Positions 1-64,000 of a stretch of 64,000 nt of DNA are shown piece by piece. Source of the stretch: Streptomyces sp. CBMA152 (lineage in GTDB: Bacteria; Actinomycetota; Actinomycetes; Streptomycetales; Streptomycetaceae). The notes beneath the pieces are model-generated. The model saw only the letters and a program-made list of their open reading frames with translations. It did not search any database and was not told the DNA's origin. The position numbers and the translations under genes were made by a program. Position 1 is the first letter of the stretch; every line of letters begins with the position of its first letter. The stretch spans positions 62,001 through 126,000 of the forward strand of contig NZ_MECJ01000007.1 in assembly GCF_014596475.1 (NCBI RefSeq). The letters run 5' to 3'.

Positions 1-773
1 ACGCGGAGCAGTGGCTCGTCGACCGGATCGCGGACGCAGCCGAGGGCGTGGGCCGCCAGGCGCTGACCGTCGGAGTGATCGGCGGGCGGGGCGGCGCCGG
101 CGCGTCCACGCTTGCCTGCGCCCTCGCGGTGACGGCGGCCAAGGCCGGCCGGCGCACCATGCTCGTCGACGGGGACCCGCTGGGCGGCGGTCTGGACGTG
201 CTGCTCGGGGGTGAGCAGGCCGAGGGCAGGCGATGGCCGGATTTCGCCGCTTCCCGGGGCCGGGTCGCCGGGGGCGCCCTTGAGGAGTCCCTGCCCTGGC
301 TGCACTCGCTGCGGGTGCTCAGCTGGGACCGGGGCGACTCGGTGGTGATCCCGGCCGAGGCGATGCGGGCGGTCCTCGCGGCCGCGCGCAGGCGCGGCGG
401 TGTGGTGGTCGTCGACCTGCCCAGGCGGGTGGACGACGCGGTGGCCGAGGCGCTCGCCCAGCTCGACCTCGGCCTGCTGGTCGTCCCCGGCGAACTGCGC
501 GCGGTCGCCGCCGCCAACCGGGTCGCGTCCTCGGTCGGCATGGTCCTGCGGGACCTGCGCGCGGTGGTGCGAGGCCCGTACGCGGCGGGCCTCGACGAAC
601 AGTGGGTGGCGGCCGCCCTCGGGCTCCCTCTGGCAGGCGAACTGCCCATGGAATACGGCCTCTTGGAGGCCCAGGAGAACGGGGCGCCGCCGGGCAGTCA
701 GACGCGCGGGTCCCTGTCCCGCTTCTGCACGGCCTTCTGGGAGCAGGCCCTGACGGGAGGTGCGGTCTCATGA
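1..773 (+). CDS. TadZ/CpaE (Ssd)-like ParA-family ATPase, 5' partial
   Basis: The reading frame is already open at base 3 and its true start lies before the window, so only the C-terminal part (about 257 residues) is seen. A ParA/MinD-like fold begins with a P-loop region read as GGRGGAGAST, followed by a DGDPLGGGLD switch I-like segment and a VVVVDLPR strand. The lysines of the usual KGGxGKT motif are missing, as in TadZ/Ssd proteins linked to Tad pili. The stop overlaps the tadA start (ATGA), so the two are translationally coupled. The likely role is polar or septal placement of the pilus machine; in Mycobacterium tuberculosis the homologue is called septum site-determining protein (Rv3660c). 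Confidence 0.85.
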   Translation, partial: AEQWLVDRIADAAEGVGRQALTVGVIGGRGGAGASTLACALAVTAAKAGRRTMLVDGDPLGGGLDVLLGGEQAEGRRWPDFAASRGRVAGGALEESLPWLHSLRVLSWDRGDSVVIPAEAMRAVLAAARRRGGVVVVDLPRRVDDAVAEALAQLDLGLLVVPGELRAVAAANRVASSVGMVLRDLRAVVRGPYAAGLDEQWVAAALGLPLAGELPMEYGLLEAQENGAPPGSQTRGSLSRFCTAFWEQALTGGAVS

Positions 774-1966
774 GTACGGATGTGTCCCCGGGCGGCACGG
801 CGGGCGGGCTCGCAGGCTCGCCCGGGCCGCTGCTCGACGCGGTACGCCGACGGCTCGCGGAGAGCGGCGCCGAGCCGACCCCCGCGCGCGTGGCGGCCGC
901 GCTGCGGGCCCAGGGTCGGCTCCTCGGCGACGCGGAAATCCTGGGCGGCGCCGAGCGGTTGCGCTCCGAGCTGGTCGGGACGGGGCCGCTGGAGCCCCTG
1001 CTCGCCGATCCGGCCGTCACCGACGTCCTGGTGTCCGCGCCGGACCGGGTGTGGGTGGACCGGGGCTCCGGACTGGAACTCACCAGCGTCCGCTTCAGCG
1101 ACACGGCCGCGGTGCGCAGACTGGCCCAGCGTCTGGCGGCGGTCGCGGGGCGGCGCCTCGACGACGCCCGGCCGTGGGTGGACGCGCGACTGCCGGACGG
1201 GACGCGGATGCACGCGGTGCTCGCGCCGGTCGCGGTCGGGGCGGACTGTCTGTCACTGCGGGTGGTGCGGCCCAGGGCGTTCTCGCTGGACGAACTGGTC
1301 GCCGCCGGGACGGTCCCGCCGGGCGGGGACGGGGTGCTGCGGGCACTCATCCAGGCCCGGGTCTCGTTCCTGGTCAGCGGGGGCACGGGCACGGGCAAGA
1401 CGACCCTGCTCTCCACCCTGCTCGGCCTGGTGGGCGAGCGCGAACGGATCGTACTGGCGGAGGACTCGGCCGAGTTGAGGCCCGACCATCCGCACGTAGT
1501 GCGGCTGGAGTCGCGGCCCGCCAACCAGGAAGGCGCGGGTCTGGTGACCCTGCGGGACCTGGTGCGCCAGGCCCTGCGGATGCGCCCGGACCGGCTCGTC
1601 GTGGGCGAGGTGCGCGGCGCCGAGGTCACCGATCTGCTGGCCGCGCTCAACACCGGCCACGACGGCGGCTGCGGCACCGTGCACGCCAACACGGCGGCGG
1701 ACGTCCCCGCCCGTCTGGAGGCGCTGGGCACGGCGGCCGGGCTCGACCGGGCGGCCCTGCACAGCCAGTTGGCGGCGGCGCTGTCGGTCGTCCTCCATCT
1801 CGTACGGGACAGGGCCGGGCGGCGCCGGGTCGCCGAGGTCCGGGTGCTGGAGCGCGACGAGGCGGGGCTGGTGGTGGCCGTTCCCGCGCTGCGCTGGGCC
1901 AAGGGCGGCTTCGCCCAGGAGCGCGGCTGGGAACGGCTGCGGGTGCTGCTGGGAGGAGCGTGGTGA
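770..1966 (+). CDS. tadA: TadA/CpaF-family secretion ATPase
   Basis: This 398-residue protein is the hexameric motor ATPase of a Tad (Flp) pilus, a type II/IV secretion-family cytoplasmic enzyme. The Walker A motif GGTGTGKTT is at about residues 204-212. An Asp box (VLAEDSAELRP) and the RMRPDRLVVGEVRG stretch with the catalytic Glu follow, then a His box near GHDGGCGTVHANT. The ATG at 770 overlaps the upstream stop, and the downstream gene overlaps in turn (GTGA), typical of a tightly coupled operon. An upstream in-frame extension was rejected because it runs inside the preceding gene. Confidence 0.95.
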   Translation: MSTDVSPGGTAGGLAGSPGPLLDAVRRRLAESGAEPTPARVAAALRAQGRLLGDAEILGGAERLRSELVGTGPLEPLLADPAVTDVLVSAPDRVWVDRGSGLELTSVRFSDTAAVRRLAQRLAAVAGRRLDDARPWVDARLPDGTRMHAVLAPVAVGADCLSLRVVRPRAFSLDELVAAGTVPPGGDGVLRALIQARVSFLVSGGTGTGKTTLLSTLLGLVGERERIVLAEDSAELRPDHPHVVRLESRPANQEGAGLVTLRDLVRQALRMRPDRLVVGEVRGAEVTDLLAALNTGHDGGCGTVHANTAADVPARLEALGTAAGLDRAALHSQLAAALSVVLHLVRDRAGRRRVAEVRVLERDEAGLVVAVPALRWAKGGFAQERGWERLRVLLGGAW

Positions 1967-2841
1967 CGAACTGGACGGCGGCGGACTCGGCCGCCCTGGT
2001 CACCCCGGCCTCGGCGGCGGCCGTCTGTGCCTTCGCGGCGGCCTGGCTCTCGGTGGGGCGGGACCAGGGGCTGCGCAGGGCACGGCTGGTGCTCGTGGGG
2101 GCTGCGGTCGAGCCGGAGGAGCCGCCGTGGGGGCGGCTCTGGGAGCGGCTGCGCGATCGGGCACGGCCGGAGTGGCTGTGCCTGCCGGTCGCGGTGGTCG
2201 TGGCGGTGCTGGCGGACTCGGTGCTGCCGCTGGCCGCCGGGGTGGTGGCGGTGCCGCTGATGGGGCGGTGGCTGCGGGCCCGGGAGCGCGAGCGGGCGAA
2301 GTGGCGGCGCGGCGACGAGGTGGTCGCGTGGTGCGGGGTGGTGGCCGGGGAGTTGCGGGCGGGACGCCAGCCCGGCCAGGCGCTGGCGGTGGCTGCGCGG
2401 GACACGGAAGCGCTGGGCGAGGCCGAGGCGCAGGTGCTGGCGGCCGCGAGGTTCGGCGGCGATGTGGCGTTGGAGCTGCGGGTGGCGGCCCGGGAGCCGG
2501 GCGCGGAAGGGCTCGCCGGGGTGGCCGCGTGCTGGCAGGTGGCGGTCGACGGCGGCACGGGCCTCGCGGCCGGCCTGGAGCGCCTGGAGGCCGCGTTACG
2601 GGCCGATCGGGAGCAACAGGAGGAGCTGCGCGCCCAGTTGACCGGGCCGCGCACCACGGCCGTGCTGCTGGCCCTGCTCCCGGTGCTCGGTCTGCTGCTC
2701 GGCACCGCGATGGGCGCGAGCCCGTTGCGCGTACTGCTGCACACCCCGGTCGGCTTCGGCTGCCTGGTGGTCGCCGGGGCCCTGGAGTTCGCGGGGCTGT
2801 GCTGGACGGCGCGGATCGTCAGGACGGGGGAGAAGGGGTGA
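1963..2841 (+). CDS. tadB: TadB-like type II secretion F-domain protein
   Basis: This 292-residue membrane protein carries a T2SS/Tad platform (F) domain. An N-terminal hydrophobic segment is followed by a pair near residues 70-100, then a soluble part rich in Arg and Glu with the conserved GELRAGRQPGQAL region, and two C-terminal membrane helices. The GTG at 1963 overlaps the tadA stop as GTGA and has GGGAGGAG just upstream; a GTG at 1960 is the alternative start. With TadC it would form the inner-membrane platform that TadA drives. Family assignment is firm; pairing with TadC is inferred from the gene order. Confidence 0.88.
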   Translation: MTNWTAADSAALVTPASAAAVCAFAAAWLSVGRDQGLRRARLVLVGAAVEPEEPPWGRLWERLRDRARPEWLCLPVAVVVAVLADSVLPLAAGVVAVPLMGRWLRARERERAKWRRGDEVVAWCGVVAGELRAGRQPGQALAVAARDTEALGEAEAQVLAAARFGGDVALELRVAAREPGAEGLAGVAACWQVAVDGGTGLAAGLERLEAALRADREQQEELRAQLTGPRTTAVLLALLPVLGLLLGTAMGASPLRVLLHTPVGFGCLVVAGALEFAGLCWTARIVRTGEKG

Positions 2842-3740
2842 GCGGGGTGTGGGTGGCCGCTGCCGGGCTCCGGGGCGCCGGACTCGCGAGCTCGGTCTCG
2901 GACGCGGCTCAGGAAGTTCTGCGGGATGTTTTCCACAGGCTGGGGGTGGTGACGGCGATCGTGGCCCTGCTCCTGTGGACAGGGCTGGAGGCGGCGCGCC
3001 GTAGACGCGAACGGGCGGTCCGGCGACGGGGAGTGGCCCTGTTGGCGGCGACCGAGGACGCGCTGTCCATGCTCACGGGACGCGGCCGAGTGCGGGACCG
3101 GATGCAGGCGTGGCTGCCGAGTCAGGCGTCGGGGCGATCGATGCGCTTACGGGACTGGGTCGGGCCGCTGGGGGTCCTGGCCGGTGCGTACGTACTGATC
3201 GGCGGGGTGCCGGGGGCGGCGGTCGGGCTGGCGGGGGCGTACGGGGTGAGGCGCTGGGGGCGGCGCCGCAAGCCGGAGGGGGCGCGTGCCGAATCCGGAG
3301 TGGCGGACCCCGAACTGCCGCTCGCCGCCGACCTGCTGGCCGCCTGTCTGTCCGCCGGGGCTGGGCCCCGCGAGGCGGCGGGCGCGGTCGGGGAGTCGCT
3401 GGACGGCCCGGTGGGACGGCGGCTGGCGCAGATCGCGGCGGAGCTACGGCTGGGCGGCGACCCGGCCGAGGCGTGGGGGAGGTTGGGGGAGATACCGGGC
3501 GCGGCGGGGCTGGCCCGCTGTCTGGAGCGGGCCGGTTCGTCGGGGGCGCCCGCGGCGGGGCCGGTCGGGCGGGTGGCCGAGCGCTGTCGGGCCGAGCGGG
3601 CCCGTACGACGGCGGCCCGGGCCAGACGGGCGGGCGTACTGATCACCGGCCCACTGGGCCTCTGCTTCCTGCCCGCGTTTCTCGCGGCCGGGGTGGCCCC
3701 GGTGGTCATCGGCCTGGCGAGCGGGCTGCTCAAGCACTGA
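2838..3740 (+). CDS. tadC: TadC-like type II secretion F-domain protein
   Basis: This 300-residue platform protein has one hydrophobic segment near residues 30-50, a pair around residues 110-140 and a C-terminal pair after residue 260. The F-domain pattern is visible: LPLAADLLAACLSAGAGP, then an amphipathic helix, then the terminal helices. The GTG start at 2838 overlaps the tadB stop. The next gene begins 104 bases after its stop, so the pilin may also have its own promoter or be attenuated. It probably heterodimerises with TadB, as in other Tad systems. Confidence 0.87.
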   Translation: MSGVWVAAAGLRGAGLASSVSDAAQEVLRDVFHRLGVVTAIVALLLWTGLEAARRRRERAVRRRGVALLAATEDALSMLTGRGRVRDRMQAWLPSQASGRSMRLRDWVGPLGVLAGAYVLIGGVPGAAVGLAGAYGVRRWGRRRKPEGARAESGVADPELPLAADLLAACLSAGAGPREAAGAVGESLDGPVGRRLAQIAAELRLGGDPAEAWGRLGEIPGAAGLARCLERAGSSGAPAAGPVGRVAERCRAERARTTAARARRAGVLITGPLGLCFLPAFLAAGVAPVVIGLASGLLKH

Positions 3741-3844
3741 GTCCGGCGCCGCGAGCGGCCACCCACACGGGATCCACAACGGGCAGTTCACAGCGGGCGA
3801 TTCACCACACACAAGCAACAACGGGCAACCAACAAGGGGTTGAG

Positions 3845-4042
3845 ATGAAGACGATGAAGGCATGGATGCGGCGTGCCGCGCACGGGCTGCGCGGGGACGC
3901 CGGGATGACGACCAGTGAATACGCGGTCGGAACGATCGCCGCGTGCGGCTTCGCGGCGGTGCTCTACAAGGTGGTGACGAGCGGGGCCGTCTCCTCGGCT
4001 CTTCAGTCGCTGGTGGAGAGGGCGCTCAATGTCCAGTTCTGA
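3845..4042 (+). CDS. Flp-type pilin (DUF4244)
   Basis: This 65-residue protein has the architecture of a short Flp prepilin. A basic leader (residues 1-19) ends in a glycine/alanine-glycine region, followed by the MTTSEYAVGT motif with the Glu five residues into the mature part, a single hydrophobic helix (about residues 30-48) and a short tail. The DUF4244 family fits length and motif. No prepilin peptidase is encoded in the window, so processing must come from elsewhere. The ATG at 3845 has GGGTTGAG upstream. Its stop region overlaps the next gene, so pilin and minor pilin are coupled. Confidence 0.9.
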   Translation: MKTMKAWMRRAAHGLRGDAGMTTSEYAVGTIAACGFAAVLYKVVTSGAVSSALQSLVERALNVQF

Positions 4043-4424
4043 GGGCGGGTGCGCCCGTCCAGCCGAACCCAGTCCAGGCGCTGACCGGGGCTTTGTGACG
4101 GCGGAGGCGGCCGTGGCGATACCGGCACTGGCGTTGTTCGCCCTGGCCCTGCTCTGGGCGGTGATGGCGGCCGCCGCGCAGATCGAGTGCGTGGACGCGG
4201 CCCGGGCGGGGGCGCGGGCGGCCGCACGGTCCGAGGCCGAGGGCGCGGTGCTGGCGGCCGCGCGCTCGGCGGCGCCGGACGGGGCACGGGTCATGCTCGG
4301 CCGCAGCGGCGACCTGTGGCGCGTCCGGGTGGAGGCTCCGACGCCCGGTCCCGGCGCGCTGGCCCTCACGCTGACGGCCGACGCCGACGCCCTCGCCGAG
4401 GACACGGTCGGGGAGGAGCAATGA
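4029..4424 (+). CDS. TadE-family minor pseudopilin
   Basis: This 131-residue protein has a short polar N-terminus ending in RGFVTAEAAVAIPALALFALAL. The glycine, the +5-type Glu and the hydrophobic helix are diagnostic of TadE-like pseudopilins. A small soluble domain follows the helix. The start at 4029 lies 14 bases inside the end of the pilin gene. It is probably incorporated at the tip or base of the Flp pilus, with the same unidentified prepilin peptidase as the major pilin. Confidence 0.88.
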   Translation: MSSSEGGCARPAEPSPGADRGFVTAEAAVAIPALALFALALLWAVMAAAAQIECVDAARAGARAAARSEAEGAVLAAARSAAPDGARVMLGRSGDLWRVRVEAPTPGPGALALTLTADADALAEDTVGEEQ

Positions 4425-4930
4425 GGGCGGGGGTGGGCCGGGCGCTGAGAGGGTTCCGGGACGGCGGCCAGGGCCGTGATGTGACTCGATGGCGGCGCTG
4501 GCACCGGCCCTGGCGCCGGGACCGCCACCACCCTGGCCCCCGCCACAACGACCAGGGCTTCGCGACCGTCTGGGTGGCTGTCGCCGTCTCCGCGCTCTGT
4601 GTGGTGTTCGCGGGCGTCCTCGCGCTGGGGCAGGCCGTCGCGGCCCGGCACCGGGCGGGCGGCGCCGCGGACCTGGCCGCGCTGGCGGCGGCCGACCGGG
4701 CACTGTGGGGCACGGCCGACGCCTGCGGCGCGGCGGCCCGGGTCGCCGGTGCGCAGGGCGGCCAGGTGGTGCGGTGCGCGGTGACCGGGGAGATCGCCGA
4801 TGTGACCGTACGGGCCAGGTTCGGCCCGTACGGCCCGGCGGTCAGGTCCCGGGCGGGCCCGGCGGCTCCGCCCCCGTACCGGCTTCCGGAACGGGCTCCG
4901 GGGCCGGGGCCTCCCGGAGCAGTTCGGTGA
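4421..4930 (+). CDS. TadG-like / Rv3654c-family TadE-like protein
   Basis: This 169-residue protein has a basic, His- and Arg-rich N-terminal 45 residues, a DQGFATVWVAVAV helix start resembling the TadE/TadG hydrophobic segment, then the AARHRAGGAADLAALAAA motif typical of Rv3654c-like proteins encoded last in actinobacterial tad loci. The ATG overlaps the preceding stop (ATGA). The last 89 bases overlap the 3' end of the convergent helicase gene, so the Pro-rich C-terminus is read over sequence that codes on the other strand. Function inside the pilus is inferred from position. Confidence 0.82.
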   Translation: MRAGVGRALRGFRDGGQGRDVTRWRRWHRPWRRDRHHPGPRHNDQGFATVWVAVAVSALCVVFAGVLALGQAVAARHRAGGAADLAALAAADRALWGTADACGAAARVAGAQGGQVVRCAVTGEIADVTVRARFGPYGPAVRSRAGPAAPPPYRLPERAPGPGPPGAVR

Positions 4931-7349
4931 GCAGGCGCACCGCGCCCCGCTTGTGCAGGGGGTCGTTGCCGTTGCCGCACTTGGGGGACTGCACGCACGA
5001 CGGGCAGCCGGCCTCGCACTCACAGGAGGAGATGGCCTCGCGGGTCGCGGTCAGCCACTCCCGCGCGGTGTGGAAGGCGCGTTCGGCGAATCCGGCGCCA
5101 CCGGGGTGGCCGTCGTACACGAAGACCGTCGGCAGCAAGGTGTCCGGATGGAGCGGCACCGAGACGCCGCCGATGTCCCAGCGGTCGCACGTGGCGAAGA
5201 GCGGCAGCATCCCGATGGAGGCGTGCTCGGCGGCGTGCAGGGCGCCGCCCAGGATCTCCGGGTTGATCCGGGCGGCATCCAGCTGGTCCTCGGTGACCGT
5301 CCACCACACGGCCCGGGTGCGCAGGGTGCGGGGCGGCAGGTCCAGCTTGGACTCGCCGAGCACCTCGCCGGTGATGAGTTTGCGGCGCAGAAAGGAGACG
5401 ACCTGGTTGGTGACCTCGACGGAGCCGTAGCAGAGGCGGCCGGCTCCCCACGGGATCTCGGTGTCGGTTTCGAGAACGGAGATGGAGGTGGTGTCCCTGG
5501 CGACAGTCGAATAGGGCGGATTGGCCTCCTCGACGAGGGCGGCGGAATCCTCCAGGTCCAGATGCTTCACCAGGTACGTACGGCCCTGGTGGAGGTGGAC
5601 GGCGCCGTCGTGGACGGTGGTGTGGGCGGCGGACGCGTCGACCGTGCCGAGCAGCCGTCCCGTCGAGGCCTCGACGATCTGGACCGGGCGGCCCCCCTCG
5701 CCCCGGATGTCGGCGAGGTCGGCGGCCCGCTCGCGGCGGGTCCAGTGCCAGCCCGACGCCCGTCGCCGGAGCAGCTTCGCGGCCTCCAGCTGCGGCATCA
5801 GCCCCGGGCTCGCCGGGCCGAAGAGCTCCAGGTCGGCCTCGGTGAGCGGGAGTTCGGCGGCGGCCGCGCACAGGTGCGGGGCGAGGACGTAGGGGTTGTC
5901 CGGGTCGAGCACGGTCGACTCGACGGGCTGCTGGAACAGCGCCTCGGGGTGGTGGACGAGGTAGGTGTCCAGCGGGTCGTCGCGGGCGACCAGGACGGCC
6001 AGCGCGCCCTCGCCCGACCGTCCGGCCCGGCCCGCCTGCTGCCACAGGGAGGCCCGGGTGCCGGGATAGCCGGAGATGATCACGGCGTCGAGGCCCGACA
6101 CGTCGATGCCGAGTTCCAGGGCGGAGGTGGCGGCCAGGCCCAGGAGTTCCCCGGAGTGCAGGGCCTGCTCCAGGGCCCGGCGCTCCTCGGGCAGGTAGCC
6201 GCCCCGGTAGGCGGCGACCCGGCGGGCGAGGGCGCGGTCCACCTCGTACAGCCGTTCCTGGGCGATGACGGCGATGAGTTCGGCGCCGCGCCGCGAGCGT
6301 ACGAAGGCGACCGTGCGCACGCCCTGGACGGCCAGGTCGGTGAGGAGGTCGGCGGTCTCGGCGGTGGCGGTGCGGCGTACGGGCGCGCCCTTCTCGCCGT
6401 GGAGTTCGGTGAGCGGCGGCTCCCACAGGGCGAAGACCAGTTCGCCGCGCGGGGAGGCGTCGTCGGCGACCTCGACGACGGGCAGGCCGGTGAGGCGGTG
6501 GGCGGCCACGGAGGGCTGCGCCGCCGTGGCGGAGGCGAGGAGGAAGACGGGATCGGCGCCGTAGCGGGCGCACAGACGGCGCAGGCGGCGCAGGACCTGG
6601 GCGACATGGGAGCCGAAGACGCCCCGGTAGGTGTGGCACTCGTCGATGACCACGTAGCGCAGTGAGCGCAGGAAGGAGGACCACTTGGGGTGGGAGGGGA
6701 GTATGCCCCGGTGCAGCATGTCCGGATTGGTGAGGACGTAGTTGGCGTACTGGCGTACCCATTCGCGTTCCTCGACCGGGGTGTCGCCGTCGTAGACGGC
6801 GGGCCGGATCGCGTTGCCCAGGGGCGCCGCGAGGGCCTTCACCGAGCGGCGCTGGTCGGCCGCGAGGGCCTTGGTGGGGGCAAGGTAGAGGGCGGTGGCG
6901 CCGCGTCCGTTGGGGGCCTCGGAGCCGTCGAGCAGGGTGGTGAGGACGGGGGCGAAGTATGCCAGGGACTTGCCGGAGGCGGTGCCGGTGGCGATGACGA
7001 CGGACTCGCCGGCCAGGGCGTGCTCGGCGGCGGCCGCCTGGTGGGCCCAGGGATGCTCGACGCCGGCCAGCTGAATGGCGTTGATCACTTCTGGGCGGAT
7101 GCGGTGGGGCCAGACGGCATGGCGGCCCTCTCGTGGGGGCAAGTGCTCCGTATGAGTGATGCGCGCAGCCCGGTCCGCACCCGCGGCGAGCCGGTGCAGG
7201 ACGGTGCCCGGGTCGGGTCGTTCACCCGTGCCCGTGGCGGGTGTTCTGGGGTACTGATTCCTGGCCATCGGCACCGAGTGTGTCACTGGCGTGACGGACA
7301 ATGGTCCGAAGGCGTCGTGCATGGCTGCTGGTAAGTGATTGAATGCCAT
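4842..7349 (-). CDS. DEAD/DEAH-box helicase with DUF1998 (MrfA/YprA type)
   Basis: This 835-residue superfamily 2 helicase has a Walker A-like ATGTASGKS (about residues 120-130), a DECH Walker B motif, LLASATAA (motif III) and a C-terminal helicase domain ending QQAGRAGRSGEG (motif VI). The C-terminus carries the four-cysteine cluster CECEAGCPSCVQSPKC of DUF1998, which in MrfA binds a metal and is linked to DNA repair. The start ATG at 7349 is the first in frame; internal Met codons at 7322 and 7268 are possible because no strong ribosome site is visible. It is divergent from bldG, with 79 bases between. Confidence 0.92.
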   Translation of the reverse strand: MAFNHLPAAMHDAFGPLSVTPVTHSVPMARNQYPRTPATGTGERPDPGTVLHRLAAGADRAARITHTEHLPPREGRHAVWPHRIRPEVINAIQLAGVEHPWAHQAAAAEHALAGESVVIATGTASGKSLAYFAPVLTTLLDGSEAPNGRGATALYLAPTKALAADQRRSVKALAAPLGNAIRPAVYDGDTPVEEREWVRQYANYVLTNPDMLHRGILPSHPKWSSFLRSLRYVVIDECHTYRGVFGSHVAQVLRRLRRLCARYGADPVFLLASATAAQPSVAAHRLTGLPVVEVADDASPRGELVFALWEPPLTELHGEKGAPVRRTATAETADLLTDLAVQGVRTVAFVRSRRGAELIAVIAQERLYEVDRALARRVAAYRGGYLPEERRALEQALHSGELLGLAATSALELGIDVSGLDAVIISGYPGTRASLWQQAGRAGRSGEGALAVLVARDDPLDTYLVHHPEALFQQPVESTVLDPDNPYVLAPHLCAAAAELPLTEADLELFGPASPGLMPQLEAAKLLRRRASGWHWTRRERAADLADIRGEGGRPVQIVEASTGRLLGTVDASAAHTTVHDGAVHLHQGRTYLVKHLDLEDSAALVEEANPPYSTVARDTTSISVLETDTEIPWGAGRLCYGSVEVTNQVVSFLRRKLITGEVLGESKLDLPPRTLRTRAVWWTVTEDQLDAARINPEILGGALHAAEHASIGMLPLFATCDRWDIGGVSVPLHPDTLLPTVFVYDGHPGGAGFAERAFHTAREWLTATREAISSCECEAGCPSCVQSPKCGNGNDPLHKRGAVRLLTELLREAPAPEPVPEAGTGAEPPGPPGT

Positions 7350-7428
7350 CGCGGCTGGCGATCCGTTCTCTGGCTCCGCCGGGGAGACTCAGGGGGCGGC
7401 CGCTCGATAGCAAGGTGCTGGAGGATCC

Positions 7429-7782
7429 GTGGACCTGTCCCTGTCGACTCGCAATGTGTCCGGCCCTGGTGGCGACCGTACGGTCGTCGAGGTCGGTGGC
7501 GAGATTGATGTGTATACCGCGCCCAAGCTGCGCGAGCAGTTGGTCGAGTTGGTGAACGACGGCAGCTACCACCTGGTTGTCGACATGGAGGGCGTGGACT
7601 TCCTCGACTCCACCGGTCTCGGCGTGCTCGTGGGCGGACTCAAGCGTGTCCGCGCCCATGAGGGCTCGCTGCGGCTCGTCTGCAACCAGGAGCGCATTCT
7701 GAAGATCTTCCGGATCACCGGGCTCACCAAGGTGTTCCCGATCCACAGCTCGGTCGATGAGGCCGTCAACGCGACCGACTGA
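7429..7782 (+). CDS. bldG: Anti-sigma factor antagonist BldG (STAS domain)
   Basis: This 117-residue STAS protein is nearly identical, as I recall it, to BldG of Streptomyces coelicolor, which controls aerial mycelium formation and antibiotic production. The phosphorylatable serine lies in [11 protein letters not shown] at residue 61. In S. coelicolor it is Ser57; the four-residue offset comes from a small insertion (SGPGGD) after the first strand. It starts at GTG 7429 with GGAGGA eight bases upstream. The next gene encodes the partner kinase/anti-sigma factor, as is standard for this locus. Confidence 0.96.
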
Positions 7783-7885
7783 CGGCGGCCGTCCCTGGAC
7801 GGCTCCGGAGGAAGGACAGGGGCACCGGGCCTCACCAAGGCCCGGGGCCTCTGAGACGCACGCCCGTATGCCCGAGGGGGATCGC

Positions 7886-8329
7886 ATGGCCACCGTTGAA
7901 CTCCGCTTCAGCGCCCAGCCCGAACATGTCCGGACGGCCCGCCTGGTGGCGGCCGCCGTGGCGCGCCGGGCCGGAGTGGACGAGGCGGTCCTCGACGAGG
8001 TGAGGCTGGCCGTCGGCGAGGCGTGCAGCCGCGCCGTCGGGCTGCACCGTGCGTACGGGGTGGCCGCGCCGGTGCGGGTCGTGCTGACCGAGGAGGAGAA
8101 GGCGTTCTCCATCGAGGTCGGCGACGAGGTGCCCGGTACCGGTTCGGGGGGCGCCGCACCGGGTGCCCGGGACGCCGCGTCCCAGGACGAGCTGGACGAC
8201 GCGGGCGAGGACGAGATGGGCCTCGCGGTCATCAGTGGCCTCGTCGACGACGTGGAGGTCACTTCGGACGAGTCCGGCGGTGTCATCCGCATGACCTGGC
8301 CGACGACCGAGGCCCCTGCCATGCCCTGA
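7886..8329 (+). CDS. RsbW/SpoIIAB-like anti-sigma factor downstream of bldG
   Basis: This 147-residue HATPase_c-like protein contains the N-box region DEVRLAVGEACSRAV and a later MGLAVISGLVDDVE segment. The expected role is a serine kinase/anti-sigma factor that phosphorylates BldG and binds a sigma factor. I chose ATG 7886 because GAGGGGG lies five bases upstream; ATG 7868 is in frame but has no ribosome site. The gap to bldG is 103 bases. An acidic linker (DELDDAGEDE) interrupts the ATPase fold between the two motif blocks, so the G-boxes are weak. A strong terminator follows. Confidence 0.88.
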   Translation: MATVELRFSAQPEHVRTARLVAAAVARRAGVDEAVLDEVRLAVGEACSRAVGLHRAYGVAAPVRVVLTEEEKAFSIEVGDEVPGTGSGGAAPGARDAASQDELDDAGEDEMGLAVISGLVDDVEVTSDESGGVIRMTWPTTEAPAMP

Positions 8330-8364
8330 GCGTGCCCTGACGTTTTTCTTGATCCCCGCTGTGG

Positions 8365-8389
8365 AGGCCCTGCTGAGCAGGGCCTTTTT
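8365..8389 (+). terminator. Rho-independent terminator after the bldG operon
   Basis: A perfect 9-bp stem (AGGCCCTGC with GCAGGGCCT), a TGA loop and five Ts lie 36 bases after the anti-sigma gene stop. This is an unusually canonical terminator for such GC-rich DNA. Confidence 0.9.
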
Positions 8390-8522
8390 CTGTTGTAAAG
8401 ATTATTTTCGCGATCCCGGATGAGGCGTCAATGCTTTTGCCCCATTACCGCTTTCGGGGGCCTTTGTGTGGCGCGATCATTTGCTGAGGAGCAACTGAAG
8501 GTCAATTCCGCTGGCCGCGCCC

Positions 8523-8551
8523 TGTTTTGATCGTGTTCCGCTCCCTACAAT
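8523..8551 (+). promoter_or_regulatory. Candidate hppA promoter
   Basis: A TACAAT hexamer at 8546-8551 matches the -10 consensus well. A weak -35-like TGTTTT lies 17 bases upstream (8523-8528). The start codon of hppA is 39 bases downstream with an AAGGAGGA ribosome site. The surrounding DNA (8390-8530) is notably AT-rich for this window. Confidence 0.5.
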
Positions 8552-8589
8552 CCGTCCACATCTTGAGCTCTGAGCGTCAAGGAGGACGA

Positions 8590-10983
8590 ATGGCGGGGCT
8601 CTTCAACCCACAAGAACTCGATCACCCCACTTCACTCGCGGCCGCGGTTCTGACCGACGGCAACCGGTTGATCGTGATCGTCATCGCGGCCGTGGCCCTC
8701 GCGGCCCTGGTCGTGGCCCAACTGCTGGTCCGTCAGGTACTGGCGGCAGGCGAGGGCACCGAATCTATGAAGAAGATCGCGGCGGCCGTACAGGAAGGCG
8801 CTAATGCCTATCTGGCCCGGCAGTTGCGCACCCTCGGCGTCTTCGCCGTCGTGGTGTTCTTCCTGTTGTTCCTGCTGCCGGCCGACAACTGGTCGCAGCG
8901 CGCGGGCCGATCGGCCTTCTTCCTGATCGGCGCGCTCTTCTCGGCGACGACCGGATACGTCGGCATGCGTCTCGCCGTTCGCGCGAATGTGCGTGTGGCG
9001 GCCGCCGCCCGCGAGGCGACCCCCGCGGAAGGCGAACCAGAAAAAGATCTCACGGCCGTCTCGCACAAAGCCATGAAGATCGCTTTCCGTACGGGCGGCG
9101 TGGTCGGCATGTTCACGGTGGGCCTCGGCCTGCTGGGTGCCTCCTGCGTCGTCCTGGTCTACGCGGCCGACGCCCCGAAGGTGCTGGAGGGCTTCGGTCT
9201 CGGTGCGGCGCTGATCGCCATGTTCATGCGTGTCGGCGGCGGCATCTTCACCAAGGCCGCCGACGTCGGCGCCGACCTCGTCGGCAAGGTGGAACAGGGC
9301 ATTCCGGAGGACGACCCGAGGAACGCCGCCACCATCGCCGACAACGTGGGCGACAACGTCGGCGACTGCGCCGGCATGGCCGCCGACCTCTTCGAGTCGT
9401 ACGCCGTGACGCTGGTCGCGGCCCTCATCCTCGGCAAGGCGGCCTTCGGCGACTCGGGCCTGGCCTTCCCGCTGATCGTTCCGGCGATCGGCGTGGTCAC
9501 CGCGATGATCGGCATCTTCGCGGTCGCCCCGCGGCGCGCCGACCGCAGCGGGATGTCGGCCATCAACCGCGGCTTCTTCATCTCCGCGGTGATCTCGCTC
9601 ACCCTGGTGGCGGTGGCGGTCTTCGTCTATCTCCCGTCGTCGTACGCCAAGTTGGACGGGGTCTCCGACGCCGCCATCAAGAACCACGGCGGCGACCCGA
9701 GGGTCCTCGCGCTGGTAGCGGTGGCCATCGGCATCGTGCTCGCCGCGGTGATCCAGCAACTGACCGGGTACTTCACCGAGACCACCCGGCGCCCCGTCCG
9801 CGACATCGGCAAGTCGTCGCTCACGGGCCCCGCGACGGTCGTCCTGGCCGGTATCTCCATCGGCCTGGAGTCCGCTGTCTACACGGCGCTGCTGATCGGT
9901 CTGAGCGTCTACGGCGCCTTCCTGCTCGGCGGTACGTCGATCATGCTCGCGCTGTTCGCGGTGGCGCTGGCCGGCACCGGCCTGCTCACCACGGTCGGCG
10001 TGATCGTCGCCATGGACACGTTCGGCCCGGTCTCCGACAACGCGCAGGGCATCGCCGAGATGTCCGGCGACGTGGAGGGCGCCGGCGCCCGGGTCCTCAC
10101 CGACCTGGACGCCGTGGGCAACACCACCAAGGCCATCACCAAGGGCATCGCCATCGCCACCGCGGTCCTCGCGGCGGCGGCGCTGTACGGCTCGTACCGC
10201 GACGCCATCGCCACGGCGGTGGGCGACGTGGGAGCCAAGACCGACGCGATGACGCTCAGCATGGACATCTCACAGCCCAACAACCTGGTGGGCCTGATGC
10301 TGGGCGCCGCCGTCGTGTTCCTCTTCTCGGGCCTCGCGATCAACGCGGTCTCCCGGTCGGCGGGCGCGGTGGTCTTCGAGGTGCGGCGCCAGTTCCGCGA
10401 GCACCCCGGGATCATGGACTACAGCGAGCAGCCGGAGTACGGGCGAGTCGTCGACATCTGTACGAAGGACGCGCTTCGGGAGCTGGCCACCCCCGGTCTG
10501 CTCGCGGTGCTCGCGCCCATCGCGGTCGGCTTCACCTTCGGTGTGGGCGCGCTCGGCTCGTATCTCGCGGGCGCGATCGGCACCGGCACGCTGATGGCCG
10601 TCTTCCTCGCCAACTCCGGTGGCGCGTGGGACAACGCCAAGAAGATGGTCGAGGACGGCAACTTCGGCGGCAAGGGCAGTGAGGCCCATGCCGCCACCGT
10701 GATCGGCGACACCGTCGGCGACCCGTTCAAGGACACCGCCGGACCGGCCATCAACCCGCTGCTGAAGGTGATGAACCTGGTGGCGCTGCTCATCGCGCCC
10801 GCCGTGGTCAAGTTCAGCTACGGAGCGGACGCCAGCCCCGGTGTGCGCGCGGTCGTCGCGGTCCTCGCGACGGCCGTCATCATCGGCGCGGTGTACGTCT
10901 CCAAGCGGCGCGGAGTGGCCGTGGGCGACGAGGGAAACCACGAGATGACCGCCAAGTCACCTGACCCTGCGGTCGTTTCCTAG
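8590..10983 (+). CDS. hppA: Membrane-bound proton-pumping pyrophosphatase
   Basis: This 797-residue polytopic protein (about 16 membrane helices) hydrolyses pyrophosphate and pumps protons. The substrate loop DVGADLVGKVEQGIPEDDPRN and the DNVGDNVGDCAGMAADLFE block are intact. A Lys at about residue 514 in GNTTKAITKG marks the potassium-independent subclass; the potassium-dependent enzymes carry Ala there. The C-terminal repeat DTVGDPFKDTAGPAINPL is present. ATG 8590 has a perfect AAGGAGGA. It stands alone between a terminator and the lipoprotein gene. It should recover energy from pyrophosphate made in biosynthesis, alongside the soluble enzyme at 53.4 kb. Confidence 0.96.
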   Translation: MAGLFNPQELDHPTSLAAAVLTDGNRLIVIVIAAVALAALVVAQLLVRQVLAAGEGTESMKKIAAAVQEGANAYLARQLRTLGVFAVVVFFLLFLLPADNWSQRAGRSAFFLIGALFSATTGYVGMRLAVRANVRVAAAAREATPAEGEPEKDLTAVSHKAMKIAFRTGGVVGMFTVGLGLLGASCVVLVYAADAPKVLEGFGLGAALIAMFMRVGGGIFTKAADVGADLVGKVEQGIPEDDPRNAATIADNVGDNVGDCAGMAADLFESYAVTLVAALILGKAAFGDSGLAFPLIVPAIGVVTAMIGIFAVAPRRADRSGMSAINRGFFISAVISLTLVAVAVFVYLPSSYAKLDGVSDAAIKNHGGDPRVLALVAVAIGIVLAAVIQQLTGYFTETTRRPVRDIGKSSLTGPATVVLAGISIGLESAVYTALLIGLSVYGAFLLGGTSIMLALFAVALAGTGLLTTVGVIVAMDTFGPVSDNAQGIAEMSGDVEGAGARVLTDLDAVGNTTKAITKGIAIATAVLAAAALYGSYRDAIATAVGDVGAKTDAMTLSMDISQPNNLVGLMLGAAVVFLFSGLAINAVSRSAGAVVFEVRRQFREHPGIMDYSEQPEYGRVVDICTKDALRELATPGLLAVLAPIAVGFTFGVGALGSYLAGAIGTGTLMAVFLANSGGAWDNAKKMVEDGNFGGKGSEAHAATVIGDTVGDPFKDTAGPAINPLLKVMNLVALLIAPAVVKFSYGADASPGVRAVVAVLATAVIIGAVYVSKRRGVAVGDEGNHEMTAKSPDPAVVS

Positions 10984-11194
10984 CGACACCTCGACAAGAG
11001 CGGGCGGGCAGTGCGAATTGACGCACTGTCCGCCCGTCGCGTTGTCCGGCAAGCCCCGTCGTACGGGCGCCGTGAGCCTTGTCTCCCTTGGTGCAAATGG
11101 CTGCAAAAGCCAGCAGATCCGGCGTACGACACGCGGTTGTCGCCCACTTGGCGTGTATGTTCCGGGGCCGAGAGCCTTGGAAGGGACCGATCCG

Positions 11195-11905
11195 GTGAAC
11201 AAGAAGCTTGCGGCCGCACTGTCCGGCGGTGCGGTACTGGTGCTCGCGTTGTCGGCATGCAGCAGCGACGACTCGGGCAAGAAGGTGAACGACTGGGCCA
11301 AGACCTTCTGTGACCAGGCCCAGCCGCAGATCAAGAAGATCACTGACGCCAACGCCGCCATCGAGAAGCAGACGGCGGACGAGAGCAAGCCGGCCGATGT
11401 CCAGAAGACGGACTCGACGGCCTTCCAGCAGATCTCGGACGCGTACAAGGCGCTGGCCGACAGCATCAACAAGGCCGGTGCCCCGCCCGTCAAGGACGGC
11501 GACAAGACGCAGCAGGAGGCCGCCAAGGAGCTGACCGCCTCCTCCGCCTCGTACGCCGACCTCAAGAAGAAGGTCGACGCGCTCGACACCGGCGACCAGG
11601 CGAAGTTCGCGGACGGCCTCAAGGGCGTCGCCGACCAGCTGAACACCATCAGCAAGAGCAGTGACGACGCCCTCAAGAAGCTGGAGTCGGGCGACCTCGG
11701 CAAGGCGATGCAGAAGCAGCCCGGCTGCCAGAAGCAGACGCCCTCCACGACCTCCTCGCCGGCGGCCGGTGGCGGCGCCTCCAAGGATGCGTCCCCGGCG
11801 GCCTCCGCCTCCAAGGGCGCCAAGCCGTCGGATTCCGCGAAGCCGTCGGAGTCGGCCAAGCCGTCCGACTCGGCCAAGCCCTCGGCCTCGTCGAGCGGCC
11901 AGTAG
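11195..11905 (+). CDS. Small secreted lipoprotein, helical, unknown function
   Basis: This 236-residue protein has a signal peptide with lipobox LSAC (Cys at about residue 22), a mostly helical charged domain (residues 30-180) containing two further cysteines (TFC and PGC) that could form one disulfide, and a Ser/Pro/Lys/Ala tail with repeated KPSDSA/KPSESA units. The tail would span or contact the peptidoglycan. It starts at GTG 11195 behind AAGGGA. I do not recognise a catalytic family; similar lipoproteins follow hppA in other streptomycetes as far as I recall. Confidence 0.8.
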   Translation: MNKKLAAALSGGAVLVLALSACSSDDSGKKVNDWAKTFCDQAQPQIKKITDANAAIEKQTADESKPADVQKTDSTAFQQISDAYKALADSINKAGAPPVKDGDKTQQEAAKELTASSASYADLKKKVDALDTGDQAKFADGLKGVADQLNTISKSSDDALKKLESGDLGKAMQKQPGCQKQTPSTTSSPAAGGGASKDASPAASASKGAKPSDSAKPSESAKPSDSAKPSASSSGQ

Positions 11906-12074
11906 CACCGGCGGAGACCAGCTCCACGCGCGCGTCCGCCGCGCGGGGCCCCGCGCCTCGTGCGGCGGACGCCACGCGCGCGTGGAGCGGCACGACGCCC
12001 CGCGCGCACTCCCCTTTCGGACGGCCCGGACCCATGTGGGTGCCGGGCCGTGGGTGTTTGTCAGTGCCAGCCGC

Positions 12075-12080
12075 CACAAT
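12075..12080 (+). promoter_or_regulatory. Leaderless -10 element of the methyltransferase gene
   Basis: CACAAT ends six bases before the GTG start and there is no ribosome site. This matches the -10 placement of leaderless Streptomyces transcripts. Confidence 0.45.
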
Positions 12081-12086
12081 GGCCGG

Positions 12087-13610
12087 GTGAGTACGACCAG
12101 TGATTCCGCCAGTTCGCCCGCCGGCCTGCCCGTGCCCGACCGCGCCGCGCGGCTCCGCGACGCCCTGATCGCGGCCGACTTCACCGCCGACGGGCTGCTC
12201 GACCTGCTCGGCGCGCCCGCCTACGCCGCGCTGGCCCGCAGCGAGACGGTGCCCGCCCTGCGCGCCACGCGCGGCGGATCGCCGCTCGACACGCTGGTGC
12301 GGCTCTTCCTGCTCCAGCAGCCCGTCGCGTACGAGGCCGCCCGCGCGGCCCTGCCGGGCGACGAGGCCCTGGAGGACGGCTGGATCACCCGTACCGGTGA
12401 TGAAGTGCGGGCCGCGGTTGACGTGCGTCCGTACGGCGGACCGGAGGGCGAGGACTGGTTCATCGTCTCCGACCTCGGCTGCGCGGTCGGCGGCGCCGGC
12501 GGCGCGAGCGGCCGCGACGAGGGCATGGTCCTCGGGGTCGGCGGCGCGTCCACCACGCTCGCCGGGCTCACCGTGCGCACGCCGGTCGCGTCCGCCCTGG
12601 ACGTCGGCACCGGCTCCGGAATCCAGGCGCTGCACGCCGCACAGCACGTGACCCGGGTCACCGCCACCGACCTCAACCCGCGCGCGCTCGCCTTCACCCG
12701 GCTCACCCTCGCCCTGTCCGGCGCGCCCGAGGCGGAGCTGATCGAGGGCTCCCTGTACGAACCGGTGGGCTCCGCCACGTACGACCTGATCGTCTCCAAC
12801 CCGCCGTTCGTCATCTCGCCGGGCGCGCGCCTGACGTATCGGGACGGCGGGATGGGCGGGGACGATCTGTGCCGCTCGATCGTTCAGCAGGCGGGGGCAC
12901 GGCTGAACGAAGGGGGGTACGCGCAGTTCCTCGCCAACTGGCAGCACGTCGAGGGCGAGGAGTGGCAGGAGCGGCTGCGCTCCTGGGTGCCGCGCGGCTG
13001 CGACGCCTGGATCGTGCAGCGCGAGGTCCAGGACATCACGCAGTACGCGGAGCTGTGGCTGCGGGACGCCGGGGACCACCGCACCGACCCGGAGCAGTAC
13101 GCGGCGCGCTACGAGGCGTGGCTCGACGAGTTCGACGCACGCAAGACCAAGGCGGTCGGCTTCGGCTGGATCACCCTGCACAAGTCCGGCTCCGAGCAGC
13201 CCTCGATCACCGTCGAGGAGTGGCCGCACCCGGTCGAGCAGCCGCTCGGCGACACCGTGCGCACCCACTTCGCCCGCCAGGAGTACCTGCGCACCCACGA
13301 CGACGCGGCGCTGCTCGCCTCCCGCTTCCGCCTCGCCGACGAGGTGGTGCAGGAACAGGTCGGGCTGCCGGGCGCCGAGGACCCCGAGCACGTGGTGCTC
13401 CGGCAGAACCGGGGCATGCGCCGGGCCACCACGGTGGACACGGTGGGCGCGGGCTTCGCGGGCGTCTGCGACGGCCAGCTGGACGCCGGGCGGATCCTGG
13501 ACGCCATCGCCCAGTTGCTCGGCGAGGACGCGGTACTGCTGCGCGACCGCACGCCGGAGGCGATCCGGATGCTGGTCGGACAGGGGTTCCTGGAGCCGAT
13601 GGACGACTGA
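12087..13610 (+). CDS. Class I SAM-dependent methyltransferase (N6-adenine/HemK-like)
   Basis: This 507-residue protein has an N-terminal helical domain (about residues 10-100; DUF7059-type), a SAM-binding methyltransferase core with ALDVGTGSGIQAL (about residues 170-182), TATDLNPRAL and the NPPF catalytic motif (about residue 240) typical of enzymes that methylate amide or exocyclic amino nitrogens, and a long C-terminal region with winged-helix-like character. The substrate cannot be read from sequence; HemK/RsmC relatives act on proteins or rRNA. The GTG at 12087 appears leaderless. The next gene is in the same direction, 94 bases on. Confidence 0.86.
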   Translation: MSTTSDSASSPAGLPVPDRAARLRDALIAADFTADGLLDLLGAPAYAALARSETVPALRATRGGSPLDTLVRLFLLQQPVAYEAARAALPGDEALEDGWITRTGDEVRAAVDVRPYGGPEGEDWFIVSDLGCAVGGAGGASGRDEGMVLGVGGASTTLAGLTVRTPVASALDVGTGSGIQALHAAQHVTRVTATDLNPRALAFTRLTLALSGAPEAELIEGSLYEPVGSATYDLIVSNPPFVISPGARLTYRDGGMGGDDLCRSIVQQAGARLNEGGYAQFLANWQHVEGEEWQERLRSWVPRGCDAWIVQREVQDITQYAELWLRDAGDHRTDPEQYAARYEAWLDEFDARKTKAVGFGWITLHKSGSEQPSITVEEWPHPVEQPLGDTVRTHFARQEYLRTHDDAALLASRFRLADEVVQEQVGLPGAEDPEHVVLRQNRGMRRATTVDTVGAGFAGVCDGQLDAGRILDAIAQLLGEDAVLLRDRTPEAIRMLVGQGFLEPMDD

Positions 13611-13704
13611 CGGGGGCCGCGTGGGGGGTGCGGGGGAGCGGCGGGCCGAAACCGGCCGCGCAGGGGCAGCGGCGGGATGACGGACTGACGGGAGGGGGAA
13701 ACGC

Positions 13705-14712
13705 ATGATCCGGATCGAGCTGGACGAGGCGGCGCTCGGGGCCACCCGCATAGCCGTCAGCCCGCTGTGGGAGGCGTTCTGCAGCCTGCACCTCCTGGGG
13801 CCGCAGCGCCGGCCCTCCTGGCCGTACCAGGAGTGGGCGGTACGCGCGCGCGAGGTGCTCCGTGAGGACGAGCGCGTGCGCCCGCTGCGGCAGCTCCTTG
13901 AGGGGCCGCTGAACTTCCCCGACTTCATCCTGCCGCAGCCGACCGGCACCCACTCGGTGTACGAGGAGATCGCCCAGGTCCGCGCCACCCCGCCCGAGGT
14001 CGTCCGTACGCAGCTGGCCGAGCACTACCCGGACCTGGACGACCACCCGCTGGTGCGGCCCTACCGCGAGGACCCGCAGGCGGCCTGCGCGGCGCTCGCC
14101 GACGCGTACGAGGCGTACTGGGAGGGGGCGCTGGCGGACCTGTGGCCGACCATGCGGCGCCTCGTCGAGGACGAAGTCCTCGTCCGGGCGCGGACGTTCG
14201 CGACCGAGGGCGTCGACGCGCTGTTCGCCGGGCTTGAGTCACGGGCCCGGTGGGAGCCGCCTGTCCTGGAGCTGACCAAGCACATAGACGCCGAGTACCG
14301 GGCCGGGGAGCGGCGGCTGCTCCTGGTGCCGCTGGTCTTCGCCGAGGGCTGCCGGCTCTACTCGACGGACGACCCCGAGGTGCTGACGGTCTCCTTCCAG
14401 GCGCGCGGCGCGGGCGCCCTGCGGGAGTCGCCCGAGTCCCTGGCGCCCGCCGAGGACCGGCTCGGGATGCTGCTGGGGCGCGGACGGGCGGCGGTGCTGC
14501 GGCAGTTGGGCGGCCCGCTGACCACCGCCGGGCTCGCGGACCGGCTCTCGCTGGCCCCGAGCACCGTCTCGGAGCATCTGTCGGGGCTGGCCGAGGCCGG
14601 GGTGGTCACCCGGCACCGGGTCGGCCGCAGCGTCTACTACCAGCTGACGGACACGGGCCGCTCGCTGCTCGCCCTGCTGTCGGGCGAGGACGTGCTGCGG
14701 GCGGTGGGCTGA
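13705..14712 (+). CDS. ArsR-type winged-helix regulator with DUF5937
   Basis: This 335-residue protein has an N-terminal DUF5937 domain (to about residue 240) and a C-terminal ArsR-like winged helix. In the latter LTTAGLADRLSLAPSTVSEHL is the helix-turn-helix (about residues 270-290) and RHRVGRSVYYQLTDTG the wing. No metal-binding cysteine pair is present, so metal sensing is unlikely. It lies 117 bases upstream of an ABC exporter operon in the same direction and probably regulates it in response to an unknown ligand. Confidence 0.85.
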   Translation: MIRIELDEAALGATRIAVSPLWEAFCSLHLLGPQRRPSWPYQEWAVRAREVLREDERVRPLRQLLEGPLNFPDFILPQPTGTHSVYEEIAQVRATPPEVVRTQLAEHYPDLDDHPLVRPYREDPQAACAALADAYEAYWEGALADLWPTMRRLVEDEVLVRARTFATEGVDALFAGLESRARWEPPVLELTKHIDAEYRAGERRLLLVPLVFAEGCRLYSTDDPEVLTVSFQARGAGALRESPESLAPAEDRLGMLLGRGRAAVLRQLGGPLTTAGLADRLSLAPSTVSEHLSGLAEAGVVTRHRVGRSVYYQLTDTGRSLLALLSGEDVLRAVG

Positions 14713-14816
14713 GGGCGGCCGGGCCTGGGACCAGCCCGCCTCCCCGCGCCCGGCGAGCGTGCGGAGGCGACGATTCGGGGCGCGCCGAATCAATGGCCGG
14801 AGGTGACACCCGCCCC

Positions 14817-14822
14817 TAGCGT
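14817..14822 (+). promoter_or_regulatory. Leaderless -10 element of the ABC operon
   Basis: TAGCGT ends seven bases before the ATG at 14830, and no ribosome site precedes that ATG. The segment just upstream (14761-14816) would then hold the -35 region and any operator for the adjacent ArsR-type regulator. Confidence 0.5.
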
Positions 14823-14829
14823 CGCGGAC

Positions 14830-15837
14830 ATGACAGCGATTGAAGTACGTGAACTGCGCCGCACGTACACCTCCCGCACGGGCTGGCTGCGGCCCCGCCG
14901 GGTGGAGACCGAGGCGGTGCGCGGAGTCAGCTTCGACGTCGGAGAGGGGGAGCTGTTCGGGCTGCTCGGGCCCAACGGCGCGGGCAAGACCACCACCATC
15001 AAAATGCTCAACACCCTGCTGCTGCCGACCTCCGGCACGGCCCGGGTGCTCGGCCACGACGTCGCGCGCGACCCCGTCGCCGTCCGCCGACGCATCGGGT
15101 ACGTCTTCGGCGGCGACCGGGGCCTGTACGAGCGGCTGTCCGCCCTCGACAACCTGCGGTACTTCGCCGAGCTGTACGGCGTCGAGCCGCGCGAGCAGAA
15201 GGCGCGGATCGCCGAACTCCTCGAACTGGTCGGGCTCGACGGACGCGAGCGCGAACGCGTCGAGGGGTACTCGCGCGGCATGCGGCAGCGGCTGCACATC
15301 GCGCGCGGCCTGCTGCACCACCCCGACGTGCTCTTCCTCGACGAGCCGTCCATCGGCGTCGACCCGGTCGCCGCGCGCGACCTGCGCCGCACCGTCGCCG
15401 ACCTGAAGGCCGTCGGCACCACGGTCCTGCTCACCACGCACTACATGGCCGAGGCCGACGAACTCTGCGACCGGATCGCCGTCATCGCGGGCGGCACCAT
15501 CCGGGCCCTCGGCACCCCCGACGAGCTCAAGTCCCGTATCCAGGAGCGCGACGTCGTCGAGCTGGAGGCGTACGGAGCGGACGAGGCGGCCCTCGAACGG
15601 CTGCGGCGGCTGCCCGGGGTACGCGGCGTCGCCGCCGAGGACCGGGGCGCCGCACAGGCCGTCACCGTACAGACCGACCGGGGCGCCGACGTGCACGGAC
15701 AGGTGCTCGCCGCGCTCGACGGCATCCGTGTCGGCCGCGTCGTCACCCGTGAACCGACCCTGGAGGACGCCTACATCGCGATCGTCGAGGACGCCGACAC
15801 CTCCGCGCGGCCGACGGTGCGCGAGGTGACCGCGTGA
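14830..15837 (+). CDS. ABC-2 type exporter, ATP-binding subunit
   Basis: This 335-residue ATPase has Walker A GPNGAGKTT (about residues 50-58), signature YSRGMRQR, Walker B VLFLDEPSIGVDP and the switch His in TTHYMAEADELCD. The Q-loop position reads YVFGGDRG, without the usual Gln, as in some DrrA-like proteins. A C-terminal extension (from about residue 235) resembles the DrrA regulatory domain. Its stop overlaps the first permease (GTGA). Substrate is unknown; drug- or lipid-exporting DrrAB-like systems have this layout. Confidence 0.93.
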   Translation: MTAIEVRELRRTYTSRTGWLRPRRVETEAVRGVSFDVGEGELFGLLGPNGAGKTTTIKMLNTLLLPTSGTARVLGHDVARDPVAVRRRIGYVFGGDRGLYERLSALDNLRYFAELYGVEPREQKARIAELLELVGLDGRERERVEGYSRGMRQRLHIARGLLHHPDVLFLDEPSIGVDPVAARDLRRTVADLKAVGTTVLLTTHYMAEADELCDRIAVIAGGTIRALGTPDELKSRIQERDVVELEAYGADEAALERLRRLPGVRGVAAEDRGAAQAVTVQTDRGADVHGQVLAALDGIRVGRVVTREPTLEDAYIAIVEDADTSARPTVREVTA

Positions 15838-16616
15838 GGCGGCTGCTGAGGATCGGCCGCCTCGTACGCGTCGGCGTGCGCACCCACGTCACCTATATGT
15901 CGCGCTCGCCGATCGAGATCACCTTCGCCGTCCTGGTCCCGCTCGTCTACGCCACCCTCGCCGTCTACCTCTTCCGCGCCGCCGGCGATCCCGACCGGCT
16001 GCTCACCGCCTCCGTCGGCGCCGGCCTCATGGGCATCTGGTCGTCGGTGCTCTTCGGCTCGGGCGGCGCCGTGCAGAACCAGCGCTGGCTCGGCACCCTG
16101 GAGACGCTGGTCGTCTCCCCGACCAGGCTGCCGCTGATCCTGCTGCCCATCACCCTCGCCACCGCCGTCATCGGCACGTACGCCATGGTGGCCACGGTGG
16201 GGTGGGGCTGGCTGCTGTTCGGCGTGCCGCTCGACTTCGCCCACCCCTTCCTCTTCCTTCTCGCCGTCCCGGTGTGCGTGCTCGCGCTCGGCATGATGGG
16301 GCTGCTCCTGGCGGCCACTTTCGTCCTCCTGCGCAACGCCAACGCCCTGGCCAACCCGCTGGACGCACCCGTGTGGATGCTGTCCGGAATGCTCGTCCCG
16401 ATCGGCTCGCTGCCCGGCTGGACCCGGCCCATCTCCTGGATCCTGCCGACCACTTGGGGCTCCCGGGCCGTCCACGCGGCGACCTCCGGCGGCGACGTGC
16501 TCGGCCCGACGGGGCTCGCCCTCGCCCTCGGCGCCGCGTACGCGCTGCTCGCCGTCGCCGTCCTCGGCCGGGTCGAGCGCCGGGCCCGCGCCGCCGCCAC
16601 CCTCGCCCTCGCCTAG
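15834..16616 (+). CDS. ABC-2 type permease 1
   Basis: This 260-residue membrane protein has six predicted helices and the ABC2_membrane pattern, including the PISWILPTTWGSRA region before the last helix. The GTG at 15834 overlaps the ATPase stop, so synthesis is coupled. It pairs with the next permease to form the heterodimeric channel of the exporter. An amphipathic N-terminus (RRLLRIGRLVRVGVR) is likely the coupling or elbow helix. Confidence 0.9.
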   Translation: MRRLLRIGRLVRVGVRTHVTYMSRSPIEITFAVLVPLVYATLAVYLFRAAGDPDRLLTASVGAGLMGIWSSVLFGSGGAVQNQRWLGTLETLVVSPTRLPLILLPITLATAVIGTYAMVATVGWGWLLFGVPLDFAHPFLFLLAVPVCVLALGMMGLLLAATFVLLRNANALANPLDAPVWMLSGMLVPIGSLPGWTRPISWILPTTWGSRAVHAATSGGDVLGPTGLALALGAAYALLAVAVLGRVERRARAAATLALA

Positions 16617-16625
16617 GAGCCACCG

Positions 16626-17420
16626 ATGCTGCGTCAACTCATCCGCACCGGACGCCTCGTGGTCGTCGGCGGCGCCATCTCCTACCGGGCGCTCTTCAAC
16701 TGGACCACCCCGCCCATGTTCATCGGAACCCTGCTCGTCGGCCCCGTCCTGCAACTTCTCTTCTTCGTCTTCCTCGGCCGGGAACTCGGCGTCGCCGACG
16801 ACCGTTTCTACCTCATAGGAAACGCCGTACTCGCCTCCTCCACCGCGTGCGTGTACGGCGGCACGATGGCCGTCTCGAACGAGCGGCGGTACGGCACGCT
16901 GGGTGCCGTCCTGCTCTCGCCGAGGCGCCGCGCGCCCCTGTGGTTCGGCCGCGCCCTCCCGTACGTCCTCAACGGGCTGGTGGTCAGTGCCTTCACGCTC
17001 GCCGCCGCGTGTCTGGTGCTGGGACTGAGCCTGCCCGCCGGGGCCGTGCCCGGGCTCGCCCTGGTCCTGGTCGCGGCAGCCGTCGCGTGCTCGGCGTTCG
17101 GGCTCGCCCTCGGCGCGCTGGGGCTGCGTTTCCGCGATGTGTTCCTGGTGTCGAATGTGGCCAGTTCGGCACTGCTGTTGCTCACCGGTGCCAATGTGCC
17201 GCGTGCGTCCCTGCCGGGATGGATGCGTACGACAGGTGAGGTACTGCCGCTCACCCATGCGGCGGGTGCGGCCCGGCGGCTCGCGTCGGGTGGTGCTACC
17301 GCATGGCGCCAGGTCGGGGCGGAACTGGCGGTGGGCGTGGGCTGGGCCGTGCTCGCGGTGCTGCTGCTGACCGTCTTCGAACACGGCAGCCGCCGCCGGG
17401 CCACGCTCGACGTGATGTGA
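16626..17420 (+). CDS. ABC-2 type permease 2
   Basis: This 264-residue protein has six hydrophobic segments and the same ABC2_membrane architecture as its upstream neighbour, nine bases away with AGGAGCC before the ATG. Conserved features include YRALFNWTTPPMFIG near the first helix, MAVSNERRYGTLGAVLLSP in the coupling loop and LPGWMRTTGEVLPLTHA near the end. Two different permeases plus one ATPase suggest a 1:1:2 exporter. Confidence 0.9.
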   Translation: MLRQLIRTGRLVVVGGAISYRALFNWTTPPMFIGTLLVGPVLQLLFFVFLGRELGVADDRFYLIGNAVLASSTACVYGGTMAVSNERRYGTLGAVLLSPRRRAPLWFGRALPYVLNGLVVSAFTLAAACLVLGLSLPAGAVPGLALVLVAAAVACSAFGLALGALGLRFRDVFLVSNVASSALLLLTGANVPRASLPGWMRTTGEVLPLTHAAGAARRLASGGATAWRQVGAELAVGVGWAVLAVLLLTVFEHGSRRRATLDVM

Positions 17421-17450
17421 CCTGGGGCGGGGAGGGGGAGTGGGGTGGGT

Positions 17451-17474
17451 GGGGGGGGAGGAGGATCCCCCCCC
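17451..17474. repeat. G8/C8 inverted repeat in a G-run tract
   Basis: Eight Gs (17451-17458) and eight Cs (17467-17474) are separated by eight bases. They follow a tract from 17424 with six more runs of three to five Gs. The G-rich strand could fold as a G-quadruplex or a GC hairpin, and lies just after the ABC operon stop. The rest of 17475-17640 is C-rich and shows nothing further. Confidence 0.6.
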
Positions 17475-17653
17475 AGAGTCCGATGAGGGTCCGATTTCAG
17501 CCAACAAATGCCCCCACCCAACCCCCTTCCCGCACCGCACCAGCCCCCCTCCCCATCACCCCCGACACGCCCCCCGCCCCCGCTGGGCCGGATGGAGGTG
17601 TGCCGAGGTGTGCCCGTTCACCTGGAGTTCGCCGGGACTCCGCCCGGGAGTGC

Positions 17654-17659
17654 CAGGAT
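17654..17659 (+). promoter_or_regulatory. Possible leaderless -10 of the small membrane gene
   Basis: CAGGAT ends seven bases before ATG 17667 and no ribosome site is visible. The first base departs from the TANNNT pattern, so this is weaker than the other cases. Confidence 0.3.
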
Positions 17660-17666
17660 CCGCGCC

Positions 17667-17882
17667 ATGAACGGGATGGGTGGGGCGGAGGCGGCTCCGG
17701 CCGTGTTCGCGGGGACGGTCTTCGTACTGTTCGGGGGCGCGCTGCTCGCCTGGACGGGGGCGCGTGTCCGGCATCGCGAGCCGGTCGCGGACGGGGGCAG
17801 TCCGGCCGTGTCGGCGGCGCTGGCGACATGCTTCGGCGTGGCGTTCCTCGTCGCCGGGGTGTGGTGCTTCACACGCATGTGA
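17667..17882 (+). CDS. Small two-helix membrane protein, unknown
   Basis: This 71-residue hypothetical protein has two hydrophobic segments (about residues 11-29 and 50-68) joined by a short polar loop. Codon third positions are GC-rich as in neighbouring genes, which supports it being real. There is no recognisable domain. It lies alone between the ABC operon and topA. Confidence 0.5.
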   Translation: MNGMGGAEAAPAVFAGTVFVLFGGALLAWTGARVRHREPVADGGSPAVSAALATCFGVAFLVAGVWCFTRM

Positions 17883-18213
17883 TGTCTCGGCGCGCCGTTG
17901 AGCGGGTCGTCGGCGATCACGCCGAACCGTCGCGCCGACCCGCCGGGCCGGTGGGCACTCTCCCGGGGACCATGCCCAGGTCGGCGACCGAGTAGACGCC
18001 CGGGCCGATGGCCGGCTCCGCGCTGGGACGAAACGCTTTTCACAACGTTGTCGGGCGGTCCGGGCGGCAGACTCGCCGTAAGTCGGGTTACCGTTCGAGT
18101 GGCCGCTGCGGGCTTTTGCTGTTTGACACGGGGGCGGGTTGTACCGTCACACTCCGCAGCGACCGTACAGCTCGTACGTGCCACCCGAGTGCCGACCGGA
18201 GAGAAGAGCGAAG
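17883..18213 (+). promoter_or_regulatory. topA upstream region with candidate promoter
   Basis: This 331-base gap holds no convincing gene. A perfect TTGACA is at 18123-18128, with TACCGT (18142-18147) only 13 bases later and CACACT-like sequence beyond it, so spacer length is atypical whichever -10 is right. Streptomyces topA promoters are reported to respond to supercoiling, and unusual spacing would suit that, but the assignment is inference. Confidence 0.4.
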
Positions 18214-21018
18214 TTGTCCCCGACCAGCGAGACCGCAAAGGGCGGCCGCCGACTCGTCATCGTCGAGTCTCCTGCCAAGGCGAAGACGATCAAGGGCTAC
18301 CTGGGCCCCGGTTATGTCGTCGAGGCGAGTGTCGGGCACATCCGCGACCTGCCGAACGGCGCCGCCGAGGTGCCGGACAAGTACACCGGCGAGGTGCGCC
18401 GCCTCGGCGTTGACGTCGAGCATGACTTCCAGCCCATCTATGTCGTCAACGCCGACAAGAAGGCGCAGGTCAGAAAGCTCAAGGAGCTGCTGGCCGAGTC
18501 CGACGAACTTTTCCTCGCCACCGATGAGGACCGCGAGGGCGAAGCCATCGCGTGGCACCTTCAGGAAGTCCTGAAGCCCAAGGTCCCGGTCCACCGGATG
18601 GTCTTCCACGAGATCACCAAGGACGCGATCCGGGACGCCGTCGCCAACCCGCGCGAGCTCAACCAGCGCATGGTCGACGCCCAGGAGACCCGCCGTATCC
18701 TCGACCGCCTCTATGGCTACGAGGTCTCGCCGGTGCTGTGGAAGAAGGTCATGCCGAGGCTCTCGGCGGGCCGCGTCCAGTCGGTGGCGACCCGACTCGT
18801 GGTGGAGCGGGAACGCGAGCGCATCGCTTTTCGTTCTGCTGAGTACTGGGACCTGACCGGGACGTTCTCCACCGGCCGGGCGGGCGACGCCTCCGACCCG
18901 TCCTCGCTGGTGGCACGGCTCGCGACGGTCGACGGCCGCCGGGTGGCGCAGGGCCGCGACTTCGGTCCCGACGGAAAACTGAAGAGCGACGTCCTCCACC
19001 TCGACGAGGCGAACGCCCGAGCCCTGGCGGCCGCTCTCGCCGACACGGCCTTCGCCGTGCGCTCGGTGGAGTCCAAGCCGTACCGCCGCTCGCCGTACGC
19101 CCCGTTCCGTACGACGACGCTCCAGCAGGAGGCCTCCCGCAAGCTCGGCTTCGGGGCCAAGGCCACCATGCAGGTCGCCCAGAAGCTGTATGAGAACGGC
19201 TTCATCACCTATATGCGTACGGACTCCACCACGCTGTCCGAGACGGCGGTGTCGGCGGCCCGTGCGCAGGTGACGCAGCTGTACGGCGCGGACTATCTGC
19301 CGGAGAAGCCGCGTACGTACGCCGGGAAGGTCAAGAACGCGCAGGAGGCGCACGAGGCGATCCGCCCGTCGGGTGATCGTTTCCGCACTCCGGCCGAGAC
19401 GGGTCTGACCGGTGACCAGTTCCGGCTCTACGAGCTGATCTGGAAGCGGACGGTCGCGTCCCAGATGAAGGACGCGGTCGGCAACTCCGTGACCGTGAAG
19501 ATCGCGGGCCGGGCGAGCGACGGGCGGGACGCGGAGTTCACCGCGTCCGGCAAGACGATCACCTTCCACGGCTTCATGAAGGCGTACGTCGAGGGCGCGG
19601 ACGACCCGAACGCGGAGCTGGACGACCGCGAGCGGCGCCTTCCGCAGGTCGCCGAGGGCGACGCGCTGTCGGCCGAGGAGATCACGGCGGACGGCCACGC
19701 GACCAAGCCGCCGGCGCGCTACACCGAGGCGTCGCTGGTCAAGGAGCTGGAAGAGCGCGAGATCGGGCGGCCGTCGACGTACGCCTCGATCATCGGCACG
19801 ATCCTGGACCGCGGCTATGTCTTCAAGAAGGGCACGGCGCTGGTCCCGTCGTTCCTGAGCTTCGCGGTGGTCAACCTGCTGGAGAAGCACTTCGGCCGGC
19901 TGGTGGACTACGACTTCACCGCGCGGATGGAGGACGACCTCGACCGCATCGCGCGTGGCGAGGCGCAGGCGGTGCCGTGGCTGAAGCGTTTCTACTTCGG
20001 CGAGGGCGAGGCCGGCGCGGCCTCCGACGCCGGTAACGGCGACGGGGACCACCTGGGTGGTCTCAAGGAGCTGGTCACGGACCTCGGTGCGATCGACGCG
20101 CGCGAGATCTCCTCGTTCCCGGTGGGGAACCAGATCGTGCTGCGGGTGGGCCGCTACGGGCCGTACATCGAGCGCGGTGAGAAGGACGCCGAGGGTCACC
20201 AGCGTGCGGACGTGCCGGAGGACATGGCGCCGGACGAGCTGACGGTGGAGCTGGCGGAGGAGCTGCTGGCCAAGCCGAGCGGCGACTTCGAGCTGGGCGC
20301 GGACCCGGTGAGCGGCAACCAGATCGTGGCGAAGGACGGCCGGTACGGGCCGTATGTCACCGAGATCCTGCCCGAGGGCACGCCGAAGACGGGCAAGAAC
20401 GCGGTGAAGCCGCGTACGGCCTCGCTGTTCAAGTCGATGGCGCTCGACACGGTCACGCTCGATGACGCGCTGAAGCTGATGTCGCTGCCGCGTGTGGTGG
20501 GCGCCGACGCCGAGGGCGTGGAGATCACCGCGCAGAACGGGCGCTACGGGCCGTACCTGAAGAAGGGCACGGACTCGCGGTCGCTGGAGTCGGAGGACCA
20601 GCTCTTCTCCATCACCCTGGAGGAGGCGCTGGCGATCTACGCCCAGCCGAAGGCCCGTGGGCGTGCGGCCGCCAAGCCGCCGCTCAAGGAGCTGGGCACG
20701 GACCCGGTGAGCGAGCGTCCGGTGGTCGTGAAGGACGGGCGCTTCGGCCCGTACGTCACGGACGGCGAGACCAACGCGACGCTGCGGACCGACGACAGCG
20801 TGGAGGACATCACTCCGGAGCGCGGCTACGAGCTGCTGGCGGAGAAGCGGGCGAAGGGGCCGGCCAAGAAGACGGCCAAGAAGGCGCCCGCCAAGAAGGC
20901 TCCGGCGAAGAAGACCGCGGCCAAGAAGACGGCCGCAAAGAAGACGGCGGCCACCGCCAAGAAGGCGCCTGCCAAGAAGACGGCGGCGGCCGCGAAGAAG
21001 GCGGCCGCGGCCGAGTAA
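18214..21018 (+). CDS. topA: DNA topoisomerase I
   Basis: This 934-residue type IA topoisomerase relaxes negative supercoils. The TOPRIM domain has VIVESPAKAKTI and the acidic DEDREGEAIAWH. The catalytic Tyr is residue 333 in FITYMRTDS. The C-terminus replaces zinc fingers with four topoisomerase C-terminal repeats (each with GRYGPY or GRFGPY) and a tail of about 60 residues of lysine-alanine units such as KKAPAKK, which raises processivity in Streptomyces TopA. I chose TTG 18214 because GGAGAGAAG lies upstream and the protein then starts in the conserved SPTSE region; the longer frame to 18139 lacks a ribosome site. Confidence 0.95.
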   Translation: MSPTSETAKGGRRLVIVESPAKAKTIKGYLGPGYVVEASVGHIRDLPNGAAEVPDKYTGEVRRLGVDVEHDFQPIYVVNADKKAQVRKLKELLAESDELFLATDEDREGEAIAWHLQEVLKPKVPVHRMVFHEITKDAIRDAVANPRELNQRMVDAQETRRILDRLYGYEVSPVLWKKVMPRLSAGRVQSVATRLVVERERERIAFRSAEYWDLTGTFSTGRAGDASDPSSLVARLATVDGRRVAQGRDFGPDGKLKSDVLHLDEANARALAAALADTAFAVRSVESKPYRRSPYAPFRTTTLQQEASRKLGFGAKATMQVAQKLYENGFITYMRTDSTTLSETAVSAARAQVTQLYGADYLPEKPRTYAGKVKNAQEAHEAIRPSGDRFRTPAETGLTGDQFRLYELIWKRTVASQMKDAVGNSVTVKIAGRASDGRDAEFTASGKTITFHGFMKAYVEGADDPNAELDDRERRLPQVAEGDALSAEEITADGHATKPPARYTEASLVKELEEREIGRPSTYASIIGTILDRGYVFKKGTALVPSFLSFAVVNLLEKHFGRLVDYDFTARMEDDLDRIARGEAQAVPWLKRFYFGEGEAGAASDAGNGDGDHLGGLKELVTDLGAIDAREISSFPVGNQIVLRVGRYGPYIERGEKDAEGHQRADVPEDMAPDELTVELAEELLAKPSGDFELGADPVSGNQIVAKDGRYGPYVTEILPEGTPKTGKNAVKPRTASLFKSMALDTVTLDDALKLMSLPRVVGADAEGVEITAQNGRYGPYLKKGTDSRSLESEDQLFSITLEEALAIYAQPKARGRAAAKPPLKELGTDPVSERPVVVKDGRFGPYVTDGETNATLRTDDSVEDITPERGYELLAEKRAKGPAKKTAKKAPAKKAPAKKTAAKKTAAKKTAATAKKAPAKKTAAAAKKAAAAE

Positions 21019-21074
21019 GGCCTTGGACGGGCTCCGCTTGCCCGTGGTCCCGGTGGGGGCCATAGGCAGGCGGA

Positions 21075-21098
21075 GCCCGCCCGTATGTTCGGGCGGGC
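21075..21098 (+). terminator. Terminator hairpin after topA
   Basis: A 9-bp perfect GC stem (GCCCGCCCG with CGGGCGGGC) has a TATGTT loop and no U-run. A competing pairing, GGGCTCCGC at 21029-21037 with GCGGAGCCC at 21070-21078, uses part of the same arm. Such U-less hairpins are usual in streptomycetes. Confidence 0.65.
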
Positions 21099-21122
21099 CC
21101 GCAAGGACCCGGAGGGTCCGGA

Positions 21123-21128
21123 TAGGCT
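21123..21128 (+). promoter_or_regulatory. Leaderless -10 element of tmk
   Basis: TAGGCT is followed by exactly six bases and the ATG at 21135. No ribosome site is present. Confidence 0.6.
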
Positions 21129-21134
21129 GGGCGG

Positions 21135-24100
21135 ATGACGCGAGCCGAGCAGCCCCACAGCTCTGAAGGCGCAGGGGGGACCCCCACGGGCGTGAGCCCC
21201 ACCTCCGACGCCCTAGCCGCAGACTCACGCGAGCGCGCCGTACGTGCGTTGTTGCGCATCCCGTCGCTGAGGCGGCTGTGGAGCGCCCAGTTCGTCGGCG
21301 GGGTCGGTGACGCTCTCGCCGTACTCGTCCTGCTGCTGTTGGCGCTCCAGGCGGCAGTCTCCGAGGACGCTCTCGGCGGCGGCTACCGGGGCGCGGCCTT
21401 CGCCGTGGCCGCGGTGTTCGGCGCCCGGCTCGTCGCGACGGTGCTGTTCGGGGCGGTGCTGCTCGGTCCCGTTTCCGCGCTGATCGTGCCCAGCGGTCCG
21501 CTGGACCGGCGCTGGACCATGATCGGGGCGGACGGCGTACGTGCCGCGCTGTTGATCGTCGCGCCGCTGTGGATCGACTGGACGCCGGACAACGCGCTGG
21601 TGTTCATCCTGGTCACGGCCTTTGTGGCCGGGATCGCCGAGCGGTTCTGGACGGTCGCCAAGGAGAGCGCGGCGCCCGCGCTGTTGCCCGCGCCCCCGCT
21701 GGAGGGTGCTTCCGTGCGCCCCCTGCCGGACCACCTGGACGCGCTGCGGCGCCTTTCGCTGCGTACGACGTTCGCGGCGATGCCCACGGCGGCCGTCGCG
21801 CTGCTCGTCGCGGCCCTCGTCAGCAAGGGCCTCGGCAAGGGCATCGACTGGTTCGACCTGCACCAGGCGGCCCTCGGCTCGTATGTGGCGGCGGGTCTGT
21901 TCGCCGCGTCCGTCTCGGTCCTGGCGATGCTCCAGCTCCCCGGCACACAGACGCCACGCGCGCGTTCCCCGCTGGAGGGGCTGCGCAGGCCGTCGACCGG
22001 CGCCGGGCCCGACAAGGGGCGTACGGGCGCGGTTCCGCTGCTCGTGCTGGCCTGCGGCGCGGTCGCCGGGGCGATCGCCGCGGCCGCCGCTGTCGCCGTG
22101 CTGCACGCCGCCGACCTGGGCGGCGGCCCGGCCGCGTTCGCGCTGCTGATCCTCGCGCTGGTGGGCGGCACGGGTGTCGGCGTCCGCGTGGCGCCGAAGG
22201 TGCTGCCGGTCCTTTCGCGGCGGCGCCTCCTCGCGCTGGCGATCGCCCTCACGGGTGTCGCGCTGCTCGCGATGGGCCTGGTGCCGGACACGGCGACCGT
22301 GCTGTTCATCGCGTTGGGCGCCGGTGTCGCGGCCGGTATCGCCGCCAACAGCGGGCACACGCTGATCGACCAGGAGACCGAGGAGTACCGGCGGGCCCGC
22401 ACCACCGATCACCTCCAGGCGGTCGTACGGGTCGCGATCGGCCTCGGCGCGATCCTCGCCCCGCTGGTCGCCGCCGCCATCGGCCCGCACCGGCTCGCCG
22501 GGGACGGTTTCGTCTTCGCGCACGGCGGCGCAGGCTTCACGCTGATGCTGGCCGGCGCGCTGCTGTTGCCGGTCGCCGCCGTGGTCCTGGCCAAGACCGA
22601 CGACCGCCAGGGTGTGCCGCTGCGGCGCGATCTGCGGGACGCGGTGCGCGGCGCCGACCCGGCGCAGGCCCCGGCCGCCACCGGCTTCTTCATCGCGCTT
22701 GAGGGCGGCGACGGCGCGGGCAAGTCCACGCAGGCGCAGGCGCTGGCCGAGTGGATCCGGGCCAAGGGCCACGAGGTCGTGGTGACCCGCGAGCCGGGCG
22801 CCACGCCGGTCGGCAAGCGGCTGCGGTCGATCCTGCTCGACGTCTCCAGCGCCGGGCTCTCCAACCGCGCGGAGGCGCTGCTGTACGCGGCGGACCGCGC
22901 CGAGCACATCGACTCGCTGGTGCGCCCCGCCCTGGAGCGCGGCGCGATCGTCATCTCGGACCGCTACATCGACTCCTCGGTCGCCTACCAGGGCGCCGGA
23001 CGCGATCTGTCCCCGACCGAGATCGCCCGTATCAACCGCTGGGCGACCGGCGGTCTCGTACCGCATCTGACGGTGCTCCTGGACGTCGCGCCGGAGACCG
23101 CGCGCGAGCGGTTCACGGAGGCGCCGGACCGGCTTGAGTCGGAGCCGCCCGAGTTCCACGCGCGCGTACGTGCCGGGTTCCTGACGCTCGCGGCCGCCGA
23201 CCCGTCCCGCTACCTGGTGGTGGACGCGGGCCAGGAGCCGGAGGCGGTCACCACGGTCGTACGCCATCGGCTCGACCAGATGCTGCCGCTCTCCGAGGCC
23301 GAGGTGAAGGCCCAGGAGGAGGCGCGCAAGGCCGCCGAGGAGGAGGCCCGCCGCAAGGCGGAGGAGGAGGCCGCGCGCAAGGCCGAGGAGGAGCGGCTGG
23401 AGCGCGAGCGCCAGGAGCAGCTCGCCAAGCTGCGCGCCGAGGAGGAGGAACGCAAGCGGCGCGAGCTGGAGGAGGCGCGCCGCCGCGAGGAGGAGCGCCA
23501 GGCCGAGGAGGCCCGCCGCAAGGCCGAGGAGGCGCGGCGGCTCGCCGAGGAGGAGCGCGTACGGCGCGAGGCGGAGGCCAAGGCCGCCGCGGCCGAGCAG
23601 GAGCGTCTGCGCAAGCTCGCGGAGGAGCAGGCCCGGCTGCGCGCCGAGGCGGAGGAGCGCCGCCTGGAGAAGCAGCGCAAGGCCGAGGAGGCGCTGGTGC
23701 GGGCCGAGGAGGCCCGGCGTCTCGCGGAGGCGGCTGCCGCGGCCGCCGCGGCGACGGCTGCCACGGTGACCGAGTCGGCTTCCGCGCCGGCTCCGGCCAC
23801 GCGCGCGAGGCCGAAGGCCGCGCCGGAGTCGGACTCCGAGATCACGGTCCCGACGCCGGTGGTGAGCCCCGAGCCCGCGAGCGACAGCGAGGTCACCCAG
23901 GAGGTGCCGGTGCCGGGGGCCGGTGCCGGACCGGCCGCCGGGGACGCCAAGGCGGACGCCGACGCGACCACCGTCCTGCCGCAGATCCCGGCCGACGCCG
24001 CCGAGACGACGGTGCTGCCGCCGGTGCGGGACGCCGACGAGACGGCTGTGCTGCCGTCCGTACGCGATGAGGCCGCGGGTCGCGGTGCGCAGCAGCCCGT

Positions 24101-24383
24101 ACGGGGCACGGACGCGGACCGTTTCCCGCCCGGCATCTTCCGCGACGAGCAGGCCGCGCGCGGCGAGCAGGGGGACGGCCGGGAGAACGACCGGACGCGG
24201 GAGCTGCCGCAGGTCGACCCGGAGCAGCTGCGGGCGGAGCCGGAGCAGAAGCGTCCGTCGCGGCCCCGGCGGCGTTCGGACTGGGCCGAGGAGACCCCGC
24301 TGGACGATCTTCCGACGCTCGCCGACGAACTGCTCGGGCCGCACGCCGACGACGATGACGACCGGCGGGGCCGCCGCCGCTGA
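21135..24383 (+). CDS. tmk: Thymidylate kinase with N-terminal transporter-like domain and coiled-coil tail
   Basis: This 1082-residue three-part protein is far longer than the usual 210-residue dTMP kinase. Residues 1-500 form about 12 hydrophobic segments like a major facilitator protein. Residues 515-720 are a complete thymidylate kinase: P-loop EGGDGAGKSTQ, the TREPGATPVG DR(E/P) motif, and DRYIDSSVAYQGAGR. Residues 720-870 are a highly charged Glu/Arg/Ala coiled coil, and the rest is an acidic, Pro-rich tail with three TTVLP-like units. The kinase makes dTDP from dTMP; membrane anchoring is inferred. The same fusion occurs in other streptomycetes as I recall. A leaderless -10 supports ATG 21135. 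Confidence 0.93.
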   Translation: MTRAEQPHSSEGAGGTPTGVSPTSDALAADSRERAVRALLRIPSLRRLWSAQFVGGVGDALAVLVLLLLALQAAVSEDALGGGYRGAAFAVAAVFGARLVATVLFGAVLLGPVSALIVPSGPLDRRWTMIGADGVRAALLIVAPLWIDWTPDNALVFILVTAFVAGIAERFWTVAKESAAPALLPAPPLEGASVRPLPDHLDALRRLSLRTTFAAMPTAAVALLVAALVSKGLGKGIDWFDLHQAALGSYVAAGLFAASVSVLAMLQLPGTQTPRARSPLEGLRRPSTGAGPDKGRTGAVPLLVLACGAVAGAIAAAAAVAVLHAADLGGGPAAFALLILALVGGTGVGVRVAPKVLPVLSRRRLLALAIALTGVALLAMGLVPDTATVLFIALGAGVAAGIAANSGHTLIDQETEEYRRARTTDHLQAVVRVAIGLGAILAPLVAAAIGPHRLAGDGFVFAHGGAGFTLMLAGALLLPVAAVVLAKTDDRQGVPLRRDLRDAVRGADPAQAPAATGFFIALEGGDGAGKSTQAQALAEWIRAKGHEVVVTREPGATPVGKRLRSILLDVSSAGLSNRAEALLYAADRAEHIDSLVRPALERGAIVISDRYIDSSVAYQGAGRDLSPTEIARINRWATGGLVPHLTVLLDVAPETARERFTEAPDRLESEPPEFHARVRAGFLTLAAADPSRYLVVDAGQEPEAVTTVVRHRLDQMLPLSEAEVKAQEEARKAAEEEARRKAEEEAARKAEEERLERERQEQLAKLRAEEEERKRRELEEARRREEERQAEEARRKAEEARRLAEEERVRREAEAKAAAAEQERLRKLAEEQARLRAEAEERRLEKQRKAEEALVRAEEARRLAEAAAAAAAATAATVTESASAPAPATRARPKAAPESDSEITVPTPVVSPEPASDSEVTQEVPVPGAGAGPAAGDAKADADATTVLPQIPADAAETTVLPPVRDADETAVLPSVRDEAAGRGAQQPVRGTDADRFPPGIFRDEQAARGEQGDGRENDRTRELPQVDPEQLRAEPEQKRPSRPRRRSDWAEETPLDDLPTLADELLGPHADDDDDRRGRRR

Positions 24384-24520
24384 CCAGCGGGGCAGCCGCG
24401 CGGGACGGGATTGTCAGACCCCTGCCCCACAATGGGGTGCGTAACGGGGACGTACGGGTCGGAACGCGGAATTCAGCACTCTGAGCGCTGTATTCCGAAC
24501 AGAGCGGGAGGCGGTGAGCC

Positions 24521-25726
24521 ATGACGGTGTGGGACGACCTGGTCGGGCAGGACCGGGTGCAGGAGCAGCTGGCCGCCGCCGCGCGCGACGCCGACGCGCT
24601 GGTCACCGCCACGTCGACGGGTGCGCCGGTGCCCGACGCGTCGAGGATGACGCACGCGTGGCTGTTCACCGGGCCGCCGGGTTCGGGCCGTTCCACGGCG
24701 GCGCGCGCGTTCGCCGCCGCGCTGCAGTGCGTCAGCCCGGACCGGGCGCTGGGCGGCGCGCCGGGGTGCGGGTTCTGCGACGGCTGCCACACCAGCCTGG
24801 TCGGCACGCACGCGGACGTGGAGATCGTCCGTACGGATCTGCTCTCCATCGGCGTCAAGGAGACCCGCGATCTCGTCCGCAGGGCTCAGCTGTCCCCGGC
24901 CGTGGGCCGCTGGCAGGTGATCGTCCTGGAGGACGCCGACCGGCTCACTGAGGGCGCCGGCAACGTGCTCCTGAAGGCCGTCGAGGAGCCCGCCCCGCGC
25001 ACGGTGTGGCTGCTGTGCGCGCCGTCGCTGGAGGACGTGCTGCCGACGATCCGCTCGCGCTGCCGCCATCTGACGCTGCGGACGCCGTCCGTGGAGGCCG
25101 TGGCCGACGTGCTGGTCCGCCGTGACGGCATCGCGCCGGAGATCGCGGCGGCCGCCGCCCGCGCCACGCAGGGACACATCGGCCGGGCCCGCCGCCTGGC
25201 CACCGACGAGGGCGCGCGCGCCCGTCGCGCCGCCGTCCTGAAGGTGCCGCTGCGGGTCGAGGACATCGGCGGCTGCCTGAAGGCCGCGCAGGAGCTGGTG
25301 GACACCGCCGCCGAGGACGCCAAGCAGCTCGCCGAGGAGGTCGACGTCAAGGAGACGGAGGACCTGAAGCAGGCCCTGGGCGCCCAGGCGGGCGGCCGGA
25401 TGCCGCGCGGCACCGCCGGGGCGATGAAGGAGCTGGAGGACCGCCAGAAGCGCCGCAAGACGCGTACGCAGCGGGACAGCCTGGACCTCGCGCTCACCGA
25501 CCTGACCGGCTTCTACCGCGACGTCCTGGCGATACAGCTCGGCGCCCGTACGGAGCTGGCGAACGCCGACGCGCGGGACGCGGTGGACCGGATCGCCCGG
25601 GGCTCCGGTCCTGAGGCGACCCTGCGCCGCATCGAGGCGGTCCTGGCCTGCCGCCAGGCCCTGGACCGCAACGTGGCACCGCTGCTCGCGGTGGAGGCGA
25701 TGACGGTGGCGCTGCGGGCGGGGTGA
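24521..25726 (+). CDS. holB: DNA polymerase III subunit delta' / clamp-loader ATPase
   Basis: This 401-residue AAA+ protein has an N-terminal WDDLVGQDRVQEQL segment, the P-loop GPPGSGRST (the usual Lys is Arg, so ATP binding may be weak or lost, as in delta' subunits), a zinc-binding cluster CGFCDGCH, VIVLEDADRLTEGAGNVLLK and the sensor-1 region. Longer than Escherichia coli HolB (about 334 residues), it carries an extra Lys/Arg-rich stretch (about residues 285-320). ATG 24521 has GGGAGGCGG upstream. It lies downstream of tmk, a pairing common in bacteria. Confidence 0.92.
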   Translation: MTVWDDLVGQDRVQEQLAAAARDADALVTATSTGAPVPDASRMTHAWLFTGPPGSGRSTAARAFAAALQCVSPDRALGGAPGCGFCDGCHTSLVGTHADVEIVRTDLLSIGVKETRDLVRRAQLSPAVGRWQVIVLEDADRLTEGAGNVLLKAVEEPAPRTVWLLCAPSLEDVLPTIRSRCRHLTLRTPSVEAVADVLVRRDGIAPEIAAAAARATQGHIGRARRLATDEGARARRAAVLKVPLRVEDIGGCLKAAQELVDTAAEDAKQLAEEVDVKETEDLKQALGAQAGGRMPRGTAGAMKELEDRQKRRKTRTQRDSLDLALTDLTGFYRDVLAIQLGARTELANADARDAVDRIARGSGPEATLRRIEAVLACRQALDRNVAPLLAVEAMTVALRAG

Positions 25727-25840
25727 CGGACGCGTGTCGGGCGCGTCCGGCACGGATGGTGTCCGCACACCGGGTTGACCGCCTCACTCGTACGAGCCGT
25801 CGTCCGCCGACGGGCAGGGCACCAGGTGTCACTCGGCGGT

Positions 25841-25846
25841 TACGCT
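25841..25846 (+). promoter_or_regulatory. Leaderless -10 element of the peptidase gene
   Basis: TACGCT is followed by six bases (CCCGGG) and the ATG at 25853, again without a ribosome site. Confidence 0.55.
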
Positions 25847-25852
25847 CCCGGG

Positions 25853-27397
25853 ATGGACTCCAGGCGTCTGCTCCGTTCCTCCGCCATCGCCGCCGTGACC
25901 GCCGGACTGCTCGTCTCCGGATGCTCGTCCTCAAGCTCGTCCACCACCGCGACCGCGTCCACCACGTCGGCGGGCGGTGCGCAGACGTCGGCCGCGCTGC
26001 GCACGTACTACCAGCAGAAACTCAGCTGGCGGGCGTGCGGCGTGCCCGGCTTCGAGTGCTCCACGATGAAGGCCCCGCTCGACTACGCCAAGCCCGCGAG
26101 CGCGTCGGTGAACCTGGCGGTCGCCCGTAAGAAGGCCACCGGCCCGGGCAAGCGGATCGGCTCGCTCCTGGTGAACCCGGGCGGCCCCGGCGGCACGGCG
26201 GTCGGCTACCTCCAGCAGTACGCGGGGCTCGGCTACCCCGCTCCCGTACGGGCCCGGTACGACATGGTGGCCGTCGACCCGCGCGGGGTCGCCCGCAGCG
26301 AGCCCGTCGAGTGCCTGACGAGCCAGGAGATGGACGCGTTCACGCAGGTCGACCAGACCCCGGACGACGCCGCCGAGAAGACGGCGCTGGAGAACTCGTT
26401 CAAGAACTTCGCGGCGGGCTGCGAGAAGCACTCCGGCAGGATCCTTCCGCATGTCTCCACGGTGGAGGCGGCCCGTGACATGGACATCCTGCGGGCGCTG
26501 CTCGGCGACGAGAAGCTGCACTACGTGGGCGCTTCGTACGGCACGTTCCTGGGCGCGACCTACGCCGAGCTGTTCCCGGACCGCACCGGGCGCCTGGTCC
26601 TGGACGGCGCGATGGACCCGTCCCTGCCGGCGCTGGAGATGAACCGGGACCAGACGGCGGGCTTCGAGACGGCGTTCCAGTCGTTCGCGGCGGACTGTGT
26701 CCAGCGCAAGGAGTGCCCGCTGGGCACGAAGTCGGTGGCGGACGCGTCGACGCGGCTGAAGGCGTTCTTCGCCGAGCTCGACGCGAAGCCGATCGAGACG
26801 GGCGAGAGCCGCACGCTCGGCGAGGCGCTGGCCACGACCGGGGTGATCGCGGCGATGTACGACGAGACGACCTGGCCCGAGCTGCGCACCAGCCTCAGCC
26901 GCGCCCTGCACGGCGACGGCGGCGGCCTGCTGACCCTCGCCGACTCGTACTACGAGCGGGACGCCGACGGGAAGTACGCCAACCTCATGTACGCCAACGC
27001 GGCCGTGAACTGCCTGGACCTGCCCCCGGCCTTCTCCGGCCCGGACGCGGTCGCCGCCGCGCTCCCGTCCTTCCGCAAGGCGTCCCCGGTCTTCGGCGAA
27101 GGCTTCGCGTGGGCGGCCCTGAACTGCGCGTACTGGCCCCTGAAGGCGACCGGCGCCCCGCACCGGATCGAGGCGAAGGGCGCGGCGCCGATCGTGGTGG
27201 TCGGCACCACCCGCGACCCGGCCACCCCCTACAAGTGGGCCCAGTCCCTCGCCTCCCAGCTCTCCTCCGGCCGCCTCCTCACGTACGAGGGCGACGGCCA
27301 CACCGCGTACGGCCGGGGCAGCGACTGCATCGACACCGCGATCAACACCTACCTCCTGGAGGGCACGCCTCCGCCCACCGGCAAGAAGTGCACCTGA
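25853..27397 (+). CDS. Lipoprotein alpha/beta-hydrolase, TAP-like tripeptidyl aminopeptidase family
   Basis: This 514-residue protein has a lipobox (LVSGC, Cys at about residue 24) followed by a Ser/Thr linker, then an alpha/beta-hydrolase domain with oxyanion region NPGGPGGTAVG, DPRGVARSEPVEC, nucleophile elbow GASYGT and a C-terminal TAP-like cap ending GDGHTAYGRGSDC with the catalytic His. The family (Slp/TAP) removes tripeptides from proteins outside the cell; lipid anchoring here would hold it on the membrane surface. It starts at ATG 25853 behind a leaderless -10 element. Confidence 0.9.
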   Translation: MDSRRLLRSSAIAAVTAGLLVSGCSSSSSSTTATASTTSAGGAQTSAALRTYYQQKLSWRACGVPGFECSTMKAPLDYAKPASASVNLAVARKKATGPGKRIGSLLVNPGGPGGTAVGYLQQYAGLGYPAPVRARYDMVAVDPRGVARSEPVECLTSQEMDAFTQVDQTPDDAAEKTALENSFKNFAAGCEKHSGRILPHVSTVEAARDMDILRALLGDEKLHYVGASYGTFLGATYAELFPDRTGRLVLDGAMDPSLPALEMNRDQTAGFETAFQSFAADCVQRKECPLGTKSVADASTRLKAFFAELDAKPIETGESRTLGEALATTGVIAAMYDETTWPELRTSLSRALHGDGGGLLTLADSYYERDADGKYANLMYANAAVNCLDLPPAFSGPDAVAAALPSFRKASPVFGEGFAWAALNCAYWPLKATGAPHRIEAKGAAPIVVVGTTRDPATPYKWAQSLASQLSSGRLLTYEGDGHTAYGRGSDCIDTAINTYLLEGTPPPTGKKCT

Positions 27398-27449
27398 GCT
27401 GCGCGAGTCCCTCGAACAGGCGTGGTCAGGAGCACCCCCGGAAACTGTG

Positions 27450-27455
27450 TAGACT
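27450..27455 (+). promoter_or_regulatory. Candidate -10 for the tRNA gene
   Basis: TAGACT matches the -10 pattern and lies 39 bases before the mature tRNA. No clear -35 is found at 17-18 bases. Confidence 0.35.
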
Positions 27456-27493
27456 TGGCCGCGTTGCTGATCGCACCATGGTGCGGACGGCGC

Positions 27494-27567
27494 GCCGCCT
27501 TAGCTCAGTTGGCCAGAGCAACGCACTCGTAATGCGTAGGTCTCGGGTTCGAATCCCGAAGGCGGCT
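27494..27567 (+). tRNA. tRNA-Thr (anticodon CGT)
   Basis: This is a complete 74-nt cloverleaf: 7-bp acceptor stem (GCCGCCT with AGGCGGC), D arm GCTC/GAGC, anticodon stem ACGCA/TGCGT with loop CTCGTAA (anticodon CGT at 27528-27530, reading ACG), T arm TCGGG/CCCGA with TTCGAAT loop, discriminator T. CCA is not encoded. tRNA-Thr genes are frequent integration sites for Streptomyces elements, and decayed DNA follows directly. Confidence 0.97.
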
Positions 27568-27575
27568 CGGATTAA

Positions 27576-27610
27576 CCCCAGGACTCACTCGCCGTGACCT
27601 GGGGTTTTTT
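27576..27610 (+). terminator. tRNA terminator
   Basis: CCCCAGG (27576-27582) pairs with CCTGGGG (27598-27604) across a 15-base loop, followed by six Ts. It lies nine bases after the tRNA. Confidence 0.88.
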
Positions 27611-27825
27611 CATGCCTGGATCCGGCGGGGGCGAATCTCGATGATCTTCGCGCCGTCATGTGTGGCCGTTGTGTGGCCATCGGTGTCTGCGACTGCCCCG
27701 GCTCCCCGCCCGGCGAGGTGGGCGGGGCTGTCTGAAACGATCGAGCTGCTCGTACGCGAGGGAACGGCTGACGACGCCAAGTGGACGAAGGCCCACCAGC
27801 TGGCCAGTGCGGCGCGTGATGCCTT
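27610..27825 (-). pseudogene. Possible integrase 3' tail remnant beside the tRNA
   Basis: On the minus strand a 72-codon segment is bounded upstream by an in-frame TAG (27826-27828) and ends at a TGA 43 bases from the tRNA. Its last residues read TDGHTTATHDGAKIIEI and RPRRIQA, which resembles C-terminal tails of actinobacterial tyrosine integrases. No catalytic residues survive. The position, with the gene pointing into the tRNA 3' end, is where int lies in integrated tRNA-targeting elements. The overlapping plus-strand frame 27641-27928 (95 residues, with SETIELLVREGTADDAKW) has better codon composition in its second half and may be a separate short remnant. Both readings are tentative. Confidence 0.3.
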
Positions 27826-27979
27826 CTACGTGTCCTCGCGGCGCGACCTGGGGATCGCTGGCGCACCCCCTCCCTCTGGAGAGTGGCCGCGGCCCTGGCG
27901 GGTCGAACTCTCCGGGACGGACAGGTAGATCATCATCCCCTGACCCGGGGCGGATCACGGGGTGCCGCTCTTTTCTGCC

Positions 27980-28022
27980 GGGAAGGGCCAGGTGGGATTG
28001 AGAATCCCACCTGGCCCTTCCC
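27980..28022. terminator. 20-bp stem terminator after the FAD oxidoreductase gene
   Basis: GGAAGGGCCAGGTGGGATT (27981-27999) pairs perfectly with 28003-28021 across a GAG loop; one more G-C pair extends it. No U-run is present. It lies 34 bases beyond the minus-strand stop of the oxidoreductase and would work in both directions. Between the tRNA terminator and this hairpin there is only decayed DNA. Confidence 0.85.
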
Positions 28023-28056
28023 CCGCGCGTACCCGCCCCGTCAGGCGATCAGGTCG

Positions 28057-29568
28057 TCAGTCGATCCCCTGCGCGAACGAGAACACCCCGTACGGGTCGT
28101 ACTTGGACTTGAGGTAGGACAGGCGGTCGTAGTTGACGCCGTAGTACGCCTCGCGCCAGTTCGGGAGTTTCGGGTCGATGAAGTTCTGGTAGGACTCGCC
28201 GCGCGAGATCGGGTCCACCGCCGCGAAGCCGTTGTCGCAGAAGCGCTGGGCCGAGTCGAGCTCGGCGCCGGACAGGACTCCGTTCGCGAAGCTGTAGTAC
28301 GACGTCAGGAGCGTGCTGTCGCGGTGGACGTACGCCGTCGCCGTGCGCGAGACCGTGTTCGCGGCGCCGCCGAGCGCCACGATCTCGAACATGTGGAAGT
28401 GGCCGGCCGTGCGCTCGGTGTCGAAGACGCCGACCATCCGGGCCCAGTCGGACTCGCTGGGCGTGTCGCTCAGCAGGCGGCCGCGGCCCAGCGCGTTGCC
28501 GAACGGGGCGAGCTTGCCGTTCGTCGGGTCCCAGGTGTTGTTGTGGCACTGCTGCTGCGAGTACGTGCCGCAGCCGAAGATCTTCATCATCGCGGACCGG
28601 TAGGTGTCCGTGTAGATGTTCTGCTGGACGGGGTTCGTGCCGGTCGCGGCGATCAGGCGGGCGATCTCGGTGTCGAACTCCGCGCGCGTGCCGACCGACG
28701 CCACCTGCACCACCACCAGCGGCGCGGCACCCGGCGTCGCGTCGAACAGGTCGATGTTGGAGCGGCTGCCGAACGTCGTCGGCGCGCCTTCCAGCCACTG
28801 GGTCAGGCCGTGCAGCGCGCCGACCGCGTGGTCGTAGGTGAAGGTCAGCTCGGCGAAGTGCAGGGTCGGGACCGCCGACGGGGTCACCGTGTACTGCGTC
28901 ACGATGCCGAAGTTGCCGCCGCCACCGCCGCGGATCGCCCAGAACAGGTCCGGGTTCGAGGTCGCCGACGCCGTGACCTGGCGGCCGTTGGCCAGGACCA
29001 CCTTCGCCGCCGTCACGTTGTCCAGGCCCAGGCCGTGGGAGCGGGTGAGCAGGCCGACGCCGCCGCCCTGGAGGAAACCGCCGAGCCCGACGGTCGGGAA
29101 CAGGCCGCCCGGGATCGCCAGGCCGCTCGCGCCGAGGCCGTTGACGAGGTCGACCAGTTGCGTACCGCCGCCGACGGTCGCCGTGCCGGACCCGGCCGTC
29201 ACCGCGTTCAGACGCGAGACGTCGATGATCATGCCGGTGGTGGTCGAGTAGCCGCCGCCGCTGTGGCCGCCGCTGCGCGCGGCGACCGGAATGTCGTGGT
29301 ACTGCGCGAAAATCAGGCTGTTGGTCACGTCGTTGGCGTTCGCCGCGTACACGACGGCCTGCGGATTGGTGAGGCTGAACTGGGCGTACTCGACGGTCTT
29401 GGCCGTCTGGTACGAGGAGTCGGACGGCAGCACCAGCGTGCCCGTCAGATTCGCCCGCAGCCGGTCCCACTGGCTGGTGGTCGTGGCGGTCGCGGTGGTG
29501 AAGCCCGACAGGGACAGGGCCGCGGCCCCGGCTCCCGCCATTCCGATGAGCGACCTGCGTGTGATCAT
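28057..29568 (-). CDS. Secreted FAD-linked oxidoreductase (berberine-bridge type)
   Basis: This 503-residue protein has a twin-arginine signal (MITRRSLIGMAGAGAAALS), an FAD-binding PCMH domain with ARSGGHSGGGYS (the His that binds FAD covalently) and PTVGLGGFLQGGGVGLLTR, a substrate domain, and a C-terminal BBE segment NYDRLSYLKSKYDPYGVF. The Cys that usually precedes PTVG in bicovalent members is replaced (GGLFPTVG), so a single covalent link is expected. It probably oxidises a sugar or a small natural product outside the cell. I chose ATG 29568 for the signal peptide and the GGGGAG ribosome site; the longer frame starts at 29613. Confidence 0.9.
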   Translation of the reverse strand: MITRRSLIGMAGAGAAALSLSGFTTATATTTSQWDRLRANLTGTLVLPSDSSYQTAKTVEYAQFSLTNPQAVVYAANANDVTNSLIFAQYHDIPVAARSGGHSGGGYSTTTGMIIDVSRLNAVTAGSGTATVGGGTQLVDLVNGLGASGLAIPGGLFPTVGLGGFLQGGGVGLLTRSHGLGLDNVTAAKVVLANGRQVTASATSNPDLFWAIRGGGGGNFGIVTQYTVTPSAVPTLHFAELTFTYDHAVGALHGLTQWLEGAPTTFGSRSNIDLFDATPGAAPLVVVQVASVGTRAEFDTEIARLIAATGTNPVQQNIYTDTYRSAMMKIFGCGTYSQQQCHNNTWDPTNGKLAPFGNALGRGRLLSDTPSESDWARMVGVFDTERTAGHFHMFEIVALGGAANTVSRTATAYVHRDSTLLTSYYSFANGVLSGAELDSAQRFCDNGFAAVDPISRGESYQNFIDPKLPNWREAYYGVNYDRLSYLKSKYDPYGVFSFAQGID

Positions 29569-29767
29569 TCCGTGCTCTCCCCTGTGATGCCGAATGACAT
29601 GAAGGCGACCCATGTCATGAACGCGATCCCCGGCCCGTATCCCTCCACCCCAAGGGCTGGGAATCCTGCCATGTTTCCGTCAGACGCGTGGGGCAGTTGG
29701 CCAGTACGGCGAGAGCTCGCCTACCGCTCAAGTCCCGCTAGAACCAGAGGGATTGGGGCGCGACCGG

Positions 29768-29885
29768 ATGAGGTGCGGCGTTCAAGTGTGGACCTTGAAC
29801 CGGGGAGCGCACCTGGTGTTCCGCCGCCCTCCTCCGGGCGCTGCGCGAGGCCGTACGGGACGGGCGGCTCGCGCCCGCGCCGTGA
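29768..29885 (+). pseudogene. Frameshifted remnant of a MocR/GntR-type regulator N-terminus
   Basis: From ATG 29768 the frame reads VQVWTLNRGAHLV, like the start of MocR-family regulators. After a frame change near 29820 the next frame reads AALLRALREAVRDGRLAP, the first helix of the GntR winged helix, and then stops at 29883. The DNA-binding helices and the aminotransferase domain are absent. It lies in the 365-base gap before the hydrolase-kinase gene; the remainder of that gap shows nothing else. The match is by eye. Confidence 0.45.
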
Positions 29886-29933
29886 GATTTAGGGTGTTAC
29901 GGGATAGGCACGTGTCGAGGGGGAGTGGCGGAA

Positions 29934-31637
29934 GTGAACGATGTGATGAGCGAGTTCGGCTGGGAACGGCTCACGGGCGAGTTCGACGGCGAGCGCATCA
30001 GCTGCGCGACAGCCGAGCCGACCGAAGCGATCCCCTCCCTCACCGTCGTCCTGCTCCACGGCGCCGGACTCGGCGACAAGGCCCGGCTCGTCGAGCTGGG
30101 GGAGGACTTCCGGGCGAGGGGCCACCGCGTCCTCGCCCTCGACTTCTCCGGGCACGGCGAATCCAGCGGCGAACTCGGCGAGTTGAGCCTGGAGCGGCGG
30201 TTCGTGCAGGCGCGGGCGGCGATCGACGCGTACGTACCGCCGCAGCACAGCCTCGTCCTGACCGGCTTCAGCATGAGCGGCCAGACCGTCGCCGACCTGG
30301 CCGCGCACTACGGCTCCCGGGTGGCGGGCATCGGGCTCTGCGCGCCCGCCGTGTACGCGGACGATGCGTGGTCCGAGCCCTTCGGGGCGGAACCGGGCGC
30401 GCCCGGAATCCCGCCGGACGCGCCCGTCTCCCGCTTCACCGAGATCCTCCGCACGCCCGACAGCTGGCGCGACTGCCGTGCCCTGGACGTCCTGCGGTCG
30501 CTGCGCACGCGCGCGGTGCTGGCCGTACCGGCGGTGGACGAGATCATTCCGTACGCCGTCACCGAAGCGGTGGCGACCGCGCTGACCTGCGACAACGAGG
30601 CCCGCGTCACGCAGCTCGTCTTCGAGGGCGCGCACCACCGCCTCGGCGTGTGGTTCCGCGAGAACCCCGTCGAGCGGGCCCGGTTCGTGGACGCCGTCCT
30701 CGACGACCTGGGCGCGGACGGCTGGGAGCTGACCCGGGCGTGGGTCGACAAGACGTTGCCGGAGGGCGAGCGCGTACGGGACGCGGTGGCGCTGCGGGGC
30801 GGGTGGACGTCGCAGATGCGACGCGTACGTACGGAGGCCGAGGGCAGCGGCAGCGGAAGGGAGTTGGTGCTGCGGTCCTTCGCCAAACCCTTCTACCGCC
30901 GCCACGCACCCGGCCTCCTCGCGCGCGAGGCCGCAGTCCTCACGCTCCTGGCCGACACGGACGTACCCGCCCCCGCCCTGCTCGCGGCCGACCCGCACGG
31001 CGAACACTGCGACCACCCGTCCCTGCTGATGACCCGCCTGGAGGGCGAGGTGCGCCTGGACGAACACGGCCTGGACCACCGCATCCCCCTCCTCGCCCGC
31101 CAGTTGGCGACGATCCACCGGGTACGGGCGGAGGGCCCCGACCGCCCCCGCACCTACGAGCCCTGGACCGCCCCCGACCGCGTCCGCATCCCGGCCGCCA
31201 CCCGCCGCCCCGACGTCTGGCACCGCGCGATCGACGTCCTGCGCCAAGGGCCGCCCGCGTACGAGGGGTGCTTCCTGCACCGCGACTTCCACCCCGGGAA
31301 CGTGCTGTTCAGCGGCACGGGCGACCAGACGCGGATCACCGGCGTCGTCGACTGGGTCGAGACATCCTGGGGCCCGGCCGACCTGGACGTGGCCCATTGC
31401 TCGACGGCTCTGGCGCTGCTGCACGGCGTGAGCGCGGCGACGGCATTCCGCCACCATTACTGGACCGAATCCGCCCATCCCGCCCAAGGCACCCCGTACT
31501 GGCTGCTATTGGACGCCCTCACCTACGCACCCGACGCAGAAAAACTGGCCACTCCGTGGCGCGCTCTGGGTCGCACGGACCTGACGCAGGAGGTGTTGGC
31601 GGCGCGGCTGGAGGAGTACGTGGCAACGATCCTGTGA
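29934..31637 (+). CDS. Alpha/beta-hydrolase fused to an aminoglycoside-phosphotransferase-like kinase
   Basis: This is a 567-residue two-domain protein. Residues 1-262 form an alpha/beta-hydrolase with LLHGAGLGDKARL and the GHGESSG loop. The nucleophile elbow reads GFSMSG, so Ser113 is present but the usual Gly two residues later is Ser. Late His in GAHHRLG may complete the triad. Residues 268-560 are an APH/choline-kinase-like domain with HRDFHPGN (catalytic Asp451) and VVDWVETSWGPADLD (metal Asp473). Start GTG 29934 has AGGGGGAG eight bases upstream; GTG 29925 is too close to that site. Substrate is unknown; neither antibiotic inactivation nor small-molecule recycling can be chosen from sequence. 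Confidence 0.85.
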   Translation: MNDVMSEFGWERLTGEFDGERISCATAEPTEAIPSLTVVLLHGAGLGDKARLVELGEDFRARGHRVLALDFSGHGESSGELGELSLERRFVQARAAIDAYVPPQHSLVLTGFSMSGQTVADLAAHYGSRVAGIGLCAPAVYADDAWSEPFGAEPGAPGIPPDAPVSRFTEILRTPDSWRDCRALDVLRSLRTRAVLAVPAVDEIIPYAVTEAVATALTCDNEARVTQLVFEGAHHRLGVWFRENPVERARFVDAVLDDLGADGWELTRAWVDKTLPEGERVRDAVALRGGWTSQMRRVRTEAEGSGSGRELVLRSFAKPFYRRHAPGLLAREAAVLTLLADTDVPAPALLAADPHGEHCDHPSLLMTRLEGEVRLDEHGLDHRIPLLARQLATIHRVRAEGPDRPRTYEPWTAPDRVRIPAATRRPDVWHRAIDVLRQGPPAYEGCFLHRDFHPGNVLFSGTGDQTRITGVVDWVETSWGPADLDVAHCSTALALLHGVSAATAFRHHYWTESAHPAQGTPYWLLLDALTYAPDAEKLATPWRALGRTDLTQEVLAARLEEYVATIL

Positions 31638-31716
31638 CGGCGGTCGACACCTGAACCGGCCCAAAGGTTGTACGTCCACGTAAAATTGCCGCAAAAAGTC
31701 CCGCCCGCCGACAGCG

Positions 31717-31819
31717 GTCACCTCGGCCCGGGGGCGGGCCGGAAACGGACGAGATCCCCGGGCTCCACCGTATGGAGCCCGAGGATCTCTCTGTCCTTCG
31801 GTTCCGGCCGGACGGTGAC
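31717..31819. terminator. Large nested inverted repeat after the hydrolase-kinase gene
   Basis: Four nested arms pair: GTCACC (31717) with GGTGAC (31814), GGCCGGAA (31737) with TTCCGGCC (31802), GGAC (31747) with GTCC (31793), and a 17-base arm from 31751 with 31773-31789 (one mismatch, loop CCGTA). The whole can fold as one long interrupted hairpin and probably ends transcription between two plus-strand genes. The rest of 31638-31976 shows only a short AT-richer patch at 31674-31698. Confidence 0.7.
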
Positions 31820-31976
31820 ACTCCCCCGAGTGTGGGCATCCACCGAGCACCGGCTGGCCGGAACCGATGCACTGATCAAACCAGGCGGCACCAACAGATC
31901 GCTAACATGTGGCCAACGGTCAACGGTCAAGAGGGCAGCCGCTGGACGGTCGATGGGGCAACCGGTGGAGGTCGGT

Positions 31977-34900
31977 GTGTGCATTCGGTTCGGCCTGCTC
32001 GGGCCATTGACCGTGCGCGGGGAGCCGGTCGGAAGTGGCAAGATCCGGTCCCTGCTGACCGCCCTGCTGATACGGCCGGGCCGGGTCGTCCCGATCGAGG
32101 ACCTGAAGCTGGCGCTGTGGGGCGACGAACCGCCCGCGTCGGCGACCGCGTCGCTGCACAACCATGTCGCCCGGCTGCGGCGGCTGCTCGGCGGTGAGGA
32201 CCGGGTACGCGCCGTGCCGCCGGGGTACGCCCTGCGGGTCGACCCGGGCGAGCTCGACTCCCAGGTCTTCGAGGCGCACGCGCGCGCGGCCCTCGCCGCG
32301 TACAACACGGGCGACTGGCCGGTGGTGGCCGAGGAGAGCGCCGCCGCCCTCGCCCTGTGGCGCGGCGCGCCGCTCGGCGGCCTCTACGACCCGGCCGACG
32401 GCGAGCCCGCCCTCGTGCAGCGGCTCGGCGAGACGAGACTCCTGGTCCTGGAGTGGAAGTACGAGGCGGAGCTGCGGCTCGGCCGGTATGAGGGGATCGG
32501 GCCGGAACTGGCGGCGCTGACCGGGGAGTTCCCGCTGCGGGAGGCGTTCCATCGGCAGCTGATGCTGGTGCTGCACCGCACCGGGCGGCAGGCGGAGGCG
32601 CTGGCCGTGCACCAGCGGCTGCGGCGCACCCTGGTCGAGGAGCTGGGAGTCGACCCGGGCCCCGCCGTCCAGGAGGCGTACCAGGAGATCCTGCGCGAGC
32701 CCGCCCGGCCCGTCGAGCTGCCCGCCCCGGCCCAACTGCCGCCCGGGCCCGCTCACTTCACCGGTCGCGCCGATGTGCTGGCCGCGCTGCGCACCGCGCT
32801 GACCGGGCGCCGGGAGGACGCGTCCCTGGGCGCCAAGGACCTGGAGCTGTCCGGAATCGTGCGCGCCGGATGCGCCCCGGCCGGACCCACCTATCCCGCC
32901 GCCTTCGCCGCGCTGTCCGCGCTCGCCGGTCCCGGCGCACCGGTGCTCGCGGGGCGCGCGGGGGCCCGCCCCGACCCCGTGAGCACCCCGAGCGCCGCTC
33001 CGATCGCCGTGGTCACCGGCATGGCCGGGGTCGGCAAGAGCGCGCTCGCCCTGCATGCGGCGCACACGCTGCGCGAGGAGTTCCCGGACGGGCAGCTCTA
33101 TCTCAATCTGCGCGGCGCGACCCCCGGGCTCGCCCCGCTCCCGCCGATCCAGGCGCTCGCCGCGCTGCTCAGCGCGCTCGGCGTCGACTCCCGGCAGGTC
33201 CCGGACGTGCCGGACGCGGCCGCCGCGCTGCTGCGCTCGCGGCTCGCCCCGACCCGTACGCTCCTCGTCCTCGACGACGCGGCCTCGGCCGCGCAGGTGC
33301 GGCCGCTGCTGCCCGCCGGGGACGGCTGCGCGGTGGTCGTGACCAGCCGTTCGCCGCTGGCCGCGCTGGACGGCGCGACCCGCTTCCCGCTCACCCCGAT
33401 GACCCCGGCCGAGAGCCTGGGGCTGCTGCGGGCCGTCTCCGGGCGCCAACTGCCGGACGGCGCGGCCCGGTTGGTCGAGCTGTGCGGCCGCCTCCCGTTG
33501 GCGCTGCGCGTCGCGGCCGCCCGCCTCGCCGCCCGCAGCGCGCTCAGCCCCGACGCGCTCGCCGGGCTCCTCGACGCCGAGGACGGACGCCTGGACCATC
33601 TGGAGTACGACGACCTGAGCGTGCGGCGCTCGCTGGCCGTCGCGCTCGGAGCCCTCGACCCGGACGCGGCCCTCGCGCTGCGCCGCCTGGGCGCGCTCGA
33701 CCTGCCCGCGTACGAAGTCCCGGTCGTCGCCCGCCTGATGGGCTGCGACGAGCAGCGGACGGGGGCCGCGCTCGACCGGCTCGTCGAGGTCGCGCTGCTC
33801 GAAGAGATCTCGTACGGGCGGTACGCGCCGCACGACCTGGTGCGGGACTTCGCCCGCGAGCTGGCCGCCCAGGACGGGGAGCGGGAGGAGGCCGTCGAGC
33901 GCGCGCTGCGCTGGTACGCCGAGGCCGCCCGGCAGAGCAGCCTGGTGCTCGCCCCGCCGCACCGCGAGGGCCCGGCGCGGGTGCCGGACCCGGTCGGCGA
34001 CGCGGCGCCGTTCGCGGACACCGAGGCCGCGCTGGCCTGGGGCGACCGCGAGATGCCCGCCGTCCTCACCCTGACCGAGCGGTACGCGCGTACGTCGCCG
34101 ACCGTGTTCCTGCTGGTCCGGGCGTATTTCAGCCATCTCCAGTACCGGGGCCGCTACGGCGCGCTGCGCCACCTCAACCGGTTCGTCCTGACGGCCGCGC
34201 GCGCGTGCGGCGACCGCGTCGCCCAGGCGCACGCCATCGGCGACCTCGCCGGGGCGCACTTCCTGGCCAGCCGGATCGAGGAGGCGCTCGCCCTCAACGA
34301 CGAGGCGATCGCGCTCTGGCAGGAGCTCGGCGAGCGGCAGCGCACCCAGCGCACGCTGGCCAACCGGGGCATGCTCCTGGAGCGCCTGGGCCGCCATGCC
34401 GAGGCCGCCGAGCCGCTGGAGCAGAGCCTCGCGCTGACCCGTGAACTCGACGACGCGTACGGCGAGGCGATCATCCTCAGCCATCTCGGCAACCTCCATG
34501 AGCACACCGACGCGCGCGTGGCCATCGGCTACCACGAGCGCAGCCTCGCCGCCGGGCGCCGCATCGGCAGCGACCTGCTGACGTCCACCGCCCACTGCAA
34601 CATCGGCTACGCGCACATCACCCTCGGCGAATGGGCGGCCGGCGTCGTCCACTTCGAGGACGCGCTGCGCATCCTCGGCGAGAACGGCGACTGGCACGGC
34701 CGCTCCCAGTCCGGCGTCGGCCTGGTCCGGGTGCTGGGCGAACTGGGCCGCACCGACGAGGCGTTCACCACCTGCACGGTCCTGATCGACCAGGCGGCCG
34801 AGCGCTGCGACAACTACACCGTGGGCCTGGCCCGCCGCGAGTACGGCCGCCTTGAGTACGGGCGCGGGCGCATCGCCGAGGCGCGCACCCAGTGGCGCCT

Positions 34901-35006
34901 GTCGCTGACGGCCCTGGAGGGCCGCGACCCGAAGGGGTACGCGGAGGTCGAGGCGCTGCTCGCGGCTCTGGAGCCTGATGGCGACGAGGTCGCCGAACGC
35001 GTGTGA
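31977..35006 (+). CDS. SARP-NB-ARC-TPR transcriptional regulator (AfsR type)
   Basis: This 1009-residue protein has an N-terminal OmpR-type winged helix (residues 1-95) and bacterial transcriptional activation domain (residues 96-250), together the SARP module of antibiotic-pathway activators. It is followed by an NB-ARC ATPase (Walker A GMAGVGKSAL, about residues 348-357; LLVLDDAAS as Walker B) and C-terminal tetratricopeptide repeats (about residues 720-1000). AfsR has this layout. I chose GTG 31977 because TGGAGG lies just upstream and the protein then opens on the winged helix; a frame open to 31668 adds unrelated residues. No biosynthetic cluster adjoins it, so it may act globally or on the adjacent sigma factor. 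Confidence 0.9.
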   Translation: MCIRFGLLGPLTVRGEPVGSGKIRSLLTALLIRPGRVVPIEDLKLALWGDEPPASATASLHNHVARLRRLLGGEDRVRAVPPGYALRVDPGELDSQVFEAHARAALAAYNTGDWPVVAEESAAALALWRGAPLGGLYDPADGEPALVQRLGETRLLVLEWKYEAELRLGRYEGIGPELAALTGEFPLREAFHRQLMLVLHRTGRQAEALAVHQRLRRTLVEELGVDPGPAVQEAYQEILREPARPVELPAPAQLPPGPAHFTGRADVLAALRTALTGRREDASLGAKDLELSGIVRAGCAPAGPTYPAAFAALSALAGPGAPVLAGRAGARPDPVSTPSAAPIAVVTGMAGVGKSALALHAAHTLREEFPDGQLYLNLRGATPGLAPLPPIQALAALLSALGVDSRQVPDVPDAAAALLRSRLAPTRTLLVLDDAASAAQVRPLLPAGDGCAVVVTSRSPLAALDGATRFPLTPMTPAESLGLLRAVSGRQLPDGAARLVELCGRLPLALRVAAARLAARSALSPDALAGLLDAEDGRLDHLEYDDLSVRRSLAVALGALDPDAALALRRLGALDLPAYEVPVVARLMGCDEQRTGAALDRLVEVALLEEISYGRYAPHDLVRDFARELAAQDGEREEAVERALRWYAEAARQSSLVLAPPHREGPARVPDPVGDAAPFADTEAALAWGDREMPAVLTLTERYARTSPTVFLLVRAYFSHLQYRGRYGALRHLNRFVLTAARACGDRVAQAHAIGDLAGAHFLASRIEEALALNDEAIALWQELGERQRTQRTLANRGMLLERLGRHAEAAEPLEQSLALTRELDDAYGEAIILSHLGNLHEHTDARVAIGYHERSLAAGRRIGSDLLTSTAHCNIGYAHITLGEWAAGVVHFEDALRILGENGDWHGRSQSGVGLVRVLGELGRTDEAFTTCTVLIDQAAERCDNYTVGLARREYGRLEYGRGRIAEARTQWRLSLTALEGRDPKGYAEVEALLAALEPDGDEVAERV

Positions 35007-35030
35007 CACACGGAGCCGACAAACTCGTGT

Positions 35031-35057
35031 GAAACATTCTGCGACCCCCGTCGCGTC
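35031..35057 (+). promoter_or_regulatory. Possible ECF-type promoter of the sigma gene
   Basis: GAAAC (35031-35035) and CGTC (35054-35057) are spaced 18 bases apart, like ECF -35/-10 pairs, 43 bases before the ATG. This suggests self-activation but is only a motif match. Confidence 0.35.
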
Positions 35058-35099
35058 AGTGAGGTGTAGGGGCGTGAGCGGTACGGGGGTCGGGGGAGC

Positions 35100-35627
35100 A
35101 TGGGAAAGCCGGGGCAGCAGCGGCAGTCGCGCGCGGAGGAGTTCATGGAGTTCGCGGCGGGCCGCGCGAACCACCTCTTCCGTTCCGCGTGCCTCCTGAC
35201 CAGCGGAGACGTCCATCTGGCCGAGGACCTGGTGCAGGAGACGCTGGGCCGGATGTACGCGCTGTGGGGCCGGATGTCCCGTATCGACAACCCGGCGGGC
35301 TACGCCCAGACCGTTCTCGTACGCACCTTCCTCACCCACCGACGGCGGCGCTCGGCCACCGAACGCCCCCTCGGGGAGCTGCCGGACCGCGCCGAGCACA
35401 GCGACGAGGACCCGGCGCTGCGCCTCGCGCTGCTCGACGCGCTCGGCCGCCTCGCGCCCAAGGACCGGGCGGTGGTGGTGCTGCGGTACTGGGAGGACCG
35501 CAGCGTCGAGGAGACGGCGGACGCGATGCACGTCAGCTCGGCCGCCGTCCGCACCCGCTCGGTGCGCGCGCTGGCGAAGCTGCGCGAACACCTGGGCGGC
35601 AGCCTCGCGGAGCTGTCGGCGCACTGA
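35100..35627 (+). CDS. ECF RNA polymerase sigma factor (SigE-family 70-kDa subfamily)
   Basis: This 175-residue sigma factor has region 2 with FRSACLLTSGDVHLAEDLVQETL and RMSRIDNPAGYAQTVLVRTF, and region 4 with LGRLAPKDRAVVVLRYWEDRSVEETADAM and VSSAAVRTRSVRAL as the -35-binding helix-turn-helix. It starts at ATG 35100 in GGGGGAGCATG. The next gene, 84 bases on, codes for a single-pass membrane protein that probably serves as its partner, a pairing common in actinobacteria. Confidence 0.93.
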   Translation: MGKPGQQRQSRAEEFMEFAAGRANHLFRSACLLTSGDVHLAEDLVQETLGRMYALWGRMSRIDNPAGYAQTVLVRTFLTHRRRRSATERPLGELPDRAEHSDEDPALRLALLDALGRLAPKDRAVVVLRYWEDRSVEETADAMHVSSAAVRTRSVRALAKLREHLGGSLAELSAH

Positions 35628-35711
35628 GGACTGAGCACTGAGTACGGAATACGGAATTTCCGGCATTCGATCATGATGCTTCGATCACGACGCAAGGAGT
35701 GGGGTCCCACC

Positions 35712-36956
35712 ATGCCTTTTGAAGACCAGCTCGGCGAGGCGATGCGCCGCACGGGCGACAGTTTCGACCCACAGGACCGCCGCGCGCTGCTCGACCGGGG
35801 CCTGCGCAGCGGCCGCCGCCGGTTGGCACGTCGGCGGGCGGCCACGGTGACCGGGAGCGTGGTGGCACTGGCGGCGGTGGGCCTCGGCGGCGCATGGGCG
35901 GGCGGCCTGACCGACGGCTCGTCGTCCGGCTCGGGATCCGGTTCTGGCTCCGGCGCGACCGCGTCCGTGGCGGCGCCGCCGAAGACGTCGCTCCCGGACG
36001 GGGTGGTGGTCACGTCCGACCAGATGATCAAGAACCTCAAGGGGCTGCTCCCGGCCGGTAAGACCAGTCAGGAGATGGGGCAGGGCGCGGGCCCGGACGA
36101 CAAGTCCGCCATGCCCAGCGCGTCCGTCGTCCTCGACGACGGCAAGGGCGCGGCGGCCGTCGGGATCGCGCTGAGCACGGTCGACCCGGCGGGCCAGAGC
36201 GCCGCGCAGTTCGTGACCTGCCCGTCCAAGGCGATCGTGGACTACGACCAGTGCACGACCGAGGTGCTGCCGGACGGCTCCAAGTACATGTTCTTCCAGG
36301 GATACGAGTACCCCGACCGCCGCGAGGAGACCAAGAACTGGCGGGCCACGCTGCTCACGCCCAAGGGCGTACTGGTCGACGCGACTGAGTACAACGCGCC
36401 CGCCGAGAAGGGCGCGAAGATCAGCCGGGTCAGCCCGCCGCTGACCGGGGCGCAGATGAAGTCGCTGGTCACCGCCGAGGTGTGGAAGACGGTCATGGCG
36501 GGCGCGAAGGTGCCGGGCCGGGAGAAGGTGCCGAACAACGAGCCGAGTGCGGCGGCGATGCAGCGGGAGTTGGCCGCCTCGATGCCGAAGGGGCTGACCG
36601 TCGAGGACAAGGGCGGCCAGAGCGGCTACGCGTTCCTGGTCGTGAACGACGGCAAGGGCAAGAGCCTCGTCCAGATCAACGTCCAGCCCGGCATGCGCGA
36701 CCTCCCCCTCCAGGGCACGGTGTGGAACCTGCCCGACGGCACTCGGGTCGCCGAGGACCAGCGCCCGGGCGAGAAGGGCGGCGCGGGCGTGGTCTGGTGG
36801 ACGGTCGACACGGTCCGCTCGACCGGCCTGCGCGTAGTGGTCAGCGCCTTCAACACGGGCAACGAGAACTCCCCGTCCACGCGTGAGGCTCCCGCCCTGA
36901 CGATGGCGCAACTTAAGGCGATTGCCCTGGACAAGAAGTGGGCGATGCTGCGGTAG
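35712..36956 (+). CDS. Single-pass membrane protein next to an ECF sigma factor
   Basis: This 414-residue protein has a cytoplasmic N-terminus (residues 1-45) rich in Arg (RSGRRRLARRRAATVTG), one membrane helix (about residues 46-65), a Gly/Ser linker and a large extracytoplasmic domain of about 330 residues with few recognisable motifs. No zinc anti-sigma HxxxCxxC motif is seen, so an anti-sigma role is inferred only from the gene pair. It starts at ATG 35712 with AAGGAGTGGGG about 10 bases upstream. Confidence 0.72.
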   Translation: MPFEDQLGEAMRRTGDSFDPQDRRALLDRGLRSGRRRLARRRAATVTGSVVALAAVGLGGAWAGGLTDGSSSGSGSGSGSGATASVAAPPKTSLPDGVVVTSDQMIKNLKGLLPAGKTSQEMGQGAGPDDKSAMPSASVVLDDGKGAAAVGIALSTVDPAGQSAAQFVTCPSKAIVDYDQCTTEVLPDGSKYMFFQGYEYPDRREETKNWRATLLTPKGVLVDATEYNAPAEKGAKISRVSPPLTGAQMKSLVTAEVWKTVMAGAKVPGREKVPNNEPSAAAMQRELAASMPKGLTVEDKGGQSGYAFLVVNDGKGKSLVQINVQPGMRDLPLQGTVWNLPDGTRVAEDQRPGEKGGAGVVWWTVDTVRSTGLRVVVSAFNTGNENSPSTREAPALTMAQLKAIALDKKWAMLR

Positions 36957-37060
36957 GGCTGCGCCTTTGTGTGGTTTTCGTCTGCGGGCCGGTGGGGCTG
37001 GTCGCCCTTCTTTTCCCCACCCCACCCCTTCCCGAAAGCCTCCGGCGGTTGTCGGTCGGC

Positions 37061-37101
37061 TGCGGGCCGGTGGGGGCCGATCGCGCAGTTCCCCGCGCCC
37101 C
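37061..37101 (-). repeat. Dispersed intergenic repeat, copy A
   Basis: The 20-base core GGGGCGCGGGGAACTGCGCG is present on the minus strand at 37082-37101, with the GC-rich flanking arm (CCGGTGGGGGCC on the plus strand). It is one of three copies in the 379-base gap 36957-37335, which holds no gene. Confidence 0.9.
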
Positions 37102-37213
37102 TTGGGTAGTCCGCCGCAGCCGGAGAACGCGGCTCAGCCACAGTCCTTTAGGAGCGCGGGGCTGTGACATGTGCGGCTCCGCCGCGCGGGCGCGAGCAAC
37201 GTCCGGGCCCCGT

Positions 37214-37256
37214 TAGGGGCGCGGGGAACTGCGCGAGCAAGCCAGCACGGTCCGCA
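37214..37256 (+). repeat. Dispersed intergenic repeat, copy B
   Basis: The core is at 37216-37235 on the plus strand, preceded by TTA and followed by AGCAAGCCAGCACGGTCCGCA. Confidence 0.9.
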
Positions 37257-37273
37257 CTGAACCACTGGCCTGT

Positions 37274-37316
37274 TAGGGGCGCGGGGAACTGCGCGACCAG
37301 CCCCCACCGGTCCGCA
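37274..37316 (+). repeat. Dispersed intergenic repeat, copy C
   Basis: The core is at 37276-37295 on the plus strand, 60 bases after copy B in tandem orientation, and carries the fullest arm (ACCAGCCCCCACCGG, then TCCGCA). Confidence 0.9.
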
Positions 37317-37335
37317 CCCGAAGCGCCGCGCCCAC

Positions 37336-39051
37336 TCACTTCGCCTCCGAGTACCGCTCCACAACCGCCGTGGTGAACGGAAACCGCACCGGGGTGTCCC
37401 CGAAGGCGATCCGCCCAGCAAGCTCCCCCGCCGAGCGGATCGCCGTCACCACATCCGCCGCCTCTTCAAGAGGACAGTGCACGATCACCTCGTCGTGCTG
37501 GAAGAAGACCAGCTCGGCCCGCATCCCGGCGGACGCGAGCGACGCGCGGAGCGCGGCGAGCAGCAGCAGTGCCCAGTCGGCCGCGCTGCCCTGCACCACG
37601 AAGTTACGAGTGAACCGCCCCCGCGCACGCGCGTTGCTCGACGCGTACCCCGGGGTGAACTCGCCGTCCGAGGACGGCAGTTCACCCTCCTGGGGCAGCC
37701 CCGCCTCACCGTCCTCACCCGCACCGGCAGCCGGCGGGCTGGTACGGCCGAGCCACGTCCGTACGAGCCGCCCCTCCTCACCCGCCTTCGCCGCGTCGTC
37801 GACGTACGCCACGGCCTTGGGGAACCGACGCCGCAGCGCGGCGAGGTTCTTCAGGCCGTCGCCGGACGTCTGCCCGTAGATCGCACCCAGCAGCGCGAGC
37901 TTCGCGTGCTCGCGGTCGCCGGAGAACGCGCGGTCGGACAGCGACGTGTACAGGTCGCCGTCGTGACCGGCCACCTCCATCAGCCCCGGGTCGCGGGAGA
38001 TCGCGGCGAGGACGCGCGGCTCCATCTGGTCGGCGTCCGCGACCACCAGCCGCCAGCCCTCGTCGGCGACGACCGCCTGCCGTATGACCTTGGGGATCTG
38101 CAGCGCGCCCCCGCCGTTGGTGGTCCAGCGGCCGCTCACCGAGCCGCCCGGCGTGTACTCCGGGCGGAAGCGCCCGTCGCGCACCCAGTCCTGCAGCCAG
38201 CTCCAGCCGTGCGCGGTCCAGATCCGGTACAGCTTCTTGTACTCGACGAGCGGTGCGACGGCCGGATGGTCGATCTCCTCCAGGGCCCATCGTCGGGTCG
38301 AGGTGATACGGATCCCGGCCTCGGCGAACGCCTTGATGACGTCGGCCGGCAGATCGGGCCGCACCCGGCGGCCGAACGCGGCCGACACCTCGTCCGCGAG
38401 CTCGGCCAGGCGCCGGGGCTCGCCACCGCCCGCGTACCGCTCGCCGAGCAGGCCGTGCAGCATCTCGCGATGGACGTCCGCCCGCCATGGCAGGCCCGCC
38501 CGGTTCATCTCGGCCGCGACCAGCATCCCGGCGGACTCGGACGCGGTGAGCAGCCGCATCCGGCCGGGGTGCAGCGCCGCATCGTGCCGCTTCTGCTGGT
38601 CCGCGTACACCTCGACCAGCGCCTCAAGCGGCAGCCCGGTGCCGCTCGGCGGCTCGAACAGCGGGGACTGGCGGCCGGGCTCGGCGGCGCGGGCGGGGGG
38701 ATCGGGCGGCACCGGGAGGCGGTGCAGCCGGGCCCACGCGGCCGCCGCCGAACGCGGCTCGCCGAGGCGTCCCTCGTGGCCCAGGAGCAGCAGCTCCGCG
38801 TCCTCGATGTCGTAGCACCGCTCGACGCGCACGCCCGCGGCGAGCAGGCGCGGGTAGATGTCGGCGGTCGACCGCCACACCCACCGCGTCACCTCGGGCC
38901 GCCCCCGCACGGCGGCGGCCAGCTCGCCCTCGTGCACCACGGCCCCTTCGGGCAGCCCGTCCCGCCCGAGGGCGACGAGCCGCGCGCCGCCGTCCTCGGT
39001 GGGGTCGATTGCCCACTTTCCGTCCACGAGTGCGAGTGTGACACCGGGCAC
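37336..39051 (-). CDS. Stand-alone family A DNA polymerase (PolA-like)
   Basis: This 571-residue protein has a family A polymerase domain: motif A DADQMEPRVLAA (catalytic Asp339), motif B REHAKLALLGAIYGQTSGDG and motif C QHDEVIVHC (His519-Asp520-Glu521). It has no 5' nuclease domain, and I see no DxE exonuclease motif in the N-terminal 200 residues although homologues are annotated as 3'-5' exonuclease/polymerase. It is probably an accessory repair polymerase besides PolA. GTG 39051 opens the conserved VTLALVDGKWA region; the longer frame to 39147 would overlap the divergent gene. Confidence 0.88.
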   Translation of the reverse strand: MPGVTLALVDGKWAIDPTEDGGARLVALGRDGLPEGAVVHEGELAAAVRGRPEVTRWVWRSTADIYPRLLAAGVRVERCYDIEDAELLLLGHEGRLGEPRSAAAAWARLHRLPVPPDPPARAAEPGRQSPLFEPPSGTGLPLEALVEVYADQQKRHDAALHPGRMRLLTASESAGMLVAAEMNRAGLPWRADVHREMLHGLLGERYAGGGEPRRLAELADEVSAAFGRRVRPDLPADVIKAFAEAGIRITSTRRWALEEIDHPAVAPLVEYKKLYRIWTAHGWSWLQDWVRDGRFRPEYTPGGSVSGRWTTNGGGALQIPKVIRQAVVADEGWRLVVADADQMEPRVLAAISRDPGLMEVAGHDGDLYTSLSDRAFSGDREHAKLALLGAIYGQTSGDGLKNLAALRRRFPKAVAYVDDAAKAGEEGRLVRTWLGRTSPPAAGAGEDGEAGLPQEGELPSSDGEFTPGYASSNARARGRFTRNFVVQGSAADWALLLLAALRASLASAGMRAELVFFQHDEVIVHCPLEEAADVVTAIRSAGELAGRIAFGDTPVRFPFTTAVVERYSEAK

Positions 39052-39104
39052 TGACAATGCCCTGGTGAGCGCGGCGCGCACGGATACGCAAGGGAGACAC
39101 TTCG

Positions 39105-40271
39105 ATGCCAGCGGGGCACGCGGGGAACACGACGGTCGAGCGGGCACTGGCCGCCGCGCTGTACGCGGAGACGGACGCGGGCCTCGACACGGGCGCGTCG
39201 TTGCTGGCCGCGGACCCGTCGTCGGACACGGAACTCGCCCTGCGCGGACAGGAGTTGATCGAGGGGGTGTGGGGGAGGGGCTGGCAGCCGGCGGATGTGA
39301 TCCGTATGGTCCGCCGCGAACTCGAGGAGCCGCACGTACGGCTGGCGGGCGAGCTCGTACGCGTACAGCTGAAGCGGTACGAGCAGCTGCCGCCGCGCTG
39401 GCGGGAGCAGGTGGACGCGCTCGGGGAGCCGGAGCCGTCCGGTCGGGCGGAGGACCGCTTCACGCGCGCGACGACCGTCCTGGAGCTGTACCGGCTGCTG
39501 CTGCGGCTGCCCGCGATCGAGCCGGTGGGGCCGGTGCCGGGCGCCACCGTGCACGCGCCGCCGCCGCACGGCGAGCCGAAGGCGCTGACGCGGATCCGGG
39601 CGCTGCTGGTCAAGGCGGAACGGACCGAGTTCCCGGACGAGGCGGAGGCGCTGAGCGCCAAGGCGCAGGAGCTGATGGCGCTGCACAGCATCGACGAGGC
39701 GGTGCTGGCGGCGGGCGGGCGGCGCGCGGACGGGCCGGGGGCGTGCCGGATCGGGGTGGACGCGCCGTACGAGACGTCCAAGGCGATCCTGCTCGACGCG
39801 GTCGCCTCCGCCAACCACTGCCGCGCGGTGTGGAACGGCGACCTCGGCTTCTCCACGGTCGTCGGCTTCGAGCCGGACCTGGAGGCGGTGGAACTGCTCT
39901 ACACCTCGCTGCTGGTGCAGGGTACGGCGGCGATGACGCGCGCGGAGGCCGCGCAGCGGGCGGGTGGTCGTAAGCGCACGAAAACGTTCCGGCAGTCCTT
40001 CCTGCTGGCGTACGCCCACCGCCTGGGCGACCTGCTCGCGGCCACGGCCCGCTCGGTCGAATCTGCCGCCGAGGCCGCCGACGACAGCCTCCTCCCGGTC
40101 CTCGCCACGCGCGCGGTGGCGGTCTCCGACCGCACGGACGAGATGTTTCCGCGGACGGTACGGACGCGGGTGCGGGGCGCTTGGGACGAGGCGGGGTGGC
40201 AGGACGGCGTCGCCGCCGCCGACCGCGCGCACCGCTCCCCGGGCCGTGGCGCGCTGCCCCCAGCGGGGTGA
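39105..40271 (+). CDS. DUF2786-domain protein
   Basis: This 388-residue soluble protein has a DUF2786 segment RIRALLVKAERTEFPDEAEALSAKAQELMALHSID (about residues 165-200), found in actinobacterial proteins and phage-like anti-restriction proteins. Its C-terminal half contains a Lys/Arg patch (GGRKRTKTFRQSF). Function is unknown. It is divergent from the polymerase, 53 bases apart, and both may respond to DNA stress. ATG 39105 has AAGGGAGA upstream. Its last residues are Pro/Gly-rich and a stem-loop follows. Confidence 0.82.
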   Translation: MPAGHAGNTTVERALAAALYAETDAGLDTGASLLAADPSSDTELALRGQELIEGVWGRGWQPADVIRMVRRELEEPHVRLAGELVRVQLKRYEQLPPRWREQVDALGEPEPSGRAEDRFTRATTVLELYRLLLRLPAIEPVGPVPGATVHAPPPHGEPKALTRIRALLVKAERTEFPDEAEALSAKAQELMALHSIDEAVLAAGGRRADGPGACRIGVDAPYETSKAILLDAVASANHCRAVWNGDLGFSTVVGFEPDLEAVELLYTSLLVQGTAAMTRAEAAQRAGGRKRTKTFRQSFLLAYAHRLGDLLAATARSVESAAEAADDSLLPVLATRAVAVSDRTDEMFPRTVRTRVRGAWDEAGWQDGVAAADRAHRSPGRGALPPAG

Positions 40272-40280
40272 CGCCCACAA

Positions 40281-40297
40281 TCGGGGCTGCGCCCCGA
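40281..40297 (+). terminator. Stem-loop after the DUF2786 gene
   Basis: TCGGGGC pairs with GCCCCGA around a TGC loop, nine bases after the stop. No U-run follows directly, although CCCCCGTTTTC comes shortly after. Confidence 0.6.
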
Positions 40298-40309
40298 CCC
40301 CCGTTTTCG

Positions 40310-40354
40310 TCTGCGGACCGACTTGGGTTGCTCGCGCAGTTCCCCGCGCCCCTA
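40310..40354 (-). repeat. Dispersed intergenic repeat, copy D
   Basis: The core is on the minus strand at 40333-40352. It is followed by CCCCTAGGGG at 40357-40366, a perfect palindrome just upstream of the next promoter. Confidence 0.88.
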
Positions 40355-40385
40355 ACCCCCTAGGGGTGGGGTGGGGGATTTGTCC

Positions 40386-40391
40386 TAGGCT
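40386..40391 (+). promoter_or_regulatory. Leaderless -10 element of the FUSC gene
   Basis: TAGGCT is followed by six bases and the ATG at 40398, without a ribosome site. Confidence 0.6.
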
Positions 40392-40397
40392 CGGGGC

Positions 40398-42482
40398 ATG
40401 AGCTGGCTCCGGTCACTGAAGCACACCGCCCGCTCGGGCCTGACCGTGGAGCGCAGGCGCCTGGAGCCCGCCATCGCCCTGCGCGGGGCCGCAGGACTCG
40501 CCCTAGTCGTCGGGGTCAGCCTCGCACTGCTCGGCCCCACCGCCGCCGTCAGCTCCGCCTTCGGCGCCTACCAGGCAGCCATCGCCACCTTCCAGAGGAG
40601 CTGGCGCCCCAGGCCCGTACTCGCGCTCGCCTCCGGCGCCAGCCTCGCGATCTCCACCTTCCTCGGCTACCTCGTCGGCGCCCACTCCCCGTTCTTCCTG
40701 CTCCTGCTCGCCGCGTGGACGTTCGTGTCGGGACTGGCCTGGGCCGTCGGCCCGACCGCCGGCATCATCGCGTCCTCGAACGTCGCGATCATGCTGGTCA
40801 CCGTCACCCTCCCCACCGACCTCGCCGCCGCAGCGGGCCACGCCGCGATGATCGCGGTCGGCGGGATCGTCCAGGCGGCGCTCATCGTGCTGGTGCCCGT
40901 ACGCCGCTGGGGCGCCCAGCGCGACGCGCTCGCCGACGCCCTCGCCGCCGAGGCCGACTACGCGCGCCGGCTCAGACACGACCCGCGCGCCCCCTTCGAC
41001 CCCGAGCCCCTGATGACCGCGCGCCTCGCCGCCGCCGTCACGCCTCGCGAGGCCCGTCGCCGCCCGGCCCAGCTGCACGGCACGCGCGGGGTCGCCGAGC
41101 GCATCCGCCCGGTCCTGGCCTCGCTCGCCGACCCCGCGCTCGGCGTGCCGGAGGAGGGCCCCGAGCGCGACCGGGTGCGCGAACTGCTCGGCGCCGCCGC
41201 CTCCGTGCTCGACGCGGCCGCCCGCGCCATCCGGCACGGCGTGGCCGTCGACATCCCCGCCCCCGCCGAGGCCGCGCTGCGTACGCCCGACACCGGCGCG
41301 ATCCTCTCCGGTCCCGCGTACCGCGCGGCCACCCGCCTGACCGCGCTCCTGAAAGACGTCGTGGAGACGGCCGCGGGCACCGGCGGCGCCGGGTCCGAGC
41401 CGCTGCTGCGGCCCACTCTGCCCCGACTGATCCCGCTCGCCCTGCGCACGATGCGCACCGAGTGCGGCCGTCGCGACTCCCCGGTCTTCCGGCACGCGGT
41501 GCGCGTCACCGCGGTCGCCGCCGCCGGCTACCTGCTCGCCAAGACCCTGCCGCTGGGCCACGGTTACTGGGCGCCGATGGCTTCGGTCATGGTGATGCGC
41601 CCGGACTTCTCCCAGACGTACGAGCGCGCCGTCGCCCGCTTCGGCGGCACCCTCGTCGGCGTCGCCCTGGCCACCGGGATAGTGCGCCTCACCCACCCCG
41701 GCACCGCGCTCTCCGCCGCCCTCGCGGTGCTCTGCGCGTTCCTGATGTACCTGCTGATGCGTACGGGATACGCGGCGGCCAGCGCCTGCGTCTCCGCGTA
41801 CGTCGTCTTCCTGCTCGGCATGGGCGGGCTGCGGTGGACGCAGACCGTGCCCGACCGTGTGCTGCTCACCCTGCTCGGCGGGCTGCTCGCGATGGTCGCG
41901 TACGCCCTCTACCCGGCCTGGGAGACGCCCAGGCTGCGCACCCGGCTCGCCGACTGGCTGGCCGCCTGCGGGCGTTACGCAGCCGCCGTCGTCACCCGGT
42001 ACGCCGACCCCGCGGCCCCCGCCGACGAGGTGCGCCGCGCGCTGCTCGCCACCCGCGCGGCCCGCCTCGCCTGGCAGGAGGCGCACGACCGCGCCACCCA
42101 CGAGCCCGTACGCCACCGGGGCCTGTCGCGCGCCGCCGCCGACGAGGCCGCGCACGCGGTGAGCCAGCTCGGCCGGATCGCGATGCTGATGGAGGCGCAT
42201 GTGCCCGAGAGGGGCGCGACCCCGGTCCCGGCCGCCGCCGCGTACGCCGGGGCGCTGCGCCGCGCCACCGAGCGGGGCGCGAAGGCGGTACGCGAGCGCC
42301 GCGTCCCGGACTGGGACGAGGTCGAGCAGGCGCTGGCGGCCTGGGACGGGGAGGGAGTGCCCGATCGCGTCGTACGCAAGGGAGCGGGGCTGCTGCTCCG
42401 CTCCCTCGACGACTTCTCCGAAGCGCTCACCGCGCCCGCCCCGCCGATGTCCGTCAAGGACGCCGAACCGGCCGGCGGTTAG
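40398..42482 (+). CDS. FUSC-family inner membrane protein
   Basis: This 694-residue protein has two blocks of about five to six membrane helices (about residues 20-160 and 360-510) separated and followed by soluble helical domains, the fold of FUSC/YccS and aromatic acid exporter-like proteins. The second block carries LAKTLPLGHGYWAPMASVMVMRPDFSQTYERAVARFGGTLVG, which contains the conserved FUSC signature. It likely exports an organic anion or hydroxylated aromatic compound. Its stop codon TAG is formed by the TA target site plus the first base of the MITE; the uninterrupted sequence would give the same stop, so the protein is not changed. Confidence 0.88.
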   Translation: MSWLRSLKHTARSGLTVERRRLEPAIALRGAAGLALVVGVSLALLGPTAAVSSAFGAYQAAIATFQRSWRPRPVLALASGASLAISTFLGYLVGAHSPFFLLLLAAWTFVSGLAWAVGPTAGIIASSNVAIMLVTVTLPTDLAAAAGHAAMIAVGGIVQAALIVLVPVRRWGAQRDALADALAAEADYARRLRHDPRAPFDPEPLMTARLAAAVTPREARRRPAQLHGTRGVAERIRPVLASLADPALGVPEEGPERDRVRELLGAAASVLDAAARAIRHGVAVDIPAPAEAALRTPDTGAILSGPAYRAATRLTALLKDVVETAAGTGGAGSEPLLRPTLPRLIPLALRTMRTECGRRDSPVFRHAVRVTAVAAAGYLLAKTLPLGHGYWAPMASVMVMRPDFSQTYERAVARFGGTLVGVALATGIVRLTHPGTALSAALAVLCAFLMYLLMRTGYAAASACVSAYVVFLLGMGGLRWTQTVPDRVLLTLLGGLLAMVAYALYPAWETPRLRTRLADWLAACGRYAAAVVTRYADPAAPADEVRRALLATRAARLAWQEAHDRATHEPVRHRGLSRAAADEAAHAVSQLGRIAMLMEAHVPERGATPVPAAAAYAGALRRATERGAKAVRERRVPDWDEVEQALAAWDGEGVPDRVVRKGAGLLLRSLDDFSEALTAPAPPMSVKDAEPAGG

Positions 42483-42670
42483 GGCCTGTCCGGTGGATCT
42501 TGCCTGGGACGCGCGGGGCTGGCACGCACATCTGCTGCGTTGTCGTCGGTTGCCGACGCTCCGCGTCGACGCCCTCCTCCGCCTTGCAGCTGCACGCACC
42601 AGCCCCCCGCTCACCAGCACCGAAAGGGCCTCCGGGACCGCAGGCGGCCAGATCCACCGGACAGACCCTA
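42480..42670. mobile_element. 187-bp MITE with 19-bp terminal inverted repeats and TA duplication
   Basis: The ends GGGCCTGTCCGGTGGATCT (42482-42500) and 42650-42668 are inverted copies with one mismatch. TA flanks both sides (42480-42481 and 42669-42670). The interior codes for nothing and contains a short GTCGTCGGTTGCCGACG palindrome. TA duplication fits IS630/Tc1-mariner or some IS5-type transposases. It sits exactly between two convergent genes. Confidence 0.85.
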
Positions 42671-42672
42671 GG

Positions 42673-43173
42673 TCAGGGCTTCGGCAGCCCGGTCGTCGGC
42701 ACGCTCGTCGGGAACTTGCCGTCGAGCGCCGACTTGGCGAACTTGTCCGTCGTCCCGCTCTCCCACTTCACGGTGAGCGTCTTGCCGTCCGCGCTCAGCG
42801 TGGGCATGCCCGCGACGCGGTCGGTGTTGCCGTCCGCGCACTTGAGCTCGATCATCGCCATGCCGTTGTCGTTGACCTTGCCGGTGCACGTGTGCTCGCC
42901 GCCGAGCGCCACGGTCGTCCCGCTGATCACCAGCGCGGTGGGCTTGCCATTGGCGATGGTCGCCCACGCCCCGGCGATGTCCTTGGCGCTCACCTTGGCG
43001 CTGTCGCCGCCGCTCTGCCCGCCGCCGTTGCCGGGGCTCGCGCTCTGCGCGCCGCCACCGGTGTTCTTGTCCTTGGACTTGTCGCCGCCGCTGTCGGAGC
43101 TGGAGCACCCGGCCAGGGCGAGACAGGCGGCGAGGGCCACGGCGCCCGCCCCGGTACGTACATGCCTGCGCAC
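42673..43173 (-). CDS. Small secreted lipoprotein, unknown
   Basis: This 166-residue protein has a signal peptide with lipobox LAGC (Cys at about residue 23), a Gly/Ser/Asp-rich linker, and a compact C-terminal beta domain (about residues 65-160) with two cysteines (HTCTG and LKCAD) that may form a disulfide. ATG 43173 follows GGGGATT. The stop lies three bases from the MITE target site. No catalytic motif is seen. Confidence 0.8.
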   Translation of the reverse strand: MRRHVRTGAGAVALAACLALAGCSSSDSGGDKSKDKNTGGGAQSASPGNGGGQSGGDSAKVSAKDIAGAWATIANGKPTALVISGTTVALGGEHTCTGKVNDNGMAMIELKCADGNTDRVAGMPTLSADGKTLTVKWESGTTDKFAKSALDGKFPTSVPTTGLPKP

Positions 43174-43479
43174 TGCGAAATCCCCTTGCTTCCACGCTTC
43201 CCGGACCGCGACAAGCTACCAGCCAGTGGCCTTCACCACGTTGCCGCCGCCATCGCCCATTGGTTTGAACCAGAGTTGCCCGCCAGGCGTCTCTTCTGTG
43301 GGGGGAGGGCCCGTGCCCGTACGCCGTGGACGTGCCCCGGAGCGTACGGAAACGACTGTAACGGCCCGAGCACCCCGCGTGCACGTGCATATGCTCATGC
43401 AGGCGCACATGAACACGGCTATGATCCGGGGCAGTTGACCTTTCACAGATGCACGTCTGCACATCCCCCGGGAGCGACC
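43174..43479. promoter_or_regulatory. Control region with palindrome TGCACGTGCA
   Basis: This 306-base gap separates a divergent lipoprotein gene and the DUF397 gene. It holds TGCACGTGCA at 43380-43389, followed by ATATGCTCATGCAGGCGCACATG, and a looser TGCACGTCTGCA at 43449-43460. The same 10-mer recurs in the divergent region at 44488-44497, so it is a candidate operator. Confidence 0.5.
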
Positions 43480-43719
43480 TTGCACCACGCGTACAACGGC
43501 ATGGCGGCAACAGAGCTTCAGGGTGTCGTCTGGCAGAAGAGCCGGCACAGCAACTCCCAGGGGACCTGTGTGGAGTTCGCCAGACTGCCGGGCGGAAGGG
43601 TCGCCGTCCGCAACTCGACGTTTCCGGACGGACCCGCGCTGGTCTACACCCGGGCGGAGATCGAGGCGATGCTGCTCGGCATCAAGGACGGCGAGTTCGA
43701 CCACTTGATCGTGGACTGA
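43480..43719 (+). CDS. DUF397 small protein of a WhiJ/AbaA-type cluster
   Basis: This 79-residue protein has the DUF397 pattern VVWQKSRHSNSQGTCVEFARL, VAVRNSTFPDGPALVYTRAEIEAML and a C-terminal KDGEFDHL. Such proteins are encoded beside an HTH/DUF5753 regulator and an HATPase protein in streptomycete development loci such as whiJ and abaA, where they antagonise the regulator. I prefer TTG 43480 with GGGAG five bases upstream; ATG 43501 is the alternative and lacks a ribosome site. Confidence 0.87.
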   Translation: MHHAYNGMAATELQGVVWQKSRHSNSQGTCVEFARLPGGRVAVRNSTFPDGPALVYTRAEIEAMLLGIKDGEFDHLIVD

Positions 43720-43785
43720 GTGGACTGAGTGGACTGAACTGAATGGGCTGATCAGCCGCTACGAATGACCCGTAAGAAGCAGAGA

Positions 43786-43815
43786 AACCGGCCGCCCCGC
43801 GTCGGACGGCCGGTT
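43786..43815. terminator. Bidirectional terminator between convergent genes
   Basis: AACCGGCCG and CGGCCGGTT pair perfectly across a 12-base loop between the stop of the DUF397 gene and that of the minus-strand ATPase gene. Confidence 0.75.
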
Positions 43816-43834
43816 CAGTCGGTATGCCGCGGTC

Positions 43835-44338
43835 TCAGTCGACCGGTTGGAGCCGGAACAAGGCCCAGACCACCTTGCCGCTCAGCGTGCCGGTGAGCGG
43901 GTGCCAGCCCCAGGAGTCGCTGAACGAGTCCACCAGGAACAGGCCGCGCCCCGACTCCGCGTCGCAGTCGTCCGAGCCGGGCGAGGACGGGCTGTCCACA
44001 CTGGGGTCGCGCACCGCGCACACCAGCCGGCTCGTCCAGCGCATCAAGTGCAGCCGCACGGGCGGCGCGTCCGACTCGCGGGCGGTGTCGGCGGGCAGCG
44101 CGTGGCGCAGGGCGTTGGTGACGAGTTCCGAGACGACCAGGGCCACTTCGTCGAACCGCTCCGAGAGATCCCACTGGCCGAGGGTCTTCTTGGTGAACTG
44201 CCTGGCTCCGCGCACCGCTTCATAGCGGGCGGGCAGCGCACACGAGGCGGAACTGGCCACGGCGGACGGGTCGATGGGCGGGAGGGCATGCCTTAAAGGC
44301 TCCAACGGCTCCAGCATGGTCGATCCATTCGTCCCCAT
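43835..44338 (-). CDS. RsbW-like HATPase_c regulatory protein
   Basis: This 167-residue protein has the anti-sigma/HATPase_c fold: DEVALVVSELVTNALRHA (N box), AVRDPS, a deleted lid rich in Ser/Asp, then ESGRGLFLVDSFSDSWGW (G box). In WhiJ/AbaA-type clusters this ATPase partners a regulator and a DUF397 protein. I chose ATG 44338 because GGGAG lies eight bases upstream; the longer frame to 44434 has a poor codon profile and no site. Whether it binds a sigma factor is unknown. Confidence 0.87.
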   Translation of the reverse strand: MGTNGSTMLEPLEPLRHALPPIDPSAVASSASCALPARYEAVRGARQFTKKTLGQWDLSERFDEVALVVSELVTNALRHALPADTARESDAPPVRLHLMRWTSRLVCAVRDPSVDSPSSPGSDDCDAESGRGLFLVDSFSDSWGWHPLTGTLSGKVVWALFRLQPVD

Positions 44339-44649
44339 GCGAGGCACTCCCGGGATTCGCGGCCGTGGCGGTACAGGCGAACGTGGCGTACAGCAGAACA
44401 GAACGCTGGGCAGAGCAGGACACAAGACGAGCACGCAGGTGCGCGGGGACCATGGTTCCGAATGCCCGCTCCTGATGCAAGGGCAGATGCACGTGCACGC
44501 GCCGGACCCGTCCCACCCCGTGGTGATTCTTGCTCATTTCTTCCCGAGGCCGATTTCCGAGCTTGACCATTTCCGTAATCGATTGAGTACGGGGTGAAGC
44601 GTTTTGGTGGCAGACTGCCGTGCACCGTCGGTTGGGGAGGGACAGCGAA
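44339..44649. promoter_or_regulatory. Divergent control region of the WhiJ-like cluster
   Basis: A 311-base region lies between the ATPase gene (minus) and the HTH gene (plus). It contains TGCACGTGCA at 44488-44497, identical to the palindrome upstream of the DUF397 gene. The plus-strand start is preceded by GGGGAGGGA. An AT-richer patch at 44525-44610 probably holds the HTH gene promoter. Confidence 0.5.
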
Positions 44650-45513
44650 GTGACCGCAGGAGAGTCGAGCGGGTCGGTGGTCCGGCGCATTCTGCTGGGA
44701 TCACAGCTCAGGCGCCTGCGCGAGTCCCGGGGCATCACCCGTGAGGCCGCCGGGTATTCGATCAGGGCGTCCGAGTCGAAGATCAGTCGTATGGAGTTGG
44801 GGCGGGTGAGCTTCAAGGCAAGGGATGTCGAAGACCTGCTGACGCTCTACGGGGTCACCGACGACGCCGAGCGCGCGTCGCTCCTGGGGCTGGCCAAAGA
44901 GGCCAACATCGCGGGCTGGTGGCACAGTTACGGCGATGTGCTGCCCGGCTGGTTCCAGACGTACATCGGTCTGGAGGGGGCGGCCTCGCTCATCCGGATC
45001 TATGAAGTGCAGTTCGTGCACGGCCTGTTGCAGACCGAGGCGTACGCGCACGCCGTCGTCAAGCGCGGGATGCCGAACGGGTCGCACGCGGAGATCGAGC
45101 GCCGCGTCGCGCTGCGCCTGGAGCGGCAGAAGGCCCTGGTCTCCGAGCGCGCCCCGAAGTTCCACGCGGTGCTCGACGAGGCCGCGCTGCGCCGCCCGTA
45201 CGGCGAACGGGACGTGATGCGCGGCCAGTTGAAGCACCTCATCGAGGTGTCCGAGCAGCCGAACGTGACCCTCCAGGTCATGCCGTTCAGCTTTGGCGGC
45301 CACGCGGGCGAGAGCGGGGCGTTCACCTTGCTGCGCTTCCCCGAGTCGGACCTCTCCGACATCGTGTACCTGGAGCAGCTCACCAGCTCGCTCTACCTGG
45401 ACAAGCCCGAGGAGGTCGCCCAGTACGAAAGGGCGATGGAACGCCTCCAGAAGGACAGCCCGGGACCGGAGGAGAGCCGCGATCTTCTCCGTGGACTACT
45501 CCAACTCATCTGA
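44650..45513 (+). CDS. XRE-family HTH regulator with DUF5753
   Basis: This 287-residue protein has an N-terminal helix-turn-helix (QLRRLRESRGITREAAGYSIRASESKISRMELGR, about residues 19-52) and a C-terminal DUF5753 domain with WWHSYGDVLPGWFQTYIGLE and the PNVTLQVMPF strand. WhiJ-type regulators have this structure and repress differentiation genes until relieved by the paired DUF397 protein. GTG 44650 has GGAGGGA nine bases upstream. Its natural targets may be the TGCACGTGCA sites nearby. Confidence 0.9.
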   Translation: MTAGESSGSVVRRILLGSQLRRLRESRGITREAAGYSIRASESKISRMELGRVSFKARDVEDLLTLYGVTDDAERASLLGLAKEANIAGWWHSYGDVLPGWFQTYIGLEGAASLIRIYEVQFVHGLLQTEAYAHAVVKRGMPNGSHAEIERRVALRLERQKALVSERAPKFHAVLDEAALRRPYGERDVMRGQLKHLIEVSEQPNVTLQVMPFSFGGHAGESGAFTLLRFPESDLSDIVYLEQLTSSLYLDKPEEVAQYERAMERLQKDSPGPEESRDLLRGLLQLI

Positions 45514-45567
45514 TACGTCAGTACGATGACGTCACATCAGGGTTGTGCACCAGAAGCGGGGGACACA

Positions 45568-45627
45568 GTGGACGCGACGACGAACACGTTCGCGACGGAC
45601 ACGGTGGCGGCGCAGTGGCAGCAGTAA
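45568..45627 (+). CDS. Possible 19-residue leader ORF upstream of the aldehyde dehydrogenase
   Basis: GTG at 45568 follows GGGGGA at five bases and opens VDATTNTFATDTVAAQWQQ, which ends in TAA eight bases before the dehydrogenase ATG. It may be a leader peptide or couple translation. There is no homology evidence. Confidence 0.3.
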   Translation: MDATTNTFATDTVAAQWQQ

Positions 45628-45635
45628 GGGATGGC

Positions 45636-47093
45636 ATGTCCTTCTTCACCGACCTGGCCCACCAGTACATCGACGGCGAGTGGCGCACCGGCAGTGGGTC
45701 CTGGGACATCATCGACTTCGATCCGTACAACGGGGAGAAGCTCGCCGCCATCACGGTCGCCACGGTGGAAGAGGTCGACCAGGCGTATCGCGCGGCCGAG
45801 CGGGCCCAGACCGGCTGGGGCGAGACCAACCCCTACAGCCGAAGACTGGTCTTCGAGCGCGCCCTGCGGATCACCGAGGAACGCGAGTCCGAGATCGTCG
45901 AGGCCATCGTCACCGAACTGGGCGGCACCCGCCTCAAGGCCGGTTACGAGGTGCACCTCGCCAAGGAGTTCCTGCGCGAGGCGATACAGCTGGCGATACG
46001 CCCCGAGGGCCGCATCCTGCCCTCCCCGGTCGACGGCAAGGAGAACCGCGTCTACCGGCTGCCGGTCGGCGTCGTCGGGGTGATAAGCCCCTTCAACTTC
46101 CCGTTCCTGGTGACGATGAAGTCGGTCGCACCGGCCCTCGCGCTCGGCAACGCCGTCGTCATCAAGCCGAACCAGAACGCGCCCGTGGTCGGCGGCGGGC
46201 TCATAGCCAAGATCTTCGAGGACGCGGGTCTGCCCGCCGGGCTGCTGAACGTGCTGGTCACCGATATCGCCGAGATCGGCGACGCGCTGATAGAGCACCC
46301 GGTGCCCAAGGTGATCTCGTTCGCGGGCTCCGACCGCACCGGCCGCCATGTGGCCGCCGTCGCGGGCAGCCACTTCAAGCGGGCGATCCTCGAACTCAGC
46401 GGTAACAGCGCGCTGGTGGTCCTTGAGGACGCGGACATCGACTACGCGGTCGAGGCGGCGGTTTTCAGCCGATTCGTGTACCAGGGTCAGGTCTGTATGG
46501 CCGCCAACCGGGTGCTGGTGGACCGCAGCATCGAGCAGAAGTTCACCGAGAAGTTCGTCGCGCGCGTGCTGGCCCTCAAGACCGGCGACCCGTCCGACCC
46601 GGCGACCGACATCGGCCCGGTGATCAACAACTTCCAGGCGGACGCGCTGACTTCACTGGTCGACCAGGCCGTCGCCGAGGGCGCCACCGCGCTCGTACGG
46701 GGCCGCACGCGCGGCAACCTCGTCGAGCCGACCGTCCTGACGGGCCTGCCCGACGACTCCCCGCTGCTGCGCCAGGAGATCTTCGGCCCGGTGGTGCTGC
46801 TGCTCTCCTTCGACGGCGAGGAGGAGGCGGTACGGATGGCCAACGACAGCCCGTACGGACTGAGCGGCGCCGTCCACACCGCGAACGTGGAGCGCGGCGT
46901 GCGGTTCGCGAAGCGGATCGTCACCGGGATGATCCACGTCAACGACTCGACGATCCAGGACGAGCCGCTGGTGTCGTTCGGGGGCGAGAAGTACTCGGGC
47001 CTCGGCCGGCTGAACGGCGACTCGACGATCGAGGCGTTCACCACCCAGAAGTGGATCTCGGTCCAGCACGGCAGGAGCCGCTTCCCGTTCTGA
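45636..47093 (+). CDS. Aldehyde dehydrogenase family protein
   Basis: This 485-residue NAD(P)-dependent aldehyde dehydrogenase has VISPFNFPFLVTMKSVAPALALGNAVVIKP for cofactor binding, general base Glu253 in ELSGNSALVV (the usual ELGGN has Ser for one Gly) and nucleophile Cys287 in GQVCMAANR. EIFGPVV and the C-terminal GEKYSGLGRLNG are intact. The profile is nearest to benzaldehyde/vanillin dehydrogenase-type enzymes, but the substrate is not certain. ATG 45636 has AAGGGA; the small upstream ORF is described separately. Confidence 0.93.
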   Translation: MSFFTDLAHQYIDGEWRTGSGSWDIIDFDPYNGEKLAAITVATVEEVDQAYRAAERAQTGWGETNPYSRRLVFERALRITEERESEIVEAIVTELGGTRLKAGYEVHLAKEFLREAIQLAIRPEGRILPSPVDGKENRVYRLPVGVVGVISPFNFPFLVTMKSVAPALALGNAVVIKPNQNAPVVGGGLIAKIFEDAGLPAGLLNVLVTDIAEIGDALIEHPVPKVISFAGSDRTGRHVAAVAGSHFKRAILELSGNSALVVLEDADIDYAVEAAVFSRFVYQGQVCMAANRVLVDRSIEQKFTEKFVARVLALKTGDPSDPATDIGPVINNFQADALTSLVDQAVAEGATALVRGRTRGNLVEPTVLTGLPDDSPLLRQEIFGPVVLLLSFDGEEEAVRMANDSPYGLSGAVHTANVERGVRFAKRIVTGMIHVNDSTIQDEPLVSFGGEKYSGLGRLNGDSTIEAFTTQKWISVQHGRSRFPF

Positions 47094-47271
47094 GGACGGG
47101 TCCCGGCTGTCCGGCGAACGCGGCGGCTGTGCGGGCGAACCCGGCGGCTGTGCAGCGGACAGTTCCGCAGTCGCACGCGGTTCGCCGCCCGTCTAGGACG
47201 GAACCTGACCTCATTGGTCCCTAACGTGGTGTTCACCAGCACGGCAGGAACCCTGGAAGGGCGTACGGATC

Positions 47272-47808
47272 ATGGTCACTCACGTTCCCTCTGAGCAGTC
47301 CGGTGACGAGCGCGGCGCGCTGCTCGCCTTCGTCGAGGCCCAGCGCGGCGGTCTGCGCCGCGTGGTGCTCGGCCTCACCGAGGAGCAGGCCGCCAGCCGC
47401 CCGAGCGCCAGCGAGCTGTCGCTCTCCGGGCTGCTCAAGCACGTCGCCGAGGTGGAGCTCAACTGGCTGCGGCTGGCGCAGCAGCGGCCGAACGAGAAGC
47501 AGCGCACGATGGAGACCTGGGGCGACAGCTTCCGGCTCGTCGAGGGCGAGTCGATCCCGCAGACGCTGGCCTTCTGGGACGAGGTCGCGGCGGAGACCAC
47601 GGAGTTCATCCGATCGGTGCCGTCCCTGGACGACACCTTCCCGCTGCCCGAGGCGCCGTGGTTCCCGAAGGACACGTCCGTCTCGATGCGGTGGCTCATG
47701 CTGCATCTGATCGAGGAGATCGCCCGGCACGCCGGGCACGCGGACATCATCCGCGAGTCGCTGGACGGCAAGACGGCGTTCGAGCTGGTCGCGGAGGCGG
47801 GTGCCTGA
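47272..47808 (+). CDS. DinB-family (DUF664) protein
   Basis: This 178-residue four-helix protein has the DinB/DUF664 metal-binding histidines visible as LLKHVAEVELNW (His near residue 61) and HLIEEIARHAGHAD near residue 150. DinB-fold proteins include mycothiol- and bacillithiol-dependent transferases, so a thiol transferase role is plausible but not proved. ATG 47272 lies 12 bases after GGAAGG. It is followed by a PadR regulator gene 34 bases on. Confidence 0.87.
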   Translation: MVTHVPSEQSGDERGALLAFVEAQRGGLRRVVLGLTEEQAASRPSASELSLSGLLKHVAEVELNWLRLAQQRPNEKQRTMETWGDSFRLVEGESIPQTLAFWDEVAAETTEFIRSVPSLDDTFPLPEAPWFPKDTSVSMRWLMLHLIEEIARHAGHADIIRESLDGKTAFELVAEAGA

Positions 47809-47830
47809 CCGTCCGGGGGGCCGGGCGCCC

Positions 47831-47836
47831 TAGGGT
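47831..47836 (+). promoter_or_regulatory. Leaderless -10 element of the PadR gene
   Basis: TAGGGT is followed by six bases and the ATG at 47843. Confidence 0.6.
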
Positions 47837-47842
47837 GGTCGT

Positions 47843-48460
47843 ATGTCAGCGATCCGCCTCCTCGTACTCGGTGCGGTCCGCCAGCACGGGCGGGCGCACG
47901 GGTACCAGGTCCGCAACGACCTGGAGTACTGGGGCGCCCATGAGTGGTCCAACGCCAAGCCCGGTTCGATCTACCACGCGCTGAAGCACATGGCGAAGCA
48001 GGGCGTGCTGCACGCCCACGAGATCGCGCCGAGCCCGGCGGGCGGCCCGCCCCGCACCGAGTACGAACTCACCGACGCCGGCCGCGAGGAGTTCCTGAAC
48101 CTTCTGCGCACGGCGCTCACGTCGTACGACCAGAAGATGGACCTCCTGTCGGCCGCGATCGGCTTCATGGTCGACCTCCCACGCGCCGAGGTGGTGACCC
48201 TGCTGCGCGCCCGCCTGGAGAAACTGGAGGCTTGGCGCACCTCGGTGACCGAGTACTACACCCCGACGGAAGGCCCCCAGTCCCTGGGCCACATCGGCGA
48301 GATCATGAACATGTGGGTCCACTCGTCAGACGCGGACGCGGAATGGACGAGGGGCCTGATCGCCCGCATCGAGGCGGGCGCGTACGTGTTCGCGGGGGAG
48401 GGGGAGCCGTTCGTGGGTGTGCTGGAGGAGGGGGAGGAGAACCCGTACGCGGTCCCTTAG
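47843..48460 (+). CDS. PadR-family transcriptional regulator
   Basis: This 205-residue protein has an N-terminal PadR winged helix (LLVLGAVRQHGRAHGYQVRNDL, then KPGSIYHALKHMAKQGVL and a PRTEYELTDAGREEF wing) and a C-terminal helical Vir_act_alpha_C-like domain. PadR regulators repress stress or drug-export genes and are relieved by small molecules. It appears leaderless, so it can be expressed separately from the DinB gene. Its stop codon merges with the core of repeat copy E (the G of TAG is the first base of the core). Confidence 0.9.
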   Translation: MSAIRLLVLGAVRQHGRAHGYQVRNDLEYWGAHEWSNAKPGSIYHALKHMAKQGVLHAHEIAPSPAGGPPRTEYELTDAGREEFLNLLRTALTSYDQKMDLLSAAIGFMVDLPRAEVVTLLRARLEKLEAWRTSVTEYYTPTEGPQSLGHIGEIMNMWVHSSDADAEWTRGLIARIEAGAYVFAGEGEPFVGVLEEGEENPYAVP

Positions 48461-48503
48461 GGGCGCGGGGAACTGCGCGACAAGCCCCCACCGGCCCGCA
48501 GAC
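48457..48503 (+). repeat. Dispersed intergenic repeat, copy E
   Basis: The core is at 48460-48479, beginning inside the PadR stop codon, with a full arm CAAGCCCCCACCGGCCCGCA after it. Confidence 0.9.
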
Positions 48504-48517
48504 AACAGCGCACCCAA

Positions 48518-48564
48518 TAAGGGGCGCGGGGAACTGCGCGACCAGCCACGCACGGCCTGCGGCC
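48518..48564 (+). repeat. Dispersed intergenic repeat, copy F
   Basis: The core is at 48521-48540, 61 bases after copy E in tandem, ending 26 bases before the glutamate decarboxylase stop on the other strand. Confidence 0.9.
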
Positions 48565-48589
48565 AAGCGACGCACCCCGCACGACGCGC

Positions 48590-50020
48590 TCAGTGATGGA
48601 ACGCAGTGGCCACCGAAGAATCCCGGTCCAGAGGGCCGGTCTGCCGCCGCAGCTCGGGCAGGAGCCGATCCAGGTCCTCGACCAGCATCGCCGCAAGGTC
48701 CGACGAGAACCCGTTGCGGCACACGACCCGCAACACGGACAGATCCTCCCGGTTCGCCGGGAACGTATACGCGGGCACCAACCACCCCCGCTCCCGCAAC
48801 CGACGCGACACGTCGAACACGTCGTACCGCTTGACCTCCGCGGCCGTGGTGAACGCGAACACCGGCAACTCATCGCCCCGCGTGAGAAGTTCGAAGTCCC
48901 CCAGCGCCTCCACCCCCGCCGCCAACGTCCGCGCGACGTCCCGCGTGGTCTGCTGCACCGCCCGGAACCCCTCCCGCCCCAGCCGCAGGAACGTGTAGTA
49001 CTGCGCGACCACCTGCGCCCCCGGCCGCGAGAAGTTCAGCGCGAACGTGGGCATGTCGCCGCCCAGATAGTTCACCCGGAACACCAGCTCCTCCGGGAGC
49101 TCCGCCGCCGAGCGCCACAGCGCCCAGCCCACGCCGGGGTACACCAGGCCGTACTTGTGCCCCGACGTGTTGATCGACGAGACCCTGGGCAGCCGGAAGT
49201 CCCACACCAGGTCCTCGTCCAGGAAGGGCGCCACCATCGCCCCGGACGCGCCGTCCACATGGACCGGCACGTCCAACCCCGTACGCTCCTGCAACGCGTC
49301 GAGCGCCGCGCAGAGTTCCCCGATCGGCTCGTACGATCCGTCAAAGGTCGAGCCGAGCACCCCGACCACACCGATCGTGTTCTCGTCGCAGAGCTCGGCC
49401 GCGGCCTGCGGGTCGAGGTGGAAGCGGCTGCCCTCCATGGGGACCTGGCGCGCCTCGACCTCCCAGAAGGCGCAGAACTTCTCCCAGCAGACCTGGACGT
49501 TGACGCCCATCACCAGGTTGGGACGGGCGTCCTTGCCCGGGTAGCGGTCCGCGTTCTTCTTCGCCCAGCGCCGCTTCAGCGCCATCCCGGCCAGCATGCA
49601 CGCCTCACTCGACCCCGTCGTCGAGCAGCCGACCGCCCCGGCCGGGTCCGGCGCGTGCCACAGATCCGCGAGCATGGCCACGCACCGCCGCTCCAGCTCG
49701 GCCGTACGCGGGTACTCGTCCTTGTCGATCATGTTCTTGTCGCGGCACTCCGCCATCAGCACCGTGGCCTGCGGCTCCATCCACGTGGTGACGAAAGTGG
49801 CCAGATTCAGCCGGGAGTTGCCGTCCAGCATCAGTTCGTCGTGGACGATCTGGTACGCCGTCGACGGCACCATCGGCCGGTCCGGCAGCCGGTGCCGGGG
49901 CGGCGCGGACGTCATGGAGCCGACCGGGTCGGCGTCCCCGAAGAACGGGTTGAGGGCGAGCCGCCCGCCCTCCTTCTCGTGCTCCTGGTCCTTGTCACTG
50001 CCGCCCCGGTGCAACGCCAT
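48590..50020 (-). CDS. gadB: Glutamate decarboxylase
   Basis: This 476-residue PLP-dependent group II decarboxylase converts glutamate to gamma-aminobutyrate. The cofactor lysine is residue 289 in SINTSGHKYGLVYPG. VHVDGASGAMVAPF supplies the PLP Asp, and GCSTTGSSEACMLAGMALKRRW the phosphate-binding loop. Length and profile match bacterial GadB. It may help in acid stress or nitrogen turnover; no glutamate/GABA antiporter gene is adjacent. ATG 50020 follows GGGAGGA. Confidence 0.95.
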   Translation of the reverse strand: MALHRGGSDKDQEHEKEGGRLALNPFFGDADPVGSMTSAPPRHRLPDRPMVPSTAYQIVHDELMLDGNSRLNLATFVTTWMEPQATVLMAECRDKNMIDKDEYPRTAELERRCVAMLADLWHAPDPAGAVGCSTTGSSEACMLAGMALKRRWAKKNADRYPGKDARPNLVMGVNVQVCWEKFCAFWEVEARQVPMEGSRFHLDPQAAAELCDENTIGVVGVLGSTFDGSYEPIGELCAALDALQERTGLDVPVHVDGASGAMVAPFLDEDLVWDFRLPRVSSINTSGHKYGLVYPGVGWALWRSAAELPEELVFRVNYLGGDMPTFALNFSRPGAQVVAQYYTFLRLGREGFRAVQQTTRDVARTLAAGVEALGDFELLTRGDELPVFAFTTAAEVKRYDVFDVSRRLRERGWLVPAYTFPANREDLSVLRVVCRNGFSSDLAAMLVEDLDRLLPELRRQTGPLDRDSSVATAFHH

Positions 50021-50070
50021 GGGTGCCGATCCTCCCTCTCGCTTCGGATGCGCTCGGACGGGATCCGGCC

Positions 50071-50436
50071 TCAGAGCTTCGTGATCACCACGGCCGTCCC
50101 GTAGGCGCAGACCTCCGTGCCCACGTCGGCCGCCTCCGTGACGTCGAACCGCATCATGAGGACCGCGTTCGCCCCACGCGCGCGTGCCTGCTCCACCAGC
50201 CGCTCCATGGCCTGGTTACGGGTCTGCACGAGGGTCTTGGTCAGCCCCTTCAGCTCACCGCCGATCATCGACTTCAGGCCGGCCCCGATCTGGCTGCCGA
50301 TGTGCCGGGAGCGCACGGTCAGACCGAAGACCTCGCCGATGACCTGCTGTACCTGATAGCCGGGTACGTCGTTCGTGGTCACGACCAGTACGTCGGACTG
50401 CGCACCCTGCCCGCCGCCGAAATCCTCGATGCCCAT
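50071..50436 (-). CDS. YbjQ (UPF0145) family protein
   Basis: This 121-residue protein is typical of the YbjQ/DUF74 family: VLVVTTNDVPGYQVQQVIGEVFGLTVRSRHIGSQI, then GANAVLMMRFDVTEA and TEVCAYGTAVVI. The family forms pentamers and has no settled function; the older name is heavy-metal-binding domain protein. ATG 50436 follows AGGAGGAAG. It is upstream of and in line with gadB (50 bases apart) and may be co-transcribed. Confidence 0.9.
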   Translation of the reverse strand: MGIEDFGGGQGAQSDVLVVTTNDVPGYQVQQVIGEVFGLTVRSRHIGSQIGAGLKSMIGGELKGLTKTLVQTRNQAMERLVEQARARGANAVLMMRFDVTEAADVGTEVCAYGTAVVITKL

Positions 50437-50621
50437 CGCGTCTTCCTCCTGGGGTCCTGCTTGAGATCCTGGGACACAGCTTTGTACCGGTCCGAGCACG
50501 GCGCATCCCCAGGCACACTCCGGAACCTGGATTGAGCCGAACGCGTTGATAACTTTGGCCCGTCAACACGCGCTTACGCACCTGTTCGCCTCCCTACCCC
50601 TCACCCAGGAGCCCGGAACCC

Positions 50622-51323
50622 GTGACCAACCTCGCACTCGGTCCGAGCTGGCTGGACCCCGACCAGTTGCTTTCGTCCTTCGGGCTGGCCGGTCTGCTGG
50701 TGATCGTCTTCGCCGAGTCCGGCCTGCTCATCGGCTTCTTCCTGCCGGGCGACTCGCTGCTCTTCACCACCGGCCTGCTGGTCACCACGGGCAAGATCAG
50801 CACCCCGCTGTGGCTGGTGTGCCTGCTGGTGGTGGCCGCGGCCGTGGTCGGCGACCAGGTGGGCTATCTGTTCGGCCGCAAGGTCGGCCCGTCCCTGTTC
50901 AACCGGCCGGACTCCAAGCTGTTCAAGCAGGAGAACGTGGAGAAGGCCCACGAGTTCTTCGAGAAGTACGGCCCGAAGTCGCTGGTCCTGGCCCGCTTCG
51001 TGCCGATCGTGCGGACGTTCACGCCGATCATCGCGGGCGTGAGTCGGATGAACTACCGCTCCTTCATCACGTTCAACGTGATCGGCGGCGCGATGTGGGG
51101 CGCGGGTGTGACCCTGCTCGGTGCGGCGCTGGGCAACGTCGAGTTCGTGCACAAGAACATCGAGCTGATGCTGGTGGCGATCGTGCTCGTCTCGGTGGTC
51201 CCGATCGGGATCGAGTTCCTTCGGGCGCGGGGCAAGGCGAAGAAGGCGGGTCCGGGTACGCCGTCCCCGTCGGAGATGTCCCAGCCCCGCCCGCCGCAGC
51301 GCAGGCGCCACGCGAAGCGCTGA
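50622..51323 (+). CDS. DedA-family membrane protein
   Basis: This 233-residue protein has five to six hydrophobic segments with the DedA/SNARE-associated core: ESGLLIGFFLPGDSLLF, GDQVGYLFGRKVG, and ARFVPIVRTFTPIIAGVSRMNYRSF. DedA proteins help recycle undecaprenyl phosphate or phospholipids across the membrane. GTG 50622 follows AGGAGCCC. The C-terminal tail is Lys/Arg/Pro-rich and cytoplasmic. Confidence 0.93.
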   Translation: MTNLALGPSWLDPDQLLSSFGLAGLLVIVFAESGLLIGFFLPGDSLLFTTGLLVTTGKISTPLWLVCLLVVAAAVVGDQVGYLFGRKVGPSLFNRPDSKLFKQENVEKAHEFFEKYGPKSLVLARFVPIVRTFTPIIAGVSRMNYRSFITFNVIGGAMWGAGVTLLGAALGNVEFVHKNIELMLVAIVLVSVVPIGIEFLRARGKAKKAGPGTPSPSEMSQPRPPQRRRHAKR

Positions 51324-51388
51324 CGCAGCCCCCACCCCGCCCCTTCCCTAAACCCTCCGGGGGTGGGTGGGGGTGGAGGTGGTTTCTC

Positions 51389-51422
51389 GGGGGCTACGCC
51401 CCCGGGCCCCGTTCGCGGGGCC
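51389..51422 (+). terminator. Tandem hairpins after dedA, one with a TTCG tetraloop
   Basis: GGGGGC-TAC-GCCCCC (51389-51403) is followed by GGCCCCG-TTCG-CGGGGCC (51405-51422), the latter closed by the very stable UUCG loop. More small GC stems follow to 51480. The gap 51324-51635 holds no gene; its other features are repeat copies G and H. Confidence 0.65.
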
Positions 51423-51512
51423 TGCGGCCCCTGCACCCCGCTCGGGGCTCCGTCCCGGGCCCCGGCTGGGGTGGGTGGGTAAGCGGGGCTGCGCCCCTGC
51501 GCCCCGCTTCGG

Positions 51513-51557
51513 GTGCGGATCGTGCTGGGTTGCTCGCGCAGTTCCCCGCGCCCCTAA
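51513..51557 (-). repeat. Dispersed intergenic repeat, copy G
   Basis: The core is on the minus strand at 51535-51554, facing copy H. Confidence 0.9.
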
Positions 51558-51579
51558 AGGGGGGCCCGAAGGGCCCATC

Positions 51580-51625
51580 AAGGGGCGCGGGGAACTGCGC
51601 GGCCAGCCCCCACCGGGCCGCAGAC
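51580..51625 (+). repeat. Dispersed intergenic repeat, copy H
   Basis: The core is at 51582-51601 on the plus strand. Copies G and H form a head-to-head pair with a GGGGGCCC-GAA-GGGCCC spacer and together can fold into one long hairpin at the 3' end of the exporter gene. Confidence 0.9.
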
Positions 51626-51635
51626 GAACAACCGG

Positions 51636-53279
51636 TCAGAACCCTCGCGTCCGCTTGGCCGCCTTGCGGGCCTCCACGCCCGGGGCCTTCAGGAACATTC
51701 GGGACATCTCGCTGCCGAGATTCACCCCGATCGCGATCGCCATCGCCAGCGCCGCCGCCTTGGCGATACTGGCGAGGCCCTGATCCCGATGGTTCTGGGC
51801 GATCGCGAGGACGCCGAAGTACGTCGCGGAACCGGGCAGCAACGGCCCGATCGCCGCGGTCACGTACGGCAGCGCCGACGTGTTCCGAATGCGCGCGATC
51901 AACTGCCCGAACAGGCCGACCAGACCGGCGGCGACAGCCGTGGCCATGATCGGCGACCCCTTCGCGGTGACCGCGATCGACGCGTAGATCACCCACGCGA
52001 TCCCGCCGTTCACCGTCGCGATCCACACGGTGGATCGTTCCTGCTGGAGCAGTACGGCGAAGGTCAGGCACAGCACCATCGACGCGAGCGTCTGCACGAT
52101 CGGCCGCTCGATGGGGCTCAGGGCGCCTTCGGGGTTCAGCTTGGCGTCGACCTGGAGCCCCCCGTACAACACGGTGAGCACGCCGATCACGATCGCCACG
52201 AAGAAGTACCCGACCTCCAGGAGGCGGGCCGAGGCGGTGATGTAGAAGCCGGTCAGGCCGTCCTGCACGGCGGCCACCAGCGCCCGTCCGGGGATCAGCG
52301 CGAACAGGCCACCGGTGATCACCGCCGACGGCCGTAGGTCCCAGCCGAGCAGGCTGAGCGCCACACCCATCGCGGCGGGCGGCATCGCCGCCACCACGAA
52401 CTGGTAGAACTCCGGCAGCCCGCGCGCCGCGCACAGCCAGGCCAGCCGGTCGCCGAGGATCGCACCCGCCGCCGCCACCAGGAACACCGTCACGCCACCG
52501 CCGACCAGCACCGAAGCCGCCCCGGCGAGGCCGCCCGCGGCGAGGGTGAGGAGCCAGCCGGGGTACGGGTGCCGGTTGCGGCGGATCTCCGCGAGCCGGC
52601 GGTAGGCCTCTTCGAGCGTGACGTCGTGGTCGTCGCTGGTCATGTCCGTGACGAGCCGGTGCACGGCCGCGAGCCGCGTGTAGTCGGTGCCCCGGCGGCG
52701 TACCGTCCGGTTCGCCGTGACCGGGTCCTCCACCAGCGACGGCTGATGGGTGATCGACAGCAGGGTGAAGGTCACCGTCGGCTCGCAGCGGTCCAGACCG
52801 TACGAACGGCAGATCGCGAACATCGCCGCCTCGACGTCCTCCGCGCCCTCGCCACCCGCGAGCAGCAACTCGCCGATACGCAGCGTCAGGTCGAGCACGC
52901 GCGGCACGGCGGGCCCGGAGTCGTCGGAGCGCTGGGCCGACTCGGGCACCGGCCGCTCGCCCACCGGCATCCGCAGCATGGTGCGCATCCGGTCCTGCCA
53001 GGGCGCGTCCTTGGAGAGCCGCACCAGTGGCAGCCCGGCGGTGGTGATCAGCGCGGGCGGCGCCTCGCGGGCCGAGTAGGTGCTCGGGCGCGCGAAGGCG
53101 GAGGCGGGCTGCTCGACGACGGGCTCGGGCTCCGGGACACCGGCCGGCAGGGCGAACTCGGAGGTCGGCGCGTCCTCCTCCGGCGGTCCGGGCTGCTCCA
53201 CCCCCTCGGGGGCCGAGAAAGCGCTGCGCGCCTCGTCGGACGACGGCTTCCGGTCCTCCGCGGCCTGCTGCTCAGCCAC
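51636..53279 (-). CDS. ThrE-type threonine/serine exporter family protein
   Basis: This 547-residue protein has a low-complexity N-terminal region (about residues 1-115) then the DUF1212 domain (LTLRIGELLLAGGEGAEDVEAAM; VTFTLLSITHQPS) and about ten membrane helices ending in a DUF3815-like half (ITAAIGPLLPGSATYFGVL). Both halves of ThrE are fused in one chain, as in Corynebacterium ThrE. It probably exports threonine, serine or related small amino acids. I chose GTG 53279 because GGAGGGAGG lies six bases upstream; the frame open to 53366 is longer but lacks such a site. Confidence 0.88.
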   Translation of the reverse strand: MAEQQAAEDRKPSSDEARSAFSAPEGVEQPGPPEEDAPTSEFALPAGVPEPEPVVEQPASAFARPSTYSAREAPPALITTAGLPLVRLSKDAPWQDRMRTMLRMPVGERPVPESAQRSDDSGPAVPRVLDLTLRIGELLLAGGEGAEDVEAAMFAICRSYGLDRCEPTVTFTLLSITHQPSLVEDPVTANRTVRRRGTDYTRLAAVHRLVTDMTSDDHDVTLEEAYRRLAEIRRNRHPYPGWLLTLAAGGLAGAASVLVGGGVTVFLVAAAGAILGDRLAWLCAARGLPEFYQFVVAAMPPAAMGVALSLLGWDLRPSAVITGGLFALIPGRALVAAVQDGLTGFYITASARLLEVGYFFVAIVIGVLTVLYGGLQVDAKLNPEGALSPIERPIVQTLASMVLCLTFAVLLQQERSTVWIATVNGGIAWVIYASIAVTAKGSPIMATAVAAGLVGLFGQLIARIRNTSALPYVTAAIGPLLPGSATYFGVLAIAQNHRDQGLASIAKAAALAMAIAIGVNLGSEMSRMFLKAPGVEARKAAKRTRGF

Positions 53280-53350
53280 CGCTTGCCTCCCTCCAGCCCC
53301 TTCAGTACGTATGCGTGTGCCCAGTATGTGGGCGCGCATGACCACATACG

Positions 53351-53390
53351 ACAGCGGGCGGCGCACCCCGGAAGGTGCACCGCCCGCTGT
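53351..53390. terminator. Terminator of ppa
   Basis: ACAGCGGGCGGCGCACC pairs with 53374-53390 (one mismatch) around CCGGAA. It lies 18 bases past the ppa stop on the minus strand. Confidence 0.75.
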
Positions 53391-53407
53391 GGTGGATCAA
53401 AGGCGCG

Positions 53408-53902
53408 TCAGTGCGCGCCGCCCTGCGCCTCAAGGCGCTTGTAGGAAGCCTTGATCTCTTCCTCGGCCTCGGCGCGGCCGACCCAGTTGGCGCCCTCGAC
53501 GGACTTGCCGGGCTCCAGGTCCTTGTAGACCTCGAAGAAGTGCTGGATCTCCAGGCGGTCGAACTCGGAGACGTGGTGGATGTCGCGCAGGTGCTCCACG
53601 CGCGGGTCCGAGGCCGGGACGCAGAGCAGCTTGGCGTCGCCGCCCGCCTCGTCGGTCATGTTGAACATGCCGATGGCGCGGCACTTGATCAGGCAACCCG
53701 GGAAGGTCGGCTCGTCCAGGATGACCAGCGCGTCCAGCGGGTCGCCGTCCTCGCCGAGGGTGTTCTCGACGAAGCCGTAGTCCGCCGGGTAGCTGGTCGA
53801 GGTGAAGAGGCGACGGTCCAGGCGGATCCGGCCGGTCTCGTGGTCCACCTCGTACTTGTTCCGCGAACCCTTCGGGATCTCGATGGTGACGTCGAACTCC
53901 AC
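53408..53902 (-). CDS. ppa: Soluble inorganic pyrophosphatase (family I)
   Basis: This 164-residue enzyme hydrolyses pyrophosphate to phosphate. Family I features are [28 protein letters not shown] and [14 protein letters not shown] with the metal-binding aspartates. The length is right for the bacterial hexameric form. GTG 53902 follows GGAGGAGAG. It is transcribed divergently from the carboxypeptidase gene. The genome segment thus codes for both soluble and membrane pyrophosphatases. Confidence 0.95.
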
Positions 53903-54086
53903 GGGTGGCTCTCCTCCATGATCAGCACAAGCTGTGACGGTTCCTGCGTCCCCCGGGCGGACCCGGGGCACTCAGCCGGATGGGCCGCCGGTGCTGACCC
54001 GGAGTGCCATGTTCGCGGCAAGACGCAGTTCTGGTGATTAAGTGTCCCTCACGCAGGTGTGTGATCGCGAAAGGGGCTGGTCCTCG

Positions 54087-55502
54087 GTGCCGGGACCCAA
54101 GACGTGGCAGCTCATGGTGGGTGCGGCTGCCGCAGGCCTGGCACTGGCGGCCGGAGCCGTGGCAGCGGCCGGTCCATGGGACTCCGGCCAGCGTACGGCC
54201 GAGCGCGTCAGGGCCGGCGCCCGCGAGCGGACAGGTGGCGCACATCACGGTCAGGCGCCCCCCACACCGGCGCCCGCGCCCAGTGCGAGGAGCGTGCTCA
54301 CCGCATTGAGCGCCCCCGCGAGCGCCCCTGTGGACGGACTGCCCCAGGCGCTCGGCCCGCTCCTGAGCGCCCCCGGCCTCGGCCCCCAGCCCGCCGCCGC
54401 CGTGTACGACACCGCGACCGGCAAGCAGCTCTACGCGGAGCGCGCGGACGCCGCCATGACGCCCGCCTCGACCGTCAAGATCGCCACCGCCGTCGCCGCG
54501 CTCTCCGCCCTCGGCCCCGACCACCGGATCGCCACGACCGTCCTGGCCCCGGCGGACGGCCGGGCGCTCACCCTCGTCGGCGGCGGCGACCCCACGCTCG
54601 ACAAGGACGGCCTGCGCGCCCTGGCCGACACCACCGCGCGCGCCCTGCGCGGCCGGGGCGTCACCGAGGCGACCCTCTCGTACGACACCTCGCGCTACAG
54701 CGGCCCCGAGACGCATCCCATCGGCCCGAACGAGAACCTCGCCCCGGTCGTCGCGCTGATGACCGACGAGGGGCGTACGGACGATACGGACAGCGGGCCC
54801 GCGCCGCGCAGCGGGGACCCGGCCGGGGACACCGCCCGTACGTTCGCGGCGCTGCTCAAGGAGCGCGGCGTCACGGTCGCCGCTCCCCGGCCCGGTACGG
54901 CCCCACAGGGCGCCGCCGAGGTCGCCCGTGCGCTCTCGGTGCCGCTGTCCTCGCTGGTCGAGCGGATGCTGACGAACAGCGACAACGACATCGCGGAGGC
55001 GCTGGCCCGCCAGACGGCGATCGCGGCCGGGCAGCCCGCCTCCTTCGAGGGCGCCTCGCGCGCGGTCGCCGACCGGCTCGCCAAGCTGGACCTGCCGCAG
55101 GCCGCCGCCGCCCGGTTCGCCGACGGCAGCGGGCTCGACCGCGACGACAAGGTCACCGCCGACCTGCTCACCCGCCTCCTCGCGCGCGCCGCCGACCCCG
55201 GCCACCCGGAGCTGCGCCCGGTCCTGACGGGTCTGCCGGTCGCCGGGTTCACCGGCACCCTGCGCGCCCGCTTCGGCGCCGGCTCGTCCGGTACGGGCCT
55301 GGTCCGCGCCAAGACCGGCACCCTCTCCGGCGTCAACACCCTCGCCGGCACGGTCGTCGACGCGGACGGGCATCTGCTGGCGTTCGCCTTCCTCGCCGCG
55401 AACACCCCGGGCCCCGACCCGGCCCAGCGCGCCCTCGACCGGCTGGCCGCCACCCTCGCCGGGTGCGGCTGCCACAGCGGCTCGCCGAGCCCTGCCCCGT
55501 AA
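54087..55502 (+). CDS. dacB: D-alanyl-D-alanine carboxypeptidase/endopeptidase (PBP4 type)
   Basis: This 471-residue peptidoglycan enzyme (peptidase S13) has an N-terminal membrane anchor (about residues 9-30), an Ala/Pro linker, then the three active-site motifs: ASTVK (Ser128), SDN in MLTNSDNDIAEA, and KTG in RAKTGTLSG. It trims or cleaves peptide cross-bridges outside the membrane. Start choice is uncertain: GTG 54087 is preferred because the anchor then begins at once, but the frame is open from GTG 54042. The stop lies close to an inverted repeat. Confidence 0.9.
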   Translation: MPGPKTWQLMVGAAAAGLALAAGAVAAAGPWDSGQRTAERVRAGARERTGGAHHGQAPPTPAPAPSARSVLTALSAPASAPVDGLPQALGPLLSAPGLGPQPAAAVYDTATGKQLYAERADAAMTPASTVKIATAVAALSALGPDHRIATTVLAPADGRALTLVGGGDPTLDKDGLRALADTTARALRGRGVTEATLSYDTSRYSGPETHPIGPNENLAPVVALMTDEGRTDDTDSGPAPRSGDPAGDTARTFAALLKERGVTVAAPRPGTAPQGAAEVARALSVPLSSLVERMLTNSDNDIAEALARQTAIAAGQPASFEGASRAVADRLAKLDLPQAAAARFADGSGLDRDDKVTADLLTRLLARAADPGHPELRPVLTGLPVAGFTGTLRARFGAGSSGTGLVRAKTGTLSGVNTLAGTVVDADGHLLAFAFLAANTPGPDPAQRALDRLAATLAGCGCHSGSPSPAP

Positions 55503-55509
55503 TCACTCG

Positions 55510-55556
55510 GCGTCAACCCTCCTCCCCTGGAGGAGGGGACAACGTACGGTTGACGC
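55510..55556. promoter_or_regulatory. Inverted repeat over the metalloprotease promoter
   Basis: GCGTCAACC (55510-55518) and GGTTGACGC (55548-55556) form an exact 9-base inverted repeat; the right arm lies between the -10 element and the start codon. CCCTCCT/AGGAGGG inside it forms a small hairpin. This may be a dacB terminator and/or an operator. Confidence 0.5.
55545..55550 (+). promoter_or_regulatory. Leaderless -10 element of the metalloprotease gene
   Basis: TACGGT is followed by six bases and the ATG at 55557, without a ribosome site. Confidence 0.55.
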
Positions 55557-56687
55557 ATGACGAGCATCGGTGGTGCCGAGATGGTCGACTGGAACCTCGC
55601 GGTGGCGACCGCGACCCGACTGGCGAGGCCGGGCCCGGAGGTGAGCCGGGACGAGGCGCGCGCCGTCGTCGCCGAGCTGCGCCGGCATGCCAAGTCCGCC
55701 GAGGAACATGTGCGGGCGTTCACCCGGATGATCCCGGAGGGCGCCGAACCGGCCGACACCCCGGTCCTGGTGGTCGACCGGGCGGGCTGGGTCAAGGCCA
55801 ATGTGGCGGGCTTCCGGGAGATCCTGAAGCCGCTGCTCGACAAGATGCAGGAGCGCCGGGGGAGCAGCCCGGGCGGCGCCGTGCTCGGCGCGGTCGGCGG
55901 CAAGGTGACCGGCGTGGAGCTGGGGATGCTGCTGAGCTTCCTGTCCTCGCGCGTCCTCGGCCAGTACGAGACGTTCGCGCCCGCCACCCGTGAGCTGCCC
56001 GCCGGGGCCGACGGCGGCGGCCGGCTGCTGCTCGTGGCCCCCAACATCGTCCATGTGGAGCGCGAACTCGACGTCGACCCGCACGACTTCCGGCTCTGGG
56101 TCTGTCTGCACGAGGAGACGCACCGCACCCAGTTCACGGCCGTGCCCTGGCTGCGCGACCATCTGGAGGGCGAGATCCAGTCATTCCTCGGCGAGACCGA
56201 GGTCGACCCGATGACCGTCCTGGAGCGGCTGCGCGAGGCCGCCCAGTCGCTCACCGGAAGCCGCCCCGAGGGCGAGGAGGGCGACAGCGGCCGCTCCCTC
56301 GTGGAGCTGGTGCAGACGCCCGCCCAGCGGGAGATCCTGAGCCGCCTGACCGCCGTGATGTCGCTGCTCGAAGGCCACGCGGACTTCGTCATGGACGGGG
56401 TCGGGCCGCAGGTCGTGCCCTCGGTCGCCGAGATCCGCGAGAAGTTCCAGCAGCGCCGCGCCAAGGGCGCGTCCCGCCTGGACCAGGCGCTGCGCAAACT
56501 GCTCGGGCTCGACGCGAAACTGCGCCAGTACCGCGACGGGGAGCGCTTCGTACGAGCCGTGGTGGAACAGGTCGGCATGGACGGCTTCAACCGGGTGTGG
56601 ACCTCGCCGAACACACTGCCGACCAAGGCGGAGATCGCCAAACCGGCGGACTGGGTCGCGCGGGTGCACCGCAGGACGGAGAGCTGA
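55557..56687 (+). CDS. Zinc-dependent metalloprotease, coenzyme F420 biosynthesis-associated (DUF2342)
   Basis: This 376-residue protein has a zinc-binding HEETH motif (His185, His189), a downstream LLEGHADFVMD segment that supplies the third ligand, and the DUF2342 profile. Family members were named after association with F420 genes, but none are near, so that link is not shown here. It lies upstream of tilS and hpt in the same direction. The promoter is leaderless and overlaps an inverted repeat. Confidence 0.88.
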   Translation: MTSIGGAEMVDWNLAVATATRLARPGPEVSRDEARAVVAELRRHAKSAEEHVRAFTRMIPEGAEPADTPVLVVDRAGWVKANVAGFREILKPLLDKMQERRGSSPGGAVLGAVGGKVTGVELGMLLSFLSSRVLGQYETFAPATRELPAGADGGGRLLLVAPNIVHVERELDVDPHDFRLWVCLHEETHRTQFTAVPWLRDHLEGEIQSFLGETEVDPMTVLERLREAAQSLTGSRPEGEEGDSGRSLVELVQTPAQREILSRLTAVMSLLEGHADFVMDGVGPQVVPSVAEIREKFQQRRAKGASRLDQALRKLLGLDAKLRQYRDGERFVRAVVEQVGMDGFNRVWTSPNTLPTKAEIAKPADWVARVHRRTES

Positions 56688-56896
56688 CCACAACAGCGCC
56701 GACGGTACCCATGGGCCCGGGGCCCACTGGTGTCCCCCGGAAATGCGCAGGATCACCCATCCGAGGGACCGTAGGGCATGGGTAGGCGTGCAATGCTCGG
56801 GTAACGGCTCGGTTCTGTCACCATCTACGCACTCTGTGTGACCGATCTTTTCCCTCGTCCCGAGGCACCCCCCAACTTCACCGAAGGGCACCGGAC

Positions 56897-57985
56897 ATGG
56901 GTCCCCATCCTGCGGTCGCGGCGATACGCCTGGCGGTCCGCCGCGTACTCCACGACGTACTGCGCGACGCGCTCGTCCTCCAGGACGCCGCCGACAGCGC
57001 ACCCCACGACACCCCCGAATCCCCCCGTTCCCCCGAAGCACCCCGCGACCACGCGCGCGAGGGCCGCGTGAGCGACCCGCTGGTCCTCGTCGCCTGCTCG
57101 GGCGGCGCCGACTCCATGGCGCTCGCCTCCGCCCTCGCCTTCGAATCCCGCAAGCTCTCCGTCCGCGCCGGCGCCATCACCGTCGACCACGGCCTCCAGC
57201 ACGGCTCGGACCTGCGCGCCGCCGAGGTCGCCGTCCGGCTCACCGCGCTCGGCCTCGACCCCGTAGAGGCCGTCACGGTGCACGTGGGCCGCGAGGGCGG
57301 GCCCGAGGCCGCCGCCCGGGACGCCCGCTACGCCGCCCTGGACGCCGCCGCAGAGCGCCACGGCGCCGCCGCGATCCTGCTCGGCCACACCCGCGACGAC
57401 CAGGCGGAGACGGTCCTGCTGGGCCTGGCCCGCGGCTCCGGCACCCGCTCGCTGTCCGGCATGGCCGCCGTCTCCGGTACGCGCGGCCGCTACCGCCGCC
57501 CGTTCCTCCAGATCGACCGGCAGACCGCCCGCAAGGCCTGCCTCGTCCAGTCGCTGCCCGTCTGGGACGACCCGCACAACGCCGACCCCGCCTACACCCG
57601 CTCCCGGCTGCGCCACGAAGGGCTGCCCGCCCTGGAGAAGGCGCTCGGCAAGGGCGTCGTGGAGGCCCTGGCCCGCACCGCCGAGCTCTCCCGCGACGAC
57701 GCCGACGCCCTGGACGCCTGGGCCGCCGACGCCGACGCCTCTGTACGCGACGACGCGGGCGAGCTGGTGTGCCAGAAGCTGTACGCGCTGCCCGCCGCCG
57801 TGCGGCGCCGGGTGCTGCGCACGTCGCTCATCTGCGCCGGTTCACCCGCCGGTTCGCTCTTCGCCCGCCATGTCGAGGAGGTCGACCGCCTGATCACGGG
57901 CTGGCGCGGCCAGCGGGCCATCAACCTCCCCGGGCGCGTCGAGGCGCGGCGTCAGGGTGGCAGACTGGTCATCCGGCAGAGCTGA
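56897..57985 (+). CDS. tilS: tRNA(Ile)-lysidine synthetase
   Basis: This 362-residue ATPase attaches lysine to C34 of tRNA-Ile so that it reads AUA. The PP-loop SGGADS is at residues 68-73, followed by [32 protein letters not shown] and RPFLQIDR. The N-terminal 60 residues are a variable helical lead. The C-terminal domains of the longer E. coli enzyme are absent, as is usual in actinobacteria. ATG 56897 lies soon after AAGGGCACCGG. The 209-base gap before it holds no gene. It is followed 21 bases later by hpt. Confidence 0.93.
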
Positions 57986-58006
57986 GCTCACGTACGTACA
58001 ACGAAA

Positions 58007-58570
58007 GTGGCCCGGGTGAACGAGAAGGACATGGGCACCGACCTCCAGTCGGTGCTCATCACCAAGGAAGAGATCGACGCCAAGCTGGCCGAGCTGGCCG
58101 CGAAGATCGACGCGGAGTACGCGGGCAAGGACCTCCTGATCGTCGGTGTCCTCAAGGGCGCCGTGATGGTCATGGCGGACCTGGCGCGCGCGCTGTCCAC
58201 CCCGGTCACCATGGACTGGATGGCCGTCTCGTCCTACGGCGCGGGCACCCAGTCCTCCGGCGTCGTCCGGATCCTCAAGGACCTCGACACCGACATCAAG
58301 GGCAAGCACGTCCTGATCGTCGAGGACATCATCGACTCGGGCCTCACCCTGTCGTGGCTGCTGTCCAACCTCGGATCCCGCGAGCCCGCCTCTCTTGAGG
58401 TCTGCACGCTGCTCCGTAAGCCGGATGCCGCAAAGGTCGCGATCGACGTGAAGTGGATCGGGTTCGACATTCCGAATGAATTCGTCGTCGGTTACGGCCT
58501 GGACTACGCCGAGAAGTACCGCAATCTCCCGTTTGTCGGGACGCTCGCTCCGCACGTCTACGGCGGCTGA
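58007..58570 (+). CDS. hpt: Hypoxanthine phosphoribosyltransferase
   Basis: This 187-residue type I phosphoribosyltransferase salvages hypoxanthine and guanine with PRPP. It has [19 protein letters not shown], the flexible-loop region SSYG, the PRPP-binding motif [14 protein letters not shown] and [21 protein letters not shown]. Starts at GTG 58007, GTG 58016 or ATG 58031 are all possible and the first is given; a weak GAAAG precedes it. The tilS-hpt-ftsH order is widely conserved in bacteria. Confidence 0.94.
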
Positions 58571-58600
58571 GCCGGTAACCCGGTCGGGAACCAAGAGCCC

Positions 58601-58626
58601 CCTTCCCGCGTTGGAGCTTGGGAAGG
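58601..58626 (+). terminator. Possible hpt terminator
   Basis: CCTTCCC (58601-58607) pairs with GGGAAGG (58620-58626) around a 12-base loop, followed by CGGGTTTG. It separates hpt from the ftsH promoter region (58627-58751), where I see no clear -10/-35 pair. Confidence 0.6.
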
Positions 58627-58751
58627 CGGGTTTGTCAGCCGTCCCTTGCGGCCGCGGGTGACAATGCTGGGGTACCGTCCGAAGAACAGTCTTTACTCAC
58701 AGCAGCATTTACCTACGGGCAGGAGGGACGGGGCGTTCTCGCTCCGTATGG

Positions 58752-60779
58752 ATGGACGTGAAGCGATACTTCCGTGGGCCGGTCATGTGGATCGTGCTGG
58801 CCGTCCTCGCCGTGGTCGTGTTGATGCAGGTCGTCGGCTCGTCGGGCGGCTACAAGACGGTGGACACCTCCGAGGTCGTCCAGGCGATCGACAAGAACCA
58901 GGTCGAACAGGCCAAGATCACCACCGGCGACGAGTCGGTCATCAAGGTCGACCTCAAGGACGGCCAGAAGGTCAAGGGCAGCGGCAAGATCCAGGCGAGC
59001 TACATCGGCGACGCCCAGGGTACGAGCCTGGCCAACAAGCTGCAGGGCAAGTTCGACAGCGGGGACCTGACCAAGGGCTACACGGTCTCCCCCTCCAAGC
59101 AGAACCCGATCGTGGGGATCCTGCTCTCGCTGCTCCCCTTCGTCCTCATCGTCGTCGTCTTCCTGTTCCTGATGAACCAGATGCAGGGCGGCGGCTCCCG
59201 GGTCATGAACTTCGGGAAGTCCAAGGCGAAGCTCATCACCAAGGACACCCCGAAGACGACGTTCGCGGACGTGGCCGGGGCCGACGAGGCCGTCGAGGAG
59301 CTCCACGAGATCAAGGAGTTCCTCCAGGAGCCGGCGAAGTTCCAGGCCGTCGGCGCCAAGATCCCCAAGGGCGTGCTGCTCTACGGCCCGCCCGGCACCG
59401 GTAAGACGCTCCTCGCGCGCGCCGTCGCGGGCGAGGCGGGCGTGCCGTTCTACTCGATCTCCGGTTCCGACTTCGTCGAGATGTTCGTCGGTGTCGGTGC
59501 CTCGCGTGTGCGCGACCTCTTCGAGCAGGCCAAGGCGAACGCCCCGGCGATCGTCTTCGTCGACGAGATCGACGCCGTTGGCCGGCACCGCGGTGCGGGT
59601 CTCGGCGGTGGCCACGACGAGCGCGAGCAGACCCTCAACCAGCTGCTCGTCGAGATGGACGGCTTCGACGTGAAGGGCGGCGTCATCCTGATCGCCGCCA
59701 CGAACCGGCCCGACATCCTCGACCCGGCGCTGCTGCGCCCCGGCCGGTTCGACCGCCAGATCGCCGTCGACCGCCCGGACATGCAGGGCCGTCTGGAGAT
59801 CCTCAAGGTCCACCAGAAGGGCAAGCCGGTCGCCCCGGACGTCGACCTCTCGGCCGTCGCCCGTCGCACCCCCGGCTTCACCGGCGCCGACCTGTCGAAC
59901 GTGCTGAACGAGGCGGCGCTCCTGACGGCGCGCAGCAACCAGAAGCTGATCGACAACAACATGCTGGACGAGGCGATCGACCGCGTCGTGGCGGGCCCGC
60001 AGAAGCGGACCCGGATCATGTCCGACAAGGAGAAGAAGATCACCGCGTACCACGAGGGCGGTCACGCCCTGGTCGCGGCGGCGTCTCCGAACTCGGACCC
60101 GGTCCACAAGATCACGATCCTGTCGCGCGGCCGGGCCCTCGGCTACACGATGGTCCTGCCGGACGAGGACAAGTACTCGACCACGCGCAACGAGATGCTC
60201 GACCAGCTCGCCTACATGCTGGGCGGGCGCGCGGCCGAGGAGCTCGTCTTCCACGACCCGACGACGGGCGCGGCGAACGACATCGAGAAGGCCACGGCCA
60301 CCGCGCGCGCGATGGTCACGCAGTACGGCATGACCGAGCGGCTCGGCGCGATCAAGTTCGGCGGCGACAACACGGAGCCGTTCCTGGGCCGTGAGATGGC
60401 GCACCAGCGCGACTACTCGGAAGAGGTCGCGGCGCTGGTCGACGAAGAGGTCAAGAAGCTCATCGAGACCGCGCACAACGAGGCGTGGGAGATCCTGGTC
60501 GAGAACCGCGACGTCCTCGACAACCTGGTCCTGCAGCTCCTGGAGAAGGAGACGCTGGGCAAGGAGCAGATCGCCGAGATCTTCGCCCCGATCGTGCGGC
60601 GCCCCGCGCGTCCGGCCTGGACGGGCTCGTCGCGGCGTACGCCGTCGACCCGCCCGCCGGTCCTGTCGCCCAGGGAGCTGGCGCTGACCAACGGCGCGTC
60701 CACCGCCAACGGCGCCGCCCCGACGGACTCGGTCCCGACCGAGCAGCTGCCGGGTGTGGAGGACCGTCCCGAGAGCTGA
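58752..60779 (+). CDS. ftsH: ATP-dependent zinc metalloprotease FtsH
   Basis: This 675-residue membrane AAA+ protease degrades damaged membrane proteins and regulators. It has two membrane helices (about residues 9-27 and 118-140) flanking an extracytoplasmic domain, AAA with Walker A GPPGTGKT (about residues 213-220), Walker [12 protein letters not shown] and SRH region [18 protein letters not shown], then the protease domain with HEGGH (about residues 434-438). A Ser/Thr/Pro-rich tail of about 60 residues follows. ATG 58752 is used; ATG 58748 is out of frame. Confidence 0.97.
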
Positions 60780-60807
60780 TCGTCTGCTCCTCGGACCCGG
60801 AATGCAT

Positions 60808-60844
60808 GCCGCGCCCCCCAGGTTTTAGCCTGTGGGGGCGCGGC
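60808..60844 (+). terminator. Terminator between ftsH and folE
   Basis: The 11-bp stem GCCGCGCCCCC / GGGGGCGCGGC has an inner CAGG/CCTG arm around TTTTAG. It lies 28 bases after the ftsH stop, so folE probably has its own promoter or depends on read-through. Confidence 0.8.
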
Positions 60845-60886
60845 GCTTTCGTACGCCCGTGCAGAGCAACGAGGAACGAGGCACAG

Positions 60887-61492
60887 ATGACCGACCCGGT
60901 GACGCTGGACGGCGAGGGCCGTATCGGCGAGTTCGACGAGAAGCGGGCCGAGAACGCCGTGCGCGAGCTCCTCATCGCGGTCGGAGAGGACCCGGACCGC
61001 GAGGGTCTGCAGGAGACGCCGGCGCGGGTGGCGCGGGCCTACAGGGAGATATTCGCGGGTCTGTGGCAGAAGCCGCAGGACGTGCTGACGACGACGTTCG
61101 ACCTGGGCCACGACGAGATGGTCCTGGTCAAGGACATCGAGGTCATGAGCAGCTGCGAGCACCACCTCGTGCCGTTCGTAGGCGTGGCGCACGTCGGGTA
61201 CATCCCGTCGACGGACGGGAAGATCACCGGCCTGTCGAAGCTGGCCCGTCTTGTCGATGTGTACGCGCGTCGGCCGCAGGTGCAGGAGCGGTTGACCACG
61301 CAGATCGCGGACTCCTTGATGGAGATCCTCGAACCGCGTGGCGTCATCGTGGTCGTGGAGTGCGAGCACATGTGCATGACGATGCGGGGTGTGCGGAAGC
61401 CTGGTGCGAAGACCATTACGTCCGCCGTGCGCGGGCAGCTTCGGGATGCGGCGACCCGTGCCGAGGCGATGAGCCTGATCATGGCTCGCTAG
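60887..61492 (+). CDS. folE: GTP cyclohydrolase I
   Basis: This 201-residue enzyme converts GTP to dihydroneopterin triphosphate, the first step of folate synthesis. Zinc and active-site residues are in [19 protein letters not shown] and [16 protein letters not shown], and the interface motif [13 protein letters not shown] is intact. ATG 60887 follows GAACGAGG. The frame is open further upstream into the end of ftsH, but that part is a shadow. The remaining folate genes lie on the opposite strand downstream. Confidence 0.96.
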
Positions 61493-61524
61493 CCCCGTTG
61501 CTTCGCCGGGGCGTGGGTGTTCGG

Positions 61525-61568
61525 CTGCGCGCCGGTGGGGGCTGGTCGCGCAGTTCCCCGCGCCCCTG
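61525..61568 (-). repeat. Dispersed intergenic repeat, copy I
   Basis: The core is on the minus strand at 61547-61566, 55 bases after the folE stop. Confidence 0.9.
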
Positions 61569-61596
61569 TGGGGCTGGGCTGTCGGGACGTCGACCG

Positions 61597-61638
61597 CGGA
61601 CCGTGCTTGGCTTGTCGCGCAGTTCCCCGCGCCCCTAA
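61597..61638 (-). repeat. Dispersed intergenic repeat, copy J
   Basis: The core is on the minus strand at 61616-61635, in tandem with copy I. Confidence 0.9.
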
Positions 61639-61684
61639 TAGCGGCTCTCTGGGACGTACACGCCTCCCCAGATCCCCGCTGCCC

Positions 61685-62167
61685 CTATTGCGCCGCCGGC
61701 GCCTTGTTGTCGTCCTCGTCTTCCGGGAGTTTGCAGACTCGTTCCAGGAAGAACGCCGCTGCCACCACCGCGATGCCGGCCGCTACCGAGAAGCCGGCGT
61801 AGATCGCCTGGTCGCGGCGGGCCGGGATGTCCAGGGAGCCGAGCAGGAAGACGCCCGTGCCGCCGTACATTCCGGAGACCAGGGCGGCCACCAGGGCGCT
61901 GGACTGGCCGAAGACCACGGCGCGGGCCGCCATCAGCGGCTCGACGCCCTTGGCACCGGGGCGGCGCTCGCGCTGGGCGCGCAGCCGGGCGCGGATGGAG
62001 AGCGCGGTGGCGAACAGGACCACCGCGATCACCGCGAGCACGATCGGCGCCGCCAGCGGGACGCTCGGCAGGGTGCCCAGCGAGTCCCAGAGCCGGGCAC
62101 CGGCCCAGGAGAGCACTCCGGCGACGGCGAACAGTCCCGCCAGTACGCCCAGCCGCAGTTGTTTCAC
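61685..62167 (-). CDS. DUF3180 membrane protein
   Basis: This 160-residue protein has four predicted membrane helices (about residues 5-24, 38-58, 80-102 and 122-142), a basic loop RARLRAQRERRPGAKG and an acidic tail. DUF3180 is encoded within or next to the folate gene cluster in many actinobacteria but has no assigned role. It is downstream of folK on the same strand, with 51 bases between, where a TTAGGCT motif could act as a -10. Confidence 0.85.
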   Translation of the reverse strand: MKQLRLGVLAGLFAVAGVLSWAGARLWDSLGTLPSVPLAAPIVLAVIAVVLFATALSIRARLRAQRERRPGAKGVEPLMAARAVVFGQSSALVAALVSGMYGGTGVFLLGSLDIPARRDQAIYAGFSVAAGIAVVAAAFFLERVCKLPEDEDDNKAPAAQ

Positions 62168-62218
62168 CGAAGAGTGCCCTTCGTCTCCAGAACCGATACG
62201 CCGTCAGCAGCCTAACGA

Positions 62219-62833
62219 CTACTCGGGCAGGCGCAGTTCCAGGTCGGCGCGCGGCAGCACGCCTTCGCGGCCGATCGCGGCGAGCAGTTCGGCGACCGGG
62301 CCCCGGCCGGGCAGCTGGGCCTCCGGGTCCACGTCGTGCCAGGGGACGAGGACGAACGCCCGCTCGTGGGCGCGCGGGTGGGGGAGCGTCAGGACCGGGT
62401 CGTCGCTGATCACATCGGCGTAGGCAACGATGTCCACGTCGATCGTGCGCGGCCCCCAGCGCTCCTCGCGGACGCGGTCGAAGGCCTCCTCGATGGCCTG
62501 GCCGCGCTCCAGGAGCGAGCTGGGGGGCAGCGTCGTCTTCACCACGACCACCGCGTTGAAGTACGAGGGCTGCGAGCCGGGGGCGACGCCCCAGGGCTCC
62601 GTCTCGTACACGGGGGAGACCGCCTTGACCCGCAGGCCGGGGGTGTCCTCCAGGGCGTCGATGGCGCCCTGGAGCGTCTCCATGCGGTTGCCGAGGTTGG
62701 AGCCGAGGGAGATCACGGCGCGTTTCGGGTTGGACAGGGTGACGTCCGCCGCGTCCACCTGCTCGACCACCGAGGCGGGCACCGGCTGTACGGTCGGGTC
62801 GCTCTGCGGGCCTTCGTGCGAGAACACAGTCAT
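62219..62833 (-). CDS. folK: 2-amino-4-hydroxy-6-hydroxymethyldihydropteridine pyrophosphokinase
   Basis: This 204-residue enzyme transfers pyrophosphate from ATP to 6-hydroxymethyl-dihydropterin. Key segments are ISLGSNLGNRMETLQGAIDAL, VYETEPWG, RWGPRTIDVDIVAY and LPHPRAHERAFVLVPW. A 35-residue N-terminal extension precedes the core. ATG 62833 overlaps the folB stop (ATGA), so both are coupled. Confidence 0.95.
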   Translation of the reverse strand: MTVFSHEGPQSDPTVQPVPASVVEQVDAADVTLSNPKRAVISLGSNLGNRMETLQGAIDALEDTPGLRVKAVSPVYETEPWGVAPGSQPSYFNAVVVVKTTLPPSSLLERGQAIEEAFDRVREERWGPRTIDVDIVAYADVISDDPVLTLPHPRAHERAFVLVPWHDVDPEAQLPGRGPVAELLAAIGREGVLPRADLELRLPE

Positions 62834-63189
62834 ACTCGGCTCCGGGTGATGGTGATGGTCACGTCGTCGAAGGGGACGGTGATCGGCGCGTCCGGCTTGT
62901 GGACGCACACCTCCACCTGCTGCACCCCGGCATGCTTCAGGCACTGCTGGGCGATGCGCTCGGCCAGCGTCTCGATCAGGTCGACCGGCTCGCCCTGGAC
63001 CACGTCCACGACCTCCTCGGCCACCACTCCGTAGTGCACGGTCTTCGCCAGGTCGTCGTCGGCCGCCGCGGGGCGGGTGTCGAGGCCGAGCACCAGGTCG
63101 ACGATGAAGGTCTGGCCCTCTTCGCGCTCCCGGGGGAAGACGCCATGGTGCCCGCGAGCCTTGAGGCCGCGCAGCGCGACACGATCCAC
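62830..63189 (-). CDS. folB: Dihydroneopterin aldolase
   Basis: This 119-residue enzyme cleaves dihydroneopterin to 6-hydroxymethyl-dihydropterin. It has the family patterns LKARGHHGVFPREREEGQTF, VHYGVVAEEVVDVV, LIETLAERIAQQCL and VCVHKPDAPI with the catalytic Lys. I chose GTG 63189 because AGGAG lies nine bases upstream; GTG 63198 directly overlaps that ribosome site. folK follows with a 4-base overlap. Confidence 0.94.
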   Translation of the reverse strand: MDRVALRGLKARGHHGVFPREREEGQTFIVDLVLGLDTRPAAADDDLAKTVHYGVVAEEVVDVVQGEPVDLIETLAERIAQQCLKHAGVQQVEVCVHKPDAPITVPFDDVTITITRSRV

Positions 63190-63352
63190 GCGAATCACTC
63201 CTGCTGTCGTTGGTCAGACGGGACACGGCCGCGTGCGGGCGGCTCATTACCCACCATCGAATCTACCTGCGGGCACTGACAACGCTCGCCCACGGGGGCT
63301 ATGGACAGACGGCGTCAGGACTGGTACCCGCCCCTACCCCGAGCCCCCTGTT

Positions 63353-63805
63353 TCAATCCTCGTCCTCGCCCGTTTCCGCCAGGACGGGCGAGCCGTGGTG
63401 GGACCAGAGCTTCCAGCCCTCGGGTGTGCGGCGGAACACATTGGTGGCGACCACGAGCTGGCCGACCAGCGGCCCGAGCTCGCCGCCGTCCTGGGCGGGG
63501 CCGCCGCTGAGGATGTTCTCGGTACAGGTGACCAGGGCGGTGTCGGCCAGCACGACGACCTTCACATCGGTCAGGAAGAACTGGATGTACTCCGTGTTCG
63601 CCATGATCAGCGCGTACGAGCGGAGCACCTCGCCGCGACCGGACAGGACCGGCCAGCCGGGGTGGACGCAGGAGATCGCGGTGTCCCCGGCGTCGGTGGC
63701 GCTCAGCCAGAGCTCGGAGAGCTCGTCGAAGTCGCCGCGCTCCAGCGTCTCGTAGAAGGCGGTGTTGGCGAGCTCGACGGCCTCTATGTCCGTGCGGGCA
63801 CTCAC
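63353..63805 (-). CDS. SnoaL/NTF2-like protein in the folate cluster
   Basis: This 150-residue protein has the NTF2-like cone fold: an N-terminal helix (ANTAFYETLERGDFDELSELW), CVHPGWPVLSGRGEVLRSYALIM and a beta-sheet ending VVATNVFRRTPEGWKLWSHHGSPV. It is conserved between folP and folB in streptomycetes, but its job is unknown. The start GTG 63805 overlaps the folP stop (GTGA). Confidence 0.87.
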   Translation of the reverse strand: MSARTDIEAVELANTAFYETLERGDFDELSELWLSATDAGDTAISCVHPGWPVLSGRGEVLRSYALIMANTEYIQFFLTDVKVVVLADTALVTCTENILSGGPAQDGGELGPLVGQLVVATNVFRRTPEGWKLWSHHGSPVLAETGEDED

Positions 63806-64000
63806 GTGGCTCCCTCGACCGCGCGCGCGACGCGGACGGCGTCGGCGGTGGCCCGCACCTCGTGGACGCGGACCGCCCAGGCGCCCTCGTGCGCGGCGAT
63901 GGCGGAGACGGCGGCCGTGGCGGCGTCGCGCTCGCGCGCGGGCGGCGGTCCGGAGCCGTCCCCGGCGAGCACGTGGCCGAGGAACCGCTTGCGGGAGGCG
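63802..64000 (-). CDS. folP: Dihydropteroate synthase, 3' part only
   Basis: Only the last 66 codons lie in the window. They read SRKRFLGHVL (the KH/phosphate-binding SRK motif), ERDAATAAVSAIAAHEGAWAVRVHEV and RATADAVRVA, the typical C-terminal end of the TIM barrel with RVHxV. The enzyme condenses the pterin pyrophosphate with p-aminobenzoate and is the sulfonamide target. It probably begins the minus-strand operon folP-NTF2-folB-folK. Confidence 0.92.
   Translation of the reverse strand, partial: ASRKRFLGHVLAGDGSGPPPARERDAATAAVSAIAAHEGAWAVRVHEVRATADAVRVARAVEGAT

Follow-up and report, generated by a model that had tools for sequence, protein, structure and literature searches.

A 20-base sequence that recurs between genes of Streptomyces sp. 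CBMA152 is probably the invariant core of a REPIN-like, non-autonomous mobile repeat of about 47 nt, copied by a predicted trans-acting factor that is likely not a REP-associated tyrosine transposase (RAYT) of the known kind. The sequence-only reading had offered two explanations for the repeat, a REP-like mobile repeat or an RNA element at 3' ends. The first agrees with our data on copy number, extragenic location, hairpin, head-to-head pairs, position at gene 3' ends and fast turnover, but not on the RAYT.

Copies in the window, the genome and the genus

In the window, the whole stretch of 64,000 nucleotides that was analysed, all ten exact cores reported earlier were found at their positions and on their strands (Table 1). 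A scan allowing up to 3 mismatches gave 11 matches against 0.18 expected, a number reached by none of 100 shuffles. The eleventh match, with 2 mismatches, lies at 21677(-) within a predicted gene, and the first 37 kb hold no exact copy, as had been stated. By our own gene model nine exact copies are fully intergenic and the tenth (48460) shares 1 nt with a stop codon, in agreement with the earlier statement that one copy begins inside one. Nine of the ten have another copy no more than 135 nt away, in line with the remark that most are paired; that at 40333 is the sole lone copy.

Table 1. Positions of the repeat copies and related features in the window
Feature	Position	Strand	Remarks
Tail-only remnant (GGCGACCAGCCCCACCGGCCCGCAGAC), core lost	36980..37006	-	
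Repeat copy (core 37082-37101)	37056..37102	-	Exact core; convergent gap 36957-37335
Variant of the element with a long loop, a CGGCTCCGCCG-containing stretch standing in place of AACT	37151..37194	+	
Repeat copy (core 37216-37235), tail type AGCAAGCCAGCACGG	37215..37261	+	
Repeat copy (core 37276-37295)	37275..37321	+	Direct repeat of the 37216 copy, 60-nt period
Repeat copy (core 40333-40352), single	40307..40353	-	Between co-oriented genes 39105-40271 and 40398-42482
Repeat copy (core 48460-48479)	48459..48505	+	First G completes the TAG stop of gene 47843-48460
Repeat copy (core 48521-48540)	48520..48566	+	Direct repeat of the 48460 copy, 61-nt period
Left half of head-to-head pair (core 51535-51554)	51509..51555	-	
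27-nt spacer of head-to-head pair, with predicted hairpin GGGCCCGAAGGGCCC	51555..51581	.	
Right half of head-to-head pair (core 51582-51601)	51581..51627	+	
Repeat copy (core 61547-61566)	61521..61567	-	
Repeat copy (core 61616-61635)	61590..61636	-	Direct repeat of the 61547 copy, 69-nt period

The search that had been suggested for the whole genome and its relatives revealed hundreds of exact cores here and in several relatives. The CBMA152 genome has 433 (211 on the plus and 222 on the minus strand) compared with 0 for the reversed word used as a control. With up to 3 mismatches the counts are 482 and 87, and near-copies are no more frequent than background. The intergenic matches with 0, 1, 2 and 3 mismatches number 68, 1, 0 and 0 for the core in this genome and 0, 0, 3 and 5 for the control; the corresponding core counts in three relatives are 48, 5, 1 and 1 (G324), 18, 6, 4 and 1 (G192) and 20, 2, 0 and 0 (G328).

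Across the genus, 236 of 392 genomes carry the exact core and 156 have no copy; ten genomes exceed 400 copies and the maximum is 795. A separate set of 24 genomes outside the genus had none. Among the matches listed, 80 named loci contain the core, all of them in Streptomycetaceae, and the core is letter-perfect across genera, also where the tails are unlike. Spread on plasmids or phages was considered and rejected: just 12 of 72,556 plasmid records match the 43-nt consensus (88-100% identity, all Streptomyces), and 0 of 50,697 phage records do. In four zero-copy genomes (G005, G004, G036 and G031; 100 kb each) no intergenic 12-mer occurs more than 5 times as a substitute family might, compared with 23 occurrences in 100 kb here.

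One 36-mer subtype in G324 has 70 copies, all within 1.93-7.25 Mb of the 8.91-Mb chromosome, a confinement that free transposition alone does not predict; copies in G009 are spread more broadly over the chromosome. A replichore strand bias was suspected when the first copies listed for G117 and G271 were all on the plus strand; for G117 it proved to be an artefact of the listing, minus copies occupying the same stretches.

A literature search with the core sequence returned no paper, and shorter pieces of the core, tail, long loop and neighbouring repeats returned none on this repeat as judged by titles and the beginnings of abstracts. Among the matches listed for Streptomyces work on REPs, repeat families, RAYT, REPIN and Term-seq, the portions of text available hold no description of a family with this 20-base core.

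Structure of the repeat unit

Each unit of about 47 nt consists of the invariant core and a variable tail. The core is predicted to form a 6-bp hairpin, G4-C19 to G9-C14, closing a GGAA loop (-11.2 kcal/mol and z -3.4 as RNA; z -2.83 as DNA). The sequence-only reading had instead paired GGGGC of the core with GCCCC of a variable arm in a bulged hairpin. The arm is indeed variable, but GCCCC is present in only 5 of the 10 window copies and 54 of 155 copies from four genomes; hence this pairing is not constant, and the simpler GGAA hairpin is predicted in its place. The base before the GGG leader is A in 147 of 155 copies.

The loop exists in a 4-nt and a 28-29-nt form, and at three orthologous places, C15:161511, C15:31811 and the 48460 gap (G192 versus G324), the species differ in loop length, one having the long form and another the short one. 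No compensatory changes were seen in the core or the element, including a comparison of 23 sequences. Because the core lacks paired changes, its exactness could also reflect host selection.

Gene context and the RNA question

Context was determined for the 155 copies of four genomes (CBMA152, G324, G192 and G328). Mapping to gene 3' ends, as had been proposed, placed 100 between convergent genes and 6 between divergent ones. A single copy lies in a predicted gene, and together with the absence of the reversed word from the genome this shows that the core is neither at chance frequency nor as common in coding as in non-coding DNA, either of which would have spoken against the sequence-only reading. 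In this genome 47 of 68 copies are in convergent gaps, which make up 17% of the intergenic room, and 5 are in divergent gaps, which make up 35%; counted as distinct gaps, 27 of 41 are convergent (binomial p 5e-12).

Neighbouring copies in this genome and the three relatives (56 pairs) comprise 32 head-to-head pairs, 24 in the same direction and none tail-to-tail, and copies in direct arrays follow a period of about 60 nt. A rule that pairs are never tail-to-tail applies to these four genomes only, since the wider sample includes such pairs: 5 of 27 at named loci (12 of 27 being head-to-head) and 2 of 3 in G117 (1 of 3 head-to-head).

Gene-end location is the part of the proposed RNA element that stood. 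On that account the repeat would be a terminator or an exonuclease-blocking hairpin at mRNA 3' ends, propagated by selection, which we consider improbable. It is favoured by the 7 of 155 copies whose start coincides with the stop codon of the preceding gene, by the 30 of 155 with at least four T in the 9 nt preceding the core and by the very stable hairpins predicted for head-to-head pairs (-51.6 and -64.0 kcal/mol). In Streptomyces coelicolor, furthermore, palindromes, often within 3' UTRs, are the source of some of the abundant short RNAs; the available text of that study does not name the present family (PMC4681348). However, orientation is not fixed, with 11 single copies between co-oriented genes pointing opposite to the genes and 6 in the same direction, and a T-tract follows the element in 0 of 155 copies in the sense and 3 of 155 in the antisense direction. 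Compared with 150 intergenic windows from elsewhere in this genome, its 45-nt elements show no folding advantage (z -0.18 for the elements vs -0.38, p 0.26), and the missing compensatory changes also argue against an RNA role. Rfam matched none of the window copies (a tRNA was its one match there) and nothing in C15:140001-220000. Two loci have a hairpin distinct from the repeat: one with a T-tract at C15:236055, which has copies on either side, and a terminator-like one at C15:120474, which separates the left gene from the copies. The RNA element is therefore weakly supported and a terminator function is not supported.

Turnover between relatives

Copies come and go between relatives. Of 232 gaps aligned with G324, 18 are occupied in both genomes, 7 only here and 4 only there; the corresponding figures are 3, 13 and 1 for G192 (191 aligned) and 2, 2 and 0 for G328 (19 aligned). 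Where a gap is occupied in this genome alone, it exceeds its counterpart in the relative by medians of 49 and 75 nt, compared with -1 for gaps without copies, although the contrast is reversed in 3 of the 13 G192 gaps. With regard to MITEs, which have terminal inverted repeats and target-site duplications, the head-to-head pairs supply inverted ends, but no clean insertion with such a duplication could be read, the junctions being untidy.

Sharing a gap does not make tails more similar than those of randomly paired copies. For G324 the 27 same-gap pairs have a median of 14.0, compared with 14.5 for random pairs, with one above the random 95% point; G192 supplied 5 further pairs. Unrelated tails thus occupy the same intergenic sites although the flanking gene ends of the relatives are ~91% identical. 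The 18 gaps shared with G324 exceed the ~2.4 expected under independence, as do the 14 shared convergent gaps (of 41) the ~6.6 expected. Independent insertion would therefore need a strong site preference, or else sites persist while their tails are rewritten.

That the same gaps remain occupied with different tails, and that orthologous loops are long or short depending on the species, would suit old repeats whose cores were equalised through gene conversion or template switching with the core as anchor, tails and loops being swapped without any transposition. This is the least probable of the alternatives in our judgement: it leaves unexplained both the gaps that are empty and mostly shorter in relatives and the range of 0-795 copies within one genus, and 20 bp is short for RecA-type conversion.

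E. coli BIMEs have been proposed to absorb supercoils between convergent genes, with gyrase. Similarly, the core could be a DNA site that selection on the host maintains at gene ends, where a nucleoid or topology protein would bind it and supercoils between convergent genes would be taken up. An exact core across genera and unlike tails, the preference for convergent gaps and the absence of the G324 36-mer subtype from both chromosome ends are consistent with such a site. We nevertheless regard it as unlikely, given the many genomes of the genus without an exact core, four of them also without an abundant substitute in the 100 kb read of each, the rapid turnover of copies, and the orthologous site C15:297120, at which the core differs in all three species.

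Search for a mobilising gene

The check for a REP-associated tyrosine transposase, also suggested earlier, found no RAYT in this genome, which is 98.7% complete so that a gene may have been missed. Its single Y1_Tnp gene scores 139.8 bits with the IS200/IS605 model (cut-off 55) and 21.9 bits with the REP-transposase model (cut-off 80). It adjoins a TnpB gene, and its locus of 3,363 nt is free of cores. Y1_Tnp was also absent from G032 (346 copies), G014 (107), G027 (78) and G026 (73), the very high-copy G388, G083 and G324 lying outside that test. Overall 10 of 61 genomes, this one included, contain any Y1_Tnp; G024 has 6 cores and 8 matches, and G025 has 0 cores and 2 matches. A RAYT as driver was hence not found in the cases tested, and Y1_Tnp has no evident link to copy number.

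An autonomous parent element was likewise sought and rejected. Twenty core pairs 0.4-4 kb apart enclose 1-3 genes, and similar proteins among these are the same gene or an orthologue only. The 81 genes beside cores in this genome include 7 pairs of distant paralogues (27-40% identity). That no mobilising gene, RAYT or recurrently core-enclosed gene was found counts against mobility, as do the untidy junctions.

Comparison with known repeat systems

Like a REP, the repeat has more than 100 copies, is extragenic and has a predicted stem-loop, though without covariation; it also has the head-to-head inverted pairs of an invariant word that characterise REPINs. With the REPINs of Pseudomonas it shares an invariant short word, inverted pairs round a variable spacer that form one large hairpin, extragenic location and a sequence population centred on one master word (PMC3116915). 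It differs in that no RAYT was found here, whereas REPINs are believed to need one acting in trans (PMC3116915), and in that the units here have an additional variable tail beyond the pair and are frequently arranged in direct arrays.

GTAG/CGTC-tagged REPs are also palindromes of 20-40 bp with head-to-head dimers in convergent or co-oriented gaps, their ends furnish TAG stop codons, and CGTC REPs also occur without a dedicated transposase (PMC3733652). In contrast, the leader here is mostly A and then GGG, and of the 155 copies one has GTAG around its 5' end and none has CGTC there; GACG, the reverse complement of CGTC, is found in 59 of 155 tails and is not constant. The available text of PMC3733652 makes no mention of actinobacterial, Streptomyces, Frankia, Mycobacterium or actinomycete names.

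The hairpin with a short unpaired 5' leader resembles those recognised as single-stranded DNA in IS200/IS605 and TnpA-REP systems (PMC8266576, PMC6006769). Actinobacteridae in the sample of PMC6006769 are stated to have only subclass 1.1 (TnpA of IS200). The one Y1_Tnp of this genome is such an IS200-type TnpA, but no core lies near it. BIMEs of E. coli are similar in being mosaics of several short repeats per gap at gene ends (PMC2817692, PMC8266576); they differ in that our searches found no protein binding the 20-base core.

Discussion

We favour a mobile repeat copied in trans. The putative factor would recognise the core (leader AGGG, stem GCGCGG-GGAA-CTGCGC) as single-stranded DNA, and for this reason exact cores alone would go on multiplying. 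Loss of those that land within genes or promoter regions would leave the remainder between convergent genes, and old copies would decay or become deleted. A host function is most likely not required, because the exact core is missing from many species of the genus. More tentatively, the repeat may represent a REPIN-like class native to Streptomycetaceae that reaches its highest copy numbers without a RAYT, a host or element enzyme copying the AGGG-led GGAA hairpin and swapping the 4-nt and 28-29-nt loops at a fixed site.

The movement of GTAG-tagged REP-type repeats is ascribed to RAYT transposases, and hundreds of perfect copies in genomes without one would mean a second route of spreading. 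Species of a single genus that lack the core could be compared with others rich in copies, which would permit a direct search for that route. As the copies lie at gene ends in an antibiotic-producing genus, they are also relevant to terminator design and to assembly and recombination artefacts in Streptomyces.

Copy number and gene context of the core

Ten exact cores lie in the window where the sequence-only reading had placed them, against an expectation of 0.18 matches at up to three mismatches. The whole CBMA152 genome (8.80 Mb, 39 contigs, 98.7% complete) holds 433 exact copies, split 211 to 222 between the strands, and none of our control, the core word read backwards. Allowing up to three mismatches added 49 matches for the core and 87 for the reversed control, hence a cloud of imperfect copies is not visible. 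The intergenic mismatch spectrum over 593 kb of CBMA152 comprised 68 exact copies, one with one mismatch and none with two or three. A two-mismatch relative of the core within a predicted gene of the window is probably a chance match.

Genes were called with a purpose-made codon-usage model (86 and 90% coding). In 1.63 Mb from CBMA152 and three relatives we found 155 copies, with 100 in gaps of convergent, 46 of co-oriented and 6 of divergent genes, 1 inside a gene and 2 at an edge. The core is thus neither at chance frequency nor as common in genes as outside them, and the earlier view of an intergenic repeat holds. Convergent gaps, which make up 17% of the intergenic room of CBMA152, contain 47 of its 68 copies. 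Single copies between co-oriented genes are of mixed orientation (11 opposite, 6 same). In 7 of the 155 copies the core starts at the stop codon of an upstream gene of the same orientation, like the GTAG REPs, whose ends at stop codons are described in section 15 of PMC3733652; none of the 155 abuts a gene's stop codon in the other orientation. Separate terminator-like hairpins with T-tracts stand beside or between copies at two sites, and therefore the repeats are additional to these hairpins.

Features of the window and of other loci discussed in the text (C15, a CBMA152 contig; L029, a CBMA152 stretch; G324 and G192, relatives' genomes)
Position	Strand	Feature
window 21677-21696	-	core relative, two mismatches, within predicted gene (window 21192-24383)
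window 27494-27567	+	tRNA gene; sole Rfam match in window
window 36957-37335		379 nt, three copies; copy-free counterparts of 46 nt (G324) and 105 nt (G192)
window 37151		match to long-loop pattern
window 48460 (gap)		long and short loops interchange, G192 vs G324
C15:31811		long and short loops interchange
C15:161511		long and short loops interchange
C15:120474-120763		terminator-like hairpins with T-tracts
C15:236055-236233		terminator-like hairpins with T-tracts
C15:297120		tail orthologous; core reads AACT in CBMA152, AACC in G324, AGGGAACC in G192
L029 1483-1914, 1877-3166	-, +	IS605-type element, TnpA and TnpB adjoining in opposite orientation; has the sole Y1_Tnp

Anatomy and arrangement of the copies

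The repeat unit consists of an A, the core and a tail with the consensus AcCAGCCcccacCGgcCCGCag.cgAa. The A precedes the core in 67 of 68 CBMA152 copies and in 147 of 155 over the four genomes; the tail varies strongly and the core shows no comparable variation. The core alone is predicted to form a hairpin, GCGCGG-GGAA-CTGCGC, preceded by an unpaired GGG leader (-11.2 kcal/mol, z -3.4 as RNA; -5.9 kcal/mol, z -2.8 as DNA), and the complete 45-nt element is not predicted to fold better than other intergenic windows. The hairpin first proposed, pairing CGCG with CGCG and GGGGC with GCCCC, has its required GCCCC arm in 54 of 155 copies and lacks it in the rest. Neither fold showed paired changes in a set of 23 sequences, made up of the core itself plus 22 variants that differ from it by at most two changes (variants of three or more and some from named loci are left out). 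Variation usually affects position 15 (T to G or C); G10, A12, A13, C14 and G16 are invariant in this set. A long-loop form carries a 28-29-nt stretch containing CGGCTCCGCCG in place of AACT, with 6 matches in the 593 kb of CBMA152; long and short loops interchange at single places (Table).

GCCCC also occurs within 14 nt upstream of the core, in 36 of 116 copies in named loci and 6 of 58 in CBMA152 outside the window. In one further genome of the genus, G117 (L285-L311), it does so in 14 of 17 copies read, often as GCGCCCCGTMA immediately 5' of the core, where it could possibly form a second hairpin competing with that of the core.

Neighbouring copies (less than 150 nt apart) in CBMA152 and the three relatives formed 32 head-to-head, 24 same-direction and no tail-to-tail pairs. 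Tail-to-tail pairs occur in other species (5 of the 27 pairs in the 80 named loci and 2 of the 3 in G117). The period of direct repeats is mostly close to 60 nt. Spacer lengths in head-to-head pairs group at 10, 25 and about 49 nt; the longer spacers often contain a predicted hairpin, e.g. GGGCCCGAAGGGCCC, and a pair with a 10-nt spacer has a predicted fold of -51.6 kcal/mol.

Turnover between close relatives

The closest relatives among the genomes scored are G324 and G192, whose gene ends, where compared, are about 91% identical to those of CBMA152. A core lies in 25 CBMA152 gaps that have an orthologue in G324; 18 of these are also occupied in G324 and 7 are not, and a further 4 orthologous gaps are occupied in G324 only. 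The comparison with G192 gave 3 gaps occupied in both, 13 in CBMA152 only and 1 in G192 only, and that with another relative, G328, gave 2, 2 and 0. Gaps with a core only in CBMA152 exceed their counterparts in length, the median excess being 49 nt (G324) and 75 nt (G192, with 3 exceptions in 13). Tails of same-gap, same-strand copies were no more similar than random pairs (27 pairs with G324, 5 with G192). At C15:297120 the core differs three ways, and therefore need not stay constant despite an orthologous tail.

Distribution and search for a mobilising enzyme

Within the genus, 236 of 392 genomes carry the exact core, with a maximum of 795 copies (G388), and none carries the reversed control. 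A second genome set had the core in 21 of 37 members of the genus, CBMA152 included, and in none of 24 genomes outside it. A scan of named genomes gave at least 119 core-bearing stretches; the 80 listed come from Streptomyces, Kitasatospora, Streptacidiphilus and Actinacidiphila, all Streptomycetaceae. A 43-nt consensus matched 12 of 72,556 plasmid records (88-100% identity) and no phage record among 50,697. One 36-mer subtype in G324 (C1) has 70 copies, all within the central 5.3 Mb of the 8.9-Mb chromosome, leaving 1.9 and 1.7 Mb at the two ends without any. A second intergenic repeat family, of pattern CTCAAACGCCGGACGGGCTG, shares gaps with the core repeat in relatives, e.g. G328 (L211-L214); its exact word is present in 25 of 61 genomes, with a maximum of 95 copies (G002) and 1 in CBMA152.

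The sequence-only reading had considered REP-like mobility and a REP-associated tyrosine transposase (RAYT). The sole CBMA152 gene with the transposase domain Y1_Tnp fits the IS200/IS605 model and misses the cut-off of the REP-transposase model, and its 3.4-kb locus holds no core. Any Y1_Tnp was found in 10 of 61 genomes, CBMA152 included, and in none of the copy-rich G032 (346 copies), G014 (107), G027 (78) and G026 (73). Of these enzymes, the Actinobacteridae sampled in PMC6006769 are stated there to have the IS200 subclass only. No gene recurred between nearby cores except the same gene or its orthologue.

Discussion

We suggest that the core repeat works like a population of REPINs (paired REPs) that would be sustained by continuing copying from exact masters, because the word is letter-perfect, tails are variable, copies form inverted pairs, their number ranges from 0 to 795 per species in one genus and turnover is quick. 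Here we infer both the copying step and its enzyme; copies elsewhere would be lost, leaving those at gene ends. Two observations fit this REPIN-like reading less well, namely the excess of gaps occupied in both CBMA152 and G324 (18 against about 2.4 under independence; 14 against about 6.6 for convergent gaps alone) and the central confinement of the G324 subtype, though copies in G009 (about 9.4 Mb) spread from 0.50 to 8.98 Mb. Since 156 of the 392 genomes of the genus are without the exact core, and four of these, over 100 kb of each, showed no abundant substitute repeat, a function for the host may exist but would not be required.
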